Assembly: GCF_014678725.1 (NCBI RefSeq)
Contig: NZ_CP061497.1
Location: 2,310,001 to 2,374,000 of the forward strand
DNA from: Thermomonas sp. XSG
Lineage (GTDB): Bacteria; Pseudomonadota; Gammaproteobacteria; Xanthomonadales; Xanthomonadaceae
DNA: 64,000 bases
Reading direction: 5' to 3'
Shown: piece by piece, positions 1-64,000 of the stretch
How positions within the stretch are numbered: position 1 is the stretch's first letter
How the letters are laid out: every line of letters begins with the position of its first letter
Made by a program: the position numbers and the translations under genes
The notes under the pieces: model-generated
Told to the model about the DNA's origin: nothing
The model's input: the letters and a program-made list of their open reading frames with translations, nothing else
Databases searched by the model: none

Positions 1-680
1 AGCGCCTGCAGGTGCTGCCTGCCGAGCCGGAGCGCTACCTGACCTCCGAGCGCAAGGACGTCAGCGTGGACTTCTTCGCGGTCGGCCAGATCCAGGATGC
101 GCGCGCTTTCTATCGCGCCACCGGCGGCGACGAGGGCGCGGCGGTAGATCGCCTGGCGCCGATCATCAAGGACGCGCTGCGCAACGAGATCAACGCGCGG
201 ACGCTGCAGCAGGCGGTGTCGGGCGACCGTACCGAGATCGTCAAGAGCCAGCTGGACATCATCAACAAGGGTGCGGCCACGCTCGGCGTGCGGATCATCG
301 ACCTGCGCATCAAGCAGCTCGACCTGCCCACCGACAGCCGCGTCATCGATGACGTCTACAACCGCATGCGCGCCCAGCGCCAGCAGGTGGCCAGCCGCCT
401 GCGCGCGGAGGGCGAGGAGCAGGCCAACGAGATCCGCGCCGGCGCCGACCGCGACCAGCAGGTGATCCTGGCCGAGGCCGAGCGCGATGCGCAGAAGCTG
501 CGCGGTGAAGGCGATGCCGAGGCCGCGCGCATCTACGCCGATGCAGCCAACCGCGATCCGTCCTTCTACGCATTCCAGCGCAGCCTGGAGGCTTACCGCA
601 GGGCGTTCTCCGGCGGTGAAAGCGTGATCGTGCTGGAGCGCAACGACCCGTTCCTGCAGTACATGCGCAGCGACCGCTGA
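1..680 (+). CDS. hflC: HflC, modulator of FtsH protease (5' end outside window)
   Basis: SPFH-domain (prohibitin-like) inner-membrane protein that, with HflK, forms the periplasmic cage regulating FtsH proteolysis. The reading frame is open from the first full codon at base 3, so the N-terminal membrane anchor and the start of the SPFH domain lie upstream. Visible are the family segments TGGDEGAAV, IKQLDLPTDSRVIDDVYNRM, a long charged Ala/Glu-rich helix, RGEGDAEAARIYADA, and the terminal FYAFQRSLEAYRRAFSGG block, all collinear with E. coli HflC. The order hflC, DUF2065 gene, purA is the same as in enterobacteria (hflC-yjeT-purA). Identification is firm; only the 5' part is missing. Confidence 0.95.
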   Translation, partial: RLQVLPAEPERYLTSERKDVSVDFFAVGQIQDARAFYRATGGDEGAAVDRLAPIIKDALRNEINARTLQQAVSGDRTEIVKSQLDIINKGAATLGVRIIDLRIKQLDLPTDSRVIDDVYNRMRAQRQQVASRLRAEGEEQANEIRAGADRDQQVILAEAERDAQKLRGEGDAEAARIYADAANRDPSFYAFQRSLEAYRRAFSGGESVIVLERNDPFLQYMRSDR

Positions 681-722
681 TGACGCCCTCCGTGAAGGCG
701 TTCTCCAGGCACCTGCATAGCC

Positions 723-908
723 GTGGCTGACCTCTGGGCCGCACTCTGCCTGGTGGCGGTCATCGAAGGCCTGTTCCTGTTCGCCGCGCCCGGTGCCTGG
801 AAGCGTGCCGCGGCGCAGCTGCTGAACCTGCCCGACGAGCACGTGCGCCGGATCGGCGGCATAGTGCTGGCGCTCGGACTGGTGTCGCTGTGGGTGGTGC
901 GCGGCTGA
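723..908 (+). CDS. DUF2065 (YjeT-like) small membrane protein
   Basis: Protein of 61 residues with two hydrophobic segments (about 4-20 and 44-60) separated by a short basic/polar loop, matching the DUF2065/YjeT family, which lies between hflC and purA in many proteobacteria. Its function is unknown. It starts with GTG 42 nt after hflC; no in-frame ATG exists, and no convincing Shine-Dalgarno sequence is visible, so translation probably depends on transcription from hflKC. Length equals that of the family. The context supports co-expression with the HflKC complex, but a functional link is inference. Confidence 0.8.
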   Translation: MADLWAALCLVAVIEGLFLFAAPGAWKRAAAQLLNLPDEHVRRIGGIVLALGLVSLWVVRG

Positions 909-983
909 GTCTTGCCTCCGGTCTGACGCGTCATCCGGGGGCCTGAACGGCGGCCTGCGCCGGGTTCGCGGCTGCCTTCATAA

Positions 984-2438
<1,455 letters not shown>

Positions 2439-2454
2439 GTCGGGCGCAATGAAG

Positions 2455-2487
2455 AACGGCCGTCCCGCGCGAGCGTGGCCGGCCGTT
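2455..2487. terminator. Convergent hairpin between purA and the rod-like gene
   Basis: AACGGCCG (2455-2462) pairs perfectly with CGGCCGTT (2480-2487) around a 17-nt loop. The T run is short, but it lies exactly between two convergent genes and could end both transcripts. Confidence 0.5.
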
Positions 2488-2507
2488 TGCGTTTCAGGCC
2501 TCGGGCG

Positions 2508-2825
2508 TCAGGCGAAGGCGTCGAGCAGGGTGCCCAGCGCATCCTCGCGGGCGCGGAACGCCGAGGTGTTGGCGGCGAAGGCCTGCGCGGCGTCGCGCGC
2601 CTCGACCGCGTCGGCCACCACGGCGTCGTCGCCGTCGTTGCGCATGCCGGTGGCGACGACGCGTGCCTGCACGCCCCCGTCCGGGGACGCCGACTGCACC
2701 ACGCCGAGGCGATCGAACCCGTCGGTCTGCCGATTCGCCGTGTTGCTGGCCGCGGCCTGCATCCGCTGCGCGGCGGCATGCATGCCGGACAGGGAACTGT
2801 TGGAAGAGACGCCGGTGAGGGCCAT
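2508..2825 (-). CDS. Orphan flagellar basal-body rod-like small protein
   Basis: A 105-residue protein whose first 35 residues match the N-terminal consensus of flagellar rod/hook proteins (SGMHAAAQRMQAAASNTAN followed by QTDGF), and whose C-terminal part (AAQAFAANTSAFRAREDALG) resembles the C-terminal rod helix. It is thus a miniature FlgB/FlgC-type protein, lacking the middle domain. No other flagellar gene is near. Similar orphan proteins occur in pseudomonads and xanthomonads, of unknown role. I chose the ATG at 2825 (MALTGVSS) rather than the upstream one because it aligns with the family start. Confidence 0.65.
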   Translation of the reverse strand: MALTGVSSNSSLSGMHAAAQRMQAAASNTANRQTDGFDRLGVVQSASPDGGVQARVVATGMRNDGDDAVVADAVEARDAAQAFAANTSAFRAREDALGTLLDAFA

Positions 2826-2944
2826 GGCGGGCCGCCTGGTTGCGGGGAACACGCCGCACTCTACGCTTCCGCGAGGCCGGAAACGGCGACCGCCGTTGTG
2901 TTTTGACGATGCGCAGGGGCGCGCCGACGGGCGGCTGGACGCGC

Positions 2945-2950
2945 TATCCT
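2945..2950 (+). promoter_or_regulatory. -10 element TATCCT, leaderless start of the hemolysin-III gene
   Basis: TATCCT ends 6 nt before the ATG at 2957, so a start 7 nt after the hexamer would coincide with the A of ATG. No Shine-Dalgarno sequence precedes the ATG. See the finding on leaderless genes. Confidence 0.5.
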
Positions 2951-2956
2951 GCTGCG

Positions 2957-3610
2957 ATGCAGCACACCCATTCCCGTTCCAATGTCGTCCCGCACCCCGG
3001 CGAGGAGCTCGCCAACGCGCTGACCCACGGCGTGGGCGCTGCCGCCGCGCTGGCCGGCGGCGCGGTGCTGGTCACCCTGGTCGCGATCTACGGCGACGGC
3101 TGGCAGCTGGCCGGGGCCATCGTCTTCGGCGTGGCGCTACTGCTGCTCTACACCGCCTCCACCCTGTACCACGCGATCTCGCATCCGGTGGTCAAGGGCC
3201 GGCTGAAGGTGTTCGACCACTGTGCGATCTACCTGCTGATCGCCGGCACCTACACGCCGTTCACCCTGGTGGGCCTGCGCGGCCCCACCGGCTGGTGGCT
3301 GTTCGGCACGATCTGGACGCTGGCACTGGCCGGGGTGGTGTTCAAGCTGTTCTACACCGGTCGCTTCAAGCGCCTGTCGACGCTGATCTACATCGGCATG
3401 GGCTGGCTGGTGATCCTGGCGGCCAAGCCCATGCTGCACGCGCTCGGCGGCGGTTCGCTGGCGTGGCTGCTGGCCGGCGGCGTGGCCTATACCGCCGGCA
3501 CGTTCTTCTACATGCGCCCGCAGCTGCGCTGGTCGCATGCGATCTGGCACGGCTTCGTGATCGCCGGCAGCGTCTGCCACTACGTCGCGGTGCTGCTGCA
3601 CTTGCTGTAA
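2957..3610 (+). CDS. Hemolysin III family (PAQR/YqfA-like) membrane protein
   Basis: A 217-residue protein with seven hydrophobic segments and the conserved residues of the HlyIII/PAQR family: STLYHAISH after TM2, FDHCAIYLLIAGTYTPFTL in TM3, and HAIWHGFVIAGSVCHY near the C-terminus; these His/Asp residues line a metal site in the eukaryotic PAQR relatives. In bacteria the role is unsettled (membrane homeostasis has been proposed); hemolysis should not be assumed. The ATG at 2957 has no ribosome-binding site but lies 6 nt after a -10-like TATCCT. Confidence 0.85.
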   Translation: MQHTHSRSNVVPHPGEELANALTHGVGAAAALAGGAVLVTLVAIYGDGWQLAGAIVFGVALLLLYTASTLYHAISHPVVKGRLKVFDHCAIYLLIAGTYTPFTLVGLRGPTGWWLFGTIWTLALAGVVFKLFYTGRFKRLSTLIYIGMGWLVILAAKPMLHALGGGSLAWLLAGGVAYTAGTFFYMRPQLRWSHAIWHGFVIAGSVCHYVAVLLHLL

Positions 3611-3701
3611 CAGCGAACGGCGCGCATGACTTCCGGCGGTGTGCGCTGCCGGGCGCAGGCCGGATGATCGGGCTTCGTATCCATCGCCCCGAGGAAGATC
3701 C

Positions 3702-6359
3702 ATGCGCCGCATCCTGACAATCGCCATCGCGCTCGCCCTGGCCGGCGCCGGCGGCGCCGCATACGCGCAGTCCATCGCTGCCGCCCCCGCCTCGGCTCCG
3801 GTGGTGGTGACGACACAGCTGCCGCGCGATGTCCGTCCGACCAATTACGACATCGAAGTGGAGCCGCATGCGGACCGCATGGCGTTCGACGGCAAGGTGC
3901 GGATCAACGTCGACGTGCTGGCGCCCACACGCAGCATCACCCTGAACGCGGGCGACCTCGAGTTCGGCACGGTCCGGCTGGCGCGCGCCAACGGCAAGGC
4001 ACTGGCGCCGAAGACCAGCGTCGACGCCGCGGCGCAGACGGCGACCTTCAGCTTCGACCAGACCCTGCCGGTGGGCAGCTACCTGCTGACGATCGAATAC
4101 AAGGGCAAGATCGGCACCCAGGCCAACGGCCTGTTCGCGCTGGACTATCCGACCGAAGCCGGCAAGAAACGCGCGCTCTATACCCAGTTCGAGAACTCCG
4201 ATGCGCGCCGCTTCATCCCCTCCTGGGACGAGCCGGCGCACAAGGCCACGTTCCGGCTGGCGGTGACCGCGCCGTCCGCGCAGATGGTGGTCAGCAACAT
4301 GCCGGTGGCCAGCACGCACGGCCTGGGCGACGGGCGCACGCTGACCCTGTTCAAGCCGACGCCGAAGATGTCGACCTACCTGCTGTTCCTGTCGGTGGGC
4401 GAATTCGATCGCGCCATCCTTGCCGACAACGGCGTGGAGATCGGCGTGATCGCACAGAAGGGCAAGGTGGAGCAGGCGCGCTTCGCCCTGGAGGCCAGCC
4501 GCGACGTGCTGCGCGAGTTCAACGACTACTTCGGCGTGGAATATCCGCTGCCGAAGCTGGACAACATCGCCGCCCCGGGGCGCAGCCAGTTCTTCAGCGC
4601 GATGGAGAACTGGGGCGCGATCTTCACCTTCGAAGCCTCGCTGCTGCTCGATCCGGCGACGTCCAACGTTTCCGACCAGCAGCGCGTGTTCACCACCGCC
4701 GCGCACGAGATCGCCCACCAGTGGTTCGGCAACCTGGTGACCATGGCCTGGTGGGACGACCTGTGGTTGAACGAAGGTTTCGCCACCTGGATGGAGGGCC
4801 GCACCACCCGCAAGCTGCATCCGGAATGGGACGTCGACAGCGTCGATGCGGCCTTCACCAGCCGCGGCGCTATGGGCCAGGACGCGTTCGCCACCACCCA
4901 CCCGGTGGTGCAGCACGTAGCGACGGTGGAGCAGGCCAGCCAGGCCTTCGATGGCATCACCTACGGCAAGGGCGCGGCGGTGATCGCGATGCTGGAGGAT
5001 TATGTGGGCGAGGACGCCTGGCGCAACGGCGTGCGCAGCTACATCGGCAACCACGCCTACGGCAATGCGGTGACCGACCAACTGTGGGACGAGATCGAAA
5101 AAGCCGCACCCGGCAAGCAGTTCGTCGCGGTCGCGCATGACTTCACCCTGCAGCCGGGCGTGCCGCTGATCAAGGCGAGCAGTGCCTGCGTCGGCGGCAG
5201 CACCCGCGTGCAGCTGGAGCAGGGCGAGTACACCGTGGACCGCCCCGACAAGACGCCGCTGCGCTGGCGCGTGCCGGTCAGCGTGCGCGGTGGCGAAGGC
5301 AAGGCGGTGCGCGTGCTGGTGGACGGCAAGGCCAGCGTGACCCTGCCCGGCTGCGACGCGCCGGCGCTGGTGAATGCCGGGCAGAAGGGCTACTTCCGCA
5401 CGCTGTACGCACCGGCCCAGTTCAAGGCGCTGCGCAGCGGCTTCGCCACCCTGCCGGTGGTCGACCAGATGGGCCTGATGCTGGATACCGGCGCGCTGGC
5501 CGCGGTCGGCCTGCAGCCGGAATCCGACAGCCTGGACCTGGCCATGCAGGTGCCGGCCGAGGCGGCGCCGGAGCTGTGGCAGATGGTGGCCGGCTCGCTC
5601 GGTGGCCTGGATGATCTGTTCAAGGGCGATGCCAAGCGCCAGGCTGCGATCCATGCCTTCGCGATCAAGCGGCTGGCGCCGAAGTTCGCCCAGCTGGGCT
5701 GGGACAACCGTGCCGGCGACTCTGCCGCCACCCGGCAGCTGCGCAACAGCCTGATTTCGACCCTGGGCGAACTGGGCGATGCCGGGGTGCTGGCGGAAGC
5801 GCGCCGGCGCTTCGATGCGTTCCTGGTCGATCCCGCTTCGCTGTCACCGGACCTGCGCCGCACCGTGCTGGGCATGATGGCGCGCAATGCCGATACCGCC
5901 ACCTGGGAGCGATTGCACGCGCTGGCGCGGCAGGAGAAGTCCTCGATGCTGCGCGACCAGTACTACGGCCTGCTGGCGCGGGCCAAGGACAAGGCGCTGG
6001 CGCAGCGCGCGCTGGACATGACGCTGACCGACGAACCCGGCGCCACCAACGGTGCGGCGATGATCTCCGCGGTGTCGTGGGAACACGCCGATCTGGCCTT
6101 CGATTTCGCCGTCGCCCACCGCGAGCAGGTGGACAAGCTGGTCGACTCCACCTCGCGCGCGCGCTTCTATCCCGGGCTCGGTGGCAGTGCCAGCGACCTG
6201 TCTATGGTGGAGAAGATCAATGCCTTCGCCGAAGCGCATATCGCCCCCACGTCGCGTCGCGATGCCGAGCGCGTGGTCAACGGCATCCAGACCCGGGTCA
6301 AGCTGCGCCAGCAGCGGCTGCCGCAGGTCGATGCGTGGTTGAAGCAGCAGGGCGTGTGA
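3702..6359 (+). CDS. Secreted M1 family zinc aminopeptidase
   Basis: An 885-residue M1 metallopeptidase removing N-terminal residues from peptides. A signal peptide (residues 1-23, ending AAYAQ) suggests export to the periplasm or outside. After a beta-rich N-terminal domain come the exopeptidase motif (SAMEN, variant of GxMEN), then the zinc motif HEIAHQWF with the third ligand in NEGFATWME, and the helical C-terminal domain. The ATG at 3702 has GAGGAA 5 nt upstream (3691-3696) and gives the signal peptide, so the longer frame to 3639 is rejected. It is followed by a strong terminator and faces the peptide-receptor-type locus on the other strand, fitting a proteolytic lifestyle. Confidence 0.93.
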   Translation: MRRILTIAIALALAGAGGAAYAQSIAAAPASAPVVVTTQLPRDVRPTNYDIEVEPHADRMAFDGKVRINVDVLAPTRSITLNAGDLEFGTVRLARANGKALAPKTSVDAAAQTATFSFDQTLPVGSYLLTIEYKGKIGTQANGLFALDYPTEAGKKRALYTQFENSDARRFIPSWDEPAHKATFRLAVTAPSAQMVVSNMPVASTHGLGDGRTLTLFKPTPKMSTYLLFLSVGEFDRAILADNGVEIGVIAQKGKVEQARFALEASRDVLREFNDYFGVEYPLPKLDNIAAPGRSQFFSAMENWGAIFTFEASLLLDPATSNVSDQQRVFTTAAHEIAHQWFGNLVTMAWWDDLWLNEGFATWMEGRTTRKLHPEWDVDSVDAAFTSRGAMGQDAFATTHPVVQHVATVEQASQAFDGITYGKGAAVIAMLEDYVGEDAWRNGVRSYIGNHAYGNAVTDQLWDEIEKAAPGKQFVAVAHDFTLQPGVPLIKASSACVGGSTRVQLEQGEYTVDRPDKTPLRWRVPVSVRGGEGKAVRVLVDGKASVTLPGCDAPALVNAGQKGYFRTLYAPAQFKALRSGFATLPVVDQMGLMLDTGALAAVGLQPESDSLDLAMQVPAEAAPELWQMVAGSLGGLDDLFKGDAKRQAAIHAFAIKRLAPKFAQLGWDNRAGDSAATRQLRNSLISTLGELGDAGVLAEARRRFDAFLVDPASLSPDLRRTVLGMMARNADTATWERLHALARQEKSSMLRDQYYGLLARAKDKALAQRALDMTLTDEPGATNGAAMISAVSWEHADLAFDFAVAHREQVDKLVDSTSRARFYPGLGGSASDLSMVEKINAFAEAHIAPTSRRDAERVVNGIQTRVKLRQQRLPQVDAWLKQQGV

Positions 6360-6385
6360 CCGCTGTTGCGCCTGCAGGAAATGAA

Positions 6386-6416
6386 GAGGCCCCGCGATGC
6401 GGGGCCTCTCTTTTTT
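6386..6416 (+). terminator. Strong intrinsic terminator after the M1 peptidase
   Basis: Perfect 10-bp stem GAGGCCCCGC / GCGGGGCCTC with a GAT loop, then TCTTTTTT. Placed 27 nt after the M1 stop; the stem also serves the converging receptor gene. Confidence 0.85.
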
Positions 6417-6437
6417 GCCGTTCGGGACAACGCCGAC

Positions 6438-9335
6438 TCAGAAGCTGTATTCCGCCAGCAGGGTGAAGGCACGGCCACGCGGGTCGGCGATGCGCGGCTC
6501 CCACGCTGCACCTGCCGCGAAGTCGTTCTGGTGCGCGGTGAACGGCGGGTCGGTGTCGAACAGGTTCTTCACGCCGAGGGCGAGCTTGAGCTTGTCGATG
6601 CCCGTCCAAGTCACGCTGTAGTTGTAGGTGGTGTAGCTCTCCACGTTGGGCGTCCACGCCGGCGGGATGTAGTTGTTGCTGCGCACGCTGTTGGGCAGTT
6701 CGTCCTCGTAGCCGTCGCGGTAGATCTGGGTCAGGCTGTGCGACCAGTCACCGCGGCTGTAGCTGAAGTTGAGCGTGTGCTTCCACTGGATCGGCAGGTT
6801 GTAGTAGCGCACATAGGTGCCAACCAGGTTGTCGGTGTAGGGCAGCGTGTCCAGCGCCTTGGTGCGGAAGTGGGTGATCAGGCTGCCGTTGAGGTTGAGG
6901 TTCCAGCGACCGCCCGCGAGCTCGCCGTTGAGGTTGGCGTCCAGTTCGACGCCGCGCATCAGGCTGCCACCGGAATTGATGAAGCGGCGGTCGATCTGCA
7001 CCACCTGGCCGTTGGCATCGCGGATCCAGTTCGCCTCGAACAGGTCGTAGTACTGGATCAGGGTGTCGCGCGGCGCCGCGCGGATCGTGTCCTCGCGCTC
7101 GATCTCCCACCAGTCCAGTGCCAGGTTGAACTGCGCCATCGGCGACCACACCAGGCCGAAGCTGCGCTGGGTGGAGGTCTCGGGCTTCAGGTCGGCCTTG
7201 CCACCGAACAGCTCGTCCGGGCGGATGGTTTCGCAGCCGGCGACGTTCGGATTGGCCTTCCCGCCGGGGCAGGTCTTCGGGTCCGCCAGGTCCAGGCCGG
7301 TGTACTGGACTTCGCTGACGCCGTTGAACAACTGGTTGAACGAAGGCACCTTGAAACCGGTGCTGTAGGCGCCGCGGAACAGCAGCGTGTCCATCGGCTG
7401 GTACCTGAACGATACCTTCGGGTTGGTGGTGCCGCCGAAGCCGCTGTAATGGTCATAGCGCCCGGCCAGGTTGAGGTCGAAGCCCTTGAACACCGGCAGC
7501 TCGAACTCGACGTACGCCGCGGAGATGTCCCGGCTGACGTTGTCCAGCGCGTTGGCATCATCGAACGGGGCATTGAACACGGTGCGCTTGTCGGCGCGCT
7601 GGTCGCCGTTGAAGCGGAACTCCTCGCGGCGCAGGTCCACGCCTGCCGCCATCGCGATGCTGCCGGCGGGCAGGCGGAAGAAGCCCAGCTCGCCAGAGAT
7701 CGAGGCGTCCAGCGAAGTGGTGATCGACTCGCCGCCGTACAGCGCCACGCCCCGCGCCGAGGCTGCATCGAGCGCCGCCATCGCTGCCGCGGACTGCGAC
7801 TGGCCGGGTGCCAGGAACGGATTGATCAGGCCGCTGCCCAGCACCGTCTTCAGCGCGTCGGTGTAGTGGAAGCCGGTGCCCAGAATCGACTTGGACTTGC
7901 TGGAGGCGCGGGTCAGGCCGGCGTCGTAGCTCCAGTCGCCCAGCAGGCCGCCGATGCCGGCGACGAAGCGGTAGGCGTTGGTGGTGGTCTCGATCTGACG
8001 CGGGCCACAGGCCATGCAGCGCCAGCGGTAGGCGATCGGCGCGCCATAGGTCAGTTGGCCCGCGCCGAAGTAGCCGGCCAGGGCGTCGTAGACCTTGTCA
8101 TAGGTCTCCTGGGTGGTGGCGTTCAGCGGGTACCAGGTGCTGGGGCCCAGCGAGGTGGCGGCAGTGCTGGTGCTGGAGGAGATCTGGTTGGGTTCGAAGG
8201 TCTTGGCTACCTCCACCCGCGATGCGGTCAGCTCCACGTAGGCCTGGTGCGCGCTGCCGATGTTGAAGGTGGCGCGGCCCACGAAATCTACGCTGTCCTG
8301 CGGCTGCTGGATCACCGCCGCCGCCGGGTAATCCCATGCGCAGGCGTAGCGGGAGGCCGGCACGCCCCAGAGGTCGTAGGCGTAGGGGCCCATGTCGGGG
8401 CCGGCCGCCTCGCAGCCTTCCGCGCCGGGCAGGTTGTAGATGTTGACTGCGGTCATGCGGGTGCTGCCACCACCCGGATCCAGCACGCCATTCCGGAGCA
8501 TGCTGCTGGCGCCCACGCCGGAGCTGCCCAGGCTGAACACCGTGGCGAACGGCGTGCCGCGGGTGTCCGGCGACAGGCCGCGATCATGCTGGAAGGTGTT
8601 GGAGAAATCGCGGTCGTGTCCTTCCAGGATGGTGTTGCGCTTGACGCTGACGGTGCCGAAGGCGTTCCAGCCGTCACGGTCCAGGTCGCCGCGGCCGAAC
8701 AGCAGGCTGCTGCGGTAGACATTGGCGCCGCCGGCTTCGGTGACGTCGACGAAGGCCGATACCTGCGCACCCTGGAAATCGCGCCGGGTGATGAAGTTGA
8801 TCACGCCGCCGATGGCATCGGTGCCGTAGATAGCGGAAGCGCCATCGCGCAGCACCTCCACCCGCTCGATCGCGGCGAACGGGATCGCGTTGAGGTCGAC
8901 CGCGCGGCCCTTCAGGCCGTGCGTGGCCACCCGGCGGCCGTTCAGCAGCACCAGCGTGGCATCGGCACCCTGGCCGCGCAGGTTGGCACCGGAAACGCCG
9001 TTGTTGCCGCGCTGGTCCTCATGGACGATGCCGGCATTGCTGGAGAGGTTGTCCGAACCGTTGCCGGCGATGTTCAGCTGCATCAACAGCTGCTCGGCCG
9101 AGGTGATGCCGGCGGCATCGATCTGCGCGCGGGTGACCGAGGTCACCGGCAGCGCCTGTTCGATTTCGGTGCGCTGGATGCGCGAACCGGTGACGGTCAG
9201 CCGGTCCAGCGTCCTGACCTTGCCGTCTGCGGCGGGCTGCTTGTCCTGGGCCTGCTGGGCCATCGCCGGCAGCGCAAGCGCAGCCAGCAGGGCGATGCAG
9301 AGCCGATGCTTGCCGGGTTTCGCACGGTTGTTCAT
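6438..9335 (-). CDS. TonB-dependent receptor 1
   Basis: Outer-membrane active transporter (965 residues): signal peptide 1-26 (ends PAMAQQ), a TLDRLTVTGSRI segment, plug domain with LRGQGADATLVLLNGRR, RVEVLRDGASAIYGTDAIGG and GVINFITR, and a beta-barrel ending in a terminal Phe (LLAEYSF). Start at 9335 has GGGAGGGAA upstream. It is a close paralogue of the receptor at 13721-16612: plug segments are nearly identical and both share an unusual barrel segment with a Cys pair (RWRCMACGPRQIETTT here). The substrate is not shown by the sequence; neighbours (racemase, hydrolase, HExxH protein) suggest peptides or amino-acid derivatives. A TAGATT -10-like hexamer lies at 9439-9444, about 100 nt upstream. 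Confidence 0.93.
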   Translation of the reverse strand: MNNRAKPGKHRLCIALLAALALPAMAQQAQDKQPAADGKVRTLDRLTVTGSRIQRTEIEQALPVTSVTRAQIDAAGITSAEQLLMQLNIAGNGSDNLSSNAGIVHEDQRGNNGVSGANLRGQGADATLVLLNGRRVATHGLKGRAVDLNAIPFAAIERVEVLRDGASAIYGTDAIGGVINFITRRDFQGAQVSAFVDVTEAGGANVYRSSLLFGRGDLDRDGWNAFGTVSVKRNTILEGHDRDFSNTFQHDRGLSPDTRGTPFATVFSLGSSGVGASSMLRNGVLDPGGGSTRMTAVNIYNLPGAEGCEAAGPDMGPYAYDLWGVPASRYACAWDYPAAAVIQQPQDSVDFVGRATFNIGSAHQAYVELTASRVEVAKTFEPNQISSSTSTAATSLGPSTWYPLNATTQETYDKVYDALAGYFGAGQLTYGAPIAYRWRCMACGPRQIETTTNAYRFVAGIGGLLGDWSYDAGLTRASSKSKSILGTGFHYTDALKTVLGSGLINPFLAPGQSQSAAAMAALDAASARGVALYGGESITTSLDASISGELGFFRLPAGSIAMAAGVDLRREEFRFNGDQRADKRTVFNAPFDDANALDNVSRDISAAYVEFELPVFKGFDLNLAGRYDHYSGFGGTTNPKVSFRYQPMDTLLFRGAYSTGFKVPSFNQLFNGVSEVQYTGLDLADPKTCPGGKANPNVAGCETIRPDELFGGKADLKPETSTQRSFGLVWSPMAQFNLALDWWEIEREDTIRAAPRDTLIQYYDLFEANWIRDANGQVVQIDRRFINSGGSLMRGVELDANLNGELAGGRWNLNLNGSLITHFRTKALDTLPYTDNLVGTYVRYYNLPIQWKHTLNFSYSRGDWSHSLTQIYRDGYEDELPNSVRSNNYIPPAWTPNVESYTTYNYSVTWTGIDKLKLALGVKNLFDTDPPFTAHQNDFAAGAAWEPRIADPRGRAFTLLAEYSF

Positions 9336-9557
9336 GTATTCCCTCCCCAGGGATTGATTGGAAGTCGGCCGCTGCCCGATGGGCTGGCGCGCGGTCCTGC
9401 CGCCCCGCCCCGCGGAGCGATGCGACGGACACCTGCCCAATCTAGTCGGGAATGCGGTGCCGGGGAATAGCCGGGCCATCGCGGGCACCTGCACGTCGCG
9501 CCCGGGTCAGCTGGCGCGCACGGCTCGCCGCCGCCTGCTGCCGGGTAGCCGCATCGG

Positions 9558-11009
9558 TCAATCCACCGAGAATGTCCAGCTGCGCGGTGACAGTTTTTCT
9601 CCTGCGCGGCTGGTGAAGCCGCCGTCGGACTCGCTGTTCAGCAGCAACCGGTAGCGCGCGCCTGCTTCCAGCCTCACGGGGATCCGCAGCACCTGTTTCG
9701 CCTCGTCCCAAGCCGGCTTCCCGGTGACCGTCGGGACGTCGCCGAAGATCGCGATGCGCCCGTCCATCGGGCGGTCGAAATGCAGCTCCAGCACGCTGTC
9801 ACCGGCGGCCAGTCGGGCGCCCTCGGCGGGCGACAGCGTGGTCAGCTGCGGCCCTTGTGCGAGAACGCGGGCCTGTTCCGCTGCCAATCGCTGTTGCTCC
9901 GCCACGATGCGGGCGCCGTTGTCCGCTGCCCAGTCGTCCAGCAGCGTGGCCACCGCGGGCGCGGTGCCGGCGTCGAAGCGCGGTTTGCCGGCGGCTTCGG
10001 CGGTGTCCAGCAGGTCCGCCAGTGCCGGTGTCCAGGGGAAGCCCTTGCCCTGGTCCTCTGCGATCGCGCGCCGCAAAACCGCTTCCTCGCCGTGCTGGCG
10101 CAGATAGCTGAGAGTGTTGGCGCGCACCAGTGACTCGTACAGCAGGATCCGCGGTTCGCCATAGGCCAGGCCGCGCATGGTCGGGGCGACGACGTCGAAC
10201 AGCCGCTGCGCCGGCGCGGCGAGGACGCCCATGCTGTCGTCGACCCACGGGTTCAGGTAGACGTGGTGGAATTCGTGCACCAGCAGCGCCAGCTGCGCAT
10301 CGGCCGGGTAATCGATGGCTTCGCCGGCGCGGATCGTGGGCGTGGCCAGCACGCCGTAGACCGTGTCACCCACGCGCACGGCGTAACTGTTGAGTCCGTC
10401 CAGCAGGCCCGGTACCACCACGAAGTGGTGGATGCCCTGCGCGGGCAGCCGCTGCGCGTACCAGCGCAGGTCCAGCCGTTGCTGCAGGTTGGCGCGGATG
10501 CGGGCTTCCACCTCGGCATGCACGGCGCGCTGGCCGGCGAAGAAGGCGCGGGCACCGGTGTCGCGTTCGAAGCGCTTGGCCGCCTGCAGGAAGCTGCGCA
10601 GTGACGCCCCGTCCCAGCGCGGGTCCAGGCTGTCCGGCCACGGGGCCAGCGGCAGCGCCGGCGACCAGTCGCTCGATGCGCCCATCAGGCCCGCTTCCAC
10701 CACCGCGTTGTAGGCGATCCGGCGCTGCTCGCGCAGGGCACGCAGGGTGGCGACCGCAGGGTGGCCGCGGAACGGCGCGAAGTGCGCGTCCACCGCGCGG
10801 TCGTAGGCCTCGATGCCGCGAGCTTGGTATTCCTCGAAGCCGGCCAGCCTGGCCATCACCGCGGCGAGCTCGACCCGCGGGTCGACGCGGACTTCAATGG
10901 CTTGCGGCACCGCCGCCGTTGCGGAACCGATGCCACTGGCGGGCGCGGTGGCGGGGGCAAGGGCGCCGAGCAGGACGCCCAGCAGCAGGCGGTGACGGAT
11001 CGTGTTCAT
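9558..11009 (-). CDS. DUF4932-type exported HExxH protein
   Basis: A 483-residue exported protein: signal peptide about 1-30, then a body with HEFHHVYLNPWVDD, an HExxH zinc-site motif typical of the DUF4932 family and suggesting a metallopeptidase, although catalysis is unproven. The last ~95 residues (from LSPAEGARLAAGD) form an Ig-like beta domain ending TFSVD. The ATG at 11009 is preferred since it yields the signal peptide; a TTG at 11051 is possible. It sits between TonB receptor 1 and a serine hydrolase in the same orientation. A TAGATT -10-like sequence at 11050-11055 lies 40 nt upstream of the ATG. Confidence 0.75.
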   Translation of the reverse strand: MNTIRHRLLLGVLLGALAPATAPASGIGSATAAVPQAIEVRVDPRVELAAVMARLAGFEEYQARGIEAYDRAVDAHFAPFRGHPAVATLRALREQRRIAYNAVVEAGLMGASSDWSPALPLAPWPDSLDPRWDGASLRSFLQAAKRFERDTGARAFFAGQRAVHAEVEARIRANLQQRLDLRWYAQRLPAQGIHHFVVVPGLLDGLNSYAVRVGDTVYGVLATPTIRAGEAIDYPADAQLALLVHEFHHVYLNPWVDDSMGVLAAPAQRLFDVVAPTMRGLAYGEPRILLYESLVRANTLSYLRQHGEEAVLRRAIAEDQGKGFPWTPALADLLDTAEAAGKPRFDAGTAPAVATLLDDWAADNGARIVAEQQRLAAEQARVLAQGPQLTTLSPAEGARLAAGDSVLELHFDRPMDGRIAIFGDVPTVTGKPAWDEAKQVLRIPVRLEAGARYRLLLNSESDGGFTSRAGEKLSPRSWTFSVD

Positions 11010-11146
11010 GGGCGCGCAGCGGCAGGCGGCGCATGGCCGCGATTCCGGCAATCTAGGGCCCGGCGGGGCGGCGGGAAAGTGACGTCCGACAGGGGCAGGC
11101 CCACGCGACGACAGGCCCGCGCCGCGCTAGGTTGTCGTGGGTCAGG

Positions 11147-12334
11147 TCAGGGGTCTGCCGCCTGCAGGAACGCGGTGCCGATCTCGAGTGCGGTCTGGTA
11201 GGGCGTCGGCTCGTTGCGGTTGCTGAGCAGGATCACCGTCAGATGCTGTCCGGGCCAACGGATGATGGTGTTGCGGAAGCCGATGCTCTCGCCGGAATGC
11301 CATTGCCGGCTACCGTCTTCGTTCACCCGCCAGCCGTAGCCGTAGTAGGTCGCTTCCGGATCGCCGGAGACCTTCACCTGCTTGCCGAACGCGCGCGCGC
11401 GCATGGCGTCGTCGAGCAGGCGGTCGTCGTACAGCGCGGCGTCCCAGCGTGCCAGGTCGTCGATGTTGGAGTAGATGCCGCCGTCGCCGAGCACCGCGCT
11501 GTAGGCATTCTGGTCGGTGCGCTGCCAGATTCCGTCCTGTTCGCTGTAACCCCAGGCGCGATGGCGGATGGACGGGCCGTCGGCGACATAGGCCAGCGAG
11601 CTGCGCATGCCCAGCGGCTTGAAGATGCGGCTGCGCAGGAAGTCGGGAAAGCTCTGGCCGGAAGCGCGCTCCACCACCAGCGCAAGCAGGGCGTAGCCGC
11701 TGTTGCTGTAGCGATAGGTGCTGCCGGGCGTGAAGTTCAGCCGGTCCTGTTGTTCAAGCAAGGCCAGTACGCCGGCGTCGCTGATCTGGCCCGGGTAGGG
11801 CTTGGCCATCAGGTCTTCGTAATCCAGCACGCCGGACGTGTGATCGAGCAGGTGCTGCAGGGTGATGCCATCCGCTGCGGGCGGCAGGCTGGGCAGCCAC
11901 CTGCGAACCGGGTCGTCGATCGAGAGCTTGCCCGATTGCGCCAGCAGCAGCACTGCCGCAGCCGTGAACTGCTTGCTCACCGACGCCAGCCGGTAATTGG
12001 TGGCGGGACTGCTCTTGGTGCCGCGCTCCAGGTCCGACCGCCCATAGCTGCGCCGCACGATGGCCTTGCCATCCTTCAGCACCAGCAGCGCGGCACCGGG
12101 CACATCGCCCTCGTAAGGCTGCATCAGTCGATCAATCACGGCCATGGGCGCGGGGCTTGCGGGCGCCGTTGCGGGAACGGGGTGTGCGCCTGCCGCGCGG
12201 GCCTGGGCCATCGCGGTGTCGGACTGCTGCGGCGCCGCCTGCGCGAGTAACGGCACCAGGCACAGCGCGGACAGCAGGACCATCCGCGGCATGCAGGACG
12301 CGAGGGGGCGCGGATCTCGGAATCGGACGGACAT
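11147..12334 (-). CDS. Exported serine hydrolase of the beta-lactamase/DD-peptidase family
   Basis: A 395-residue class C beta-lactamase-fold protein with signal peptide (hydrophobic MVLLSALCLVPLLAQAAP). Catalytic motifs: SVSK (Ser nucleophile and Lys), YSN (Tyr-x-Asn) and HSGES in place of KTG. Families with these motifs include D-aminopeptidases, DD-carboxypeptidases and esterases; a classical resistance enzyme is less likely. Start at 12334 has AGGGAGA upstream. It lies only 21 nt after the racemase gene, so the two are probably co-transcribed, which favours a substrate with D-amino acids; this is inference. Confidence 0.85.
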   Translation of the reverse strand: MSVRFRDPRPLASCMPRMVLLSALCLVPLLAQAAPQQSDTAMAQARAAGAHPVPATAPASPAPMAVIDRLMQPYEGDVPGAALLVLKDGKAIVRRSYGRSDLERGTKSSPATNYRLASVSKQFTAAAVLLLAQSGKLSIDDPVRRWLPSLPPAADGITLQHLLDHTSGVLDYEDLMAKPYPGQISDAGVLALLEQQDRLNFTPGSTYRYSNSGYALLALVVERASGQSFPDFLRSRIFKPLGMRSSLAYVADGPSIRHRAWGYSEQDGIWQRTDQNAYSAVLGDGGIYSNIDDLARWDAALYDDRLLDDAMRARAFGKQVKVSGDPEATYYGYGWRVNEDGSRQWHSGESIGFRNTIIRWPGQHLTVILLSNRNEPTPYQTALEIGTAFLQAADP

Positions 12335-12355
12335 GCGGTGTGTCTCCCTGGCCGC

Positions 12356-13597
12356 TCAGCGGCGCAAGATCTTTGGATTCGAATTGCCCCAGACCGTGTA
12401 CTGGTCGGCAAGGATGACGCCGGTGATCTCCTCGATCTCGGCCTGGGTGATCTGGTCTTCGCCCTGCCTGCCGAACAGCACCGCCTCGTCGTCGGGGCGG
12501 ACGCCGACGATGTCCGTCACGTCCACCATCGTGGTGTTCATGGTGACGCGCCCGACGACGGGCGCGCGCTGTCCACGGACCAGGACGCTGCCCTTGTTGG
12601 AGTAGGCGCGGCGGTAGCCGTCCGAATATCCCACCGGCAGGTTGGCCAGCAGCGAGTCGCGGGACAGGGTGAAGGTCCGGTCGTAGCTCACCGTGCTGCC
12701 TGCCGGATACGCCTGCACGGAGGCGACGCGCGTCTTGAAGGCGGCGACATGCGCGAACGGCGGTTTGGGTGTGCCGCCATAGCCGTACAGGGCGCCGCCC
12801 GGACGCACCATGTCCAGGTGGGATTGTGGTACGTGCTGGATGGCAAACGAGTTGGCGGCGTGCAGCAGGACCTGTTCGCGGCGCAGCCGCGTGTTTGCGA
12901 ACAGCCACTCCGCGTCGTGCTGGAACGTTTCCACGTTGCGCAGCAGTTCCGCCGGATCTTCCGACGGGAAGTGTGTCATCAGGCCGACGATCTGCAGGCC
13001 TTCGTTTTCCGCCAGTGCAAGGGCTTCGCGCCGACCGGCATCGGTACGCAGCTCCACGCCGTTGCGGCTCATGCCTGCGGAATTGAGGGCCAGGTGCACG
13101 CGGGCGCGGCGGCCGCGCTTGCGGGCGACCTGGAGGATGGAATCAGCCGCCTCCAGGTTGCCGACCAGCTCCTCCACATCGTAGGGCGCAGCTGCCGCAA
13201 TCTCCCTTGCGGTGGCCAAACGCACGCGCATGATCCGCCCCTTGAACCCGCATGCGCGCGCCACGCGTGCTTCTTCGTTGCTGGCGATGCCGACGTAGGG
13301 AATGCGCGCCTTGATGACGCTGGGCATCAGCATGTCGATGCCGATGCCGTAGGCATCCGCCTTCATCACCGCGCAGACCTGCGCGCCGCCCGTCAGCATT
13401 GCGCGGATACGCTCGAGGTTGTCGTCGAAGATGGCCGGGTCCACTTCGATCCAGGCGTTCGATGCCTCTGCCCGCGATGGCTTGCGTGCGCCCAGCAGGG
13501 GTGCCGCCTGGGCTTCCACCGCAATGGCGACCGCCGTCCCCGTCGCCGCCGCGAGGAAGCGGCGGCGATCAAGCCAGATGGGACGGCGGTCGGGCAT
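12356..13597 (-). CDS. Tat-exported, probably broad-specificity amino-acid racemase (Alr/Bsr fold)
   Basis: PLP enzyme interconverting L- and D-amino acids, 413 residues. The N-terminus has a twin-arginine signal (DRRRFLAAATGTAVAIA...QAAP), pointing to a periplasmic, folded, cofactor-loaded enzyme. The PLP lysine is in VMKADAYGIG, the opposite catalytic Tyr in VSYDRTFTL; VGRVTMNTTMVDVT replaces the usual MDQ of cytosolic alanine racemases with MNT, as in the exported broad-spectrum racemases of Vibrio type. Start at 13597 chosen for the Tat signal and an AGGAG 8-9 nt upstream. Downstream hydrolase follows after 21 nt. Export argues against a role in making cytosolic D-Ala; remodelling or salvage of D-amino acids fits better. 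Confidence 0.88.
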   Translation of the reverse strand: MPDRRPIWLDRRRFLAAATGTAVAIAVEAQAAPLLGARKPSRAEASNAWIEVDPAIFDDNLERIRAMLTGGAQVCAVMKADAYGIGIDMLMPSVIKARIPYVGIASNEEARVARACGFKGRIMRVRLATAREIAAAAPYDVEELVGNLEAADSILQVARKRGRRARVHLALNSAGMSRNGVELRTDAGRREALALAENEGLQIVGLMTHFPSEDPAELLRNVETFQHDAEWLFANTRLRREQVLLHAANSFAIQHVPQSHLDMVRPGGALYGYGGTPKPPFAHVAAFKTRVASVQAYPAGSTVSYDRTFTLSRDSLLANLPVGYSDGYRRAYSNKGSVLVRGQRAPVVGRVTMNTTMVDVTDIVGVRPDDEAVLFGRQGEDQITQAEIEEITGVILADQYTVWGNSNPKILRR

Positions 13598-13720
13598 GGC
13601 GGCGCTCCTGCAAACGGGTATCGGTGGTGACAGCGGATGAGGGATGCGGGTCAGTTGATCGCCGCCCACACGCCGACGCGATGTCACGACGGCGCGCGGG
13701 CGGCGGCCCGGCAGGCAGAC

Positions 13721-16612
13721 TCAGTGGAACTTGTACTCGACCATCAAGTTGAACGAGCGCCCGCGCGGATCGGCGACACGGGGTTCCCAGGCGGCGCCGG
13801 ACGCGAAATCGACCTGGTGCGCGGTGAACGGCGGGTCGGTATTCAGCAGGTTGCGCAGGGCGAAGCTGATCTTGGTGTTTTTCATCCCCGACCAGGTCAG
13901 GCTGTAGTTGTAGGTCGTGTAGCTGTCGACGTCGGGGTTCCAGTTCGTCGGCGTGTAGAAGCCGCCCTCGACGCTCACCGGCTCCTCGTCCTTGTAGCCC
14001 GCGCGATGGACCTGGGTCAGCGTGTGCACCCAGTCGCCCTTCGCCCAGGTGAAGCCCAGCGTGTGCTTCCACTTCAGCGGCAGGTTGTAGAAGCGGACGT
14101 ACTCGCCCACCTTGTTGCTGCTGTAGGGCTCGTTGGCCAGCGATCTTTCCTTGAAAGTGTCGATGTAGCTGCCATTGAGGTTCACCTGCCAGCGCCCCCC
14201 GGCCAGCTCGCCGTTCACGTTGGCGTCCAGCTCCACGCCGCGGGTCAGGGTGCCGCCGGAATTGATGTAGCGCTGGTCGATGGCGATGACCTTGCCGCTG
14301 CTGTCGCGGATCCAGTTCTCGCCGAACAGCGCGTAGTTCGCGGTCAGCGTGGCGAGGTTGGGGACGCGGATCGTGTTGGTGCGTTCGATTTCCCACCAGT
14401 CCACGCTGATGTTGAACCTGCTGTTCGGGGCGAACACCGCGCCCAGGCTCTTCTGGGTCGACTCCTCCGGCTGCAGGTCGATCTTGCCGCCGGTGATGAT
14501 GGTGGGCTGGATCAGGTCGCAGCCCGGAATGGTCGAATTGACCGAGCCGCCGGGGCAGCTGGCGGGATCGACGAGGTCGCGACCGAAGTACTCCACGCGG
14601 TTCACGCCGGCGAAGAGCTTGGTGAATTCCGGCACCTTGAAGCCGGTGCTGTAGGCGCCGCGGAACGCCAGCGACTCAACCGGCTGCCACTTGAACGCGT
14701 ATTTCGGATTGGTGGTCCCGCCGAAGGTGTCGTACTGGTCGCGCCGCACGGCCAGCGTCACGTCGAAGCCCTTCACGATCGGCACGTAGGCTTCCACGTA
14801 GAGCGCCTTGACATCGCGGGTCACCTTGGGGAGTTCGCTGGTGTCGTCGAACGGCGCCTGGTACAGCGTGTTGTAGTTGAGCGGCAGGCCGTTGAGCACC
14901 TGGACGCCACCGAACTTGTATTCCTCGCGGCGCGCCTCGACGCCCGTGGCCAGTTGTACTTCTTCTCCCCACAGGCTGAAGCCGAGGCCGCCGCTGAAGC
15001 TGGCATCCAGGGTGGTGACGGCGGATTCGCCGCCGTACAGGTGCACGCCGGTGGCCGAAGCCGCCTGCAGCGCCGCCATGCCTTCCGCGCTCTGCTGCTC
15101 GCCGGGCGTCAGGAACGGATTCAGCAGGCCGCTGCCGAGCGCCTGCTTGAGGCCGCTCGAGAAGTAGTACCCGCCGGCCAGGACCGACTCGGCCTTGTTG
15201 GACGCATGCGACAGGCCAACGTCGTAGTCCCAGTTGCCAATGCTGCCCTCCACCCCGGCCAGCAGCCGGAACGCCTTGGTGGTGGTTTCGATCTGGCGCG
15301 GTCCACACGCGACGCAGCGCCAGCGGTACGGGATCTTGTTGCCGTAGACCAGGTTGGCCGGGCCGAAATAGTTGGTCAGCGCATTGAAGATCTTGTCGTA
15401 GGTCGCCCGCGTCTGGCTGTTCAGCGGATACCAGGTGCTGGGGTCGAGGACGGCGGTCGCCGATGCGCTGGACGTCAGCTGCAGGGGTTCGTACTCGCGC
15501 TGGGATTTCACCTGCGACGCCATCAGCTCCGCGTAGAACTTGTGGTTGGCGCCGATCTTGAAGGTGGCCCGGCCCAGCGCCTGCACGCCCTCCAGAGGCT
15601 GTTGCAGCGGCTGTGCCGCCGGGTAGTCCCAGGCGCAGGCGTACTTGGAGCTGGCGCTGTCCCACAGGCGGTAGTCATACGGCCCCATGTTGTCGCCGCC
15701 ATTGGCACAGCCAGCGCCACCCGGCAGGTTGAGGATGTTGATGAAGCGCTGGGCGCCCCCGCCGGCGGGGTCCGTCAGGCCACCCTGGATGATGCCGCCC
15801 GCGGCATTGGTCACCGTCGCGAACGGGGTGCCCCGGGTGTCGGGCGAAACGCCGCGATCCGGCTGGAAGCTGTTGGCGAAGTCGCGCTGGTGGCTGCGCA
15901 GGATCTCGCTGCGACGGTAGTTGACCGTGCCCCAGACGTTCCAGCCATCGGCCTCGAGGTCGCCGGTACCGGCAAGGATGCTGGAGGTGTAGATGTTGCC
16001 GCCGCCTTCCTGCGTCACGTCCAGGCCGGCGTTGACGACGATGCCCTGGTAGTCGCTGCGGGTGATGAAGTTGATGACGCCGCCGATGGCGTCGGTGCCG
16101 TACATCGCCGAGGCGCCGTCGCGCAGGACCTCAACGCGCTCGATCGCCGCGAAGGGAATGGAGTTCAGGTCCACCGCTTGGCCACGCAGGCCGTGGGTTG
16201 CCACGCGGCGGCCGTTCAACAGTACCAGCGTGGCGTCGGAGCCCTGGCCGCGCAGGTTGGCGCCGGAGACGCCTGCGGTGCCGCGCAGTTCCCCCAGATC
16301 CATGTCGACGGAGGCCGAAACCATGCCATCCGCGCCATTGCCGGCGACATTGAGGAATTGCAGCAGCTGCTCCGCCGAGGTAATGCCTTGCGCCTCGATG
16401 GCCGCCTTCTGCACGATGGTGATCGGGAGGGCCGCTTCCACGTCGGTGCGCTTGATGCGCGACCCGGTCACGGTCACGGTATCCAGTGTCCGCGTTTGCT
16501 TTTCGGTCTTGTTGTCGTCGCCGGCTTGCTGCTGGGCGATGGCCGGCAGGGCGAGGGCGGAGAGCAGGGCGAGCGTCAGGTGGCGCAGGACGGGCTTGTG
16601 GCGTGAAGCCAT
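13721..16612 (-). CDS. TonB-dependent receptor 2
   Basis: Outer-membrane receptor of 963 residues, paralogue of the receptor at 6438-9335. Signal peptide 1-26 (LSALALPAIAQQ), TLDTVTVTGSRIKR, plug with LRGQGSDATLVLLNGRR and RVEVLRDGASAMYGTDAIGG, barrel with RWRCVACGPRQIETTT, and a terminal aromatic strand (LMVEYKFH). Unlike most porin-like barrels the chain ends Phe-His. Start at 16612 preceded by AGGGGAA. First gene of the minus-strand cluster; TAGAGT at about 16705-16710 followed by GGGCCAGG resembles the promoter-like element before receptor 1, suggesting shared control. Substrate unknown. Confidence 0.93.
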   Translation of the reverse strand: MASRHKPVLRHLTLALLSALALPAIAQQQAGDDNKTEKQTRTLDTVTVTGSRIKRTDVEAALPITIVQKAAIEAQGITSAEQLLQFLNVAGNGADGMVSASVDMDLGELRGTAGVSGANLRGQGSDATLVLLNGRRVATHGLRGQAVDLNSIPFAAIERVEVLRDGASAMYGTDAIGGVINFITRSDYQGIVVNAGLDVTQEGGGNIYTSSILAGTGDLEADGWNVWGTVNYRRSEILRSHQRDFANSFQPDRGVSPDTRGTPFATVTNAAGGIIQGGLTDPAGGGAQRFINILNLPGGAGCANGGDNMGPYDYRLWDSASSKYACAWDYPAAQPLQQPLEGVQALGRATFKIGANHKFYAELMASQVKSQREYEPLQLTSSASATAVLDPSTWYPLNSQTRATYDKIFNALTNYFGPANLVYGNKIPYRWRCVACGPRQIETTTKAFRLLAGVEGSIGNWDYDVGLSHASNKAESVLAGGYYFSSGLKQALGSGLLNPFLTPGEQQSAEGMAALQAASATGVHLYGGESAVTTLDASFSGGLGFSLWGEEVQLATGVEARREEYKFGGVQVLNGLPLNYNTLYQAPFDDTSELPKVTRDVKALYVEAYVPIVKGFDVTLAVRRDQYDTFGGTTNPKYAFKWQPVESLAFRGAYSTGFKVPEFTKLFAGVNRVEYFGRDLVDPASCPGGSVNSTIPGCDLIQPTIITGGKIDLQPEESTQKSLGAVFAPNSRFNISVDWWEIERTNTIRVPNLATLTANYALFGENWIRDSSGKVIAIDQRYINSGGTLTRGVELDANVNGELAGGRWQVNLNGSYIDTFKERSLANEPYSSNKVGEYVRFYNLPLKWKHTLGFTWAKGDWVHTLTQVHRAGYKDEEPVSVEGGFYTPTNWNPDVDSYTTYNYSLTWSGMKNTKISFALRNLLNTDPPFTAHQVDFASGAAWEPRVADPRGRSFNLMVEYKFH

Positions 16613-16799
16613 CGGTATTCCCCTAGTCGACAGGTGGCGTAGGCAGCTGTGCGCTACCGCGTGTGGAAGCGGGCCCCTGGTCCCCCGGCGCAAGCTTCCT
16701 GGCCCACTCTAGCGGGAATCCGATGCGGTTGAATATAGATTTCTTCAGAAACTATTTGTTCGAATAATCAATTCCTGAACGGACTTGACTCCCCTGAAC

Positions 16800-16830
16800 G
16801 CAGAGAGCCCCGCAAGGCGGGGCTCTCTGC
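16800..16830 (-). terminator. Hairpin after gcvP
   Basis: Perfect 14-bp stem GCAGAGAGCCCCGC / GCGGGGCTCTCTGC with an AAG loop, 24 nt beyond the gcvP stop. T tract is absent, so termination efficiency is uncertain. The adjoining 16725-16790 is clearly AT-richer than the rest and may hold promoter elements of receptor 2, though no good -35/-10 pair was found. Confidence 0.6.
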
Positions 16831-16853
16831 GCATGGCCATGGATCGCGGAGGA

Positions 16854-19766
<2,913 letters not shown>

Positions 19767-19808
19767 GGCGGCATCCGGGGGCGCGAGGGCGCAAGGAGGG
19801 GATGCCCG

Positions 19809-20017
19809 CTCTGTCCTTCTGCCTGAGAGTTTGGAAGCGCGCGGGCGGGGAGGGGAATCCGCGCGGCTTCTTGCCCCTTCGGCGCCGGTATCGCCGATGG
19901 ATGGCGTCCGATCTCTCCAGAGTGTGGTCACACGGCGGTCTTGGGCCTGAGCGATTCCGGGCGGTTGCGCCTTCGGCAGCGCTGCGGGACGAGGTCCGCG
20001 CGCTTCTCCCTCCGTGT
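19809..20017 (-). ncRNA. Tandem glycine riboswitch upstream of gcvP
   Basis: Read on the minus strand, two aptamers follow each other. Aptamer 1 (about 20017-19929) has GGAGGGAGA, GCCGAAGGCGCAA and CGCTCAGGCCCAAGACCG; aptamer 2 (about 19922-19809) has CTCTGGAGAGA, GCCGAAGGGGCAA and AAACTCTCAGGCAGAAGGA then CAGAG. These are the conserved blocks of the gcvT glycine riboswitch. The linker is only a few nucleotides. The expression platform to the gcvP start (19808-19767) shows no T-rich terminator, so control at translation is possible. Confidence 0.93.
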
Positions 20018-20023
20018 GGCGCG

Positions 20024-20029
20024 ATTATA
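20024..20029 (-). promoter_or_regulatory. Consensus -10 TATAAT of the gcvP riboswitch transcript
   Basis: TATAAT on the minus strand ends 6-7 nt before the first riboswitch nucleotide. TTGCAC at 20052-20057 could be a -35, but the 22-nt spacing is long. Confidence 0.65.
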
Positions 20030-20130
20030 GCGGCTGGCGGTAGTTGCAGGCGTGCAACGCAGCTTTTCCGCGACGGACGGCGCTCCCGCCGCTGCTATCC
20101 TGCCGGCCGGCATTCCCCCATCCCCTGGCC

Positions 20131-21372
20131 GTGACCCCACCCATCTCCTTCCGTCGCCTGGCGTTGCTGCTGGGTGGACTGTCGATGTTCGGCCCGTTCT
20201 CCATCGACACCATCTTCCCGGCGTTCCCGCAGATCGGCGCGCAGATGGGTGCGGACAAACTGGCCATGCAGCAGACCATCAGCGTCTACCTGCTGGCCTA
20301 CGCCGGGATGAGCCTGGTGCACGGCTCGCTGTCGGATGCGCTGGGGCGGCGGCGGGTGATCCTGGGCGGGCTGGTGGTGTTCCTGCTGGCCTCGGTGGGC
20401 TGCGCGCTGGCCACCACGTTGCCGCAGTTGCTGGCGTTCCGCGCGCTGCAGGGCCTGAGCGCGGGGGTGGGGCTGATCGTGGGGCGCGCGGTGATCCGCG
20501 ACGTGCTGCACGGCGACGACGCGCAGCGGCTGATGAGTCAGGTGTCGATGATCTTCGGCATCGCCCCGGCGGTGGCGCCAGTGCTGGGCGGCTGGCTGCT
20601 GGGCTGGCACCGATGGCCGGCGATCTTCTGGTTCCTGATGGCGTTCGCGGCGGTGCTGATCGTGGCAGTCTGGCGCGGCCTGCCGGAAACCCATCCGCCT
20701 GCGGCGCGGCTGCCGCTGCGGCCGCCCGTGCTGCTGCGCGGCTACCTGGAGATGGCGCGCAACCCGCGCTTCCTGCGCCTGTCGATGGCGGCGGCGCTCA
20801 ACTTCGGTGCGCTGTTCCTGTACATCGCTTCCGCCCCGGCCTTCGTGCTGGACCTGCTGCGGCTGCGCGAGCAGCAGTTCGGCTGGTTCTTCATCCCGAT
20901 GATCGGCGGGATGATGCTGGGTGCATTCGTTTCCGGCCGCGCCGCCGGGCGCATCGACGGCCGCCGGCTGGCCAACATCGGCTTCGCCTGCTGCGGCACC
21001 GCCATGGCGCTCAACCTGGGCTACACCCTGTGGGCCGACGTGCCGGCGGTGCCGTGGGCGGTGCTGCCGATGAGCCTGCTCGCGTTCGGCATCGCGCTGG
21101 TGTTCCCGATCATCACCCTCGCCATCCTCGACATGTACCCGCACCGGCGCGGCAGCGCGTCGTCGTTGCAGGCCTTCTTCGGCCTGCTGGGCAACGCGGT
21201 CATCGCCGGCCTGCTGTCGCCGCTGCTCAGCGACAGCGCCCTGCAACTGGCGCTGGGCGCCGCCGCGTTCGTGCTGGGCGGCTGGCTGTTTTGGTGGTGG
21301 GAAAACCGCGTCTCTGGGCGCGCCCTGCGGGTGCCGCTGGTGCCAGCCGCCATGGAGCCTAGCGAGCTGTAG
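20131..21372 (+). CDS. Bcr/CflA family MFS drug exporter
   Basis: A 413-residue proton-coupled transporter with about 12 hydrophobic helices. GPFSIDTIFPAFPQIG in helix 1 resembles the Bcr/CflA signature, and HGSLSDALGRRRVILGG is the MFS loop 2-3 motif. The family exports bicyclomycin, sulfonamides or dipeptides; substrate here is unknown. Start: GTG at 20131 (VTPPISFRRLALL) fits the family; a longer frame from 20044 overlaps the promoter-like TATCCT at 20096-20101. No Shine-Dalgarno sequence is seen. The last 14 nt overlap the 3' end of the convergent APC gene. Confidence 0.85.
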   Translation: MTPPISFRRLALLLGGLSMFGPFSIDTIFPAFPQIGAQMGADKLAMQQTISVYLLAYAGMSLVHGSLSDALGRRRVILGGLVVFLLASVGCALATTLPQLLAFRALQGLSAGVGLIVGRAVIRDVLHGDDAQRLMSQVSMIFGIAPAVAPVLGGWLLGWHRWPAIFWFLMAFAAVLIVAVWRGLPETHPPAARLPLRPPVLLRGYLEMARNPRFLRLSMAAALNFGALFLYIASAPAFVLDLLRLREQQFGWFFIPMIGGMMLGAFVSGRAAGRIDGRRLANIGFACCGTAMALNLGYTLWADVPAVPWAVLPMSLLAFGIALVFPIITLAILDMYPHRRGSASSLQAFFGLLGNAVIAGLLSPLLSDSALQLALGAAAFVLGGWLFWWWENRVSGRALRVPLVPAAMEPSEL

Positions 21373-22657
21373 GACGGCGCATCCACGCATATACCGGCGC
21401 GCCCGCCAGCAGTAGCGCACCCCCCCAGAGCAGCGCTTCGGTGCCGGCGCCGAGCAGGGCATAGGCGCCGTAGGCCAGCGCGAACGCCGCGACCGCGCGC
21501 CCCTTGCGCTCGCCGCGCAGCAGCCAGGCGGCGCTGCCGGCGAGGTAAGGCAGCAGGGTGGCAGCGGTGGACAGCAGGATCGAGAAGGTGAACAGCGACA
21601 CCAGCGAACGGCTGAAGTTGGCCGCCACCAGCAGCGAGGCCAGCAGGCTGCTGGCAAGGAGGCCGAACGCCGGCGTGCCGCGCGCGTCCTGGCGGGCGAA
21701 GGCGCGCGGCAGCAGGCCGTCGCGGGCCGCCGCCAGCGGGATCTGCGCCGACAGCATCACCCAGCCGTTGAGTGCACCGAGGCAGGACACCGCCGCCACC
21801 ATGGCGATGGCGATACCCGCCCAGCCGCCCCACAGCATCCGTGCGGCATCCGCCATGGGTGCCGTGGAGTCCTTCAGTTGCGCCGCCGGGACGATGCCGA
21901 TCACCGCGGTCACCGCCAGCACGGTGGCGATGCCGGCCAGCAGGGTGCCGGCCAGGGTGGCGCGCGGGATGGTGCGCGCCGGGTCATCAATGGCGCCGGC
22001 CGGCACGGTGGCGGCCTCCAGCCCCAGCAGTGCCCACAGCACCAGCGCAACGCAGGCATGGGTGGCCGTGGGCAGCGATTCCGCGCTGCGGTTGAACGGC
22101 TGGAACTGCGCCGGCTCGATGAACCAGATCGCGATGCCGGCGAACAGCGCCAGCGGCACGAATTTGAGCACGGTCAGCACGATCTGCATCCGGCCCGCTT
22201 CGCGCAGCCCCAGCAGGTTGATACCGGCGCACAGCCACAGCCCCGCCAGCGCGCAGGCACCGGCGCGCAGCGGCGTCGCCACCAGCGCCGGGAACAGCGC
22301 GCCCAGGCTGCCGGCGAAGGCCACCGCGATGGCCGCATTGGCGCTCCAGATCGACACCCAGTAGCTCCACGCGACCATGAACGCCGGTGCCTCGCCGAAG
22401 GCGTTGCGGGCGAACGCATAGGGACCACCGGTCTGCGGCCAGCGCATCGCCAGGCGGGCGAAGGTGAGCGCCAGCGCCAGCGCGCCGGACAGGGTGATCG
22501 CCCAGCCCAGCAGGCTGACGCCGCCGTACGACGCCAGCGACGCCGGCAGCAGGAACACCCCGCTGCCGATCATGCTGCCGACCACCAGCGCGGTGGCCGA
22601 CCACGGGCCGAGGGGCCTGCGCTCCTTCGGCTCCGGCTGGTCGTGGGCGTCAGTCAT
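21359..22657 (-). CDS. APC superfamily amino-acid/amine permease
   Basis: A 432-residue transporter with about 12 membrane segments. VVGSMIGSGVFLLPASLA in helix 1 is the unwound substrate-binding motif of the APC family (AdiC/PotE-like). It is translationally coupled to the Rieske oxygenase gene: its ATG (22657) lies inside the end of that gene, an 8-nt overlap (ATGACTGA). That coupling suggests the permease imports the amine or amino-acid substrate of the oxygenase or an associated product. Exact substrate cannot be read from the sequence. Confidence 0.85.
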   Translation of the reverse strand: MTDAHDQPEPKERRPLGPWSATALVVGSMIGSGVFLLPASLASYGGVSLLGWAITLSGALALALTFARLAMRWPQTGGPYAFARNAFGEAPAFMVAWSYWVSIWSANAAIAVAFAGSLGALFPALVATPLRAGACALAGLWLCAGINLLGLREAGRMQIVLTVLKFVPLALFAGIAIWFIEPAQFQPFNRSAESLPTATHACVALVLWALLGLEAATVPAGAIDDPARTIPRATLAGTLLAGIATVLAVTAVIGIVPAAQLKDSTAPMADAARMLWGGWAGIAIAMVAAVSCLGALNGWVMLSAQIPLAAARDGLLPRAFARQDARGTPAFGLLASSLLASLLVAANFSRSLVSLFTFSILLSTAATLLPYLAGSAAWLLRGERKGRAVAAFALAYGAYALLGAGTEALLWGGALLLAGAPVYAWMRRPTAR

Positions 22658-23732
22658 TGCCGCCGGCAGCCGTTGTGCCGCTGCGATACGCATCGCGCAG
22701 CAGTTCGTGGAAGTGGTGGACACCGGTCTCGCGCAGCGGGTTCAGCCGGCCCGGCACGTAGCTGCCGGAAGCCATGCCACGCTGCACGTCTTCGCAGATG
22801 CCGATGTCCTCATGCTGCACTTCGTCGCTGAAGGCGAGGTCGGCATCGCGCCGCGCGGCGTCGCAGGCATCGGCGTAGTAGCTGTCGAACACCACCCGGC
22901 AGCGGTCCACGCCCAGCGGCACCACCGTATTGGTCTGCAGGCGCCCGGGCAGGATGTTGAGCATGGTGTTCGGCCACAGCCAGTAGTACAGCGCGTCGCC
23001 GTTCCCGTACAGCGCGGGGTCGCTCTCCAGCGGGCTCCACTGCAGCGAATGCCAGCGCGAAAGTTCGGTGCGGTAGCTGCGGTAGTCCAGCAGCCGGTTC
23101 AGGCCCGGATGCACGAACGGGACGTGGTAGCCCTCGAGGTAGTTGTCGACGTACACCTTCCAGTTGCAGGCGATGTCGTAGCTGGCGCGATGGTGGCCCC
23201 CGTAGTTCTCCAGCCCGCGGTCGGTGCCGAGGCGGGCGTCGATGCCGGCGACGAAGGCTTCGAAGTCCGGTGCGTTCGCTTCATCGACCGCCGCGAACAC
23301 CAGCCCCTGCCAGACTTTCACGGCGAGCTGCGGCAGGCTCACGTCGGCGACGTCGAACCCCTGCGCGTCCTTCATTTCCGGCGCCGAGCGCAGCTGGCCT
23401 TCCAGCGTGTAGGTCCAGCCGTGGTAGCGGCAGCGCAACGCCTTCGCGGCGAGCCCGTCGCACTGCGCGATGGGGCCGGCACGATGGCGGCAGACGTTGT
23501 GCATCACCCGCACCGTGCCGTCGGCGCCGCGCACCGCGATCACCGGCAGGCCAGCGAGGTTGGCAACGACGTGGTCGCCTATGCCGCGCAGCTGCGAGAC
23601 GTGCGCGACCAGTTGCCAGCTGCGGTCGAAGATCGCGCTGCGGTCGGTGGCGGCCATTTCCGGCCCCGCGTAGAAGCGTGCGGGCAGGGCGGTGGCGGTA
23701 GCGGGCGGCTGCGGGGCAAGGTCGGTGTGCAT
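22650..23732 (-). CDS. Rieske non-heme iron oxygenase, alpha subunit (quaternary-amine type)
   Basis: A 360-residue oxygenase with a Rieske [2Fe-2S] domain (CRHRAGP ... CRYHGW) and a mononuclear iron domain with NYLEGYHVPFVHPGL providing two His ligands. The residue that bridges the two centres is Glu (LEGYH) where ring-hydroxylating dioxygenases have Asp; Glu occurs in the choline/carnitine/stachydrine monooxygenase branch, so an N-methylated amine substrate is favoured. No reductase gene is adjacent. The ATG at 23732 lies 6 nt after a GATACT -10-like element and has no ribosome-binding site (leaderless candidate). Confidence 0.85.
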   Translation of the reverse strand: MHTDLAPQPPATATALPARFYAGPEMAATDRSAIFDRSWQLVAHVSQLRGIGDHVVANLAGLPVIAVRGADGTVRVMHNVCRHRAGPIAQCDGLAAKALRCRYHGWTYTLEGQLRSAPEMKDAQGFDVADVSLPQLAVKVWQGLVFAAVDEANAPDFEAFVAGIDARLGTDRGLENYGGHHRASYDIACNWKVYVDNYLEGYHVPFVHPGLNRLLDYRSYRTELSRWHSLQWSPLESDPALYGNGDALYYWLWPNTMLNILPGRLQTNTVVPLGVDRCRVVFDSYYADACDAARRDADLAFSDEVQHEDIGICEDVQRGMASGSYVPGRLNPLRETGVHHFHELLRDAYRSGTTAAGGND

Positions 23733-23738
23733 GCGCCC

Positions 23739-23744
23739 AGTATC
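23739..23744 (-). promoter_or_regulatory. -10 element GATACT, leaderless start of the Rieske gene
   Basis: GATACT (minus strand) ends exactly 6 nt before the ATG at 23732, predicting a transcript that starts at the start codon. -35 not evident. Confidence 0.45.
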
Positions 23745-23758
23745 GCGCTGCAGCCGGG

Positions 23759-23787
23759 AAAAAGAAGGCCGGCTTGTGCCGGCCTTC
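23759..23787 (-). terminator. Intrinsic terminator of the small secreted protein gene
   Basis: GAAGGCCGGC / GCCGGCCTTC stem with an ACAA loop and TTTTT tail on the minus strand, 16 nt after the stop at 23803. Confidence 0.8.
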
Positions 23788-23802
23788 GATCAACGCGAGT
23801 GC

Positions 23803-24147
23803 TCAGGAATCCGAAGTCGCGGCCTTGGTGTCGGTTTGGCCGGGTTCCATGACCCGCGCCGTGCTGCCCACGCGCACGGTGATGGATTGCACGGGGTCGA
23901 TGGTGCCGTCCTTGTGGACCCGCACGACCTGGTATTCGCCTGTCGGCACACGGCGGATCTGGTACTTGCCATCCTTCTCGATCTTCAGTTCGCGCTTGAA
24001 CCCGGTATCGACGCCGGTGATGGTCACGGTGTCGCCGCTTGATGCCTCGCCGGTGATGTTCCCACCACTGGATTGCGCATGGACGGCCATGTGCAGGGAG
24101 GCCGCCAGGAGGGTGCTGGCGAAAACGACTTTGGCATTGCGGCGCAT
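23803..24147 (-). CDS. Small secreted protein with carboxypeptidase-regulatory-like fold
   Basis: A 114-residue protein: signal peptide (residues 1-24, to VHAQ), then a beta-rich body with GNITGEASSGDTVTITG, KIEKDGKYQIRRVPTGEYQV and SITVRVGSTARV. This pattern matches the Ig-like carboxypeptidase regulatory domain that often forms the N-terminus of Oar-type TonB receptors, here as a free-standing protein. The start is uncertain: ATG at 24147 or 24156 (MIAMRRN); neither has a clear ribosome-binding site. It has its own terminator. No functional partner is evident. Confidence 0.6.
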   Translation of the reverse strand: MRRNAKVVFASTLLAASLHMAVHAQSSGGNITGEASSGDTVTITGVDTGFKRELKIEKDGKYQIRRVPTGEYQVVRVHKDGTIDPVQSITVRVGSTARVMEPGQTDTKAATSDS

Positions 24148-24227
24148 GGCGATCATCGATGCGGTGTGGAGGAGTCGCGAAACTGCATCAAGGCTTCGCC
24201 GCGGGCAAGTGACTTTCGGCATCCCGG

Positions 24228-24255
24228 AACAGAAAGGCCGGCTTGCGCCGGCCTT
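24228..24255 (-). terminator. Terminator after the M2 peptidase
   Basis: AAGGCCGGC / GCCGGCCTT stem with GCAA loop, followed by TCTGTT on the minus strand, 22 nt after the stop at 24278. Stem almost identical to that at 23764-23787. Confidence 0.7.
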
Positions 24256-24277
24256 GCACTGCCATGTTGCTGGCGGC

Positions 24278-26266
24278 CTAGCCGGCTTTCGCCGGCGTAG
24301 CCGGCGCCGCGACGGTGCCCGCCGCGTTCCATCCGCAGGTGCTACCCGCGTTCTGTTCCTTCAGCCAGGTCTGCAACGGTGCGAAGTACTCCAGCACCGC
24401 GCTGGCGTCCATTTTCTCGCCGCCGGTCAGCTCCTTCATGGTCTGCTGCCACGGCTGGCTGTTGCCCTTGGACAGCATCGCCCAGTAGCGCTGGCCGGCT
24501 TCCTTGTTGCCGTAGAAGCTGCATTCGTACAGCGGGCCCTTGTGACCCGAGGCATCGCACAGCGCCTTGTAGAACTGGAACTGCAGGATGTGCGACAGGA
24601 AGTAGCGGGTGTACGGGGTGTTGCCGGGCACGTGGTACTTCGCGCCCGGGTCGAAGAAGTCCTCGCCGCGGGCGGTGGCCGGGGCGACGCCCTGGTACTT
24701 CGCCTTCAGCTCCCACCACGCCTTGTTGTAGCCGTCGGGCTTGATCGAGCCATCGAACACGCCCCAGCGCCAGCGGTCGATCATCAGCCCGAACGGCAGG
24801 AAGGCGACCTTGGCCAGCGCCATCCGCATCTGCGCATTGATCAGCGCTTCCTGGCTCTGCTTCGGCGCATCGACCAGCCCCACCGATGCCAGGTACTGCG
24901 GGGTCATCGCCAGCACGATGGTGTCGCCGATGGCTTCGTGGAAACCGTCATGGGCGCCGTTCTGGAAGATCGGCGGCTGCTTGTTGTAGGCCAGGTCGTA
25001 ATAGATGTGGCCAAGCTCGTGGTAGATCGTGGTCAGCTCTTCCTCGCTGGGCACGATGCACATCTTGGTGCGCACGTCGCCGGCCATGTTCATGTCCCAA
25101 GCGCTGGCGTGGCAGACCACGTCGCGGTCCATCGGCTTGATGAACTGCGACTTCTGCCAGTAGCTCTCCGGCAGCTTGGGCATGCCCAGCGAGACGTAGA
25201 AATCCTGCGCGCGCTCGGTCATCGCCTTGGCGGTGGCCAGCTGGGCGGCGCGCTGGGCGGCGAAGCTGCGTTCGGCGGCGGAAGTGCCGGCCGCCGCGGG
25301 CTTGGCCAGCTCGCGGGCAAGGTCGGCGGCGGCCATCCGCTCCAGCGCGCTGTTGATATCCAGGCTTCCGGCCGCCTTGTACGGCTGCAGGATGTCCCAG
25401 AGGTTGCTCCAGTCCTGCTGCCACAGGTTGCCCATCAGGTGGGCAGGCAGCAGGCCGCCGGCAACCTCGCCCTTGTCCTTGCCGTACTGCGCGTCCAGCC
25501 GGGTGCGCGCGTAGCAGTGCAGCTGTTCGTACAGCGGCTTGACCTGGCCCCACAGGCGGTCGCTCTCGCTGGCAAGCTCCGCCGGCGACATGTCGTAGCC
25601 GGAGCGCCACATCTCGCCGGCGTCGGCGAAGCCCATCTCCTTCGCGCCTTCGTTCACCAGTTCGGTGAAACGCACGTAGTCCTTGCGCATCGGCACGCTG
25701 ATGGTGTGCCAGCCCTGCCAGGCATCCAGCTGTGCGTCGTAGTCGCGGCTCTTGGCCAGCACGTCGCTGAGCTGGCCGATGTCGCGACAGGTCCGGGCAG
25801 CGCCTTCGCCCGTGCAGTAGCTGCCGGCGCCGTACATGCCTTCCATGCGCGTTGCGAGCTGGGTCAGTTCCTCCAGCTTCTTCGGGTCCTTGGGCGCCGG
25901 CATCGCCGTCCACAGCTTCAGCAGCTTGAGCGCGCGCGCGGTTTCCGGCTTCAGCTGCTGGCCGTCGTAGCGCTTCGACTGTTCGATCCACACGTTGAGC
26001 TGGGCCAGCCAGCGTTCGTTGGCCTTGGCCGCGATCAACTCGCTGTCGCCGTTGATGTAGGTATTCGACAGCCACTGCGCGGAATTGAGTTCGGTGCTGA
26101 GCTTGCGTACCTCCTCGTTGACGCGGGCGACGAACTGGTCGGCAGTCTCGCCCGGCTGGGCGGCGGGCGCGGGGGTCGCGGCGGCGGGCTCGGCGTCGCG
26201 CTTGCACGCGGCAAGACCGAGGGTGCCGATGACGGCGGTGGCAAGCAGGGCGTGGCGGAGCTTCAC
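24278..26266 (-). CDS. M2 family peptidyl-dipeptidase (ACE-like), lipoprotein
   Basis: A 662-residue zinc metallopeptidase related to angiotensin-converting enzyme, releasing dipeptides from C-termini. Signal peptide ends LGLAAC, a lipobox, so it is probably membrane-anchored. The zinc motif is YHELGHIYYDL, with the downstream glutamate in FHEAIGDT, as in ACE. Starts with GTG at 26266, GAGGAT in the proper position upstream. Single-gene transcript with its own terminator. Together with the M1 enzyme it marks peptide degradation outside the cytoplasm as an important trait. Confidence 0.93.
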   Translation of the reverse strand: MKLRHALLATAVIGTLGLAACKRDAEPAAATPAPAAQPGETADQFVARVNEEVRKLSTELNSAQWLSNTYINGDSELIAAKANERWLAQLNVWIEQSKRYDGQQLKPETARALKLLKLWTAMPAPKDPKKLEELTQLATRMEGMYGAGSYCTGEGAARTCRDIGQLSDVLAKSRDYDAQLDAWQGWHTISVPMRKDYVRFTELVNEGAKEMGFADAGEMWRSGYDMSPAELASESDRLWGQVKPLYEQLHCYARTRLDAQYGKDKGEVAGGLLPAHLMGNLWQQDWSNLWDILQPYKAAGSLDINSALERMAAADLARELAKPAAAGTSAAERSFAAQRAAQLATAKAMTERAQDFYVSLGMPKLPESYWQKSQFIKPMDRDVVCHASAWDMNMAGDVRTKMCIVPSEEELTTIYHELGHIYYDLAYNKQPPIFQNGAHDGFHEAIGDTIVLAMTPQYLASVGLVDAPKQSQEALINAQMRMALAKVAFLPFGLMIDRWRWGVFDGSIKPDGYNKAWWELKAKYQGVAPATARGEDFFDPGAKYHVPGNTPYTRYFLSHILQFQFYKALCDASGHKGPLYECSFYGNKEAGQRYWAMLSKGNSQPWQQTMKELTGGEKMDASAVLEYFAPLQTWLKEQNAGSTCGWNAAGTVAAPATPAKAG

Positions 26267-26345
26267 GGGCGGATCCTCGGCGGCAGGGAGATGCGGGAAG
26301 CGGCAAGGCTAGACCGCGACGCCGCGCGCCGGCAAGCGGACCGGC

Positions 26346-26849
26346 TCAGGCATGCATGGGCCCGGCCTGCGTGAGCGCGCCGTCGGCATCCACCAGCCCG
26401 TGCTCGCGCAGCCATCGCCAGGCGTCGTCGGCATCGTGTTCGACATAGGCGCCGGCGGAACCGAGCCGGAAGGTGTAGCCCCATGCGTCCATGTCGGCCC
26501 AGACCCGCTGGCGGCCTACGCCTGGCAGGGCATCGCCCAGCAGGCCCTGCAGCACGCACACAGCGTCTTCCTCGGGCACCGAATCGGTGGCGTCGGTATG
26601 CACGCCGGCGCGGCGCTCCGGCGGCAGTACGATCAGGTGCCCGGACTCGTGCAGCAGCGAATGCACGGGGGTGTCGGCGCGGGCGTAGACGGTGCTCCCG
26701 ATGATGCCGGCCTCGCTGTCGCCCCAGTAGCTGCCGGGAATGGGCTCGCCATCGGCCACGCGCGCAAGCGCCAGCCCGTAGCGGGCCAGCAGCGCGCGCG
26801 GCGCATCGAAGCCGATGTCGGCCAAGGTCAGCACCGGCGGGGTTTCCAC
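26346..26849 (-). CDS. Small HESGH-motif protein at the end of the min operon
   Basis: A 167-residue soluble protein of unknown function. HSLLHESGHLIVLPPERR contains an HExxH zinc-type motif, and DSVPEEDAVCVLQ downstream could supply a third ligand; a small metallopeptidase is possible but unproven. The Cys/Trp-containing C-terminus (DMDAWGYTFRLGSAG) is not recognised. The start is set at GTG 26849, 20 nt after the minE stop; the frame is open further upstream but overlaps minE out of frame. Co-transcription with minCDE is likely by spacing. Confidence 0.6.
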   Translation of the reverse strand: METPPVLTLADIGFDAPRALLARYGLALARVADGEPIPGSYWGDSEAGIIGSTVYARADTPVHSLLHESGHLIVLPPERRAGVHTDATDSVPEEDAVCVLQGLLGDALPGVGRQRVWADMDAWGYTFRLGSAGAYVEHDADDAWRWLREHGLVDADGALTQAGPMHA

Positions 26850-26869
26850 GGCGGGCGGCCGGACTGTTT

Positions 26870-27133
26870 TCAGGCCGGCGAGGCGCCGCGTTCCGGCAGC
26901 GACACCGAGATGTCCAGCACGTCGTGCTCGCCGTCCTTGACCACGTCCACCTTGACCGCGTCGGTGTCCACGTTCACGTACTTGCGGATCACTTCCAGGA
27001 TCTCGCGCCGCATCAGCGGCAGGTAGTCCGGCGCGCCGGCCGAGCTGCGCTCCTGCGCGATGATGATCTGCAGGCGGTTCTTGGCGACCGAGGCGGTGTT
27101 CTTCTTGGGCTTGAGGAAATCGAAAATAGCCAT
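26870..27133 (-). CDS. minE: MinE, topological specificity factor of division
   Basis: An 87-residue protein stimulating the MinD ATPase and driving pole-to-pole oscillation of MinCD. N-terminal membrane-binding segment [15 protein letters not shown], then the anti-MinCD helix ([13 protein letters not shown]), then the dimerisation domain ([17 protein letters not shown]). Begins 3 nt after the minD stop. Length equals the family norm. Confidence 0.97.
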
Positions 27134-27136
27134 GCC

Positions 27137-27949
27137 TCAACCCCCGAACAACTTGCTGAAGAAGCCTTTCTTTTCCACCGTGGTGAAGCGCAGCGGGCGA
27201 TCTTCGCCCAGCAGCCGCGCCACCGCATCGTCATAGGCCTGCCCGGCGATGGACTCGCCGTCCATGATCACCGGTTCGCCCTTGTTGGAGGCGTTGAGCA
27301 CGTCGCCCGATTCGGGGATCACGCCGATCGTCTTCAGGCCCAGGACTTCCTCGACGTCGTTGATCGACAGCATCTCGCCGCTCTCCACCCGCACCGGGCT
27401 GTAGCGGGTCAGCAACAGGTGCGCGGACACCTCGCCATCGCTGCGTTCGGCGCGATGGGTCTTGGAGGCCAGCAGGCCCAGCACGCGGTCGGAGTCGCGC
27501 ACGCTGGAAACTTCCGGGTTCACCACCACGATCGCCTTGTCGGCGAAGTACATCGCCAGGAACGCGCCCTTCTCGATGCCGGCCGGGCTGTCGCAGATGA
27601 CGTAGTCGAAGCCTTCGGCGGCCAGGTCCTTCAGCACCTTCTCCACGCCGTCCTTGCTCAGCGCATCCTTGTCGCGGGTCTGGCTGGCGGCCAGCACGTA
27701 CAGGTTGTCGAAGCGCTTGTCCTTGATCAACGCCTGCTTGAGGGTGGCCTCGCCGTGGATCACGTTGACGAAGTCGTACACCACCCGGCGTTCGCAGCCC
27801 ATGATCAGGTCGAGGTTGCGCAGGCCGACGTCGAAGTCGATGACCGCCACTTTCTTGCCGCGGCGGGCGAGCCCGGTGGCGATGCTGGCGCTGGTCGTGG
27901 TCTTGCCGACGCCGCCCTTGCCCGAGGTGACTACGATGATCTCAGCCAA
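27137..27949 (-). CDS. minD: MinD, septum-site ATPase
   Basis: A 270-residue ParA/MinD ATPase that recruits MinC to the membrane and prevents polar septa. Deviant Walker A SGKGGVGKTTT at the N-terminus, VIDFDVGLRNLD, and the C-terminal amphipathic membrane-targeting helix VEKKGFFSKLFGG. The start is TTG at 27949, giving MAEIIVVTSGKGG as in the family, with GGAGGAAG about 6 nt upstream; the open frame to 28000 would add 17 residues not found in MinD proteins. Confidence 0.97.
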   Translation of the reverse strand: MAEIIVVTSGKGGVGKTTTSASIATGLARRGKKVAVIDFDVGLRNLDLIMGCERRVVYDFVNVIHGEATLKQALIKDKRFDNLYVLAASQTRDKDALSKDGVEKVLKDLAAEGFDYVICDSPAGIEKGAFLAMYFADKAIVVVNPEVSSVRDSDRVLGLLASKTHRAERSDGEVSAHLLLTRYSPVRVESGEMLSINDVEEVLGLKTIGVIPESGDVLNASNKGEPVIMDGESIAGQAYDDAVARLLGEDRPLRFTTVEKKGFFSKLFGG

Positions 27950-27983
27950 GTTGGCTTCCTCCGTGATGCTGTGGGAGCGGCGT

Positions 27984-28754
27984 TCAGTCGAGCGCCGCAA
28001 GCTTGAGTTGTCCGTGTTCCAGCCACACCTGCACGGCCTTGCCGCGCAGTTCGGCGGGGATGTCTTCCATCACCTTGTAGTGCCCGGCCACTGCGACGAG
28101 TTCGGCATGGAATTCGCGGCAGAAGATCCGGGCGCCTTCGTTGCCGCGCGCACCGGCCAGGGCGCGGCCGCGCAGTGCACCGTAGATGTGGATGCTGCCA
28201 TCGGCAAGCACTTCCGCGCCAGCGCCGACCGTGGCCAGCACGGTCAGGTCGCGCTGTTCGGCGTAGACCTGCTGGCCGGAGCGTACCGGCGCGGCCTGGA
28301 TCAGGCCGGGCGCGGAGGCGCCGGCAACCGCCGGGGCGGCGGCAGGGGCGGCCGGTGGTTCGGCGGCGCGCGGCGGTTCCGGGGCGCGGGCCGGTGCCGG
28401 CGCGTCGTCGGCGCGTTCGTACTGGGCGCGGAACTTGGCCAGCAGCGGCAGGCCCAGCTGCTGCGACAGTGCCTCGATTTCCCTGGTGCCGTAGGCCAGC
28501 GCGACCGGCAGTACGCCGGCGTCGCGCAGGCCTTCCACCAAGGTGCGGGCCTCGTCGAGGCTGGGCGCCTTGCTCAGGCCGCCGAAGTCCAGCACCACCG
28601 CGGCGCGCGCGAACAGGTTGGGCGCGCGCTGCACCCGCTCCTGCATCTCTGCGGCCAGCTGTGCCGGATCGAGGTTGCGTACCCGCAGGTTGGCAATGCC
28701 GACCTGGCCGAACTTCAGTTCGCCCGCCTGCGCGTAGTCGGTCTGGGCGCTCAT
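27984..28754 (-). CDS. minC: MinC, FtsZ polymerisation inhibitor
   Basis: A 256-residue protein: N-terminal FtsZ-inhibiting domain (about 1-110), a long Ala/Pro-rich linker (about 120-165), then the MinD-binding beta-helix (IHIYGALRGRALAGARGN, EDIPAELRGKAVQVWLEHGQL). The start ATG at 28754 overlaps the stop of the GNAT gene by 4 nt (ATGA), so the two are translationally coupled. Confidence 0.95.
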   Translation of the reverse strand: MSAQTDYAQAGELKFGQVGIANLRVRNLDPAQLAAEMQERVQRAPNLFARAAVVLDFGGLSKAPSLDEARTLVEGLRDAGVLPVALAYGTREIEALSQQLGLPLLAKFRAQYERADDAPAPARAPEPPRAAEPPAAPAAAPAVAGASAPGLIQAAPVRSGQQVYAEQRDLTVLATVGAGAEVLADGSIHIYGALRGRALAGARGNEGARIFCREFHAELVAVAGHYKVMEDIPAELRGKAVQVWLEHGQLKLAALD

Positions 28755-29368
28755 GCGCAGGCACCCTTCGCCGGCAGCGCCGCGGCGACGTGGCTGCGCG
28801 GGCGCTGCAGCCAGGGCTCGTCGGGCAGCGCGTCGCCATAGGTGTCGCGCACCCACGGGTAGCTGCACAACGTCTTCATCAGCATCGCCGCGCGCAGATC
28901 ATGGCCAGGACCTTCGGCCGAAGGCATGACGTTCTGGCCCACTTCGCGGAAGCCGAAGCTGCCGTGGAACAGCAGCGCGTGGTCGGCGCCATGCTCGAGG
29001 AACACCTCGCAGGCCAGGTGCGGGTAGCGCAGCTCGGCGTAGCTCTGCACGTCGGCGTACAGCGCGCGGCCGACGCCACCGCCACGGCGGCGGCTGGCCA
29101 CGACCACGCGGTCGATGTAGAAGAAATCCGGGTAGCGCTCGCGGAACCAGGCGAAGTTGACGCTGTCGTGCTGCGCGTGCGCGCCGAAGCCGATCAGGAA
29201 GCCAGCCATGGCCCCGTCGCGCTCGGCCACGCGGAAGTACTCGGCGCGGTCGAACAGCTGGCGCAGGCGAGCCGAGTCCAGGGGAAGGATCGCAGGACCT
29301 GCCGCGTTGTTGAGGGCCAGGACGGAATCCAGCTCGTGCTCGCGCACGTCGCGGATGGCGATCGACAT
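28751..29368 (-). CDS. GNAT family N-acetyltransferase leading the min operon
   Basis: A 205-residue acetyltransferase. Acetyl-CoA binding motif VVVASRRRGGGVGRALYADV; preceding strand FFYIDRVVV. Substrate unknown. Start at 29368 with AAGGAG about 9 nt upstream. The 4-nt overlap with minC places it as first gene of the operon GNAT-minC-minD-minE-(HESGH protein). Whether acetylation has anything to do with division-site control is not known. Confidence 0.85.
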   Translation of the reverse strand: MSIAIRDVREHELDSVLALNNAAGPAILPLDSARLRQLFDRAEYFRVAERDGAMAGFLIGFGAHAQHDSVNFAWFRERYPDFFYIDRVVVASRRRGGGVGRALYADVQSYAELRYPHLACEVFLEHGADHALLFHGSFGFREVGQNVMPSAEGPGHDLRAAMLMKTLCSYPWVRDTYGDALPDEPWLQRPRSHVAAALPAKGACA

Positions 29369-29498
29369 TCCTTGGAACTCCTTGAAACTCCGGTGGCTGC
29401 TGCGTGTGGTCCGTCGCGCGGGCCACAGGCGATTATCGCATGGGCCGCCGGGGAGCGCCCATGACCTTCGATGCAGGGCGGGGCGGGGCGCAAGGCGG

Positions 29499-29504
29499 TA
29501 TAAG
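29499..29504 (+). promoter_or_regulatory. -10 element TATAAG, leaderless start of the histidine kinase gene
   Basis: TATAAG ends exactly 6 nt before the ATG at 29510; no ribosome-binding site in between. Confidence 0.5.
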
Positions 29505-29509
29505 ACGCC

Positions 29510-30700
29510 ATGTTCGCGCGAATCCAGCACACCCGCCTGCTGCGCTATGCCGGCCTGTTCACCTGGGCGATGGTCGGCCTGCCGCTACTCTATTTCTGGC
29601 TGCGGCCGCAGCAGGTCGGCGGCGGCGAGAACCTGGCGATGCCTTGGCAGGGCTGGGTGGCCTACCTGGCGTTCGGCGCCGGCTACGTCTGGCTGACCCG
29701 GAACCTGGGGGGGCGCCGGCGCAGCGCCGCCGACTACCTGCTGCTGCTGGTGTTGACCGTGGCCGCGCTGGGGGTCAGCTATTTCAGCGGGACCGGCATG
29801 GGCAGCGTCCTGCTGATGGTGGCGGCCTGCGTGTTTCCGTGGCTGCTGCCGCTGCCGCTGGGGGTGGTGTGGCTGCTGGTCAGCCAGCTGGCGGTGGCGC
29901 CGGTGTTCATCCGCTGGCTGGGCTTCCCGCCGATGGAGGCGCTGATGCAGTCGATGCTGTACGCGGGCTTCTCCGGCTTCGTGTTCGTGGTCAGCCTGGT
30001 CGCCCTGCAGCAGGCGCAGGCGCGCGAGGAGCAGCGCCGCCTGAATGCCGAGCTGCGCGCCACCCGCGCGCTGCTGGCGGACAGCGCGCGGGTCAACGAG
30101 CGCACCCGCATCTCGCGCGAGCTGCACGACCTGCTGGGCCACCACCTCACCGCGCTCAGCCTGAACCTGGAGGTGGCCGGGCACCTGTCCGAAGGGCGCG
30201 TGCGCGAGCACGTGCAGCAGGCCCACACGCTGGCCCGCCTGCTGCTGACCGACGTCCGCGAGGCGGTCAGCCAATTGCGCGAGGGCGGCGCGATCGACCT
30301 GGGCGCCGCGCTGCGCCCGCTGGCAGAGAACGTTCCCAAGCTCGCCATCGAGATGGACATCGAGCAGCCACTCACCGTCGACGACCCGGAGCGCGCCCAT
30401 GTGCTGCTGCGCTGCGCCCAGGAAGCGATCACCAATGCGGTGCGGCACGCCGGCGCCAGCCGGCTGTGGCTGGCGGCGCGGCGGGACGGGCACAATATCG
30501 TCCTGCAGGTGCGCGACGATGGTCGCGGCAGCGACCAGGTGCTGCCCGGCAACGGTCTGCGCGGTCTCGGTGAACGCCTGCGCCAGCACGGCGGGCGCCT
30601 GGACATCGCTACCCGCCGCGGCCAGGGTTTCCAGCTCACCATTACCCTGCCGGTTGCGCCGAACGCCGCCACCCGCCTCCCCGAAGGAGTCCCCGCATGA
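29510..30700 (+). CDS. Membrane sensor histidine kinase (NarL/DesK type)
   Basis: A 396-residue kinase: about five or six hydrophobic segments in residues 12-170 with almost no periplasmic domain, so the signal is probably sensed in the membrane. Then a coiled region and the HisKA_3 phosphoacceptor RELHDLLGHH (His206), followed by the ATPase domain with AQEAITNAVRHAGA (N box) and VRDDGRGSD and GLRGLGERL. Its stop overlaps the ATG of the regulator (ATGA). Leaderless start candidate. DesK-like kinases often respond to membrane state or envelope stress; the signal here is unknown. Confidence 0.9.
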   Translation: MFARIQHTRLLRYAGLFTWAMVGLPLLYFWLRPQQVGGGENLAMPWQGWVAYLAFGAGYVWLTRNLGGRRRSAADYLLLLVLTVAALGVSYFSGTGMGSVLLMVAACVFPWLLPLPLGVVWLLVSQLAVAPVFIRWLGFPPMEALMQSMLYAGFSGFVFVVSLVALQQAQAREEQRRLNAELRATRALLADSARVNERTRISRELHDLLGHHLTALSLNLEVAGHLSEGRVREHVQQAHTLARLLLTDVREAVSQLREGGAIDLGAALRPLAENVPKLAIEMDIEQPLTVDDPERAHVLLRCAQEAITNAVRHAGASRLWLAARRDGHNIVLQVRDDGRGSDQVLPGNGLRGLGERLRQHGGRLDIATRRGQGFQLTITLPVAPNAATRLPEGVPA

Positions 30701-31353
30701 CCCGATCCACTCCGATCAGCGTGTTCCTGGTGGACGACCAGACCCTGGTGCGCCAGGGCATCCGTTCGCTGCTTGCCCTGGCTGAAGGCATCGAGGTGGT
30801 GGCGGAGGCCTCCGATGGTCGCCAGGCGGTGGAGCGCATTCCGGAAGTGAAGCCCGACGTGGTGCTGATGGACATGCGGATGCCGGCGATGTCAGGGCTG
30901 GAGGCGCTGCAGGCGATGGGGCGCGCGGGCACCCTGCCGCCCACGATCATCCTCACCACATTCGACGACGATGCGCTGGTCCTGGCGGGTATCAAGGCCG
31001 GCGCGAAGGGCTACCTGCTCAAGGACGTGTCGCTCGAGCAGCTGGTGGACGCCATCCAGACCGTGGCCGGCGGCGGTTCGCTGGTGCAACCGGCGGTGAC
31101 ACAGCGGCTGCTGTCCGGGCTGGAACACATGCGCAACGAGTTCGTCAGCCTGGACCGCCCCGATCCGCTGACCGACCGCGAAACCGAGATCCTGCGGCTG
31201 ATGGCCTCGGGTTTCTCGAACAAGGAAATCGCCAACTCGCTGGGCGTTGCGGAAGGCACCATCAAGAACCACGTGTCCAACATCCTCAGCAAGCTCGGCG
31301 TGCGTGATCGCACCCGCGCGGTCCTCAAGGCGTTCGAGCTGCAGCTGGTCTGA
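30697..31353 (+). CDS. NarL/FixJ family response regulator
   Basis: A 218-residue regulator: receiver domain with acidic pair DD13-14, phosphoacceptor Asp59 (VVLMDMRMP), ILTTFDDD and the conserved Lys in GYLLKDVS; C-terminal LuxR-type helix-turn-helix with DPLTDRETEILRLMASG, NKEIANSLGVAEGTIKNHVSN and KLGVRDRTRAV. Cognate partner of the coupled kinase upstream. Targets are not shown; a self-controlled promoter or the nearby SRPBCC gene are possibilities. Confidence 0.95.
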   Translation: MTRSTPISVFLVDDQTLVRQGIRSLLALAEGIEVVAEASDGRQAVERIPEVKPDVVLMDMRMPAMSGLEALQAMGRAGTLPPTIILTTFDDDALVLAGIKAGAKGYLLKDVSLEQLVDAIQTVAGGGSLVQPAVTQRLLSGLEHMRNEFVSLDRPDPLTDRETEILRLMASGFSNKEIANSLGVAEGTIKNHVSNILSKLGVRDRTRAVLKAFELQLV

Positions 31354-31660
31354 AAGCGCGTCTGGAAGGCCCGGAGCCCGGTGAGGCGGTGCCCCGGGGC
31401 GCCGCGGTGCGTACCGGCTGCATTCTCCGTGCCCAAGCCGGGGTGTGCGCATGGCATGCCGCGCAGTGGCCGATGCACCCGAGCCGCGGCGGCCCCGGTT
31501 CCCGGGTCAGCTCCCCCCCGGCGCAGCCGACAGTGACCGGATTGGTGGCCGCCGTCGCGTTTTTTTCGCGTGCGCACCCTCGCCGCCGATGGCCGCAGTT
31601 TGCTAGGATGGCGGGTCCGAGCGGCTCAGGCCGCTGACGGCCTTTCCCGGAGATTCCTGA
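31354..31660. other. 307-bp intergenic region, no gene seen
   Basis: Open frames here (for instance 31389-31637) have no family resemblance and no ribosome-binding site. TAGGAT at 31604-31609 is a possible -10 for the SRPBCC gene. Otherwise nothing recognisable was seen. Confidence 0.5.
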
Positions 31661-32722
31661 ATGACTCGTCTGCTCGAGATCCTGATTTCGCTCGCGATCG
31701 TCGTGGCGCTGTACCTGGTGGTTGGCCTTGCGTTGCCGTCTTCGCGCCACCTGGTGGAGAAGATCGAAACCAATCGCAAGCTCACCATCGTGTTCGATAC
31801 CCTCAACAGCTTCCGTCGCTTCAAGGACTGGAACACGCTGGTACTGCGCGACCCCGGCATGCAGGTGACCCTGTCCGGTCCGGAGGAAGGCGAGGGCGCC
31901 CAGTTCGACTACGCGTCGGACAAGAAGGGCGTCGGCAAGGGTTCCTGGAAGATCGTCGAGAGCGTGCCGCGCGAGAAGATCGCGTTCGCGATCGAGAACC
32001 AGGAGCGCGGCGACAACAAGCGCACCGAATTCACCTTCAAGCCGACCGGCCGCAACAACCGCAACGTCGAGATCACCCAGACCTACGACGTGGACTACGG
32101 CTGGAACCTGATCGGCCGCTACGCCGGCCTGTACGTCACCCGCCACGTGGGCGACGACATGAAGATGGGCCTGACCCGCCTGGTCAACATGCTGGCCGCG
32201 GTGCCGAACGTCGACTACGCGGTCAAGGACAGCAAGATGACCACCCCGAAGGTGGTCGAACGCCCGGCCGAGGACCTGCTGGTGGTGAGCGCCGGTGCGG
32301 TCGAGCGCGGCAACGCGCAGATCCAGGCATCGATGACCTCCAACAGCGAGTGGATCAAGCGCGTGATCGACGCCAACGGCCTCGAGGCAGTCGGGCCGCT
32401 GCGCATCGTCACCACCGACCTCGGCCGCGAGACCTACACCTTCGACGTGGTGCAGCCGGTCCGCAAGAAGGACGGCAGCGCGATCACCAGTGTCGCCACC
32501 CAGGGCCCTGTGCAGCACGTGCAGAGCCCGGCCTCGAAGGCCGCGGTGGCTTCGTACACCGGCTACATGGCCGAGCTGGAGAACGTCCGCAACGCGCTGC
32601 GCGCTTGGGCCGCGACCCATGGGCATGAAGTCAAGGACCGCGCCTTCGAGGACTATAAGTCCGGCGTGTCCGGCGCCTTCACCGAAAACGGCCAGTTCGA
32701 CGTCTACTGGCCGGTGAAGTAA
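31661..32722 (+). CDS. Membrane-anchored SRPBCC protein with GyrI-like C-terminus
   Basis: A 353-residue protein with one N-terminal membrane segment (LISLAIVVALYLVVGLAL) and then an SRPBCC (START-like) ligand-binding domain (SSRHLVEKIETNR ... FKDWNTLVLRDPG ... TYDVDYGWNLIGRYAG). The remainder (about residues 200-353) is compatible with an effector-binding GyrI-like fold. Function unknown. GGAGA lies about 8 nt upstream of the ATG. It is followed by a perfect hairpin and stands alone as a transcription unit. Confidence 0.7.
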   Translation: MTRLLEILISLAIVVALYLVVGLALPSSRHLVEKIETNRKLTIVFDTLNSFRRFKDWNTLVLRDPGMQVTLSGPEEGEGAQFDYASDKKGVGKGSWKIVESVPREKIAFAIENQERGDNKRTEFTFKPTGRNNRNVEITQTYDVDYGWNLIGRYAGLYVTRHVGDDMKMGLTRLVNMLAAVPNVDYAVKDSKMTTPKVVERPAEDLLVVSAGAVERGNAQIQASMTSNSEWIKRVIDANGLEAVGPLRIVTTDLGRETYTFDVVQPVRKKDGSAITSVATQGPVQHVQSPASKAAVASYTGYMAELENVRNALRAWAATHGHEVKDRAFEDYKSGVSGAFTENGQFDVYWPVK

Positions 32723-32746
32723 GCCTCGCGTTTCATCGCGACATCC

Positions 32747-32776
32747 GCAAACGCCGCGTTTCGACGCGGCGTTTGC
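32747..32776 (+). terminator. Perfect hairpin after the SRPBCC gene
   Basis: 12-bp perfect stem GCAAACGCCGCG / CGCGGCGTTTGC with loop TTTCGA; the tail is only ATTT. Confidence 0.65.
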
Positions 32777-32797
32777 ATTTGCGGCGACCCTTGCAGG

Positions 32798-32803
32798 CAG
32801 AAT
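32798..32803 (+). promoter_or_regulatory. -10 element CAGAAT, leaderless start of the DUF423 gene
   Basis: CAGAAT ends exactly 6 nt before the ATG at 32810, no ribosome-binding site present. Confidence 0.45.
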
Positions 32804-32809
32804 GCACGC

Positions 32810-33184
32810 ATGAACAGCCACGGCACCCCCGCTTTCGTCGTCTACCGGCGCTACTTCGCCGCCGTCGGCGGCCTGCTTGCCGCGTTGGCGGTGGCACTGT
32901 CCGCCTACGCCATGCACGCGGCCGCGCCGGAGTCGCAGGCGCGCATGCTGCAGGCGGCCATCTTCGCCTTCGCCCATGGGGTGGCTCTGTCCGCGCTGGC
33001 GCCGCTGGCGCAACGGCCGACGGGGCTGCTGGCCCTGGCCATGCTGCTGGGCGGGGTGCTCCTGTTCAGTGGCAGCCTGCTGGCCGTGGCGATGCTGGGG
33101 CTGCCGTCGACGCTGGCCCCGTTCGGCGGTGCGCTGATGATTGGCGGCTGGCTGCTGCACGCCTACGATCGCCTGCGCGGCTGA
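32810..33184 (+). CDS. DUF423 membrane protein
   Basis: A 124-residue protein with four hydrophobic helices and the family traits AAVGGLLAALAVALSAYAMH near the N-terminus and LFSGSLLAVAMLG in the third helix. DUF423 (YwdK/YgdD-like) proteins are of unknown function. The ATG lies 6 nt after a -10-like CAGAAT. Confidence 0.8.
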   Translation: MNSHGTPAFVVYRRYFAAVGGLLAALAVALSAYAMHAAAPESQARMLQAAIFAFAHGVALSALAPLAQRPTGLLALAMLLGGVLLFSGSLLAVAMLGLPSTLAPFGGALMIGGWLLHAYDRLRG

Positions 33185-33191
33185 GCTGGCG

Positions 33192-33866
33192 ATGTCGCGC
33201 CAAGCCAGGGGGTTCGATACGGCGGAGGCATTCGCGCACCTGTGCAGGCGCGACCGCAAGCTGGGCGCGTGGATGCGCCGTCTGGACCCCATCGGGGCCA
33301 ATCCGCAGTGGCGCAAGCCGTTCGACCCGGTCGATGCGCTGGCCCGCGCCATCCTCTACCAACAGCTCAGCGGCAAGGCGGCGGCAACGATCGTCGGCCG
33401 CGTGGAAACCGCCATCGGCAGCGACCGTTTCCACTGCGACACGCTGGCACGGATCGACGATGCCGCCCTGCGCGGGTGCGGCGTCTCCGGCAACAAACTG
33501 CTGGCGCTGCGCGATCTGGCGCGGCGCGAAGAGGCGGGCGAGATCCCCACCTTGCGACGGATGGCGGCGATGAGCGACGACGATATCGTCGCCGCGCTGG
33601 TGCCGGTCCGCGGCATCGGCCGCTGGACGGTGGAGATGATGCTGATGTTCCGGCTTGGCCGTCCCGACGTGCTGCCGATCGACGACCTGGGCATTCGCAA
33701 GGGCGCGCAGGCGGTGGACAAGCTCGAAGCGATGCCGACCCCGAAGGAACTGACGGCGCGCGGCGAACGCTGGGGGCCGTACCGCAGCTATGCCAGCTTC
33801 TACCTGTGGCGGATCGCCGATGCCGCCGCGGGCGCAAAGCAGGCAGTGGCACGGTCGCAGGACTGA
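33192..33866 (+). CDS. AlkA-type DNA-3-methyladenine glycosylase
   Basis: A 224-residue base-excision repair glycosylase. After the helical N-terminal part (AILYQQLSGKAAATI) comes the HhH-GPD motif with VPVRGIGRWTVEMMLMF and the catalytic Asp region LPIDDLGIRKG. The WGPYRSYASFYLWR end is typical of the AlkA/MAG branch. It begins 7 nt after the DUF423 gene; the ATG at 33192 has only a weak ribosome-binding site. Removes alkylated purines; exact substrate range unknown. Confidence 0.9.
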   Translation: MSRQARGFDTAEAFAHLCRRDRKLGAWMRRLDPIGANPQWRKPFDPVDALARAILYQQLSGKAAATIVGRVETAIGSDRFHCDTLARIDDAALRGCGVSGNKLLALRDLARREEAGEIPTLRRMAAMSDDDIVAALVPVRGIGRWTVEMMLMFRLGRPDVLPIDDLGIRKGAQAVDKLEAMPTPKELTARGERWGPYRSYASFYLWRIADAAAGAKQAVARSQD

Positions 33867-33878
33867 GCGCCGCGACGG

Positions 33879-34268
33879 CTAGGGGGCGAGCTTCGCGCCG
33901 GCCTCCAGCAGCAGCTTGCGCAGTTCGTGGCGATGGCAATGTGCCTCGTCCTCGCAGTAGCAGCCCACGCTGAAATCCGTGCCTTGCGACAACGCCGCCA
34001 GCAGCGCGATGGCGTGCGCGGCGTCGGGCCGCTTCATCTCGCTCCGGTAGCGGCGGAAGAACGCCCGCCACCGCGCCGGCGTGGTCGCCGCGTGGGCCAT
34101 ATCCATCGCTTCCTGGCTGGGCGCCACGGTCGGCAGCCAGGTGTCGTAGAAATCACGCTTGGCGAACTCCGCTTTCGGTACGCCGCGCGGCGGCCGCCGT
34201 ACGGTGCCGATCCGCAGTCCTTCCGCGGGCAGGCGCGCCGTGCCAAGGCGGATGATGCGGACAGCCAT
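33879..34268 (-). CDS. DUF488 family protein
   Basis: A 129-residue protein of the DUF488 family, with the N-terminal RIGTVRRPPRGVPK, a middle FYDTWLPTVAP segment and the conserved C-terminal GCYCEDEAHCHRHELRKLL with Cys and His residues that look able to bind metal. The ATG at 34268 has GGAGTT upstream. Function unknown; converges with the glycosylase gene with 12 bp between them. Confidence 0.8.
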   Translation of the reverse strand: MAVRIIRLGTARLPAEGLRIGTVRRPPRGVPKAEFAKRDFYDTWLPTVAPSQEAMDMAHAATTPARWRAFFRRYRSEMKRPDAAHAIALLAALSQGTDFSVGCYCEDEAHCHRHELRKLLLEAGAKLAP

Positions 34269-34391
34269 GCGGAACTCCGGGCAGGGGTCGCGTCGAGGGT
34301 AGCGCAATGCGATCCGGGTTCAGCCGGTGGTTGAACTTTCCGCGGAGATCGACGTCACAATCCGCTTTCCGGCAGTCGATGGAGCGAATGG

Positions 34392-35399
34392 ATGCGAAAG
34401 GCGATGTTGGCGGCAGCGGTGACGCTCGGGTTGATGTCGATGCCGCTGCAGGCGCAGCAGGCCGCGCCGCCGGTGGATGGCATCCGCACCGAGGCCACCG
34501 TGGTGGTGGAGGGCGAGCAGCCCGGCCCGGGCCTGTGGCTGGTGCGCAAGGGCAGCCATGACCTCTACATCCTCGGCACGCTGCGGCCCCTGCCGATGAA
34601 GATGCAGTGGCAGTCGGCCCAGGTGCGGCAGGTGCTGGCGCAGGCGCGGGAGGTGATCCGCATGCGCGGCGTGCAGATCGATGCCGACGTGGGCTTCTTC
34701 AAGGGCCTGCTGCTGATGCCGAAGCTGCTGGGTGCACGCAACAATCCGGACGACAGGAAACTGCAGGAAGTGGTGTCGCCCGCGTCCTATGCGCGCTGGC
34801 AGGCGCTGAAGGCGCGCTACATCGGCAGCGACGGCGGCGTGGAGAAGCGGCGCCCGCTGTTCGCCGCGCAGGAGCTGTACTCGGCGGCGATGAAGAAAAG
34901 CGGCCTGGACACCCACGACCTGGCCTGGCCGGTGGTGGCGGAGGCGATCAAGGCGCACAGCCCCACGGTGACTGTGGTGCGGGAAACCATCACCATCAAG
35001 GACCCCAAGCCGCTGCTCAAGGAATGGTCGAAGACCACGCTGGATGACTTGGCCTGCTTCGACAACACCATGAGGCGGATCGAAACGGACCTCGGCACCA
35101 TGCGTGCCCGCGCCAATGCCTGGGCCACCGGCGACATCGCCGCGCTGCGCTCGCTGCCCGCCGCCGAGCAATGGGAAGCATGCAACAGCGCGATTTCCGA
35201 AACCGGCGTCGGCAAGCGGCTGGGCTATGGCGATGCGAAGCACAAGCTGCGGACCAAATGGCTGGCCGCCGCGGAGACGGCGCTTGCGCGCAACACGGTC
35301 AGTTTCGCCACGCTGTCGCTCAACGACATGCTGGGTGCGGATGGCTATCTGGCCGGGCTGGAAGCCAGGGGCTACACGGTGATCGCGCCGGACGAATGA
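34392..35399 (+). CDS. TraB/GumN family secreted protein
   Basis: A 335-residue protein with a signal peptide (1-22, SMPLQAQQ). SHDLYILGTLRPLPMKMQW corresponds to the first conserved segment of TraB/GumN proteins (usually GTxH, here GTLRP: the histidine is missing), and the C-terminal NTVSFATLSLNDMLGADGYLAGLEARGYTV matches the final block. The lost His suggests a divergent or non-metal-binding member. GGAG lies upstream of the ATG. Role unknown; gumN itself lies near exopolysaccharide genes in Xanthomonas, but none are found here. Confidence 0.7.
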   Translation: MRKAMLAAAVTLGLMSMPLQAQQAAPPVDGIRTEATVVVEGEQPGPGLWLVRKGSHDLYILGTLRPLPMKMQWQSAQVRQVLAQAREVIRMRGVQIDADVGFFKGLLLMPKLLGARNNPDDRKLQEVVSPASYARWQALKARYIGSDGGVEKRRPLFAAQELYSAAMKKSGLDTHDLAWPVVAEAIKAHSPTVTVVRETITIKDPKPLLKEWSKTTLDDLACFDNTMRRIETDLGTMRARANAWATGDIAALRSLPAAEQWEACNSAISETGVGKRLGYGDAKHKLRTKWLAAAETALARNTVSFATLSLNDMLGADGYLAGLEARGYTVIAPDE

Positions 35400-35439
35400 G
35401 TCTCGGCTGGCGGGCGCGGCTGCCTGCCGCGCCGTGCAG

Positions 35440-37344
35440 TCAGGAGGCGGCCTGCGCGCGCGGCGGCTGCAGCAGTTCCGGCCAGCGCTCCAGCACCGCG
35501 GCGCGGATGCCGGCCACGTCCAGCCCGGCTTCGGCCAGCAGGTCTTCGCGGCTGGCGTGGTGCTGGAAGGCATCGGGCAGCCCGAGGTGCAGGATCGGCA
35601 GGACGATGCCTTCGGCCGCCAGCAGTTCGGCCACGCCGCTGCCGGCGCCGCCTGCCACCACGTTGTCTTCAAGGGTCACGAAGCCTTCGTGGCTGTTCGC
35701 CAGTTCGAGCACCAGAGCGCGGTCCAGCGGCTTGACGAAGCGCATGTTGACCATTGTGAGGCCCAGCTCCTCGCCCACCTGCTGCGCCGCCGGCACCAGC
35801 GCGCCGAAGGCGAGCAGGGCGATCCGCGCGCCGCTGCGGCGCAGCTGCGCCTTGCCGACCGGCAGCGTGTCCAGGCCCGGTTGCACGGCCACGCCCGGGC
35901 CGGTGCCGCGCGGGTAGCGCACCGCGGCCGGGCCGGGGTGGTGGTGGCCGGTGGACAGCATCTGCCGGCATTCGTTCTCGTCGGCCGGCGCCATCACCAG
36001 CATGTTCGGCACGCAGCGCAGGTAGCTGAGGTCGAGGTTACCCGCATGTGTGGCACCGTCCGGGCCGACCACGCCGCCGCGATCGATGGCGAACAGCACG
36101 TCCAGTTCCTGGATGGCGACGTCGTGCACCAGCTGGTCGTAGCCGCGCTGCAGGAAGGTGGAGTAGATCGCCACGACGGGCTTCGCGCCTTCGCAGGCCA
36201 TGCCGGCGGCCAGCGTCACCGCGTGCTGTTCGGCGATGGCGACGTCGAAATAGCGGTCCGGGTATTCCTGGCTGAAATGCACCAGCCCCGAGCCTTCGCG
36301 CATCGCCGGGGTGATGCCGAGCAGTTTGGGGTCGGCGGCGGCCATGTCGCAGAGCCAGTCGCCGAATACGTCGGTATAGGTGGGCTTCTTCGCCGCGGGC
36401 TTGCCGACCACGCCGATGGACGGGTCGAACGGGCTGACCGCGTGGTAGCCGATCTGGTCGCCTTCGGCCAGCTCGTAGCCTTTGCCCTTGGTGGTGATGA
36501 CGTGCAGCAGCTGCGGCCCTTTCAGGCCCTTCAGCGTCTTCAGCGTCTGCAGCAGGGCGTCGGTGTCGTGACCGTCGATCGGGCCGGTGTAGTGGAAGCC
36601 CATCTGCTCGAACAGGGTGGATGGCACGAACATGCCTTTCCAGTGTTCTTCCCAGCGCTTGACGAAGCGCGCCGGCGGGTTGCGCTTGTCGCCCAGCAGC
36701 TTCTTGCCGCCCTCGCGGATCGCGTTGAGGGTGCGGTTGCCGGACATGCGCCCGAGCATCTTGGTCAGCCCGCCCACCGCCTCGCTGATCGACATGCGGT
36801 TGTCGTTGAGGATCACCAGGATGTCCGGTTCCTCGTCCATGCCGCCGGCGTGGCCGAGTGCTTCCCAGGCCATGCCCGCGGTCATCGCGCCATCGCCGAT
36901 CACCGCCACGATCCGGCGGTCGATGCCGGCGCGCGCATTGGCGATGGCCATGCCCAGCGCGGCCGAAATCGAGGTCGAGGAGTGGCCGACGCCGAAAGTG
37001 TCGTATTCGCTTTCCTCGCGCTTGGGGAACGGCGCCACGCCGTCCTTCTGCTTGACCGTGTGGATGCGGTCGCGGCGGCCGGTGAGGATCTTGTGCGGGT
37101 AGCACTGGTGGCCCACGTCCCAGACGATGCGATCGTGCGGCGTGTCATACAGGTAATGCAGGACGGTGGTCAGCTCCACCACGCCCAGGCCCGCGCCGAA
37201 ATGCCCGCCGGACTTGCCTACCGATTCGATCAGGAACGCGCGCAGCTCGTCGGCCGCCGCGCGCACGTCGGTTTCGGGCAGCTGGCGCAGGTCGGCGGGG
37301 TTGTCGATCTTCGACAACAGGGGATAGCGGGACGCATCGATCAT
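35440..37344 (-). CDS. dxs: 1-deoxy-D-xylulose-5-phosphate synthase
   Basis: Thiamine-diphosphate enzyme condensing pyruvate and glyceraldehyde 3-phosphate, the first step of the MEP isoprenoid pathway. 634 residues, normal length. Visible: [29 protein letters not shown] ... NDN (ThDP/Mg site), [17 protein letters not shown] and [14 protein letters not shown]. The ATG at 37344 ([14 protein letters not shown]) fits the family; it lies 6 nt after GACAAT and may be leaderless. ispA/xseB are not adjacent. Confidence 0.97.
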
Positions 37345-37350
37345 CCGCCT

Positions 37351-37356
37351 ATTGTC
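37351..37356 (-). promoter_or_regulatory. -10 element GACAAT, leaderless start of dxs
   Basis: GACAAT on the minus strand ends exactly 6 nt before the dxs ATG. AGGCGG in the gap touches the ATG and is too close to act as a normal ribosome-binding site. Confidence 0.4.
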
Positions 37357-37404
37357 GCGCCGCGGGCGGGTGCGGGCAACGTGAAGGCGGACCCCGGAAA
37401 CGCG

Positions 37405-37430
37405 CGGGGCCCGCACGGTGGCGGGCCCCG
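37405..37430 (-). terminator. GC-rich hairpin between the small metal-domain gene and dxs
   Basis: Perfect 10-bp stem CGGGGCCCGC / GCGGGCCCCG with a 6-nt loop, 23 nt after the stop at 37453. No T tract, so it could terminate only weakly. Confidence 0.45.
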
Positions 37431-37452
37431 GCGGAACGGCGTCGGTGCGGGT

Positions 37453-37689
37453 TCAGCCGCAGCTGCCGCAACAGGTGGTGCCTTCGGCGTGCTCGGGTGC
37501 CAGCGTGGCGGGGTAGCCTGCGGCGCGCAGGGCGTCGCTGATGTCGTTTTCCTTCAGGCCGCTTTCCACCAGCAGGCGACCGCGGCCGATGTTGGCGGTG
37601 ATCTTGGCCTGCGGATCCAGCGCGTGCACGGCGAAAGCGATGGAGCGGGCAGTGGCCTCGTCAACGAGGCCTAGGACGTCGAACAGCAT
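37453..37689 (-). CDS. Small HMA-like protein with CCGSCG tail
   Basis: A 78-residue protein. The alternation resembles a heavy-metal-associated (HMA) fold without the usual CxxC in the first loop (ATARSIAFAVHALDPQAKI, then RLLVESGLKENDISDALRAAGY), while the C-terminus ends in CCGSCG, a Cys cluster suitable for metal binding. Start at 37689 with GGAG about 8 nt upstream. Copper or other soft-metal handling is possible, but the sequence alone does not decide. Confidence 0.65.
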   Translation of the reverse strand: MLFDVLGLVDEATARSIAFAVHALDPQAKITANIGRGRLLVESGLKENDISDALRAAGYPATLAPEHAEGTTCCGSCG

Positions 37690-37862
37690 GGGGAAACTCC
37701 AGGGAATGGCGGAACGCGCTGTGCGCGGTGCAGCCATGATCCGCAGGCGCCGCCGGCCGCGCCTTGACCGGGATCAGCCGGCGGACGTGGAACAGGGAGC
37801 GGCTGGCGGCGAGAGGCCTGACGGACCGCCAAGTGGGCGCCACCCCGGAAATCCGCGCCTGC

Positions 37863-38630
37863 TCAGGTCGATGCCGCCTGTTCACGCAGCTGCGCCGCCC
37901 GATCCCGACCGAGGTAGCGGTGGATGGCGGCGCGGGCGAGGTAGAGCAGCGGGATCAGCGCGATGGCCGCCAGCATCTTGTAGGCGTAGTTCAGCGAGCC
38001 GACCGCCAGGAACAGCGAGGTGGGCCAATGCTGCGGGCCGAGCACGAAGGCGATGTACAGCACCACGAAGCTGTCCACCAGCTGCGACACCGCGGTGGAT
38101 CCGGTGGCGCGCAGCCAGGCGTGGCGTTCGCCGGTGCGGCGACGGATCTGGTGGAAGACGTGGATGTCGATCAGCTGGCCGATCAGGAACGCCACCAGCG
38201 AGCCGACCATGATCCACATGCCCTGGCCGAACACCGCTGCATACGCGGCCTGGTAGTCCGGCACGCCTTGGTCCTGCGCCGCACCCACCCACCAGCTGGC
38301 GGGCGCCAGCCGGATGGCGATGTACGCGAACAGGAAGCCGTAGGCCACCAACCCCGCGGCCAGCCAGCTGACCATCCGCACGCCGCGCTTGCCGAAGTAT
38401 TCGTTGACCGTGTCGGTCATAATGAACACGATCGGCCAGACCACCGTGCCGGCGGTGAAGTCCAGCGTGCCGCCCTGTCCGAACAGGTTCCAGTGCAGTG
38501 GCGCGATCCCCAGCGAGCCTTCCAGCGCGAAGATCTTGACCCCGATGAATTCCGCCAGCACCGCATTGGCGCAGAAGAACGCCGCCAGCGCGGCGAACAG
38601 ACGGGTCGCGCGATCGTCCAGCAGGCGCAT
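37863..38630 (-). CDS. yhhQ: Queuosine precursor transporter (YhhQ/VUT family)
   Basis: A 255-residue membrane protein with about six helices, typical for the family importing preQ0/preQ1. Key parts: NAVLAEFIGVKIFAL, IVFIMTDTVNEYFGKRGVR, FLIGQLIDIHVFHQIRRRTG and STAVSQLVDSFVV. Before insertion of the adjacent element the ATG at 38630 lay 3 nt after the stop of the DUF502 gene (relic stop 38634-38636), so the pair was probably one operon; now phage-derived DNA lies upstream, and expression must come from a promoter in the element's left end or through the small hybrid frame 38634-38750. Confidence 0.9.
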   Translation of the reverse strand: MRLLDDRATRLFAALAAFFCANAVLAEFIGVKIFALEGSLGIAPLHWNLFGQGGTLDFTAGTVVWPIVFIMTDTVNEYFGKRGVRMVSWLAAGLVAYGFLFAYIAIRLAPASWWVGAAQDQGVPDYQAAYAAVFGQGMWIMVGSLVAFLIGQLIDIHVFHQIRRRTGERHAWLRATGSTAVSQLVDSFVVLYIAFVLGPQHWPTSLFLAVGSLNYAYKMLAAIALIPLLYLARAAIHRYLGRDRAAQLREQAAST

Positions 38631-38633
38631 GCT

Positions 38634-38705
38634 TCAGGGCGACTTGGCCGGCGGCGGCGCGAACGGGATGGTGTCCGGCGCCACCGCGCCGCCGCTGATG
38701 ATGAA
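38634..38705 (-). pseudogene. Displaced 3' end of the DUF502 gene (left attachment side)
   Basis: In frame on the minus strand these 24 codons read FIISGGAVAPDTIPFAPPPA then KSP and stop, matching the end of the DUF502 protein at 54361-55029 (FIISGGAVAPDTIPFAPPQA, then K). It is the original chromosomal 3' end cut off by integration. The frame continues into element DNA to an ATG at 38750, giving a 38-residue hybrid (MTTNSCTPSFTAPLK followed by the relic). Confidence 0.85.
38651..38705 (+). repeat. attL: 55-bp direct repeat, left copy
   Basis: Perfectly identical to 54372-54426 over 55 bp and diverging immediately on both sides (G versus T before; T versus G after). Marks the left boundary of the integrated element inside the 3' end of the DUF502 coding sequence. 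Confidence 0.92.
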
Positions 38706-38836
38706 TTTCAGCGGCGCGGTAAATGATGGTGTGCAAGAGTTCGTTGTCATACCTGTCTATCCTGCTCTTTGAGCCTTGATATTATTGGGTTGGGCGCTTG
38801 CGGGCGATGAAATAGTGGTGTAGCTTCCGGGGGTAA

Positions 38837-40342
38837 GTGGTAGCAACCCGTAGCGGCCGGATGGATACCAAAGCAATGCAAAAACGAGATCTTGGAGCCG
38901 ATGAGAGGGCGAAGCCCGGCGAGGCCGCGGTGCATCTCGACACCGCAACTGTGCGCGGACTGGCGATCCCCGACAAGGGTAGCCGGCTATGGCTCGACGA
39001 CGAGATCCCCGGCTTCGGCTGCCAGGTCACCTATGGCGGGACGAAGACTTTCCGGCTTCGCTATCGGCGCGGAGGCAAGTGGTACTCGCTCAAGATTGGC
39101 CGTTGGCATGACCCGGGCGAGCGGCTCAGGCCTTCGCGCGGAGCCGCTCAGAAAAGCGAGGGCATCTCGGCGGGGGATGCGCGCGTCAAAGCGGCAGAGC
39201 TCAGGCGCCAGATCAACGCCGGCGGGCACCCGGCATTCGAGGTGCGGGCAGCAGCTGCCGAACAGCAGCGCGCCGAGCGCGGGCTGGTCACGGTGCGCCA
39301 GGCGTGGGCGGAATACTGCGGCACCGATGAGGCGCCGGGTTTTGTCTACCAACGCGCCCGGCCGATGGCCCCGAAGTCGATCCTGCAGATCCAGACCTCG
39401 TTCGCGAATCACGTGGAGCCGCGCATCGGCGGTCGCGCCATGTCGAGCATCGAGGCGGAAGACATCGAAGCCATCGCGCTCGAGGTCGGCAAGTCGCGCA
39501 TGCGCAAGGGCCGGAAGGTCGGCGGCCCAGCTGCGGCGCGTCATGTCGTCGCGCACCTGTCCGCGTTCTTTGCGTGGGCGCTCAAGCGCAAGCTCGTCAA
39601 GGCGAATCCGGCGAAGGCTATCGATCGGGGGGAAGTGCTGGAGCCGGCGCCAGTCCGCGAGCGCTACCTCGCGCCGGAGGAGTTCGACGCCGTCATGCGC
39701 GCGCTGGACGAATGGCCCCTCGTGGCCAAGCGCGGCTCTCGGCATGGCCCGGCGAAGATCGTTCGATTGGACGAGCCGCAGGTGCGGCAGCTGGTGAGCT
39801 GCGAGGCGTTCCGTGTCGGCCTGCTCACGGCAGCCCGAAAGAGCGAGGTCTACAAGATGCGGTGGTCGGACGTCGACCTCGACACGCGCGTATGGCGTCG
39901 GCCTGCCCGGACGATGAAGGCGCGCAAGGCGCACGAGATCGTTTTAGCGCCGACCGCGGTCAATTCCCTGCGGAAGCTGAGGGATGCACATGGCGATCCG
40001 GTGTTCGCGTTCCCGGGCAAGCAGCGGCTGGATGCCCTCATCGCCGGGCGTAGGTTGAAGGGCGACGAGGGTGGGCCGATGAAGGACGCGCACGAGCTCT
40101 GGGGCCGCATCCGCCGGACTATCGGCCTGGACGACGTGACCATTCACGACCTGCGGCACACCGCTGCGAGCGTGCTCATAAGCGCCGGCTACACGCTCGA
40201 CGACGTCGGCGCCCAGCTGGCGCACGCGAACCCGCAGACGACAAAGCGCTACGCGCATCTCATGCACGAACGCAAGCGCGAGATGGCCGACGCGATGGAG
40301 GCATTCTCGAACATGCGCAAGCAGTCGGCGCCTGCCGGCTAA
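38837..40342 (+). CDS. Tyrosine site-specific integrase
   Basis: A 501-residue integrase next to attL. N-terminal arm-binding domain (FGCQVTYGGTKTFRLRYRRG, as in the DUF4102-type), core-binding domain about 150-260, catalytic domain with R334 (TAARKSEVYKMRW), K364, H437 and R440 (HDLRHTAAS), H463 and the nucleophile Y472 (TTKRYAHLMH). All catalytic residues are present. Start uncertain: GTG 38837 with GGGGG just upstream, or ATG 38861. It targets a protein-coding 3' end rather than a tRNA gene. Confidence 0.93.
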   Translation: MVATRSGRMDTKAMQKRDLGADERAKPGEAAVHLDTATVRGLAIPDKGSRLWLDDEIPGFGCQVTYGGTKTFRLRYRRGGKWYSLKIGRWHDPGERLRPSRGAAQKSEGISAGDARVKAAELRRQINAGGHPAFEVRAAAAEQQRAERGLVTVRQAWAEYCGTDEAPGFVYQRARPMAPKSILQIQTSFANHVEPRIGGRAMSSIEAEDIEAIALEVGKSRMRKGRKVGGPAAARHVVAHLSAFFAWALKRKLVKANPAKAIDRGEVLEPAPVRERYLAPEEFDAVMRALDEWPLVAKRGSRHGPAKIVRLDEPQVRQLVSCEAFRVGLLTAARKSEVYKMRWSDVDLDTRVWRRPARTMKARKAHEIVLAPTAVNSLRKLRDAHGDPVFAFPGKQRLDALIAGRRLKGDEGGPMKDAHELWGRIRRTIGLDDVTIHDLRHTAASVLISAGYTLDDVGAQLAHANPQTTKRYAHLMHERKREMADAMEAFSNMRKQSAPAG

Positions 40343-40405
40343 ACGCCCGAGCCCGGTGCAGCAACACCGGGCGCGGACTTCCACAACCGAAGGGAGACTT
40401 CGATC

Positions 40406-40687
40406 ATGGCAATTGCAAACGATACCGCGCCGCGTGGCGAGGTTGTAGCTTTCCCCGGGCGCCGAGTCCGCCCCTTGAATGAGGACCAGCTGCCGGCGCA
40501 CTGGTCGCGCCCCCTGCGCACGCACTACCTGCGCGTGACAGACGGCGATTTCACGCCGCACGCGGAGGCGTTCAACTACTGCCAAACGATGGCCGCCCTG
40601 CAGCGCGGAGAGGAGGAAAGCGAGCGGGACTATATGCTGCGCTGCGCGCGTGCCGCCGTCGCGTTGCTGCCGCGACGGGAGGGCTGA
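40406..40687 (+). CDS. Hypothetical protein of the element
   Basis: A 93-residue acidic/basic mixed protein not recognised. It begins after a good AAGGGAGA ribosome-binding site. WSRPLRTHYLRVTDGDFTPH and NYCQTMAALQRGEEESERDY are visible but unassigned. First small gene after the integrase. Confidence 0.6.
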   Translation: MAIANDTAPRGEVVAFPGRRVRPLNEDQLPAHWSRPLRTHYLRVTDGDFTPHAEAFNYCQTMAALQRGEEESERDYMLRCARAAVALLPRREG

Positions 40688-40691
40688 ATCG

Positions 40692-41105
40692 GTGGCCAGA
40701 GGAAACCTCGAAGGTACGAAGCTGCGCTACGCACTGCATCGTTCAAGGTGTGGAGACCCTTCGCACATGCCAGATGCGTTGCTAGGGATCGCGCAATCAC
40801 TGCGCCGAGGCGATTCCTTGCTTCCTGAGGAAGCTGAGTTTCTCGCGGCAGCTCTGGAGCAAACAGCAACTTCAGAAAAGCCCGCAGTAGAGATCGCCAA
40901 TGCTTTCGGTCTCAGTCGACGCAAAGGAAGAACTCAGGCCGAGAAATTCGACCGGGCATATCCTCGTGCGATGAGGGCATCCGAGCTCATCGAGGGAGGA
41001 CTTACTCATGAGGCTGCCTTCACTGCTACCGCTGCCGAGTTTCACTGCGACGAGTCTCGGATCTCAGAGGCCTACTACGATCTGCGCGACTACCTCCGCG
41101 ACTAA
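40692..41105 (+). CDS. Hypothetical protein, possible HTH-type, AT-richer than neighbours
   Basis: A 137-residue protein not recognised. Middle part SEKPAVEIANAFGLSRRKGRT and the end HEAAFTATAAEFHCDESRISEAYYDLRDYL read like two helix-turn-helix-type segments, so a DNA-binding role is possible. GTG at 40692 has GGAGG about 10 nt upstream; ATG 40767 is an alternative. Codon use is less GC-rich than in surrounding genes. Confidence 0.5.
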   Translation: MARGNLEGTKLRYALHRSRCGDPSHMPDALLGIAQSLRRGDSLLPEEAEFLAAALEQTATSEKPAVEIANAFGLSRRKGRTQAEKFDRAYPRAMRASELIEGGLTHEAAFTATAAEFHCDESRISEAYYDLRDYLRD

Positions 41106-41178
41106 TTGCGTCATTTGTCGCCCATGACCATCAACTGAATTTCCAATTCACTGGCCCCAACTTCCCAAGGGGCCAGCG

Positions 41179-41382
41179 ATGAACCCGATTTCGTGCCAGT
41201 CCAAACCCGCGCCGATCGCAACCCTTAGCGATTGGATGCCGCTCGCTGTCTACCTCGACTTGAAGGGCGTCACCCGGCGCGCTGTCTCGGCTCGCCCTGA
41301 TATCAAACGCCGCAAAGTGCGCGGCCGGGTCGAGATCCACCGCAGCGCCCTCGACGTGACGTTCCGCGGGGGTGCCCGATGA
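41179..41382 (+). CDS. Excisionase-like small DNA-binding protein
   Basis: A 67-residue basic protein. LSDWMPLAVYLDLKGVTRRAV followed by RRKVRGRVEIH resembles phage excisionases, in which a Trp-Xaa-Pro-Leu start is followed by a recognition helix and a wing. The ATG at 41179 lies after AAGGGGCCAGCG. Next gene overlaps by 4 nt (ATGA). Likely role: directing the integrase to excise; inference from similarity of pattern only. Confidence 0.5.
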   Translation: MNPISCQSKPAPIATLSDWMPLAVYLDLKGVTRRAVSARPDIKRRKVRGRVEIHRSALDVTFRGGAR

Positions 41383-41609
41383 GCGCCGGCCTCGACGCTC
41401 AGGCTACCCGCCTGCTAGCGCGGCTGCGCCGCGGCCCCATCACCTCGCTGCAGGGACTCGAAGAGCTCGGCATCGCGCGTACCGCATCCCGCGTCTGCGA
41501 GCTGCGCAAGGATGGTCACGAGATCCAGTCCGAGTACGTGAAGGTTCGCGACCGCTACGGGAGCAAGTGCCGCGTTGCGCGCTATCACCTGGTCAAGGAG
41601 CGCGCGTGA
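41379..41609 (+). CDS. Winged-helix type small phage protein
   Basis: A 76-residue protein with a pattern common in phage regulators: QATRLLARLRRGPITSLQGL, GIARTASRVCELRKDGHEI, a basic wing VKVRDRYGSKCRVARYHLV. Helix-turn-helix fold of the winged type is likely. Overlaps both neighbours (ATGA at its start, GTGA at its end). Confidence 0.6.
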   Translation: MSAGLDAQATRLLARLRRGPITSLQGLEELGIARTASRVCELRKDGHEIQSEYVKVRDRYGSKCRVARYHLVKERA

Positions 41610-41833
41610 ACGACCTCGAGGAAATCATCGCGAAGCTTCGCGACAAGGCGACGATGCAGGGCATTGCAGGCACCGATTCCGGGCGCGCGGTACTGCAGCG
41701 GATTGCAGACGACTATGCAAGGCTCGAGGCAGAGCTTGCGGCGAAAGTTCCAGAGATGCAGCGGCTACTTGGCCAGTACCGTGAGGTGCTGAGGCTGGCC
41801 CGTAAGTACCTGCGCAAGGGGTGGCTGGCATGA
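41606..41833 (+). CDS. Small helical protein
   Basis: A 75-residue, almost wholly helical, charged protein (MNDLEEIIAKLRDKATMQG ... RLEAELAAKVPEMQRLLGQY) with coiled-coil character. GTG start overlapping the previous stop by 4 nt. Not recognised. Confidence 0.55.
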   Translation: MNDLEEIIAKLRDKATMQGIAGTDSGRAVLQRIADDYARLEAELAAKVPEMQRLLGQYREVLRLARKYLRKGWLA

Positions 41834-42057
41834 CTCGCGCAACCATCCCTCCGCCGGCGCCTAGCGCACTGGTCGCAGATCTCGAAGACCGCAAGCTCTC
41901 GTCTCGGGCTGCTGCGCAGTACCTGGACGTCCACCCGGTCACGTTGCGCAAGTGGCGCCGCAGCGGCGCAGGCCCCGCATGGCACGTCACCGATGGCGGA
42001 AACATTCGCTACTCCCTTTGCGAGCTGCGTCGCTGGTCGGAAGGGAGGCGTTCATGA
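41830..42057 (+). CDS. AlpA/MerR-like helix-turn-helix protein
   Basis: A 75-residue protein with an HTH_17-type domain: LSSRAAAQYLDVHPVTLRKW, then SGAGPAWHVTDGGNIRYSLC and ELRRWSEG. This form is shared by AlpA-like activators and excisionases of phage satellites. ATG overlaps the previous stop (ATGA). Confidence 0.7.
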   Translation: MTRATIPPPAPSALVADLEDRKLSSRAAAQYLDVHPVTLRKWRRSGAGPAWHVTDGGNIRYSLCELRRWSEGRRS

Positions 42058-42398
42058 GCGCCAAGCGTCGCGCGAAGGTGCGCGAGAAAGCAAAGCGACT
42101 TCGCGACCGCTCCACTGTGCGCGTGGTCGGGATCGATAAGCCCGGCGACGTCTGGACGCATATCCAATCCCCGCTCACCGTTGGCAACACCCACCGGTTC
42201 ATGGTGCCGATGCGGGGCGATGGCCGACTTAGCGATTTCGCCTATGTCGTCGAAGTGGCGACGCGGATGATCGACATCATCCCGACCGAATCTCTGGCCG
42301 ATCTTCTTCCGCACCTTCCTGCGAATGGCCGCGCCCATATCGAGGGCGTTCTCGCTCAGTACAGGGCCGAGCGCTCGGGTCAGTGGGGGCATGCTTGA
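42054..42398 (+). CDS. Hypothetical protein preceding the primase
   Basis: A 114-residue protein with a very basic N-terminus (MSAKRRAKVREKAKRLRDRS) and VWTHIQSPLTVGNTHRFMVP in the middle. Not recognised. ATGA overlap with the previous gene; its stop overlaps the primase start (TTGA). A role in replication is suggested only by position. Confidence 0.55.
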   Translation: MSAKRRAKVREKAKRLRDRSTVRVVGIDKPGDVWTHIQSPLTVGNTHRFMVPMRGDGRLSDFAYVVEVATRMIDIIPTESLADLLPHLPANGRAHIEGVLAQYRAERSGQWGHA

Positions 42399-44557
42399 AT
42401 CAGGCTGCCGAATACATCTCCCACGGCTGGGCGTTGTGCAACATCCCGCCTGGCAAGAAAGGCCCGGAAGGTCTTGACGCAAAGGGATGGAACACACAAG
42501 GGCGGGCGATCCGAGATCCGCGCAAGCTGCGCGGTGGGCACAACGTCGGCCTGCTGCATGCATGGTCAGGAACCGTCGCGATCGACATCGACCAGTACGA
42601 TGCGGCGGTCGCTTGGCTTGAGGGGAAGGGAGTCGACCTGCAGCAGCTGCTAGCTGCCGACGATGCAGTGCAGATCAAGAGCGGGCGGCCGAACAAAGCG
42701 AAGCTGCTCTATGTCGTCCCCCAAGGGGTCGATCCGCTCGGCCTTTCGTCGGTCTCCATCCACGCTACCGAGCCCAATGCAGAGGGTAAGTTCCCGGTCA
42801 TTCTCGAATTCAGGTGCGCGACGAAAGACGGCCTATCCGTGCAGGACGTGCTGCCACCGTCGTTCCACCCGCTGACAGGGAAGCCCTACGAATGGGGTGG
42901 CGATTGGCGCGAGGTGGGCGAGCTTCCCGAGGCCTTGCTCAAGCTCTGGCGCGAGCACCTGGACGAAGACGACCGGAGCCGCCGTAAGCGCGGCGCCACC
43001 GGCCCTGGAACAAGTGCCGAAGTTCTCGACATGGTGCGCCGTGCGCAAGCTGCTGGCCTCAAGCCGTACCGATGCGGGGACGGATTCCGGGCCTACTGCC
43101 CCGTGCATGGTGGTGAGAGCGGGACTACGTTCAAGATCGACGAGGGTGGGGGCGGCAAGGTGCTGGTGCACTGCCACGCCAAGTGCGCGCCAGAGGCCAT
43201 CTTCGCGGCACTCCCTGGGCGTGACCGTGGGGTGCCGGCCGTCTCAACAGTCGAGCAGCTCAAGCGCGCGCAGGATGCCCGCAAGGCACCGCTTGGCTCC
43301 AGCGGAGCCGTCATCCTGCCCGCCATGCCCGAGGAGCTGCTCGCGTTGCCTGGTGGCTTGGGCGAGCTGCAGCGATGGATCGTCGGCTACATGTCGCATC
43401 CGTCGCCTGGCGCTGCCGGTGTGGCGGCGCTGGCCACGATGACGCACTTCGCCATGTCGCACCTTGGCATCGCCAGCCGCGACGGGCTCGGGTTCAATGA
43501 GCAGTACCTGCTGCTGGCGCCGACCGGCTTCGGAAAGGAAGACCTACGCAAGCCGATTCGCAAGATCGCCGAGGCCTTGCCGGATCGTCTGCCGCGCACC
43601 GCAGGCAACCTCACCATCCAGCGCCTTCCAGAGGTACGCGAAAACGCACCGGCCTCGCTGCAGGGCATGCATAGCGCGCTCGAGCTCAACCGCGCCCATA
43701 CCTTTCTGCCCGACGAGTTCGGCGAGTGGCAGGCGCATGCGGCCAAGGATGGCCACAAGCAGCAGGCGGCCGCGTACGCGATGCAGGCCTATACCAAGGC
43801 GTTCGGGGTGCTCGAAGCACCGAGTGTGTCGACGCACGGCAACGCTAAGCCTTACATGCCGGTGAAGCACCCTCGCGTACTCATCTTTGCAACCTCGACC
43901 GCCGAGAGGATGCTCGAGGCGGTGACGGCCAGCCAGGCCGATAGCGGCGGCCTGAACCGCTTCGTGATTCTTGTCGCCGAGCAGGATCGCATCGCCAAGC
44001 GCTACCCAAGCGCCAAGGCGTCGGACTACGTTCCGCCCAACGCAGTGCTCGACCTGGTCGCATGGGTGGCCTCGCTGCCTGAGCAGCTGCTACCGCTCGA
44101 GCCCGAGGCATGGGACTACCACGACGCGCACGATGCTGCCGTGCTTGAGGTGCTCGCCTATCGCGATCCGCGCCTTGCGAAGCGTCTCAACGAGCAGGCA
44201 CTCAAGCTGGCCGGTCTCGTGGCGTTGGGTGAGCGCCGACTCACTGTGACGGCACGCGACCTCGCCATCGCTTATGCCATTCGCGAGGGGCTCTATCACC
44301 GGGCCGCGGCGCTGGTCGGCTATGACGGCGCGCTCAGTGGAATGCACCCGACAGGGCGGGCACTAGAGCAGATCCGGCAGCACCTGGTCGAGAAGCCGTT
44401 TATCTATCGGTCGCACCTGCCGAAGGTCTCGCGGAAGTTCGCCGGTCTCTCGATCCCCGAACGCGAGGCGGTGTTGCGGGCAGTTCAAAGCGAGGGGTTC
44501 GCAAAGCTCGACGGCGGAAAGCTGGTCTCGCTCATTCACGAGGAGGCCGCTGCGTGA
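42395..44557 (+). CDS. Primase-polymerase/helicase replication protein
   Basis: A 720-residue multidomain replication protein. Residues 1-190: bifunctional primase/polymerase (AEYISHGWALCNIPPGKKGP, WSGTVAIDIDQYDAAVAWL). About 215-290: zinc-binding/primase-type segment (FRAYCPVHGGESGTTFKIDE ... VLVHCHAKCAPEAIF). From about 300: ATPase domain with a degenerate P-loop LLLAPTGFGKEDLRKPI and FLPDEFGEWQ, similar to DUF3987 proteins. The TTG at 42395 has TGGGGGC just upstream and makes a 4-nt overlap like its neighbours; GTG 42383 would add four residues. Likely replicates the excised element from the repeat array just downstream. Confidence 0.8.
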   Translation: MNQAAEYISHGWALCNIPPGKKGPEGLDAKGWNTQGRAIRDPRKLRGGHNVGLLHAWSGTVAIDIDQYDAAVAWLEGKGVDLQQLLAADDAVQIKSGRPNKAKLLYVVPQGVDPLGLSSVSIHATEPNAEGKFPVILEFRCATKDGLSVQDVLPPSFHPLTGKPYEWGGDWREVGELPEALLKLWREHLDEDDRSRRKRGATGPGTSAEVLDMVRRAQAAGLKPYRCGDGFRAYCPVHGGESGTTFKIDEGGGGKVLVHCHAKCAPEAIFAALPGRDRGVPAVSTVEQLKRAQDARKAPLGSSGAVILPAMPEELLALPGGLGELQRWIVGYMSHPSPGAAGVAALATMTHFAMSHLGIASRDGLGFNEQYLLLAPTGFGKEDLRKPIRKIAEALPDRLPRTAGNLTIQRLPEVRENAPASLQGMHSALELNRAHTFLPDEFGEWQAHAAKDGHKQQAAAYAMQAYTKAFGVLEAPSVSTHGNAKPYMPVKHPRVLIFATSTAERMLEAVTASQADSGGLNRFVILVAEQDRIAKRYPSAKASDYVPPNAVLDLVAWVASLPEQLLPLEPEAWDYHDAHDAAVLEVLAYRDPRLAKRLNEQALKLAGLVALGERRLTVTARDLAIAYAIREGLYHRAAALVGYDGALSGMHPTGRALEQIRQHLVEKPFIYRSHLPKVSRKFAGLSIPEREAVLRAVQSEGFAKLDGGKLVSLIHEEAAA

Positions 44558-45009
44558 CTTGGGACAAATTGGGACGGATTTGGACGGTATCCGTCCAACT
44601 GCTGAAACGTAAGCGGGACGCGGGTTGTATGGCAGAAAAAGAGAGAGATTTTCCTATTTTCCTTACCCATACACCCTGTATGCATTTGGACACTGCGGGG
44701 GTGCTGTCCAAGTGTCCAAATGTCCAAATCGTCCAAGTGAAAAAGCACCCCGGCGCAGCTTCACCGCTTGCCCAAGGCGGCGGCCTGATTCGGAGCGGGG
44801 CGGCTTCCTTGCGGAGCGCAGGCCGTGCTTCCGGGGTGGAGACAGGTTGCGCCTGGGCGCGGCGTGTGTCCGTAGGGGAATGCCGCATAGAGGGGTGGGT
44901 AAAGCGCTCGCCGCAGATCGCCAGAGACCGGATTTCAGAGGCTGGCCGAACCAATTTTCAGGAAGCTACGAATTGCACTATCTCACGCGGTGCTGTTCCG
45001 TTGACTTAA
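44554..45009 (+). CDS. Doubtful frame over the repeat array
   Basis: A 151-codon frame beginning GTG that overlaps the primase stop by GTGA, as do other genes of the element. However the product (MTWDKLGRIWTVSVQLL ...) has irregular composition, is encoded by the GTCCAA repeats and resembles nothing known. It ends inside the -35 region of the late promoter. I think it is probably not a gene, but the coupling pattern keeps it open. Confidence 0.25.
   Translation: MTWDKLGRIWTVSVQLLKRKRDAGCMAEKERDFPIFLTHTPCMHLDTAGVLSKCPNVQIVQVKKHPGAASPLAQGGGLIRSGAASLRSAGRASGVETGCAWARRVSVGECRIEGWVKRSPQIARDRISEAGRTNFQEATNCTISRGAVPLT
44559..44736. repeat. TTGGAC/GTCCAA repeat array, candidate replication origin
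   Basis: TTGGGAC (44559-44565, 44569-44575), TTGGAC (44580-44585) and GTCCAA (44593-44598), the last two forming the inverted repeat TTGGACGG-TAT-CCGTCCAA. Then TTGGACA (44686-44692) opposite TGTCCAA (44705-44711), and four direct GTCCAA copies at 44706, 44714, 44722 and 44731 (spacing 8, 8, 9). The stretch 44600-44690 is AT-rich for this genome. Iterons, inverted copies and AT-rich DNA directly after a primase gene are the signs of an origin. Confidence 0.6.
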
Positions 45010-45028
45010 AAACCGATTGATCTATAAA
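45001..45028 (+). promoter_or_regulatory. Strong sigma70-type promoter of the structural genes
   Basis: TTGACT (45001-45006), 16-nt spacer, TATAAA (45023-45028). The best promoter match in the window, just ahead of the packaging/tail genes. Confidence 0.8.
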
Positions 45029-45037
45029 GGAATCAGC

Positions 45038-45142
45038 ATGTTGAATCGCCTCACAAATCAGATTTTGCATACGCTTCGCATCCGCGCGGCGGCCTTCGAC
45101 CTGCGGCCCGGCTTTGGCCGTGAGGGGGATCGTCATGGCTGA
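45038..45142 (+). CDS. 34-residue leader peptide frame before the late genes
   Basis: ATG at 45038 (AAAGGA 6 nt upstream) opens 34 codons beginning MLNRLTNQILHTLRIR and ending inside the next gene: its stop TGA (45140-45142) lies 8 nt within it, ATGGCTGA. The transcription start expected from the 45001-45028 promoter lies only about 3 nt before this ATG. May act as a coupling leader; translation is unproven. Confidence 0.4.
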   Translation: MLNRLTNQILHTLRIRAAAFDLRPGFGREGDRHG

Positions 45143-45989
45143 GCAACGGGATGCCGTGAACCTGTTCGCCAATACCCCGGAGCGTGCCGAACGGGGGTTC
45201 CTGCGGCGGATGCCCGATTTCAGCCGCGACGGCTTCGACATCGACACCGGCCGGATGCACCAGCAGTCGCTGCGGGCATCGTTCGGTGTGTGGGCCGGTG
45301 ACGAGCTGCGGGGGCTGCCGAACCTGGACGAGGGCGCCGAGGGAGACGAAGACCTCCAGGCGCTCAAGACGGTGCATACGCAGAGCATCGAGACGTTCGC
45401 CCAGATGGCCGACACCCTGCGGCAGCTGGGCACCGATCGCAGCGAGGGCATGGACAACCACGCGCGCCTGCGGACGGCGGCCAGGGTGCTCGAACCCAAG
45501 CTCGCGCGCCTACGCCAGACAGCCGAGCGCGAGATCGCGCGGGCCGAGGCCGCCATCGCGTCCGAGCAGGGGGAGATCGAGCGGGCTACCCGGGCGGCGG
45601 ACGCAGGCGAGGCGGTCACGCATGGCGAGATCCGCGCCCACTGGAAGGCCATGCCCGACAGCGAGCGCACTGGGCACCTGCTGGCGCCCAAGCTCGCCCA
45701 GCTCGACGCGGACACCCTGCGAGCCCTCGCCAGCGCGCCGGCGTACATGACCGGACTGTCCGAGCAACAGCACGCCAAGGTGCGCGAGGAGGCCGCACGG
45801 CGCGTGGCGCCCGCCAAGCTGGCACGGCTGCAGCGGCTTCGCGCTGGCCGTGCGCTCGCCTCGACTGCGGTCGAGACGCTGGAACGCCGGGCGCATCGCC
45901 TGGTCGACTTCAACCGCGCCCGCCAGCTGGCAGAGGCTGAGGCGGCGGCGCGAGCCAAGCGCGCCGAGCGCTACGGGGTGACCGAGTGA
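45135..45989 (+). CDS. Phage-type coiled-coil protein of unknown function
   Basis: A 284-residue, highly charged, mainly helical protein. VLEPKLARLRQTAEREIARA and later LEPKL/LAPKLAQLDADTL segments suggest coiled coils. Not recognised; a scaffold-like or minor structural role would fit its place before tail genes but is a guess. ATG at 45135 with GAGGGGGA upstream, the first ribosome-binding site of the late operon. Confidence 0.65.
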   Translation: MAEQRDAVNLFANTPERAERGFLRRMPDFSRDGFDIDTGRMHQQSLRASFGVWAGDELRGLPNLDEGAEGDEDLQALKTVHTQSIETFAQMADTLRQLGTDRSEGMDNHARLRTAARVLEPKLARLRQTAEREIARAEAAIASEQGEIERATRAADAGEAVTHGEIRAHWKAMPDSERTGHLLAPKLAQLDADTLRALASAPAYMTGLSEQQHAKVREEAARRVAPAKLARLQRLRAGRALASTAVETLERRAHRLVDFNRARQLAEAEAAARAKRAERYGVTE

Positions 45990-46300
45990 ACCCGCGCAGC
46001 CTGGCGTCGCTGGCGCCCCCGCCGAGTTTCCGCCTGCTGGTGAAGCTGCCGGTGCCGGGGCGCGCCGGCGTGGTCGAGATGCGGTTCCGCACCCGCACCC
46101 GCACCGAGCTCGCCGAGTTTGCGAAAGAGCTGGCCGGCATGACCGACGAGGCGGCGATTGCCGCGGTAGCCGAGGGTTGGAACCTGGCGGACGAATTCAA
46201 CGCCGAGAGCATCGCCGCCCTGTGCGAGGCGGTGCCGGGTGCGGGGCACGCGATCGTGCAGGCGTACCTGCGCGAGAGCACCGGAGCGGAGGTGGGATAA
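45986..46300 (+). CDS. Phage tail assembly chaperone
   Basis: A 104-residue protein: SFRLLVKLPVPGRAGVVEMR, a beta-rich start, then FRTRTRTELAEFAKELAG, DEAAIAAVAEGWNLADEF and IAALCEAVPGAGHAIVQAYL. This pattern is typical of tail assembly chaperones, which bind the tape measure protein and are encoded directly before it, as here. GTG start overlapping the previous stop (GTGA). Confidence 0.75.
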   Translation: MNPRSLASLAPPPSFRLLVKLPVPGRAGVVEMRFRTRTRTELAEFAKELAGMTDEAAIAAVAEGWNLADEFNAESIAALCEAVPGAGHAIVQAYLRESTGAEVG

Positions 46301-48499
46301 GTGGCTGAGAGCATCGCAACGCTGGGGATTCGGGTCACGTCGCAAGGCGTCAAGGATGCCGAGCGCGACCTCAAAGGGCTGGCGCAGGCCGGCGAAGTCG
46401 CGGAGAAGCGGGCGAGCACCCTGGGCAAGGCCTGGGGTCTCGCCCTGGGCGGCGCGATCGCTGGTGGCGCCGCCTTGGCGGTGACGGGCCTCAAGAAATG
46501 GATCGCTAACGGCATCGAGTCAGAGAAGGTGCAGGCGCAGCTGGCGGCCCGGATCAAGTCGACCGGCGCCGCAGCCGGCCTGGCGGTGCCTCAGCTCAAC
46601 AAGATGGCGGCAGCTCTGCAAGCGGCCACGACATTCGACGACGAATCGATCGGCCGCGCGCAGGCAACGCTGCTCACCTTCACCAGAGTGGGGCGCCAAA
46701 ATTTCGAGCGCGCGACCGAGGCCGTGCTCGATATGTCGACCGCGCTCGGCACCGACCTCAACAGTGCGGCGCTGCAGGTAGGCAAGGCGCTCAACGATCC
46801 GGTGCAGGGGCTCACGGCACTGAGTCGCGCCGGCGTGCAGTTCAGCGACTCGCAGAAAACCACGATCAAGCAGCTCGTCGAGACCGGGCGCGTAGCGGAC
46901 GCGCAGAAGATCATCTTGCGCGAGCTCGAGACGCAGATGGGCGGCAGCGCCCGGGCCGCGCGCGACACGCTCGGCGGCGCCCTGGCCGCGCTGCGGAATT
47001 CATTCGACAACCTGCTCGAAGGCGACGCTGGCGGTATGCGCGGCGCTCGCGACGCAGTGGAAAACTTCAATCGGGCGCTGAACGATCCGCAGCTCAAGGC
47101 TGGCCTCGATTCGGCATTCACCGGCATGCTCAACCTGGCGAGCGGCGCGGTGCAGCTCATCGGCAAGCTCGGAAACGCGGCGTCGGCGTTGCGTGAGTTC
47201 TACGGGGCCAGCTCGGGCAAGAGTCTGCAGAGCCTGCAGAACCGGCGCACCGACCTGGAAACCGAGCTGTTCGGCGAGCAGCGCGCCCAGCGCCGCAGTT
47301 GGCTCGGGAGCGCTGCGGAGGAAAACGCCCCCCGCGTACGGGCGCTGAAGGCTGAGCTTGCAGAGATTGATCGGCTCATCGAGGCTCGCAAGAAAGCAGC
47401 GCGCACGGATTGGGTCGAGGGGCGCGTGGTCAGCAAGCCCGGTACGGGGCGCTGGGCGGACGTGACCAGCGAGGGGCCGATCAAGCCGCCGTCATTGTCG
47501 GCGGACACGTCGAAGGCCCCCCGGCGCGGTGCCGCAAGCCGGCGAGCGCTCCCGGACTTCCTCGACCAGGATCGCCGTGACCTTGCGCAGCTGGTCGCCG
47601 AGACCGCACGCGCGGACGACATGTTTTCGCAGCTGGCGGCCACGCTCGCCGGCCCGCTGGCAGCGGCCGAATACCAGCACCAGCAGAACCTGCGCGAGAT
47701 TGACGAGCTCGGGAGGCGGGCCGGTCGAACGGCCGCGGATATCGGCGCGCTCAAGGATGCCGAGGCCGGTCGTTACCGTGCGCAGCGCACCGAGATCGAG
47801 GCGATGCTCAACCCCATGCGCAGCCTGCTGGAATCGTACGAGGCAGAGATCGACGCGATGGGGCGCGGCAACGCCGAACGTGCCGTGATGAACGAGCTTC
47901 GCCGGCAGGGGATCAGCCTTGCCAGCGCGGAGGCCGTGGCCAATCTGGAGGCGGCCCGCGCCCTGGACGAGATGGCGAGGCGCAAGGCCGAAATCATCGA
48001 CCTGATGGATGGCTTCCGCCAGTCCGGTGCCGATGCTTTCACGGACTTCGTGACCGGCGCCAAGTCCGCCAAGGACGCATTCCGAGACTTCATGGACTCC
48101 ATCGCGGAGATGATCACTCGGGCGATTGCCGAGAAGTGGATCTCCAACCTGTTCGGACAGATGGGCACCAGCGGCGCCGGCACCAGCGGGGGCAACCTGC
48201 TCGGTTCGCTGCTGGGCGGCCTGTTCGGCGGCGGACGGGCCATCGGCGGGCCGGTGTCCGGCGGGCGTGTCTATCAGGTCAACGAGCGCGGCGCACCCGA
48301 GATCTACACCGCTGGCGGCAAGCAGTTCCTGCTGGCCCCGCGCGATGGCCGCGTGACGCCCGCAACGGCTGCGGTGGGCGGGCGCGCGAGCCAGATCAAT
48401 CAAACCTTCGTGGTCAACGGCACGCCAGACCGCATGACGCGGCAGCAGATGCTGCGTATGGCCGGTTCCGAGACTTCGCGCGCTATTCGGAGAGGATGA
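46301..48499 (+). CDS. Phage tail tape measure protein
   Basis: A 732-residue tape measure protein, setting tail length and aiding DNA ejection. N-terminus IATLGIRVTSQGVKDAERDLKG, hydrophobic segment GLALGGAIAGGAALAVTG, the middle STALGTDLNSAALQVGKALN and LTALSRAGVQFSDSQK region of the lambda-like tape measure (prophage_tail_length domain), long helices, and a Gly-rich C-terminus (LLGSLLGGLFGGGRAIGGP). GTG start right after the chaperone with GGAGGTGG upstream. Short for the family: predicts a short tail of about 100 nm at 1.5 A per residue. Confidence 0.9.
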   Translation: MAESIATLGIRVTSQGVKDAERDLKGLAQAGEVAEKRASTLGKAWGLALGGAIAGGAALAVTGLKKWIANGIESEKVQAQLAARIKSTGAAAGLAVPQLNKMAAALQAATTFDDESIGRAQATLLTFTRVGRQNFERATEAVLDMSTALGTDLNSAALQVGKALNDPVQGLTALSRAGVQFSDSQKTTIKQLVETGRVADAQKIILRELETQMGGSARAARDTLGGALAALRNSFDNLLEGDAGGMRGARDAVENFNRALNDPQLKAGLDSAFTGMLNLASGAVQLIGKLGNAASALREFYGASSGKSLQSLQNRRTDLETELFGEQRAQRRSWLGSAAEENAPRVRALKAELAEIDRLIEARKKAARTDWVEGRVVSKPGTGRWADVTSEGPIKPPSLSADTSKAPRRGAASRRALPDFLDQDRRDLAQLVAETARADDMFSQLAATLAGPLAAAEYQHQQNLREIDELGRRAGRTAADIGALKDAEAGRYRAQRTEIEAMLNPMRSLLESYEAEIDAMGRGNAERAVMNELRRQGISLASAEAVANLEAARALDEMARRKAEIIDLMDGFRQSGADAFTDFVTGAKSAKDAFRDFMDSIAEMITRAIAEKWISNLFGQMGTSGAGTSGGNLLGSLLGGLFGGGRAIGGPVSGGRVYQVNERGAPEIYTAGGKQFLLAPRDGRVTPATAAVGGRASQINQTFVVNGTPDRMTRQQMLRMAGSETSRAIRRG

Positions 48500-49047
48500 G
48501 GATGGCAGTCTGCCGCACCTGCCAGCACCCGGACGTCGAGCGAATCAACATGGAGCTCGCGCTCGCACCGAACGTGCATACCGTGGCAGCACGATATGAC
48601 ATCCCCCGGCGGTCGCTGGCGCGACACCGGCGCCAATGCCTCACACAACAGGAAATTGCCCGCATGCGGGGCATGTCACCCTCGCAGCTGGAAGTCGACA
48701 TCGACGAGCTTGCACGCAAGGGTGGCCAGGATGCCTATATCGGGTTGAGCCGGTTGCTCGAGGAGTGCAAGGTTCAAGCCAAGCGCTGCGACACTATCGG
48801 ACAGCCCCGCGAAGCGGCGATCTACCGGAAGCTGCAGCTCGACATCTACGACAAGAAATTGAAGATCGCGGCCATGTACCCGGGCCGCAAGACCGTCACG
48901 AACAACAACCTCGTGCTCGGCGACGTCGGCATGCTGTTCGACCTGGTCGACGCGACGCTGCGGCCCTTCCCCGAGGCTCGGCGCGCAGTGGCCGATGCAT
49001 TCGCCAGGCAGGCGCAAATGCCGCCAGTGCTGGAGCATGCGGCTTGA
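48496..49047 (+). CDS. Candidate small terminase subunit
   Basis: A 183-residue protein. An N-terminal CRTCQHPDVERINMELAL (CxxC...H, zinc-ribbon-like) leads to an HTH-type segment VAARYDIPRRSLARHRRQCL, then helices (YIGLSRLLEECKVQAKRCDT). Position before the large terminase and DNA-binding character fit a small terminase subunit. Start: ATG 48496 overlaps the previous stop (ATGA); ATG 48502 is an alternative with a better ribosome-binding site. Confidence 0.6.
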   Translation: MRMAVCRTCQHPDVERINMELALAPNVHTVAARYDIPRRSLARHRRQCLTQQEIARMRGMSPSQLEVDIDELARKGGQDAYIGLSRLLEECKVQAKRCDTIGQPREAAIYRKLQLDIYDKKLKIAAMYPGRKTVTNNNLVLGDVGMLFDLVDATLRPFPEARRAVADAFARQAQMPPVLEHAA

Positions 49048-49838
49048 GCGGCAGTGCGGCCCGCATCTTCCGCGCGCAGGCATGGCGCAATGATCCCGTG
49101 CTCATGATGCGCGACGCCGGGTTCGATCCAGACCCGCACCAGGTCGAGCTGCTGCGCAACCGCGAGCAGCAGGTGCTGGTGCTCTGGCCGCGCCAGTCCG
49201 GCAAATCTCAAACCTGCGCGACGCTGGTCTTGCATGCGGCATGCTTCGATCCGGGCGACATCGTCATCCTCGCCGGCGAGAAACAGCAGCAGGCGCAAGA
49301 GGTCTTCGAGAAAGCGTTCGAGATGCACGAGCGTCTGCTCGAGATCGGCGAGCTCCCCAGCGCCACGCGCTCGGGTGACGAGCTCAAGTTCGCCAACAGG
49401 TCGCGCATCCTCGCCAAGCCGTCGAGCGTGGAATCGGTGCGCGGCTACGCGGCCAAGCTGGCGCTCATCGACGAGGCGGCATTCACTGGCCCGAACACCC
49501 TCGCTAAGGTCATGCCGATGCTTTCGGCGACCAACGGCCGCCTCGTTTGCCCGTCGACGCCGAACGGCGACAGCGGCTGGTGGCGCGACGCATGGAAGGG
49601 CGGCGACCCCGCCTGGTCGCGCCTCACCGTCACCATCGATGCGCTGCCGCGCCTCACGCAGGCCGAGATCGCGCGGCAAAAGGCACTGCTCACGCCGAAC
49701 CAGTTCCGGCAGGAGTTCCTGCTCGAGTTCCTGGACACCGACATGCAGTTCTACCCAACCGAGACCATCGAGCAGTTCATCCGGCACGACGACGTGGAGC
49801 CGCTGTTCCCCGACTTGCTCGCAAGGATGGCCGCATGA
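49044..49838 (+). CDS. Terminase large subunit, ATPase part
   Basis: A 264-residue ATPase half of a large terminase: adenine/Q motif (DPHQVELLRNREQQVLVLW), Walker A PRQSGKSQT, IVILAGEKQQQAQEVFEKAF, Walker B-type LALIDEAAF, and the coupling PSTPNGDSGWW. It ends LFPDLLARMAA just where the nuclease half would continue in a usual 450-residue terminase. TTG start overlapping the previous stop (TTGA). The nuclease is a separate gene. Confidence 0.85.
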   Translation: MSGSAARIFRAQAWRNDPVLMMRDAGFDPDPHQVELLRNREQQVLVLWPRQSGKSQTCATLVLHAACFDPGDIVILAGEKQQQAQEVFEKAFEMHERLLEIGELPSATRSGDELKFANRSRILAKPSSVESVRGYAAKLALIDEAAFTGPNTLAKVMPMLSATNGRLVCPSTPNGDSGWWRDAWKGGDPAWSRLTVTIDALPRLTQAEIARQKALLTPNQFRQEFLLEFLDTDMQFYPTETIEQFIRHDDVEPLFPDLLARMAA

Positions 49839-50503
49839 GCCTGGTCGAGTTCGAACGCGCGTTTTTCGCAGGCGTGGACATCGGCCAGGTGCAAGACAAC
49901 ACGACCGTTGCAATCGTCGAGCGCATCCGGCCGCGCCCGGCCACGGGGTTGCATCACGGCCTGCTCCCGGTGGCGAAGGAAGAGGCCGCGGCCATGCCGA
50001 CGAAGCTGCAGCTGCGCCACCTGGAGCGCTTGCCCCTTGGCATGGCCTACCCCGACCAGGTCGAAACGCTGCGCGAATTGCTGACCCGGCCGCAGATTCG
50101 CGACGTGCAGACATTCCTCGATGCAACCGGCGTCGGTCTTGGCCCCTTCCAGATGCTACGGAAGGCCGGCGTTCGCGACTTGCACGCAATCAAGATCACC
50201 GGCTCGGTAGGCGCCGCGAAGGAAGTCCCCGGCGGATGGAACGTCGGCAAGGCTGAGCTCGTCAACGCCGTGCAGATCGAGATGCAGACAGGGCGGCTCG
50301 GCACCAGCATGAAGATTCCGCACGTGGGCCAGCTCGTTCACGAGCTGCGCAACTTCCGTGCCCGGCAGAGTCCAAGCGGATCACTGAGCTTCAACGCGCG
50401 CGAGGGCCAGCACGACGACCTGGTGCTCGCTGTGGCCTATGCAGTTTTCGGCGCGCTGCGCCCGTCGCCCGTTACCCATCTCGACGTGAGGTTTGCAGCG
50501 TGA
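49835..50503 (+). CDS. Terminase large subunit, nuclease part (separate gene)
   Basis: A 222-residue RNase-H-fold nuclease domain: FFAGVDIGQVQDNTTVAIV with the first Asp, GVGLGPFQMLRKAGV, and the C-terminal REGQHDDLVLAVAYAVFG with the Asp pair. It would be the C-terminal half of the packaging motor but is separately translated, ATG overlapping the ATPase stop by 4 nt (ATGA). A single-base frameshift of an originally fused gene cannot be excluded by the sequence alone. Confidence 0.8.
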   Translation: MSLVEFERAFFAGVDIGQVQDNTTVAIVERIRPRPATGLHHGLLPVAKEEAAAMPTKLQLRHLERLPLGMAYPDQVETLRELLTRPQIRDVQTFLDATGVGLGPFQMLRKAGVRDLHAIKITGSVGAAKEVPGGWNVGKAELVNAVQIEMQTGRLGTSMKIPHVGQLVHELRNFRARQSPSGSLSFNAREGQHDDLVLAVAYAVFGALRPSPVTHLDVRFAA

Positions 50504-51903
50504 ACCCCCTCAAACGCTTCTGGAACAAGACCATGACCCAAGGTGGCATCACCGAATACACCCATCCCGAGTTCGACAGGTACTCGCCGCTCTGGCGGAA
50601 GGTGCGCGACGTGTGCGCCGGCGAGGATCGCGTCAAGGAAGGCAAGACCCTGTACCTGCCGAACCCTTCCGAGGTCAACACCGACGCCAGCCGCTACGCG
50701 CGCTACCTGGAGCGCGCTGTTTTCTTCAACGCCACCGGGCGGACGCTGCAGGGATTGGTGGGCATCGCTTTCGGTAACTGGCCCGAGATCAAGGTTACCG
50801 ACAAGCGCCTGCTCAGCAACCCGGACGGCAGCGGCGTGGGCCTCATCGGGCAAGCTCAATGGATGCTGGCCGAGATCCTACAAACCGGCCGCGGTGGCCT
50901 GCTGGCCGATTGGTCGCGAGGCGATGGCATCAAGCGCACGCGTACGATCGCCCAAGCCGAGATCGCTGGATTCCGGCGCTACGTCGCCCCCTACACCGCC
51001 GAGAGCATCCTCACGTGGGAGCGCAGCGACGGCCGCCTCAGCCGCGTGGTGCTCAAGGAGCACCACGAGGAACACGTCGGCGGCGAAATCCAGTATCGCC
51101 CCCGTTTGCGCGAGCTGCGGCTCGAAGGCGGGCGCTACCGCATCAACTTGTGGGAGCAGGCTGCCGATGGCGGCCAGTTCTACCTGTTCGACACGGTGGA
51201 GACGACCCTCGATTTCATCCCCTTCCAGTTCATCGGGGCGGTCAACAACGACGCAACTCCCGACACCCCGCCGCTGCTGGACTTGGCCAATCTCAACCTG
51301 GCGCATTACCGCGACAGCGCCGACTACCAGGAAAGCGTCTACCTCATGGGCCAGCCGATGCTGGTCATCTCCGGCGTCACCGACGAGTGGGCCGAGAAGG
51401 CCGGCACCATCCGATTCGGAGCACGCTCCGGCCTGCCCCTCCCCCAGGGTGGCGACGCCAAGGTGCTACAGGTCACCGGGAACACGCTGGCCAAGGAGGC
51501 GATGGGCGACAAGGAGCGGCTCATGGCGCTGGTCGGCGCCCGGCTGCTGGAGACGGCTGGCGCAAAGACGGCAACGCAGAGCGCCAGCGAGACCCGGGCG
51601 GCATATTCCCAGCTCTCCCTGGCCTGCGACAACGTCTCGCAGGCCTATACGCAGGTACTCCAATGGGCGGAAGGCAACACGGCCTCGAGCCTGGACATCG
51701 ACACCCGCTTCAATGACCTGACCCTCGACGCCAACGCGATCCGCGAGACTGTGGCCGCGTGGCAGGCCGGGCTGGTGCCGCAGTCCGATGCGGTGGCCGT
51801 GCTCCAGCGCTTGGGCGTCATCGATCAAGGGAAGACCGCCGAGCAGGTGGCGGGGGAGGTTGAAGCCCAAGGCCCCGGCCTGAACCTGGACGCCGCGGCA
51901 TGA
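50500..51903 (+). CDS. Phage portal protein (DUF4055-type)
   Basis: A 467-residue portal with features of the DUF4055 family: HPEFDRYSPLWRKVRDVCAG, LYLPNPSEVNTDASRYARYL, VGIAFGNWPEIKV, and the later HYRDSADYQESVYLMGQPML. Portals form the dodecameric ring at the capsid vertex through which DNA passes. GTG start overlapping the nuclease stop (GTGA). Confidence 0.85.
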   Translation: MNPLKRFWNKTMTQGGITEYTHPEFDRYSPLWRKVRDVCAGEDRVKEGKTLYLPNPSEVNTDASRYARYLERAVFFNATGRTLQGLVGIAFGNWPEIKVTDKRLLSNPDGSGVGLIGQAQWMLAEILQTGRGGLLADWSRGDGIKRTRTIAQAEIAGFRRYVAPYTAESILTWERSDGRLSRVVLKEHHEEHVGGEIQYRPRLRELRLEGGRYRINLWEQAADGGQFYLFDTVETTLDFIPFQFIGAVNNDATPDTPPLLDLANLNLAHYRDSADYQESVYLMGQPMLVISGVTDEWAEKAGTIRFGARSGLPLPQGGDAKVLQVTGNTLAKEAMGDKERLMALVGARLLETAGAKTATQSASETRAAYSQLSLACDNVSQAYTQVLQWAEGNTASSLDIDTRFNDLTLDANAIRETVAAWQAGLVPQSDAVAVLQRLGVIDQGKTAEQVAGEVEAQGPGLNLDAAA

Positions 51904-52361
51904 CGCTCGTCGCCGAAGATGGCACCGGACTGGCCGGCGCCGAGAGCTATGCCAGCGTGGCAGCGGCAGATGCCTATTTCGCAGCCCGGGGCAACGATGC
52001 CTGGCCCGGGCTCTCGACGCTGGCCAAGGAAGCCGCGCTGCGGCTCGCCACCGACTACATGGGGGCGGTCTATGGGCGGCTCTGGCGCAGCTGCAGGAAG
52101 ACGGAGACGCAGGCGCTCGACTGGCCGCGCGTCGGGTGGGCCGGCGTCCCGACTGCCATTGAGCGCGCCTGCTGCGAGCTGGCATTCCGCGCCTCGGCCG
52201 GGCCGCTCATGGTCGACGAAGGGCCGCAGGTGGCCAGCGAGCAGGTCGGCCCGATCGCGGTGGCCTACTCCGAAGGGGCGCGGCAGAACGTGCGCTATGC
52301 CCACGTCTGGGCGCTGCTCGGCCCGTACCTCGACGCCCACCTCATCGTGACGAGGGGCTGA
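51900..52361 (+). CDS. DnaT-like head-tail connector
   Basis: A 153-residue protein. TGLAGAESYASVAAADAYFAARG, KEAALRLATDYM and ALDWPRVGWAGVP are typical of the phage proteins annotated as putative DnaT-like / head-tail connector. ATG overlaps the portal stop (ATGA). Confidence 0.7.
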   Translation: MTLVAEDGTGLAGAESYASVAAADAYFAARGNDAWPGLSTLAKEAALRLATDYMGAVYGRLWRSCRKTETQALDWPRVGWAGVPTAIERACCELAFRASAGPLMVDEGPQVASEQVGPIAVAYSEGARQNVRYAHVWALLGPYLDAHLIVTRG

Positions 52362-52362
52362 G

Positions 52363-53445
52363 ATGACCAGCCGCCCCGACTTGACCGACCAGGCGGTGCG
52401 CCAGCAGGTGCTGCTCGAGCGGGTGAAGGCTGGCGAAGCCGCCCGGATCGACGCTTTCCTGCAGCAGCAGGACCGCCGGCTTCGCGAGATCCTGACGAGG
52501 GCCAGCCTGACGGCCGTGCAGCGCGACCGTATTGAAGCGCTGCTGCGGGAGGTCCGGGCCGCGCTGGAAGCGTTGCACCGTGACTACACCCGCGCCCTAA
52601 CCGCGCGCCTGGATACGCTGGCGGGCACGGTGGCGGACATGGAAGCCCGAGCGCTCGGCGCGGCGCTGGAGGGCGTCGACGTGGCGACCCCGGCCGCACC
52701 GGCGCTCCGGGCCGCCGTCACGGCCGCGCCGCTGGCCGTGCGCGGGGCAGGGGGCGGGATGCTGCTCGAGCCCTTCATCGCGGCGTGGACAAGCGCCAGC
52801 ATCGAGCGCGTCGAGGGCGTCATCCGGCGCGGCTACTTCGAGGGCCGGACAACCGAGCAGATCGTGCGCGACGTGCGCGGCACGAAGGCGGCCAACTATC
52901 GCGACGGCATCCTCGAGGTGAACCGGCGCAACGCCCGCACCGTGGTGCATACAGGGCTGCAGCACGTCGCCCACGTCGCCCGCACGGAGACGATGAAGGC
53001 CAACGCCGATATCGTGAAGGGCTACCGCTGGGTCTCGACCCTGGACAGCCGCACGAGCGAGCTCTGCCAATCCCTGGATGGCCGCACGTTCGACCTGGGC
53101 GAGGGGCCGCTGCCGCCCGCGCACCCGAACTGCCGCTCGACCGTCGTGCCGGTCACGAAGACATTCCGGGAGCTGGGGATCGACGTCGACGAGGTTCCGC
53201 CCGGTACCCGCGCCAGCGTCGACGGGCAGGTGCCGGCGTCGCTGACCTATTTCGAGTGGCTCAAGACGCAGCCGGCGAGCTTCGTCGAGGAGGCGCTCGG
53301 GCCGACACGCGCTGCCGTGTTCCTCAAGGGCGGGATCTCGTCCGACGACTTCGCCACGCTGCAGCTCGGGCGCAACTTCCAGCCGCTCACGATCGAGGAG
53401 ATGCGCGAGAAGGCCCCGAAGGTGTTCGAGCGGGCGGGGGTTTAG
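52363..53445 (+). CDS. Minor capsid / MuF-like head morphogenesis protein
   Basis: A 360-residue protein. N-terminal coiled-coil, middle GYFEGRTTEQIVRDVRG and HVARTETMKANADIVKGYRW, C-terminal MuF-like block DSRTSELCQSLDGRTF ... PPAHPNCRSTVVPV (Cys/His pattern). MuF proteins lie next to portals and take part in head assembly or ejection. Nothing capsid-like follows; its last 4 nt overlap the convergent NYN gene. Confidence 0.85.
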   Translation: MTSRPDLTDQAVRQQVLLERVKAGEAARIDAFLQQQDRRLREILTRASLTAVQRDRIEALLREVRAALEALHRDYTRALTARLDTLAGTVADMEARALGAALEGVDVATPAAPALRAAVTAAPLAVRGAGGGMLLEPFIAAWTSASIERVEGVIRRGYFEGRTTEQIVRDVRGTKAANYRDGILEVNRRNARTVVHTGLQHVAHVARTETMKANADIVKGYRWVSTLDSRTSELCQSLDGRTFDLGEGPLPPAHPNCRSTVVPVTKTFRELGIDVDEVPPGTRASVDGQVPASLTYFEWLKTQPASFVEEALGPTRAAVFLKGGISSDDFATLQLGRNFQPLTIEEMREKAPKVFERAGV

Positions 53446-54137
53446 GCGACCGCAGGCGCGGCTTCCGATTTCCCTTTTTGTGGCGGCTTCGGCTTAGGGC
53501 AAACGGAACGCATGCCGTCTATGTGCTCGTTTAGGCTGTCTGGCACATTTCTCCACATGGGATCTAAGACAAAGTCGATTCCTTCTCGCCTGGCGAGCTT
53601 CGCAGCCGGCACGAAGTCAGCATCGCCAGCCATGAGAATGATCTGATCGACTTGCTTCTTTAGGGCCAAAGAGGAGATGTCGATTCCGATTCGCATGTCG
53701 ACACCCTTCTGCCGTGTCGCCGGGACAACCATATCGGGAGTTAGCGAGTCGACAGCAATCTTCCCCTTGAGGATGTCGTTTAGCGTTTCTGCATCTGTAG
53801 TCCATGTGACGGCATCACTCAGATGCCCAAGCCTGAGCGCAACTTTGCGCTTTAGCTTCAAGAGTCGATGCAGCGACTTGCGAAATAGCGCCTCGTCGGA
53901 TTGCGAGAAATCAATGGATTTTTTCGTGATCGGGTTGTGCAGCTTTTTTTCGAGAGGCGGGCAGTCGTAAAAGAAGATTCGATAGAGCTCTCGCCTTTTG
54001 CCACCCTGCGAGAGGTGTGCGAGCGCCCATCGAAACGCCTGCTCTGATGCTCGCTCGGCGTTGTACGAATTGTGCGGCTCGATTCTTCGAAACCGTTTGA
54101 CGAAGTAGCCGCCATCGATCAGGACTGCAGTTGCCAT
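53442..54137 (-). CDS. NYN-domain (PIN-like) nuclease candidate, accessory cargo
   Basis: A 231-residue protein of the NYN/LabA-like (DUF88) family of PIN-fold RNases: VLIDGGYFVKRF with Asp8, YRIFFYDCPPLEKK, KGVDMRIGIDISSLA and QIILMAGDADFVPAAKLARR supply the acidic residues of a metal-dependent nuclease site. The Lys-rich C-terminus (KPKPPQKGKSEAA) is a tail. Start at 54137 with GGGGGAAA upstream. It is opposite to all other element genes, AT-richer, and lies next to attR, the usual place for cargo. Defence or exclusion role possible, unproven. Confidence 0.8.
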   Translation of the reverse strand: MATAVLIDGGYFVKRFRRIEPHNSYNAERASEQAFRWALAHLSQGGKRRELYRIFFYDCPPLEKKLHNPITKKSIDFSQSDEALFRKSLHRLLKLKRKVALRLGHLSDAVTWTTDAETLNDILKGKIAVDSLTPDMVVPATRQKGVDMRIGIDISSLALKKQVDQIILMAGDADFVPAAKLARREGIDFVLDPMWRNVPDSLNEHIDGMRSVCPKPKPPQKGKSEAAPAVA

Positions 54138-54152
54138 GTTTCCCCCGGACAC

Positions 54153-54209
54153 AAAAAAGCCCCCGGTTCGGCCGACCCTGGATGAGGTGGGTGGCGTAGT
54201 AAGGGGGCT
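54153..54209 (-). promoter_or_regulatory. Hairpin leader with T tract upstream of the NYN gene
   Basis: Minus strand: AGCCCCC (54209-54203) pairs with GGGGGCT (54164-54158) over a 38-nt loop and is followed by TTTTTT. It has the form of an intrinsic terminator but stands 16 nt before the NYN start codon, as in attenuators or leader RNAs. Confidence 0.5.
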
Positions 54210-54229
54210 GGATGAAATGAATGTTGCGA

Positions 54230-54260
54230 TTAGGCATTGCCTAAGTCAAGCCAGCTTGAC
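54230..54260. promoter_or_regulatory. Two adjacent palindromes near attR
   Basis: TTAGGCA-T-TGCCTAA (54230-54244) is a perfect 15-bp palindrome and GTCAAG-CCAG-CTTGAC (54245-54260) a perfect inverted repeat directly abutting it. Suitable as operators or integrase/excisionase arm sites. Confidence 0.45.
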
Positions 54261-54360
54261 TCTGCTGGCAATGGTCTATTAAGGATACAAAAGGTGTGCA
54301 AACGTCTGAAATGGCCTTTTCGCGCTTCGCCTTCAACATGCGGCGATAGCCTGAAACCCG

Positions 54361-55029
54361 CTATTTTGCTTGCGGCGGCGCGAACGGGATGGTGTCCGGC
54401 GCCACCGCGCCGCCGCTGATGATGAAGCTCATCGCCTGGTCAACCGTCCAGTCGGTCGGGGTGATCTTCTCCATCGGCACGATCTCGAGGTAGCCCGAGG
54501 TCGGATTGGGCGTGGTCGGCACGTACACCGCCGCCAGTTCGCGGCCAGTACCGATTTCGCGCATCACCCGGGTGACGAAGCCGAGCGTTTTCATCTCGTT
54601 GTGCGGAAAGTCGATCAGCACCACCCGTTGGGTGCCATCGGGTTTGGTCTGCAGGATGTCCAGCAGCTTGCGCGCGCTGCCATAGATGGTGTTGGCCAAC
54701 GGGATACGCGCCACCAGGGCCTCGAACCAGCGAAGGAGGCGTTGTCCCACCACCCGCCGCGCCAGCCAGCCGGCCAGCAGGATGAAGCCCACCGTCGCGA
54801 CCAGCGCGATCGCATTCTGCACCCACGGCTCCACCAGCCAGCCGAACGTGCGCGGATTGCCATCGGCGATGCTGGCGAGGCCAGGTTCGACCAGCGGCTT
54901 GCTGAGATCACCCAGCAACACGAACACGAACTTCACCACCACCCAGGTCAGCCACAGCGGCAGCAGGGTGAGCAGGCCGGTCAGGAACAGGCGCTGCAGA
55001 CGCAGGCCAAGCGAGGGGGCAGCAGACAT
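54361..55029 (-). CDS. DUF502 membrane protein, target gene of the element
   Basis: A 222-residue protein with two membrane segments (LTGLLTLLPLWLTWVVVKFV; NAIALVATVGFILLAGWLA) and the DUF502 core IPLANTIYGSARKLLDILQ, LIDFPHNEMKTLGFVT and AVYVPTTPNPTSGYLEIVP. Function unknown. The element sits in its 3' end but supplies a replacement tail, so the last residues are FAPPQAK instead of FAPPPAKSP: the protein stays intact. The start lies 6 nt after TAGAAT (leaderless candidate). It originally led the operon with yhhQ. Confidence 0.88.
   Translation of the reverse strand: MSAAPSLGLRLQRLFLTGLLTLLPLWLTWVVVKFVFVLLGDLSKPLVEPGLASIADGNPRTFGWLVEPWVQNAIALVATVGFILLAGWLARRVVGQRLLRWFEALVARIPLANTIYGSARKLLDILQTKPDGTQRVVLIDFPHNEMKTLGFVTRVMREIGTGRELAAVYVPTTPNPTSGYLEIVPMEKITPTDWTVDQAMSFIISGGAVAPDTIPFAPPQAK
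54372..54426 (+). repeat. attR: 55-bp direct repeat, right copy
   Basis: Identical to 38651-38705. Forms the end of the coding part of the DUF502 gene; the following 11 nt to the stop codon (54361-54371) come from the element. Confidence 0.92.
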
Positions 55030-55035
55030 CCGCGC

Positions 55036-55041
55036 ATTCTA
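55036..55041 (-). promoter_or_regulatory. -10 element TAGAAT, leaderless start of the DUF502 gene
   Basis: TAGAAT on the minus strand ends exactly 6 nt before the ATG at 55029, no ribosome-binding site. Confidence 0.5.
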
Positions 55042-55067
55042 CCGGCAGCCGGAACCGGCGGCGTGCC

Positions 55068-57008
55068 TCAGCGCGTGCGCACCAGCAGGAGGCCGACGTC
55101 CGAATAGCCGCGCGCGGCATCCATCGGTTTCGCCTTGCCGTTGACCACGCGTTTGTTGCAGGCGTGGTCGGCGCAGAGCGCCAGCCATCCGCTCAGGGCG
55201 GTGGGATGTGCGCGCAGTTCGCCGGCACTCGGCAGGCGGTAGCGCAGCCCGTCCTGGGCGCCAAGCCATGACGCGTACGCCTGGGCGTCGGCGGCGGAAA
55301 CGCAGGCGACCGGCTTGCGGTCGCTGCCGGTGTTGTTCCACCGCAGCTTGCGGCCGAAGAAGCCCTTGCCACAGTCTGCCGCGACACGACCCGTGGCGTT
55401 GGCGAAGCGGGCATAGTCGGCGCGGCTGACGGTCAGGATTTCCGTGCTCGCCGCGCGGGATTCGGCGCCGCCGGCATTGACCGTGACGGGTCTGGTGGAA
55501 GCGGGCCCCACCCGCGCCTGCAATGAACGCTGGTGTGCCGCATCGAGGCCCAGCCAGCCGGTATCCGCCAGCAGAGTGGCGGCTTCGCCGCGGGTGGCGG
55601 GCCTGGCGAGTAGCGCGGCCAGGCGCCGTTCTAGGGTGGCGCCGAGTCGCTTGCGCAGCAGGGTGATGGAAGCACCGGTGCCTCCGCGCCGTGCATCGAG
55701 TTGCTGCGCGCGCTGGAACGCGGCGCGCGCGGCAGCCACGTTGCCTTCCGCCAGTGCGCGTTCGGCCGCATTGCCCAGTGCATCGAACAGTTCCGCGGTC
55801 AGGCGCAGGGTGTCGGGGTCGGTCGGGTTGGTCCGCCATGCCGCCTCGATGCTGTCCCAAGCGTTGGCATTGGCGGGCGAAAGCAGCGCGCCGTTGCGCA
55901 GCTGCTGCTCGGCATTGGCGACGAAGGCGGCAACGCTGCCGCCGGTTGCCAGCGGGTCGCCCAGCCCGGTCACCGCGCCTTCGGTCGGTGCCGGCAGGTC
56001 GATTGCGGCGGGCGCATCCGCGGCCTGGGCGTTGGTCGCCGCGGGTGAGGGCGATTCGCGCAGGGAGAAGTAGGCCATGGCGAGCGCCAGCGCTGCCATG
56101 CCGCCGATCCCGGCAAGCAGCCAACGCGACCCGGCCGCCGCGGCTTGCGGTTCCGCCAGTGCCGCGGGCGGGACTTCGACCGCGCCGAAGGCCTTGCCGC
56201 TGCGCCGCTCGAGTGCGTCGAGCGCCTGCAGCATGTCGTTGGCGCTGGCGTAGCGCTGGTCAGGTTGCTTAGCCATGGCCTTGTCGATCAGCGGTTGCCA
56301 GTGCTTCAGCGCGGCCGGCAGCCGTGGCACCGGTTCCTGCACGTGCTTGAGTGCCATGGTCAGTGCATCGCCGGCGTTGTAGGGCAATTGGCCCACCAGC
56401 ATTTCCCAGATGAGCACGCCGATGCTGTAGATGTCCGCGCGGCGGTCCACGTCCTGCCCGCGCGCCTGCTCCGGTGGCATGTAGGCGGTGCTGCCGACGG
56501 CCAGCCCGGCGCTGGTCAGGCGCGGGTTGCTGCCGCGGCGCAGGGCGATGCCGAAGTCGGCCAGCATCGGCCGGTCGGCGTCGTCGAACAGCACGTTCTC
56601 GGCCTTCACGTCGCGGTGCACCACGCCGCGCACGTGCGCGTAGTCCAGCGCGTCCAGCAGGCTGCGCAGGATCGCCGCCACCTTCGGCTGGTCGCCGGCC
56701 AGCCGGCGCTGGGCCAGGTGGCCGCGCGAAAGATAGGGCATCGAGTAGAACGGCAGGCCGTCGCCGGTGCGCCCGACCTCGTAGATGCCGACGATGTTGG
56801 GATGTTCCAGCCGGGCGATGGTGCGGGCCTCGTTCTCGAAGCGCGCGCGGCTGACCTCGTCGGCCAGTGCGTCGGCCAGCATCACCTTCAGCGCCACCTT
56901 GCGATCCAGCGAGGCCTGCTCGGCCAGGTAAACGGTGGACATGCCGCCGTGGCCGATCACCCGCAAGATGCGGTAGCCGTCGATGCTGGGATAGGTCTTG
57001 TCGGTCAC
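55068..57008 (-). CDS. Membrane Ser/Thr protein kinase with SUMF1-like extracytoplasmic domain
   Basis: About 646 residues. Hanks-type kinase at the N-terminus: ILRVIGHGGMSTVYLAEQ (Gly loop), VALKVM Lys, VHRDVKAENVLF catalytic loop, LADFGIALRRG, AYMPPEQARG. One membrane segment (LLAGIGGMAALALAMAYFSL), then a helical linker, then a C-terminal domain with ADYARFANATGR, KPVACVSAADAQAYASWL and GLRYRLPSAGEL typical of formylglycine-generating-enzyme (SUMF1)-like folds, probably a binding domain. Start uncertain: GTG 57008 (MTDKTYPSIDGYRILR) or ATG 57044. Substrates unknown. Confidence 0.88.
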   Translation of the reverse strand: MTDKTYPSIDGYRILRVIGHGGMSTVYLAEQASLDRKVALKVMLADALADEVSRARFENEARTIARLEHPNIVGIYEVGRTGDGLPFYSMPYLSRGHLAQRRLAGDQPKVAAILRSLLDALDYAHVRGVVHRDVKAENVLFDDADRPMLADFGIALRRGSNPRLTSAGLAVGSTAYMPPEQARGQDVDRRADIYSIGVLIWEMLVGQLPYNAGDALTMALKHVQEPVPRLPAALKHWQPLIDKAMAKQPDQRYASANDMLQALDALERRSGKAFGAVEVPPAALAEPQAAAAGSRWLLAGIGGMAALALAMAYFSLRESPSPAATNAQAADAPAAIDLPAPTEGAVTGLGDPLATGGSVAAFVANAEQQLRNGALLSPANANAWDSIEAAWRTNPTDPDTLRLTAELFDALGNAAERALAEGNVAAARAAFQRAQQLDARRGGTGASITLLRKRLGATLERRLAALLARPATRGEAATLLADTGWLGLDAAHQRSLQARVGPASTRPVTVNAGGAESRAASTEILTVSRADYARFANATGRVAADCGKGFFGRKLRWNNTGSDRKPVACVSAADAQAYASWLGAQDGLRYRLPSAGELRAHPTALSGWLALCADHACNKRVVNGKAKPMDAARGYSDVGLLLVRTR

Positions 57009-57072
57009 GTTGCAGTTCGCTTGCCCGGGTGCAGCGCCGAGCATACGACGGGCGTGGTGATGGATGGAACGA

Positions 57073-57522
57073 TCAGCGCGCCGGCTTGCGGCGGACGTAC
57101 AACTGCTTGCGGGTGCGCGCGACCACCTCGCCGCCGGCATCCACGATGTCGTTGTCGAACCAGCGCAGTACCTTGCCGCCGCCGGCGGCGGCATCGCGCA
57201 GCTCCCCGAGCACCGCGTCCTCGAGCACGAAGCTGGCCTGCACCACACCGCGGCCGGGCTTCACGAACTCGATCTCGCCGGCCTTGTCCCAGACGAAGTG
57301 GTCACGGCCCAGATGGTGCAGGACCATCAGCATCCAGAATGGATCGGTCATCGCGAACAGGCTGCCGCCGAAGTGGGTGCCCACGTAGTTGCGGTTCCAC
57401 GGGCGCATCCGCAGCTCCACCCGTGCACGGCGGTAGTCGGCGGACAGGTCGGTGAGGTGGATGCCGGCAAGCAGGTAGGGCGGCCACAGGTTGAGGCCGT
57501 GCCGGAACAGGCTGGCGTGCAT
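57073..57522 (-). CDS. DUF4442 hotdog-fold protein
   Basis: A 149-residue protein with YVGTHFGGSLFAMTDPFWML, the DUF4442 (thioesterase-like hotdog) hallmark; VRLRM-type strands before it and VWDKAGEIEFVKPGRGVV after. Acts probably on an acyl-CoA/ACP or related substrate, not identified. Start placed at ATG 57522 (MHASLFRHGLNLWPPYL); ATG 57555 would add 11 residues. Confidence 0.75.
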   Translation of the reverse strand: MHASLFRHGLNLWPPYLLAGIHLTDLSADYRRARVELRMRPWNRNYVGTHFGGSLFAMTDPFWMLMVLHHLGRDHFVWDKAGEIEFVKPGRGVVQASFVLEDAVLGELRDAAAGGGKVLRWFDNDIVDAGGEVVARTRKQLYVRRKPAR

Positions 57523-57623
57523 TGGGATGCAGGTTGCTGGGGGGACGGGGATCATCCCATACGTAGCCGTACTGTTGCGTGTGCGACCGCCCCGCTGCTG
57601 GCGCGGGCCTGCGCAAGCGGGGG

Positions 57624-58496
57624 TCAGACCAGCAGCAGCGCCGACATCTGCCTGCGGTAGCGGCCCACCAGCTCGTCGTCGTCGAGCACGCGGAAGGCGT
57701 CGATCAGCGATTTGCGGGCCAGGTCGTCGCCGTACTTGCGATCGCGGCGCAGGATTTCGATGAACTGGGTCAGCCCGGCCTCGGCATCGCCAGCCACCAG
57801 CTGGCGCACGCCCAGCAGATGGCGCGCGCGCAGGTCGCCCGGTTCGGCGGCGATCGCGGCTTGCAGCACTTCCGCGGGGGGCGCGTCGACCAGCAGGGCG
57901 GCGAAACCCAGCTTGGCGCGTGCCTTGATGGCGCGGTCGTCGGTGGCCAGGTTGGCCGGCAACCGGTCCAGCAGCTGCTCGGCTTCGCTGGCCGAGCCGG
58001 TCTGCAGCAGGGCCAGGGCGAGGTCGAGCTTATGTTCTTCCTTGTCCGGCTCGGCTTCCACCGCCTTGCGCAGGCGCACGACTTCCTGGTGCGGATCGAG
58101 CGGCGCGGCTTCGGCCGGTGCCGCCTCTTCGGCGGGGGCGTCCGCGGGTTCGATGCCGTGGTGCTTGAGGAATTCGCGCAGCTGGCCTTCCGGCAGCGCG
58201 CCGGGGAAACCGTCCACCAGTTGCCCGCCCTTGACCAGCATGACCGTGGGTACCGAGCGGATCTGGAACGCCGCGGCCAGCTCCTGCTGCTTGTCCACGT
58301 CGACCTTGGCCAGCACGAAGGCGCCGTGGAAATCTGCGGCCAGCTTCTCCAGAAGCGGGCCCAGCGTCTTGCACGGACCGCACCATTCGGCCCAGAAGTC
58401 CACCAGCACGGGGGTTTCCATCGACCGGCGGATCACCTCTTCCTCGAAGTGGGCGGCGGTGGCGTCGAACACGTGCGGGCTGGTGGTCTGGTTCAT
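57624..58496 (-). CDS. Thioredoxin-TPR chaperone (CnoX/YbbN-like)
   Basis: A 290-residue protein: thioredoxin domain with active site WAEWCGPCK (Cys39, Cys42), cis-Pro loop SVPTVMLVKGG, then from about residue 125 an Ala/Glu linker and TPR-like helices (HKLDLALALLQTGSASEAEQ, TDDRAIKARAKLGFAALLV). E. coli CnoX lacks the first Cys; here both are present, so redox activity is likely. Start at 58496 by comparison to relatives; ATG 58517 is an alternative. Confidence 0.88.
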   Translation of the reverse strand: MNQTTSPHVFDATAAHFEEEVIRRSMETPVLVDFWAEWCGPCKTLGPLLEKLAADFHGAFVLAKVDVDKQQELAAAFQIRSVPTVMLVKGGQLVDGFPGALPEGQLREFLKHHGIEPADAPAEEAAPAEAAPLDPHQEVVRLRKAVEAEPDKEEHKLDLALALLQTGSASEAEQLLDRLPANLATDDRAIKARAKLGFAALLVDAPPAEVLQAAIAAEPGDLRARHLLGVRQLVAGDAEAGLTQFIEILRRDRKYGDDLARKSLIDAFRVLDDDELVGRYRRQMSALLLV

Positions 58497-58569
58497 GGCG
58501 TGATCGGTAAGGGACATGGCCCAGTAGATGGCGACGAAGGTGGCAATCGCAAGCCGATGTAAAAAATAG

Positions 58570-58609
58570 TTGACATCAAAAATGGTCAATGTAATGTCTG
58601 CATTACATT
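58570..58609 (+). promoter_or_regulatory. AT-rich promoter with overlapping 9-bp inverted-repeat operator
   Basis: TTGACA (58570-58575), 16-nt spacer, TAATGT (58592-58597). The perfect inverted repeat AATGTAATG-TCTG-CATTACATT (58588-58609) covers the -10, and TTGAC...GTCAA (58570-58587) lies over the -35. Binding here would block transcription; the XRE regulator in the same operon is the obvious candidate. Confidence 0.75.
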
Positions 58610-58631
58610 TAGTTCGCTGGAGATGACATCA

Positions 58632-59291
58632 ATGCTGCGCTTCTCTCCCCGCTCACGATTTGTCACATGGTTGGCGTTGGCTGGCGTCGGCCTAGCCCTG
58701 TTCTTCACCGGCGAATACCGCGACCTGGGGTTGCCTCTGGGCTGGCTGGGCATGTTTCTGTTCGTGGCCGCGGTCTGGTTCTCGGTGGCGCAGCTGCATG
58801 CCATTCCGGCGAGCGACGAAGAAGCGCAGGTGGCGCCCGGCGAATGGCAGGCCTGGGTCGGTGTGGCCTTCGCCGGCGCGGTGATCGCCGTCCTCGTGCT
58901 CAAGGCGGATCTGTTCCTGCCGCAGCTGCCGATCCACCGGAACCCCGAGATCGGCGCAGCGGGCAAATCGATCGGCACCCTGTTCGTGGCCTGGCTGGTG
59001 CTGGCGCAGGTGCTGAAGCAGCGCTGGGCGGGCAGGGTGCAGGCCGATGAGCGCGACGTGCGCATCGCGCTGGTCGCCGGCCAGTGGGCGCGCTACGCCA
59101 CCGCGTTTGGCGTGGTCGGTATCGCGGTGACGCTGGGCTTTTCCGACACCGGGCACCTGCGCGATTTCAGTTACCCCTTCATCGCCCAGATGCTGATGCT
59201 GGCGCTGGTGTGCGGGCTGTGGGTGGAGCAGTTGGTGGCGGCGGCGCTGTATTGGCGCGACCGGAGGGCTTGGGCATGGCGCACGCGATGA
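58632..59291 (+). CDS. Membrane protein A of the XRE module
   Basis: A 219-residue protein with about six hydrophobic helices. A cytoplasmic loop carries VQADERDVRIALVAGQWARY; the D-E-R-D-x-x-I motif recalls DUF2178-like proteins. ATG 58632 has GGAG at the right distance; ATG 58623 abuts it and is less likely. First gene of a four-gene module controlled from the operator at 58588-58609. Confidence 0.65.
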   Translation: MLRFSPRSRFVTWLALAGVGLALFFTGEYRDLGLPLGWLGMFLFVAAVWFSVAQLHAIPASDEEAQVAPGEWQAWVGVAFAGAVIAVLVLKADLFLPQLPIHRNPEIGAAGKSIGTLFVAWLVLAQVLKQRWAGRVQADERDVRIALVAGQWARYATAFGVVGIAVTLGFSDTGHLRDFSYPFIAQMLMLALVCGLWVEQLVAAALYWRDRRAWAWRTR

Positions 59292-59911
59292 AGGCAAACA
59301 GGCGGGTTTGGACATGGCTGGCCTACGCGCTGGTGTCTGTGCTGGGCGTGGCGATCATGGTGGTCGGCGCGCGCGAGCGGCAGGCGCACTTGCTGTTCGG
59401 TGGTGCGATGTTCCTGCTGATGGCGGCGACCGGCCTGCTGCACATGCGGGCGCTGCGGCCCGGCCGCGACGACAGCGCGCCCTCGCACGCGGAAAAAGCG
59501 GCGTGGTCGCAGATCAGCCTGGGCTGGGCCGCGCTGCTGGTGCTGGGCGGCGTGCCGCTGGGTTCGATGCGCGGCAGCCTGGCGGGCTACCTGTTGTTCG
59601 GGACCTATGCGCTGCTGGTGGCGTGTTATCCCGGGTTCCGGCGCCGCTTCGTCGAGGAGCATCGCCGCTATCGCGAGGTGGCCGAAGACGAGCGCGACCG
59701 GGCGATCCGCGCGCAGGGCGACTACCTATCGAAGCGGTTGCTGGAACTGGCGATGGTCGCGATTGCCGTCGCTTGGGTGGCATGGCCGGCGCCGTTCCGT
59801 GCGCTGGACGTGCCGCTGCAGGTGGCGTCCTTGCTGCTACTGCCGATTCTGGCCGCCAACGTGGCGGGTGAGGCGCGGGTGGCGTGGCTGCACTGGCGCG
59901 ACCGGCAATGA
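59276..59911 (+). CDS. Membrane protein B of the XRE module
   Basis: A 211-residue protein with about six helices and a loop with [20 protein letters not shown], the same DERDxxI motif as protein A, so the two are distant paralogues. ATG 59276 has GGAGGG 7 nt upstream and overlaps the end of gene A by 16 nt; ATG 59288 is the alternative (ATGA overlap). Function unknown. Confidence 0.65.
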
Positions 59912-60126
59912 GCGGCACCTCGATCGCCAACGAGATCCGCCGGTTGCGTTTCGATCGCGGTGAAATGACCCAGCAGGCGCTGGCCGACGCCTGCGGCGTG
60001 ACCCGCCAGACCATCATCGCGCTGGAGGCGGGGCGCTATGCCCCGTCGCTGGAGCTGGGCTTCCGCATCGCCGATGCGCTCGGCGTGCGCATCGAGGATG
60101 TCTTTCATTGGAGCAGGCCGGAATGA
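59908..60126 (+). CDS. XRE-family transcriptional regulator
   Basis: A 72-residue regulator consisting almost only of a helix-turn-helix domain: [59 protein letters not shown]. Of the short type that lies next to membrane proteins and represses its own operon. ATG overlaps the stop of gene B (ATGA); its stop overlaps the DUF998-like gene. Confidence 0.9.
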
Positions 60127-60752
60127 TGAAACCATTGCGCGCAGGACCTGTTTGGGTGGGTGTTGCCATCGGCCTGTTCACGCTCACCTTGCTGCTGGCC
60201 CGGCTCGGCCTGCCGGAGTACTCGCATCGCGTCCATCCGATGGCGCTGCGCGGCGCCAGCGGCCTGCCGGGGGCGATGCTGTTCAACGCCGGCGCTTTCC
60301 TGCTGCCGGGGATCGCACTGCTGCTGGCCTCGCAGGCGCTGCGGCCTTCGCTGGCCGGGCATGGCTGGGCGGCGCGGATCGGGCTGACGCTGGCGCAGCT
60401 GTCGGCGTTGGCGTTCGCCCTGCAGGGCGCGCTGCCGCTGGATGCCAGCGGTCAGGATGAACGGGCGATGCGCCTGCATGCGCTGGCGTGGATGCTGTGG
60501 TGGATCGCGTTCGTGCCCGGGGCGCTGCTGCTGGCGGTGCGCGCGCGGCGCGGCGCGGGTTTCGCCGTCGCCTGCCTGTCGGCCGCCGTGCTGGTGCCGC
60601 TGCTGGCGGTGCTGGCGCCGGTGGATGCGTGGGTGGGGCTGGCGCAGCGGCTGGCGTTCGCGCTGTGGCTGGGCTGGTGGCTGCTGGCCGCGCTGGCGCT
60701 CAGCCGTGTTTCAGTTTCAGCGCCAGGATCGTCGCCGCCAGCACGAAGGTGA
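60123..60752 (+). CDS. DUF998-like membrane protein
   Basis: A 209-residue protein with about six helices; [20 protein letters not shown] followed by [19 protein letters not shown] suits the DUF998 family. ATGA overlap with the XRE gene. Its last 53 nt overlap the 3' end of the convergent SemiSWEET gene. Role unknown. Confidence 0.65.
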
Positions 60753-60951
60753 CCGCGTTCGACGCGATCATCGGCCACGAGCCCAGGAAGATGCCGTAGC
60801 CGAACCAGCAGACGATGCCGAAGGTGAACACCACGTACATCCCCAGCGAGATGCCGGAGGTGTCGCGGGTACGGATGGTCTTCACCGCCTGCGGCACGAA
60901 CGACAGCGTGGTGCAGGTGGCCGCCAGGTAGCCCAGCCACTCCAGGTTCAT
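60700..60951 (-). CDS. SemiSWEET sugar transporter
   Basis: An 83-residue protein with three helices and the PQ-loop [19 protein letters not shown], the half-transporter fold that dimerises for sugar transport. ATG overlaps the amidohydrolase stop by 4 nt (ATGA). Substrate unknown. Confidence 0.85.
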
Positions 60952-62246
60952 CGCGCGGGCTCGCGGTGGACGGCGCCGTCCTTCATCACGAAATCCACTT
61001 TCAGCACGTTGCCGATGTCCGCCACCGGGTCGCCGGGCAGGGCGATGATGTCGGCGCGCCTGCCGGCTTCCAGTACGCCTTGGTCGTCCACGCCCAGCAC
61101 TTCGGCGGCGTGGAGGGTGGCGGCCTGCAGCGCGTAGGCGGCGGGAATGCCGGCTTCCACCATGTAGAGGAACTCGCGCGCGTTGTCGCCGTGCGGGCCC
61201 ACGCCCATGTCGGTGCCGAAGGCGATCTTGACGCCGTTGCGGTACGCCCTGCCGGCGGTGTCCTGGATCAGCGCGCCGATCCGCGCAGCCTTGGGGCGGA
61301 CCACGTCCGGGAAATAGCCGTCGATCTTGGCCTTGTCGGCGACGAAGCGGCCGGCATAGATGGTGGGCACGTACCAGGTGCCGTGCGCCTTCATCAGCCG
61401 CATCACCTCCTCGTCCATGTAGGTTCCATGCTCGATGCTGGTGACTCCGCCGAGGATGGCGCGGGCCATGCCTTCCTTGCCGTGCGCGTGCGCCGCGACC
61501 CGGTAGCCGTAGTCCTTGGCGGTATCGACGATCGCCTTCACCTCGTCGACGGTGAACTGCGGCGCGTCGCCTGAGGCCGCGTAGCTGAGCACGCCGCCGG
61601 TGGCGGTGATCTTGATGACGTCGCTGCCGTCCTTGTAGCGCTGGCGCACCGCCTGGCGGGCGTCGTCGATGGAGTTGACCACGCCTTCGGTGGGGCCTGG
61701 CGGGCCGACCAGGTGCGAGAGCGCATCGTTCCAGCCGTTGGTGGGATCGGCGTGGCCGCCGGTGGTGGCGATGGATTTGCCGGCGGCGAAGATCCGCGGA
61801 CCCCTCACCAAGCCCTGGTTGATCGCGTCGCGCAGGTGCAGTGCAACTTCGCCACCGAGGTCGCGGACGCTGGTGAAGCCGGCGGACAGGGTTTTTTCGG
61901 CATAGCCCACGCTGCGGTAGGCGTAGTCCACCGGGTCCAGGCGGAAGCCTTCGGAATAGCTTTGCGGGCTGGACTGGCTGCCCAGGTGTACGTGCAGGTC
62001 GGTGAAGCCGGGCAGGCAGGTGCGGTCGGACAGGTCGATGCCGTCGGCCGCGGCCGGGCTGCGCCCCGGCACCACTTCGGCGATGCGCCCGCCGCGCACC
62101 ACCACCGTGTGCGGGCCCAGCAGCGCCCCGCTTCGGCTGTCGAACAGCTGGCCGCAGGTGAGCACGGCATCGCCGGTGGTGGCCGCGGACGCAATGGGGG
62201 CAATGGCAGCCAGCAGGCTGGCGGCAAGGGCGAGGCTGGTGCGCAT
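60948..62246 (-). CDS. Secreted amidohydrolase (prolidase-like)
   Basis: A 432-residue metal-dependent hydrolase with a signal peptide (1-21, IAPIASAA). Metal ligands: [11 protein letters not shown] (HxH), IKITATGG (carbamylated Lys), VAAHAHG and IEHGTY (His), and FGTDMGVGP (Asp). The set corresponds to the imidazolonepropionase/Xaa-Pro dipeptidase branch, which cleaves dipeptides or amide bonds. GGAGAT lies upstream of the ATG at 62246. Coupled to the SemiSWEET gene, an odd pairing. Confidence 0.85.
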
Positions 62247-62374
62247 GGCGGATCTCCGCGAGAAACGCGGAGTGTGCCATGCGCTGGTCGCAGGTACGGG
62301 GCGGTTCTTGGGTCGATGTTGCCGGGGACGGCCCGGTCGTGCCGCCTGCGCCGACGAGCATTCTCAGGTTACTT

Positions 62375-62400
62375 GAAAGCCCCGGTTGCCCAGGGCTTTC
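62375..62400 (-). terminator. Hairpin after the autotransporter gene
   Basis: Perfect 8-bp stem GAAAGCCC / GGGCTTTC with 10-nt loop, 52 nt after the stop at 62453. The tail (TTTC) is short. Confidence 0.6.
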
Positions 62401-62452
62401 GGGTGCCGGACGCGCCGTGTGGACGCGTCCGCCGGTTGCGATGGGCGCTTGG

Positions 62453-64000
62453 TCAGAACTTCGCGTCCACGTGCAGTTCCAGGCCGTGGTCGCTGGCATC
62501 GCCGCCCATCTGGGCGCGGTAGTCGAAGCGCAGGCCCCAGCCCTTGGTCCAGTCGAACTGCATGCCCGCACCCAGGATCCAGCGACTGCGCGCATAGCCG
62601 TCAAGGCTGGTGCGGTAGAACGGCATCTGCAGCAAGTCGCTGTACTGCACCGTAGCCGTGCCGTCGCCGCTGAAGTCGTGCTGGTACTCCGCCTTCAACT
62701 GCGGCGAGAACGAGCCCCAGTTGGTCTGCCGGCGCCAGTCGAAGCGCACGCCCGCATTCCCGGTAGAGCTGTCCACGTCCATCTTTCCGTAGGTCAACGC
62801 ATTGGGCGCTTGGGTCTGTTCGGCGTAGCCGTCCAGCTCGCCGCGGGCGATGTCCAGGCGCAGGTACGGCGTCACTTGCATGGACTGGAACGTCATGTCC
62901 GTGCCGGCCGACACAGAGCCGAACCACTGCGAGCCGTTGCGGGAGCCCGCGGCCATGCTGCCGTCCGTGGTCACGTGGCGACGCAGGTCGAAGTCCAGCG
63001 TCTGGTAGCCGAGCACGGCGTCGATGAAGAAGCGCTCGGCCGGGTTGATGCTCGCGTAGCCGGCCAGCGTGTAGGCCCTGGCGTCGCTGCGGCTGCCGTT
63101 GTCGCCCACGTGGGTGCGGTCGCGGCCGTAGCCCACGCCCATGCCCAGCACCATGCGGTCGTTCAGCCGGTAATCCGCGCCGGCGGACATGCCGTCCGTT
63201 TCAAACGCCAGCTCGGACGTGTTGCCGCGGCTGTCGAGCGCGCCGGAGCGGAGCATGCCCGCCGCCCACACGCCGAAGGCCGTGGCCACCGGGGTCGACG
63301 TCGCCGCCTGGTTCCTTTCGTCGTCGAGCGCGGAACCCTCGGCGTCGAACGGCGTCTGCCGACGCAGGTCGCAGCGGTTGTTGCCCGGGCCGATGTCAAG
63401 GCCCGGCACGCACGACTGGCGCATCGCCATCGACAAGCCATTGCTGAACCCGGAGCTGTCGCCATCGCCGTGCAGTTGCTGCAGGCGTCGCTGGAAGTTG
63501 TTGATCTGCGACGAGGCGAAGCGGCGCGCCGCTTCGGCCTGGGCGTTGATCAACCCACGCACTTCCGCATCCTGCGCCGGATCAGGACGGGCCTCGACGG
63601 TCAGCGTGTAGGCGCGTTCGCCGGTGAAACCCAGCGCGTCCGTTGCGGTGACGGTGAAGCCGAAGGCGCCGGTGACGCTGGGCGACCCCGACAGCTGCCC
63701 GGCCTGGCTCAGGGTGATGCCGGCCGGCAGCGCGCCGGCCGTCACCGCGTACTGGTAGGGTGCGGTGCCCCCCGCCGCCGACATCTGCTGGGTGTAGGCA
63801 ACCATGTAGGTGCCGGCCGGCAGGGTGTCGGGCGTGAGGGTGATCGTCGGCGCGGACACCTCGAGCGTGTAGGCCTGGGTGATCGTGCCGGCGGTGCCGG
63901 TGGTGCTGTCGGTCGCTGTGACGCTGAAGCTGAAGCTGCCGGCCACCGTGGGCGTGCCGGACAGCGCGCCGGTGGCTGCATCCAGCGAAATGCCCGCCGG
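62453..64000 (-). CDS. Autotransporter with putative-Ig repeats (5' end outside window)
   Basis: The frame is open to the right edge, so the N-terminus is missing; 515 residues are visible. First come two or more He_PIG-type repeats ([20 protein letters not shown] ... TATDALG; same pattern at [19 protein letters not shown] at the edge), then a linker with [20 protein letters not shown], and a C-terminal autotransporter beta-barrel (from about [12 protein letters not shown]) ending in the aromatic strand LHVDAKF. The passenger is exported by type V secretion; adhesion is a plausible role. Confidence 0.9.

Follow-up and report, generated by a model that had tools for sequence, protein, structure and literature searches.

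A putative phage satellite of Thermomonas with portal, packaging motor and tail ruler genes of its own

Within a window of 64,000 nucleotides from Thermomonas sp. XSG (the whole stretch of DNA that was analysed), we characterized a 15.7-kb element that is likely a phage satellite integrated in the chromosome and belonging to a lineage of its own. Judging from its genes and those of its relatives, it has its own portal, packaging motor and tail ruler and would take capsid, tube, tip and lysis proteins from a helper, giving chimeric particles. The element is probably not a decayed prophage. A sequence-only reading had left a satellite and a prophage with an internal deletion side by side; the former fits the evidence better than the latter, since relatives in which no capsid was found share the insertion site and core order, the terminase is split, the ORFs are intact and the substitution pattern fits purifying selection (one pair).

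Results

Boundaries and gene content of the element

The element is bounded by two copies of a 55-bp exact repeat, 15,721 bp apart from start to start. A minus-strand DUF502 gene (54361-55029) has the right copy as its 3' end. The precise terminal repeats noticed earlier are indeed identical at all 55 bases.

38651..38705, no strand: attL, 55-bp exact repeat, copy of the DUF502 3' end
38837..40342, plus strand: tyrosine integrase, 501 aa (PF00589 1.5e-20; PHROG 1 3e-53)
40406..40687, plus strand: small ORF, coding-like by codon-position GC, no Pfam or PHROG match
41179..41382, plus strand: possible excisionase-like ORF, 67 aa (only a 0.0074 match to the unnamed PHROG 4515)
41379..41609, plus strand: winged helix-turn-helix protein (HTH_39), 76 aa (PF14090 9e-14; PHROG 4973 7e-12)
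41821..42057, plus strand: HTH_17 (AlpA/excisionase-like) regulator, 78 aa (PF12728 3.7e-8; PHROG 66 7.3e-9)
42383..44557, plus strand: prim-pol/helicase replication protein, 724 aa (PF09250 2e-16; PHROG 3022 1e-27)
44580..44736, no strand: iteron cluster, probable replication origin (7 copies of TTGGAC/GTCCAA)
45135..45989, plus strand: o45, conserved protein, all-helical in the predicted structure, lineage marker by homologue searches
45986..46300, plus strand: tail assembly chaperone, TAC (PF08748 1.9e-18)
46301..48499, plus strand: tape measure protein (TMP), 732 aa (PHROGs 27166 7e-38 and 1538 8e-35)
48496..49047, plus strand: probable terminase small subunit, terS-like (position, 4-base overlaps, conservation)
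49044..49838, plus strand: terminase large subunit, ATPase gene, TTG start (Terminase_6N 7e-13; PHROG 7579 3e-39)
49835..50503, plus strand: terminase large subunit, RNase H-like nuclease gene (PHROG 27743 3e-25)
50500..51903, plus strand: portal protein, DUF4055 (PF13264 2e-33; PHROG 145 4e-117)
51900..52361, plus strand: head-tail adaptor Ad1 (PHROG 477 1e-39)
52363..53445, plus strand: MuF minor head protein (PF04233 9e-12; PHROG 241 7e-138)
53442..54152, minus strand: NYN-domain protein, accessory right-end gene (PF01936 1.7e-9; PHROG 5783 6e-86; PADLOC NYN 2e-5)
54372..54426, no strand: attR, 55-bp exact repeat at the DUF502 3' end

As in PICIs in general, integrase, AlpA-like regulator, primase-replicase and origin follow one another in this order, in an element of about 15 kb with a specific att site; as in phage satellites at large, the element is integrative and has packaging functions while part of the virion genes is missing. 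Portal, MuF, Ad1, tape measure and chaperone depart from the general PICI pattern, which includes only a small terminase or a capsid-size factor.

The integrase read earlier was confirmed by its Pfam and PHROG matches, and is 55% identical to the copy in the related element G173 and 53% to that in G078. Of the regulators, the AlpA-like one was upheld (PHROG 66 is annotated as excisionase and regulator), the ORF at 41179-41382 is possibly excisionase-like and had only the PHROG match at 0.0074, and the ORF at 41379-41609 encodes the winged helix-turn-helix protein. The proposed succession of primase-helicase and iterons was also borne out: the prim-pol/helicase is 62% identical to its G173 counterpart, and 7 of the 17 TTGGAC/GTCCAA hexamers in the window fall within 44580-44736, with at most one hexamer per 220-bp stretch elsewhere in the whole window. 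At the equivalent position G173 has 8 GCCCAA/TTGGGC copies within 348 bp. The packaging and tail genes described earlier are all present, but their order was not as described, because chaperone and tape measure precede the terminase.

The terminase large subunit is split

The terS-like protein is 38-63% identical among relatives, and Pfam gives just sub-threshold HTH matches for it. The ATPase protein is 58-71% identical to four relatives, and the G173 homologue of the nuclease gene matches Terminase_6C (7.5e-5). Four-base overlaps join the terS-like and ATPase genes and the ATPase and nuclease genes. In each of the 13 members and fragments the last two lie in different frames, and in 12 of these, all but G078, they share a 4-base overlap. 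Since the split recurs in relatives, we rejected the apparent frameshift as a sign of decay; by this comparison it is a split gene, with two predicted ORFs for the large subunit. The element has the small and large terminase and portal expected of a capsid-forming PICI (cf-PICI), with the small subunit assigned by position and conservation and the large one in two parts.

Related elements occur at the same site and are conserved

The same gene order had been proposed as a search target in related genomes, and the core order was found in three more chromosomes (G173; G078, Lysobacter niastensis; G199, a Pseudoxanthomonas MAG), in every case between the same two flanking genes and with a DUF502 repeat at both ends. 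Relatives are also present on IMG/VR contigs (L111, L119, L135, L143 plus fragments). These relatives in other genera share the core order, the split terminase and intact ORFs, and no capsid was found in them. In a MuF tree of 79 sequences, the 9 satellite rows formed one clade with support of 100/98, and one group in 200/200 bootstrap trees. In one pair of elements dN/dS was 0.06-0.35 in 7 genes, which fits purifying selection; for L143 and L123 it was 0-0.31 in four genes, after the ATPase row (12% identity, one stop) had been dropped for a frame offset. Neither disrupted genes nor an absence of conserved copies of the gene set, as in a decayed prophage, was found.

Two contigs are permuted. 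L111 has the 3' half of tRNA-Val between MuF and integrase, and L143 opens within the last part of the tape measure gene, goes on through MuF, integrase, the replication gene and then o45, and breaks off within the tape measure gene. Such permutation is as expected from excised circles, concatemers or tandem arrays; no terminal repeat closing a circle was found in L111.

The tail cassette varies between members: G078 has no chaperone, tape measure or Ad1 gene, and L122 has both an extra tail protein and a tail terminator. Many roles of phage and island genes were first read by eye and the main ones then checked, which changed one; the L122 protein, first read as a tube, matched PHROG 290 'minor tail protein'. 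Among genomes with a tape measure match, we inspected the context in 15 regions plus G167; several had a tape measure match alone and were left unclassified. Six satellite ORFs (732, 676, 707, 704, 742 and 718 aa) were below six phage ORFs (890, 777 [752 from its ATG], 813, 1003, 883 and 753 aa; for G283 the 753-aa ORF was used, not the longer 1002-aa ORF further downstream), and phages G375 and G105 match satellite tape measures only over short stretches. Yet L122 (957 aa) and L126 (941 aa) are long and the phage-like locus G241 (701 aa) is short, and a shorter satellite tape measure is unsupported as a rule.

Capsid, tube and lysis genes were not found

The earlier observation that capsid, tail tube, fibre and lysis genes are not recognisable was confirmed by Pfam and PHROG scans: the element ORFs included no match to a capsid, tube or lysis gene, nor any recognisable scaffold, tip or fibre gene. 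Queries for capsid, scaffold, tube and terminator, taken from two phages and from L122, had no match in the element. Across the 13 members and fragments, capsid, scaffold and major tail queries matched none, and the tail terminator and L122 tail protein queries matched L122 alone; as controls, four phages each matched the queries of their own kind. PF05065 was absent from all 5 member contigs, a family that also misses the capsid type of the G173 prophage, and the genome's own PF05065 match sits outside the element. Capsid queries detect their own branch only (HP_MCP, the G173 prophage head protein, missed the L031 phage, which the L041 head protein found), and a very divergent capsid gene in the element is conceivable. 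The major capsid protein and head protease of cf-PICIs were thus not found by Pfam and PHROG on the scanned element ORFs or by the capsid queries of two phages.

o45 marks the lineage

The only sizeable element protein without an assigned role is o45, which is present in all 8 members with contigs spanning its position. Its predicted structure (pLDDT 81) is all-helical and unlike an HK97-type capsid, and Foldseek gave no match at E<=0.001. Of 395 genomes searched, 17 had a match at E<=1e-3, 4 of them a strong one; among the 13 others, neighbourhoods were viewed in six (G250, G247, G288, G008, G084, G123), and the remaining 7 had E values of 2e-4 to 9e-4. The distant homologues lie in simpler elements that have a terminase at most; no portal was found in G008 and G123, and G247, G288 and G711 have just a DUF5681 protein alongside. 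The supposed replication gene of G084 gave sub-threshold HTH matches only. A capsid role for o45 is disfavoured by its all-helical model, the Foldseek result and its homologues in elements in which no portal was found.

Related phages and candidate helpers

The sequence-only reading had held that full-length relatives with the missing genes in the gaps would indicate a decayed prophage. Full phages with related pieces do exist, but their terminase is unsplit, their order differs and their MuF falls outside the satellite clade. L041, the phage closest to the satellites in the MuF tree, was considered as a further satellite and is a phage by its unsplit terminase and by the scaffold and capsid that follow MuF.

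In siphoprophages of the host family, the tail side of the element finds closer matches than the head side. Four of six phages matched Ad1 at 51-58%, the chaperone at 33-42% (window) or 44-52% (G173) and the G173 neck gp10 at 40-51%, versus 27-28% for the portal and 36-39% for MuF, with the terminase unmatched; G375 and G105 matched only chaperone or tape-measure pieces. The portal shares just 27-28% identity with its counterpart in the candidate helper class, a point against a firm link between the element and one type of capsid. A satellite and a siphoprophage of this class occur together in the G173 genome. Tube matches of the class were found in 1 of 4 satellite genomes (G173) versus 12 of 395 overall, some of them weak, which is not convincing as co-occurrence.

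Discussion

We propose that the element would excise and then replicate, and would supply the parts that start and size the virion: portal and MuF for the head, Ad1 for the joint, chaperone and tape measure for the tail. It would add its own packaging motor (terS-like protein and split terminase), while a helper siphophage would give capsid, tube, tip and lysis proteins, built onto the satellite parts, and the chimeric particles would package satellite DNA. As a guess, o45 would steer packaging or capsid assembly in the satellite's favour.

A prophage remnant, in which a temperate siphophage would have been stripped of its capsid, tube, tip and lysis genes and left functionless in the chromosome, would account for phage genes with pieces missing and for the scaffold and capsid that follow MuF in L041. 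We regard it as very unlikely, as core order, split terminase and intact ORFs are repeated in other genera, and the MuF clade (100/98), the dN/dS of 0.06-0.35 (one pair) and the permuted contigs L111 and L143 also speak against it. Somewhat less improbable, though still unlikely, is a satellite that uses its portal, MuF and tape measure chiefly to poison helper head and tail assembly, its DNA travelling in otherwise helper-made particles. PLE11 is described as having a dedicated protein that stops the helper's tails from assembling (PMC12987554), and the tail cassette differs among members; however, a full terminase-portal-MuF set under apparent purifying selection suits packaging better, and the TMP of PLE satellites becomes part of the virion.

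The occurrence of o45 in 8 of 8 members covering its place, with no known relative, could suggest a complete minimal phage with o45 as unrecognised shell protein. The all-helical model, the Foldseek result and the distant homologues without a portal found (G008, G123) or with only DUF5681 beside them (G247, G288, G711) make this highly improbable, and tube, tip and lysis genes would still be absent. The host genome also holds a cf-PICI-like island that encodes a PF05065 capsid, an S78 protease, a portal and a terminase, and this brings to mind a cf-PICI relative that lost its capsid and uses the shells of another resident satellite. To this we give the least credence: the island has its own portal and connectors, the element's portal, MuF and terminase queries had no match there, and PF05065 had none in the three other satellite genomes.

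Returning to the satellite with a helper-made shell, we tentatively suggest, with slightly more doubt than confidence, a new satellite family that owns nucleators, rulers and a two-gene terminase, leaves all bulk polymers to the helper and stands at the top of an o45 ladder. If so, the ladder would lead from o45 with little else, through o45 with split terminase, to o45 with terminase, portal and tail ruler, a stepwise path from PICI-like to phage-like elements. Chimeric heads would join chimeric tails, and satellites would decide whose genome fills the virion by contributing what initiates the particle and sets its size, not the shell. The graded relatives make gain and loss of virion genes by satellites testable, and o45 is a marker for finding more of them.

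Comparison with known satellites

PICI and P4-like satellites share with the element its size, the order integrase, AlpA-like gene, primase and origin, and a specific att site. To our knowledge, none goes beyond a terminase small subunit or capsid-size factor to a whole motor, portal and head-tail parts. cf-PICIs share integrase, regulator, terminase, portal and connector genes with the element, and differ in encoding a major capsid protein and protease (as described in the sections cited of PMC10690885), neither of which was found here; in the element the terminase is split and MuF and a tape measure are present, although putative tmp genes are reported for some cf-PICIs (PMC12987554). AH14b of Pseudomonas, a 16.8-kb inducible element apparently packaged in capsids of a 55-kb helper prophage, likewise has AlpA and primase genes; it differs in that VIRFAM found no head-neck-tail proteins, although one gene resembles a tail assembly protein I, and the sections cited do not mention a terminase of its own, whereas the element has one (PMC4936722).

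We found no description, in the literature searched, of a satellite with its own portal and motor and without a capsid. PLEs are recognised by PLE-specific genes, a Vibrio host and dependence on ICP1; the host family of the present element includes Lysobacter. The element carries TMP and TAC genes, whose use in chimeric tails is proposed. According to the sections cited of PMC12987554, the PLE of Vibrio cholerae has its own TMP and tail chaperone and takes tube and capsid from the helper; its tails are contractile, and the element adds its own terminase, portal, adaptor and MuF, PLE being compared here by its published description. PLE virions take in the PLE-encoded TMP and lose that of the helper, and their chimeric tails were shown by TEM, western blot and mass spectrometry (PMC12987554).

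Boundaries and gene content of the element

The sequence-only reading placed the element between precise repeats. Indeed, an exact 55-bp repeat lies at both ends. The 3' end of a DUF502 gene forms its right copy, and the stop codon of this gene (54361-54363) is on the element side; therefore, its last codons come from the element.

Features of the element
38651-38705, left copy of the 55-bp repeat
45135-45989, o45, predicted all-helical protein
48496-49047, terS, probable terminase small subunit
49044-49838, terminase ATPase
49835-50503, terminase nuclease
53442-54152, NYN protein
54372-54426, right copy of the 55-bp repeat

Pfam and PHROG scans backed integrase, HTH_17, HTH_39, prim-pol/helicase, tail chaperone, tape measure, terminase ATPase, DUF4055 portal, the head-tail adaptor Ad1, the minor head protein MuF and NYN. 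The iterons of the sequence-only reading also hold: 7 of the 17 TTGGAC/GTCCAA hexamers in the window fall inside 157 bp, forming a probable origin. The slot 3' of MuF varies, with the NYN protein in the window, DUF3800 in Lysobacter niastensis and other ORFs in further members; it is possibly a cargo or defence slot.

Related elements

Relatives were sought in 198 family genomes with primase and MuF as queries, and in IMG/VR. The primase had 62% identity in G173. MuF matched in seven of the 198 genomes, the window's own included, with 68-69% identity in G173 and L. niastensis (G078). The G173 element is likewise integrated at the DUF502 site, with the same vitamin-transporter gene as its neighbour, and encodes integrase, primase, o45, neck gp10, chaperone, tape measure, terS, ATPase, nuclease, portal, Ad1 and MuF. 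In L. niastensis, a 38-bp DUF502 repeat is found at either end and the integrase is 53% identical to the window's; the replication gene is of another type, a LamG-like protein (Pfam: arabinofuranosidase-like) replaces chaperone and tape measure, and no Ad1 was found. A third chromosomal relative, in a Pseudoxanthomonas MAG, has DUF502 pieces at either end. The search of related genomes proposed earlier returned like elements.

IMG/VR relatives
L111, 15,258 bp
L119, 14,137 bp
L135, 15,098 bp
L143, 12,767 bp
Fragments: L030, L122, L123, L124, L126

The L119 tape measure (L119:7410-9638) is 28% identical to the window's, versus 42-55% for most other members, which suggests domain exchange. A protein of ~200 aa lies between tape measure and terS in L112 (12858-13487) and L111 (reverse strand 7331-7936); by eye it looks Ntn-hydrolase-like, and the L112 copy weakly matched PHROG 13702, labelled terminase.

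In L111, a partial tRNA-Val (its 3' half; anticodon identified by eye) lies downstream of MuF, with integrase next; ARAGORN found no whole tRNA at this junction, and the contig ends do not overlap. L143 is permuted as well, with both ends inside the tape measure gene. Such permutation is expected from an excised circle, a concatemer or a tandem array.

Split terminase

The large terminase subunit of the element is divided into ATPase and nuclease genes, with terS before them and neighbours sharing four bases. At first sight the two overlapping terminase ORFs resemble a frameshift; translation across the junctions resolved them into these genes, and frameshift decay was rejected because relatives have the split too. 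ATPase and nuclease frames differed in all 13 members and fragments checked, with the 4-base overlap in 12 (for L122 and L123 taken from the ORF table, as translation from the alignment start ran into an early stop); the exception is L. niastensis, where the two genes are ~310 bp apart. The ATPase is 58-71% identical to those of four relatives. Its 1,047 matches to phage records were each below 60% (27-36% among the 15 matches listed), and the nuclease matched one of 50,697 phage records (27% identity).

Absence of capsid and other virion genes

No capsid, scaffold, protease, tube, tip, fibre or lysis family was matched among the element ORFs scanned with Pfam and PHROG, in line with the earlier failure to recognise capsid, tail tube, fibre or lysis genes. 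As further queries we used the major head protein, scaffold, major tail protein and terminator of the G173 prophage, the head and scaffold proteins of phage L041 and two tail proteins of L122 (labels from PHROGs). Twelve of 13 members and fragments gave no match; the exception was L122, which matched only the two tail proteins taken from it and gave a weak terminator match. Each of four control phage loci was matched by queries of its own kind but not always by those of the other kind; therefore, a distant capsid could escape detection. PF05065 matched none of five member contigs, a profile also blind to this phage type (no match in G173, prophage included).

The host genome also carries, outside the window, a cf-PICI-like island (G000:C1:443230-453386) with, by Pfam, integrase, HTH_17, gp6-like connector, PF05065 capsid, S78 protease, portal, small and large terminase and head completion protein.

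The o45 protein

Neither Pfam (above threshold) nor PHROG, PADLOC or phage records gave a match to o45; the G173 copy had one sub-threshold YqeY match (0.024). The predicted structure is all-helical (pLDDT 81), and a structural search with it returned nothing at E<=0.001. Matches occurred in 17 of 395 family genomes, four of them strong, and among 360 genomes of the class only in the window's own genome and, weakly, in G711.

We inspected the neighbourhoods of seven weak matches. In G008 and G123, small elements combine integrase, HTH, a Toprim/AAA_25 replication gene and o45-like, terS-like, ATPase and nuclease genes; no portal was found in either, and they are possible terminase-only relatives with a split terminase. 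Still smaller elements, in G247, G288 and G711, combine integrase and an AAA_25 replication gene with the o45-like gene, which is followed by a DUF5681 protein that we take to be terS-like. G250 has integrase, D5-type primase and o45, and G084 integrase and o45. Repeats of 45 bp at tRNA att sites were present in G123 and G250, with no clear repeat at the other five loci.

Phage relatives and descent

G173 contains a siphoprophage, a candidate helper, besides its satellite. Six phages (G173, G229, G127, G283, G375, G105) were compared with the satellites. The first four share 51-58% identity with the window Ad1 and 33-42% with its chaperone; for the G173 satellite, the neck protein reached 40-51% and the chaperone 44-52%. 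On the head side, identities to the same four were 27-28% for portal and 36-39% for MuF, and the terminase had no match. G375 and G105 matched only chaperone or tape-measure pieces. The gene order in these phages is terminase-portal-MuF-scaffold-capsid-Ad1-gp10-terminator-tube-chaperone-tape measure. The G173 satellite tape measure (676 aa) matches the 890-aa prophage protein at both ends, with its first 38 residues corresponding to the start and its last 343 to the final 360 residues. Locus G241 has counterparts of the L122 terminator (77% identity) and of the L122 PHROG-290 tail protein (81%). Because of these phage-like Ad1, chaperone, neck and tape-measure identities and the L122 matches, the tail cassette appears to have been swapped with phages around a core of o45-terS-ATPase-nuclease-portal-MuF. 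Tape measure shortening, as in G173, is not general. The G173 assembly starts (G173:C1:2-217) within a second, identical piece of the prophage tube gene, which is a partial duplicate or an assembly overlap.

The MuF tree holds 79 proteins; its nine satellite rows formed one clade (100/98; together in all 200 bootstrap trees), with the four prophage rows placed elsewhere. The nearest outside row is L041, a phage that has scaffold and capsid genes and an unsplit terminase. For a single pair, the Pseudoxanthomonas element and L119, dN/dS was 0.06-0.18 in six genes and 0.35 in o45.

Comparison with known satellites

Gene content, conservation, att sites, a probable origin and permuted contigs are shown here for this element and its relatives. 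Portal rings initiate the procapsid, the tape measure with its chaperone initiates the tail and sets its length, and the terminase determines which DNA is packaged. In the mostly open-access literature searched, including PMC12987554, PMC4936722, PMC10690885 and PMC11389934, we found no description of a capsid-less satellite that encodes a portal and a complete terminase of its own. According to PMC12987554, virions of the Vibrio cholerae satellite PLE incorporate the PLE-encoded TMP, lose that of the helper and have tails shorter by 10 nm. The window element would extend this tail logic to the head side.
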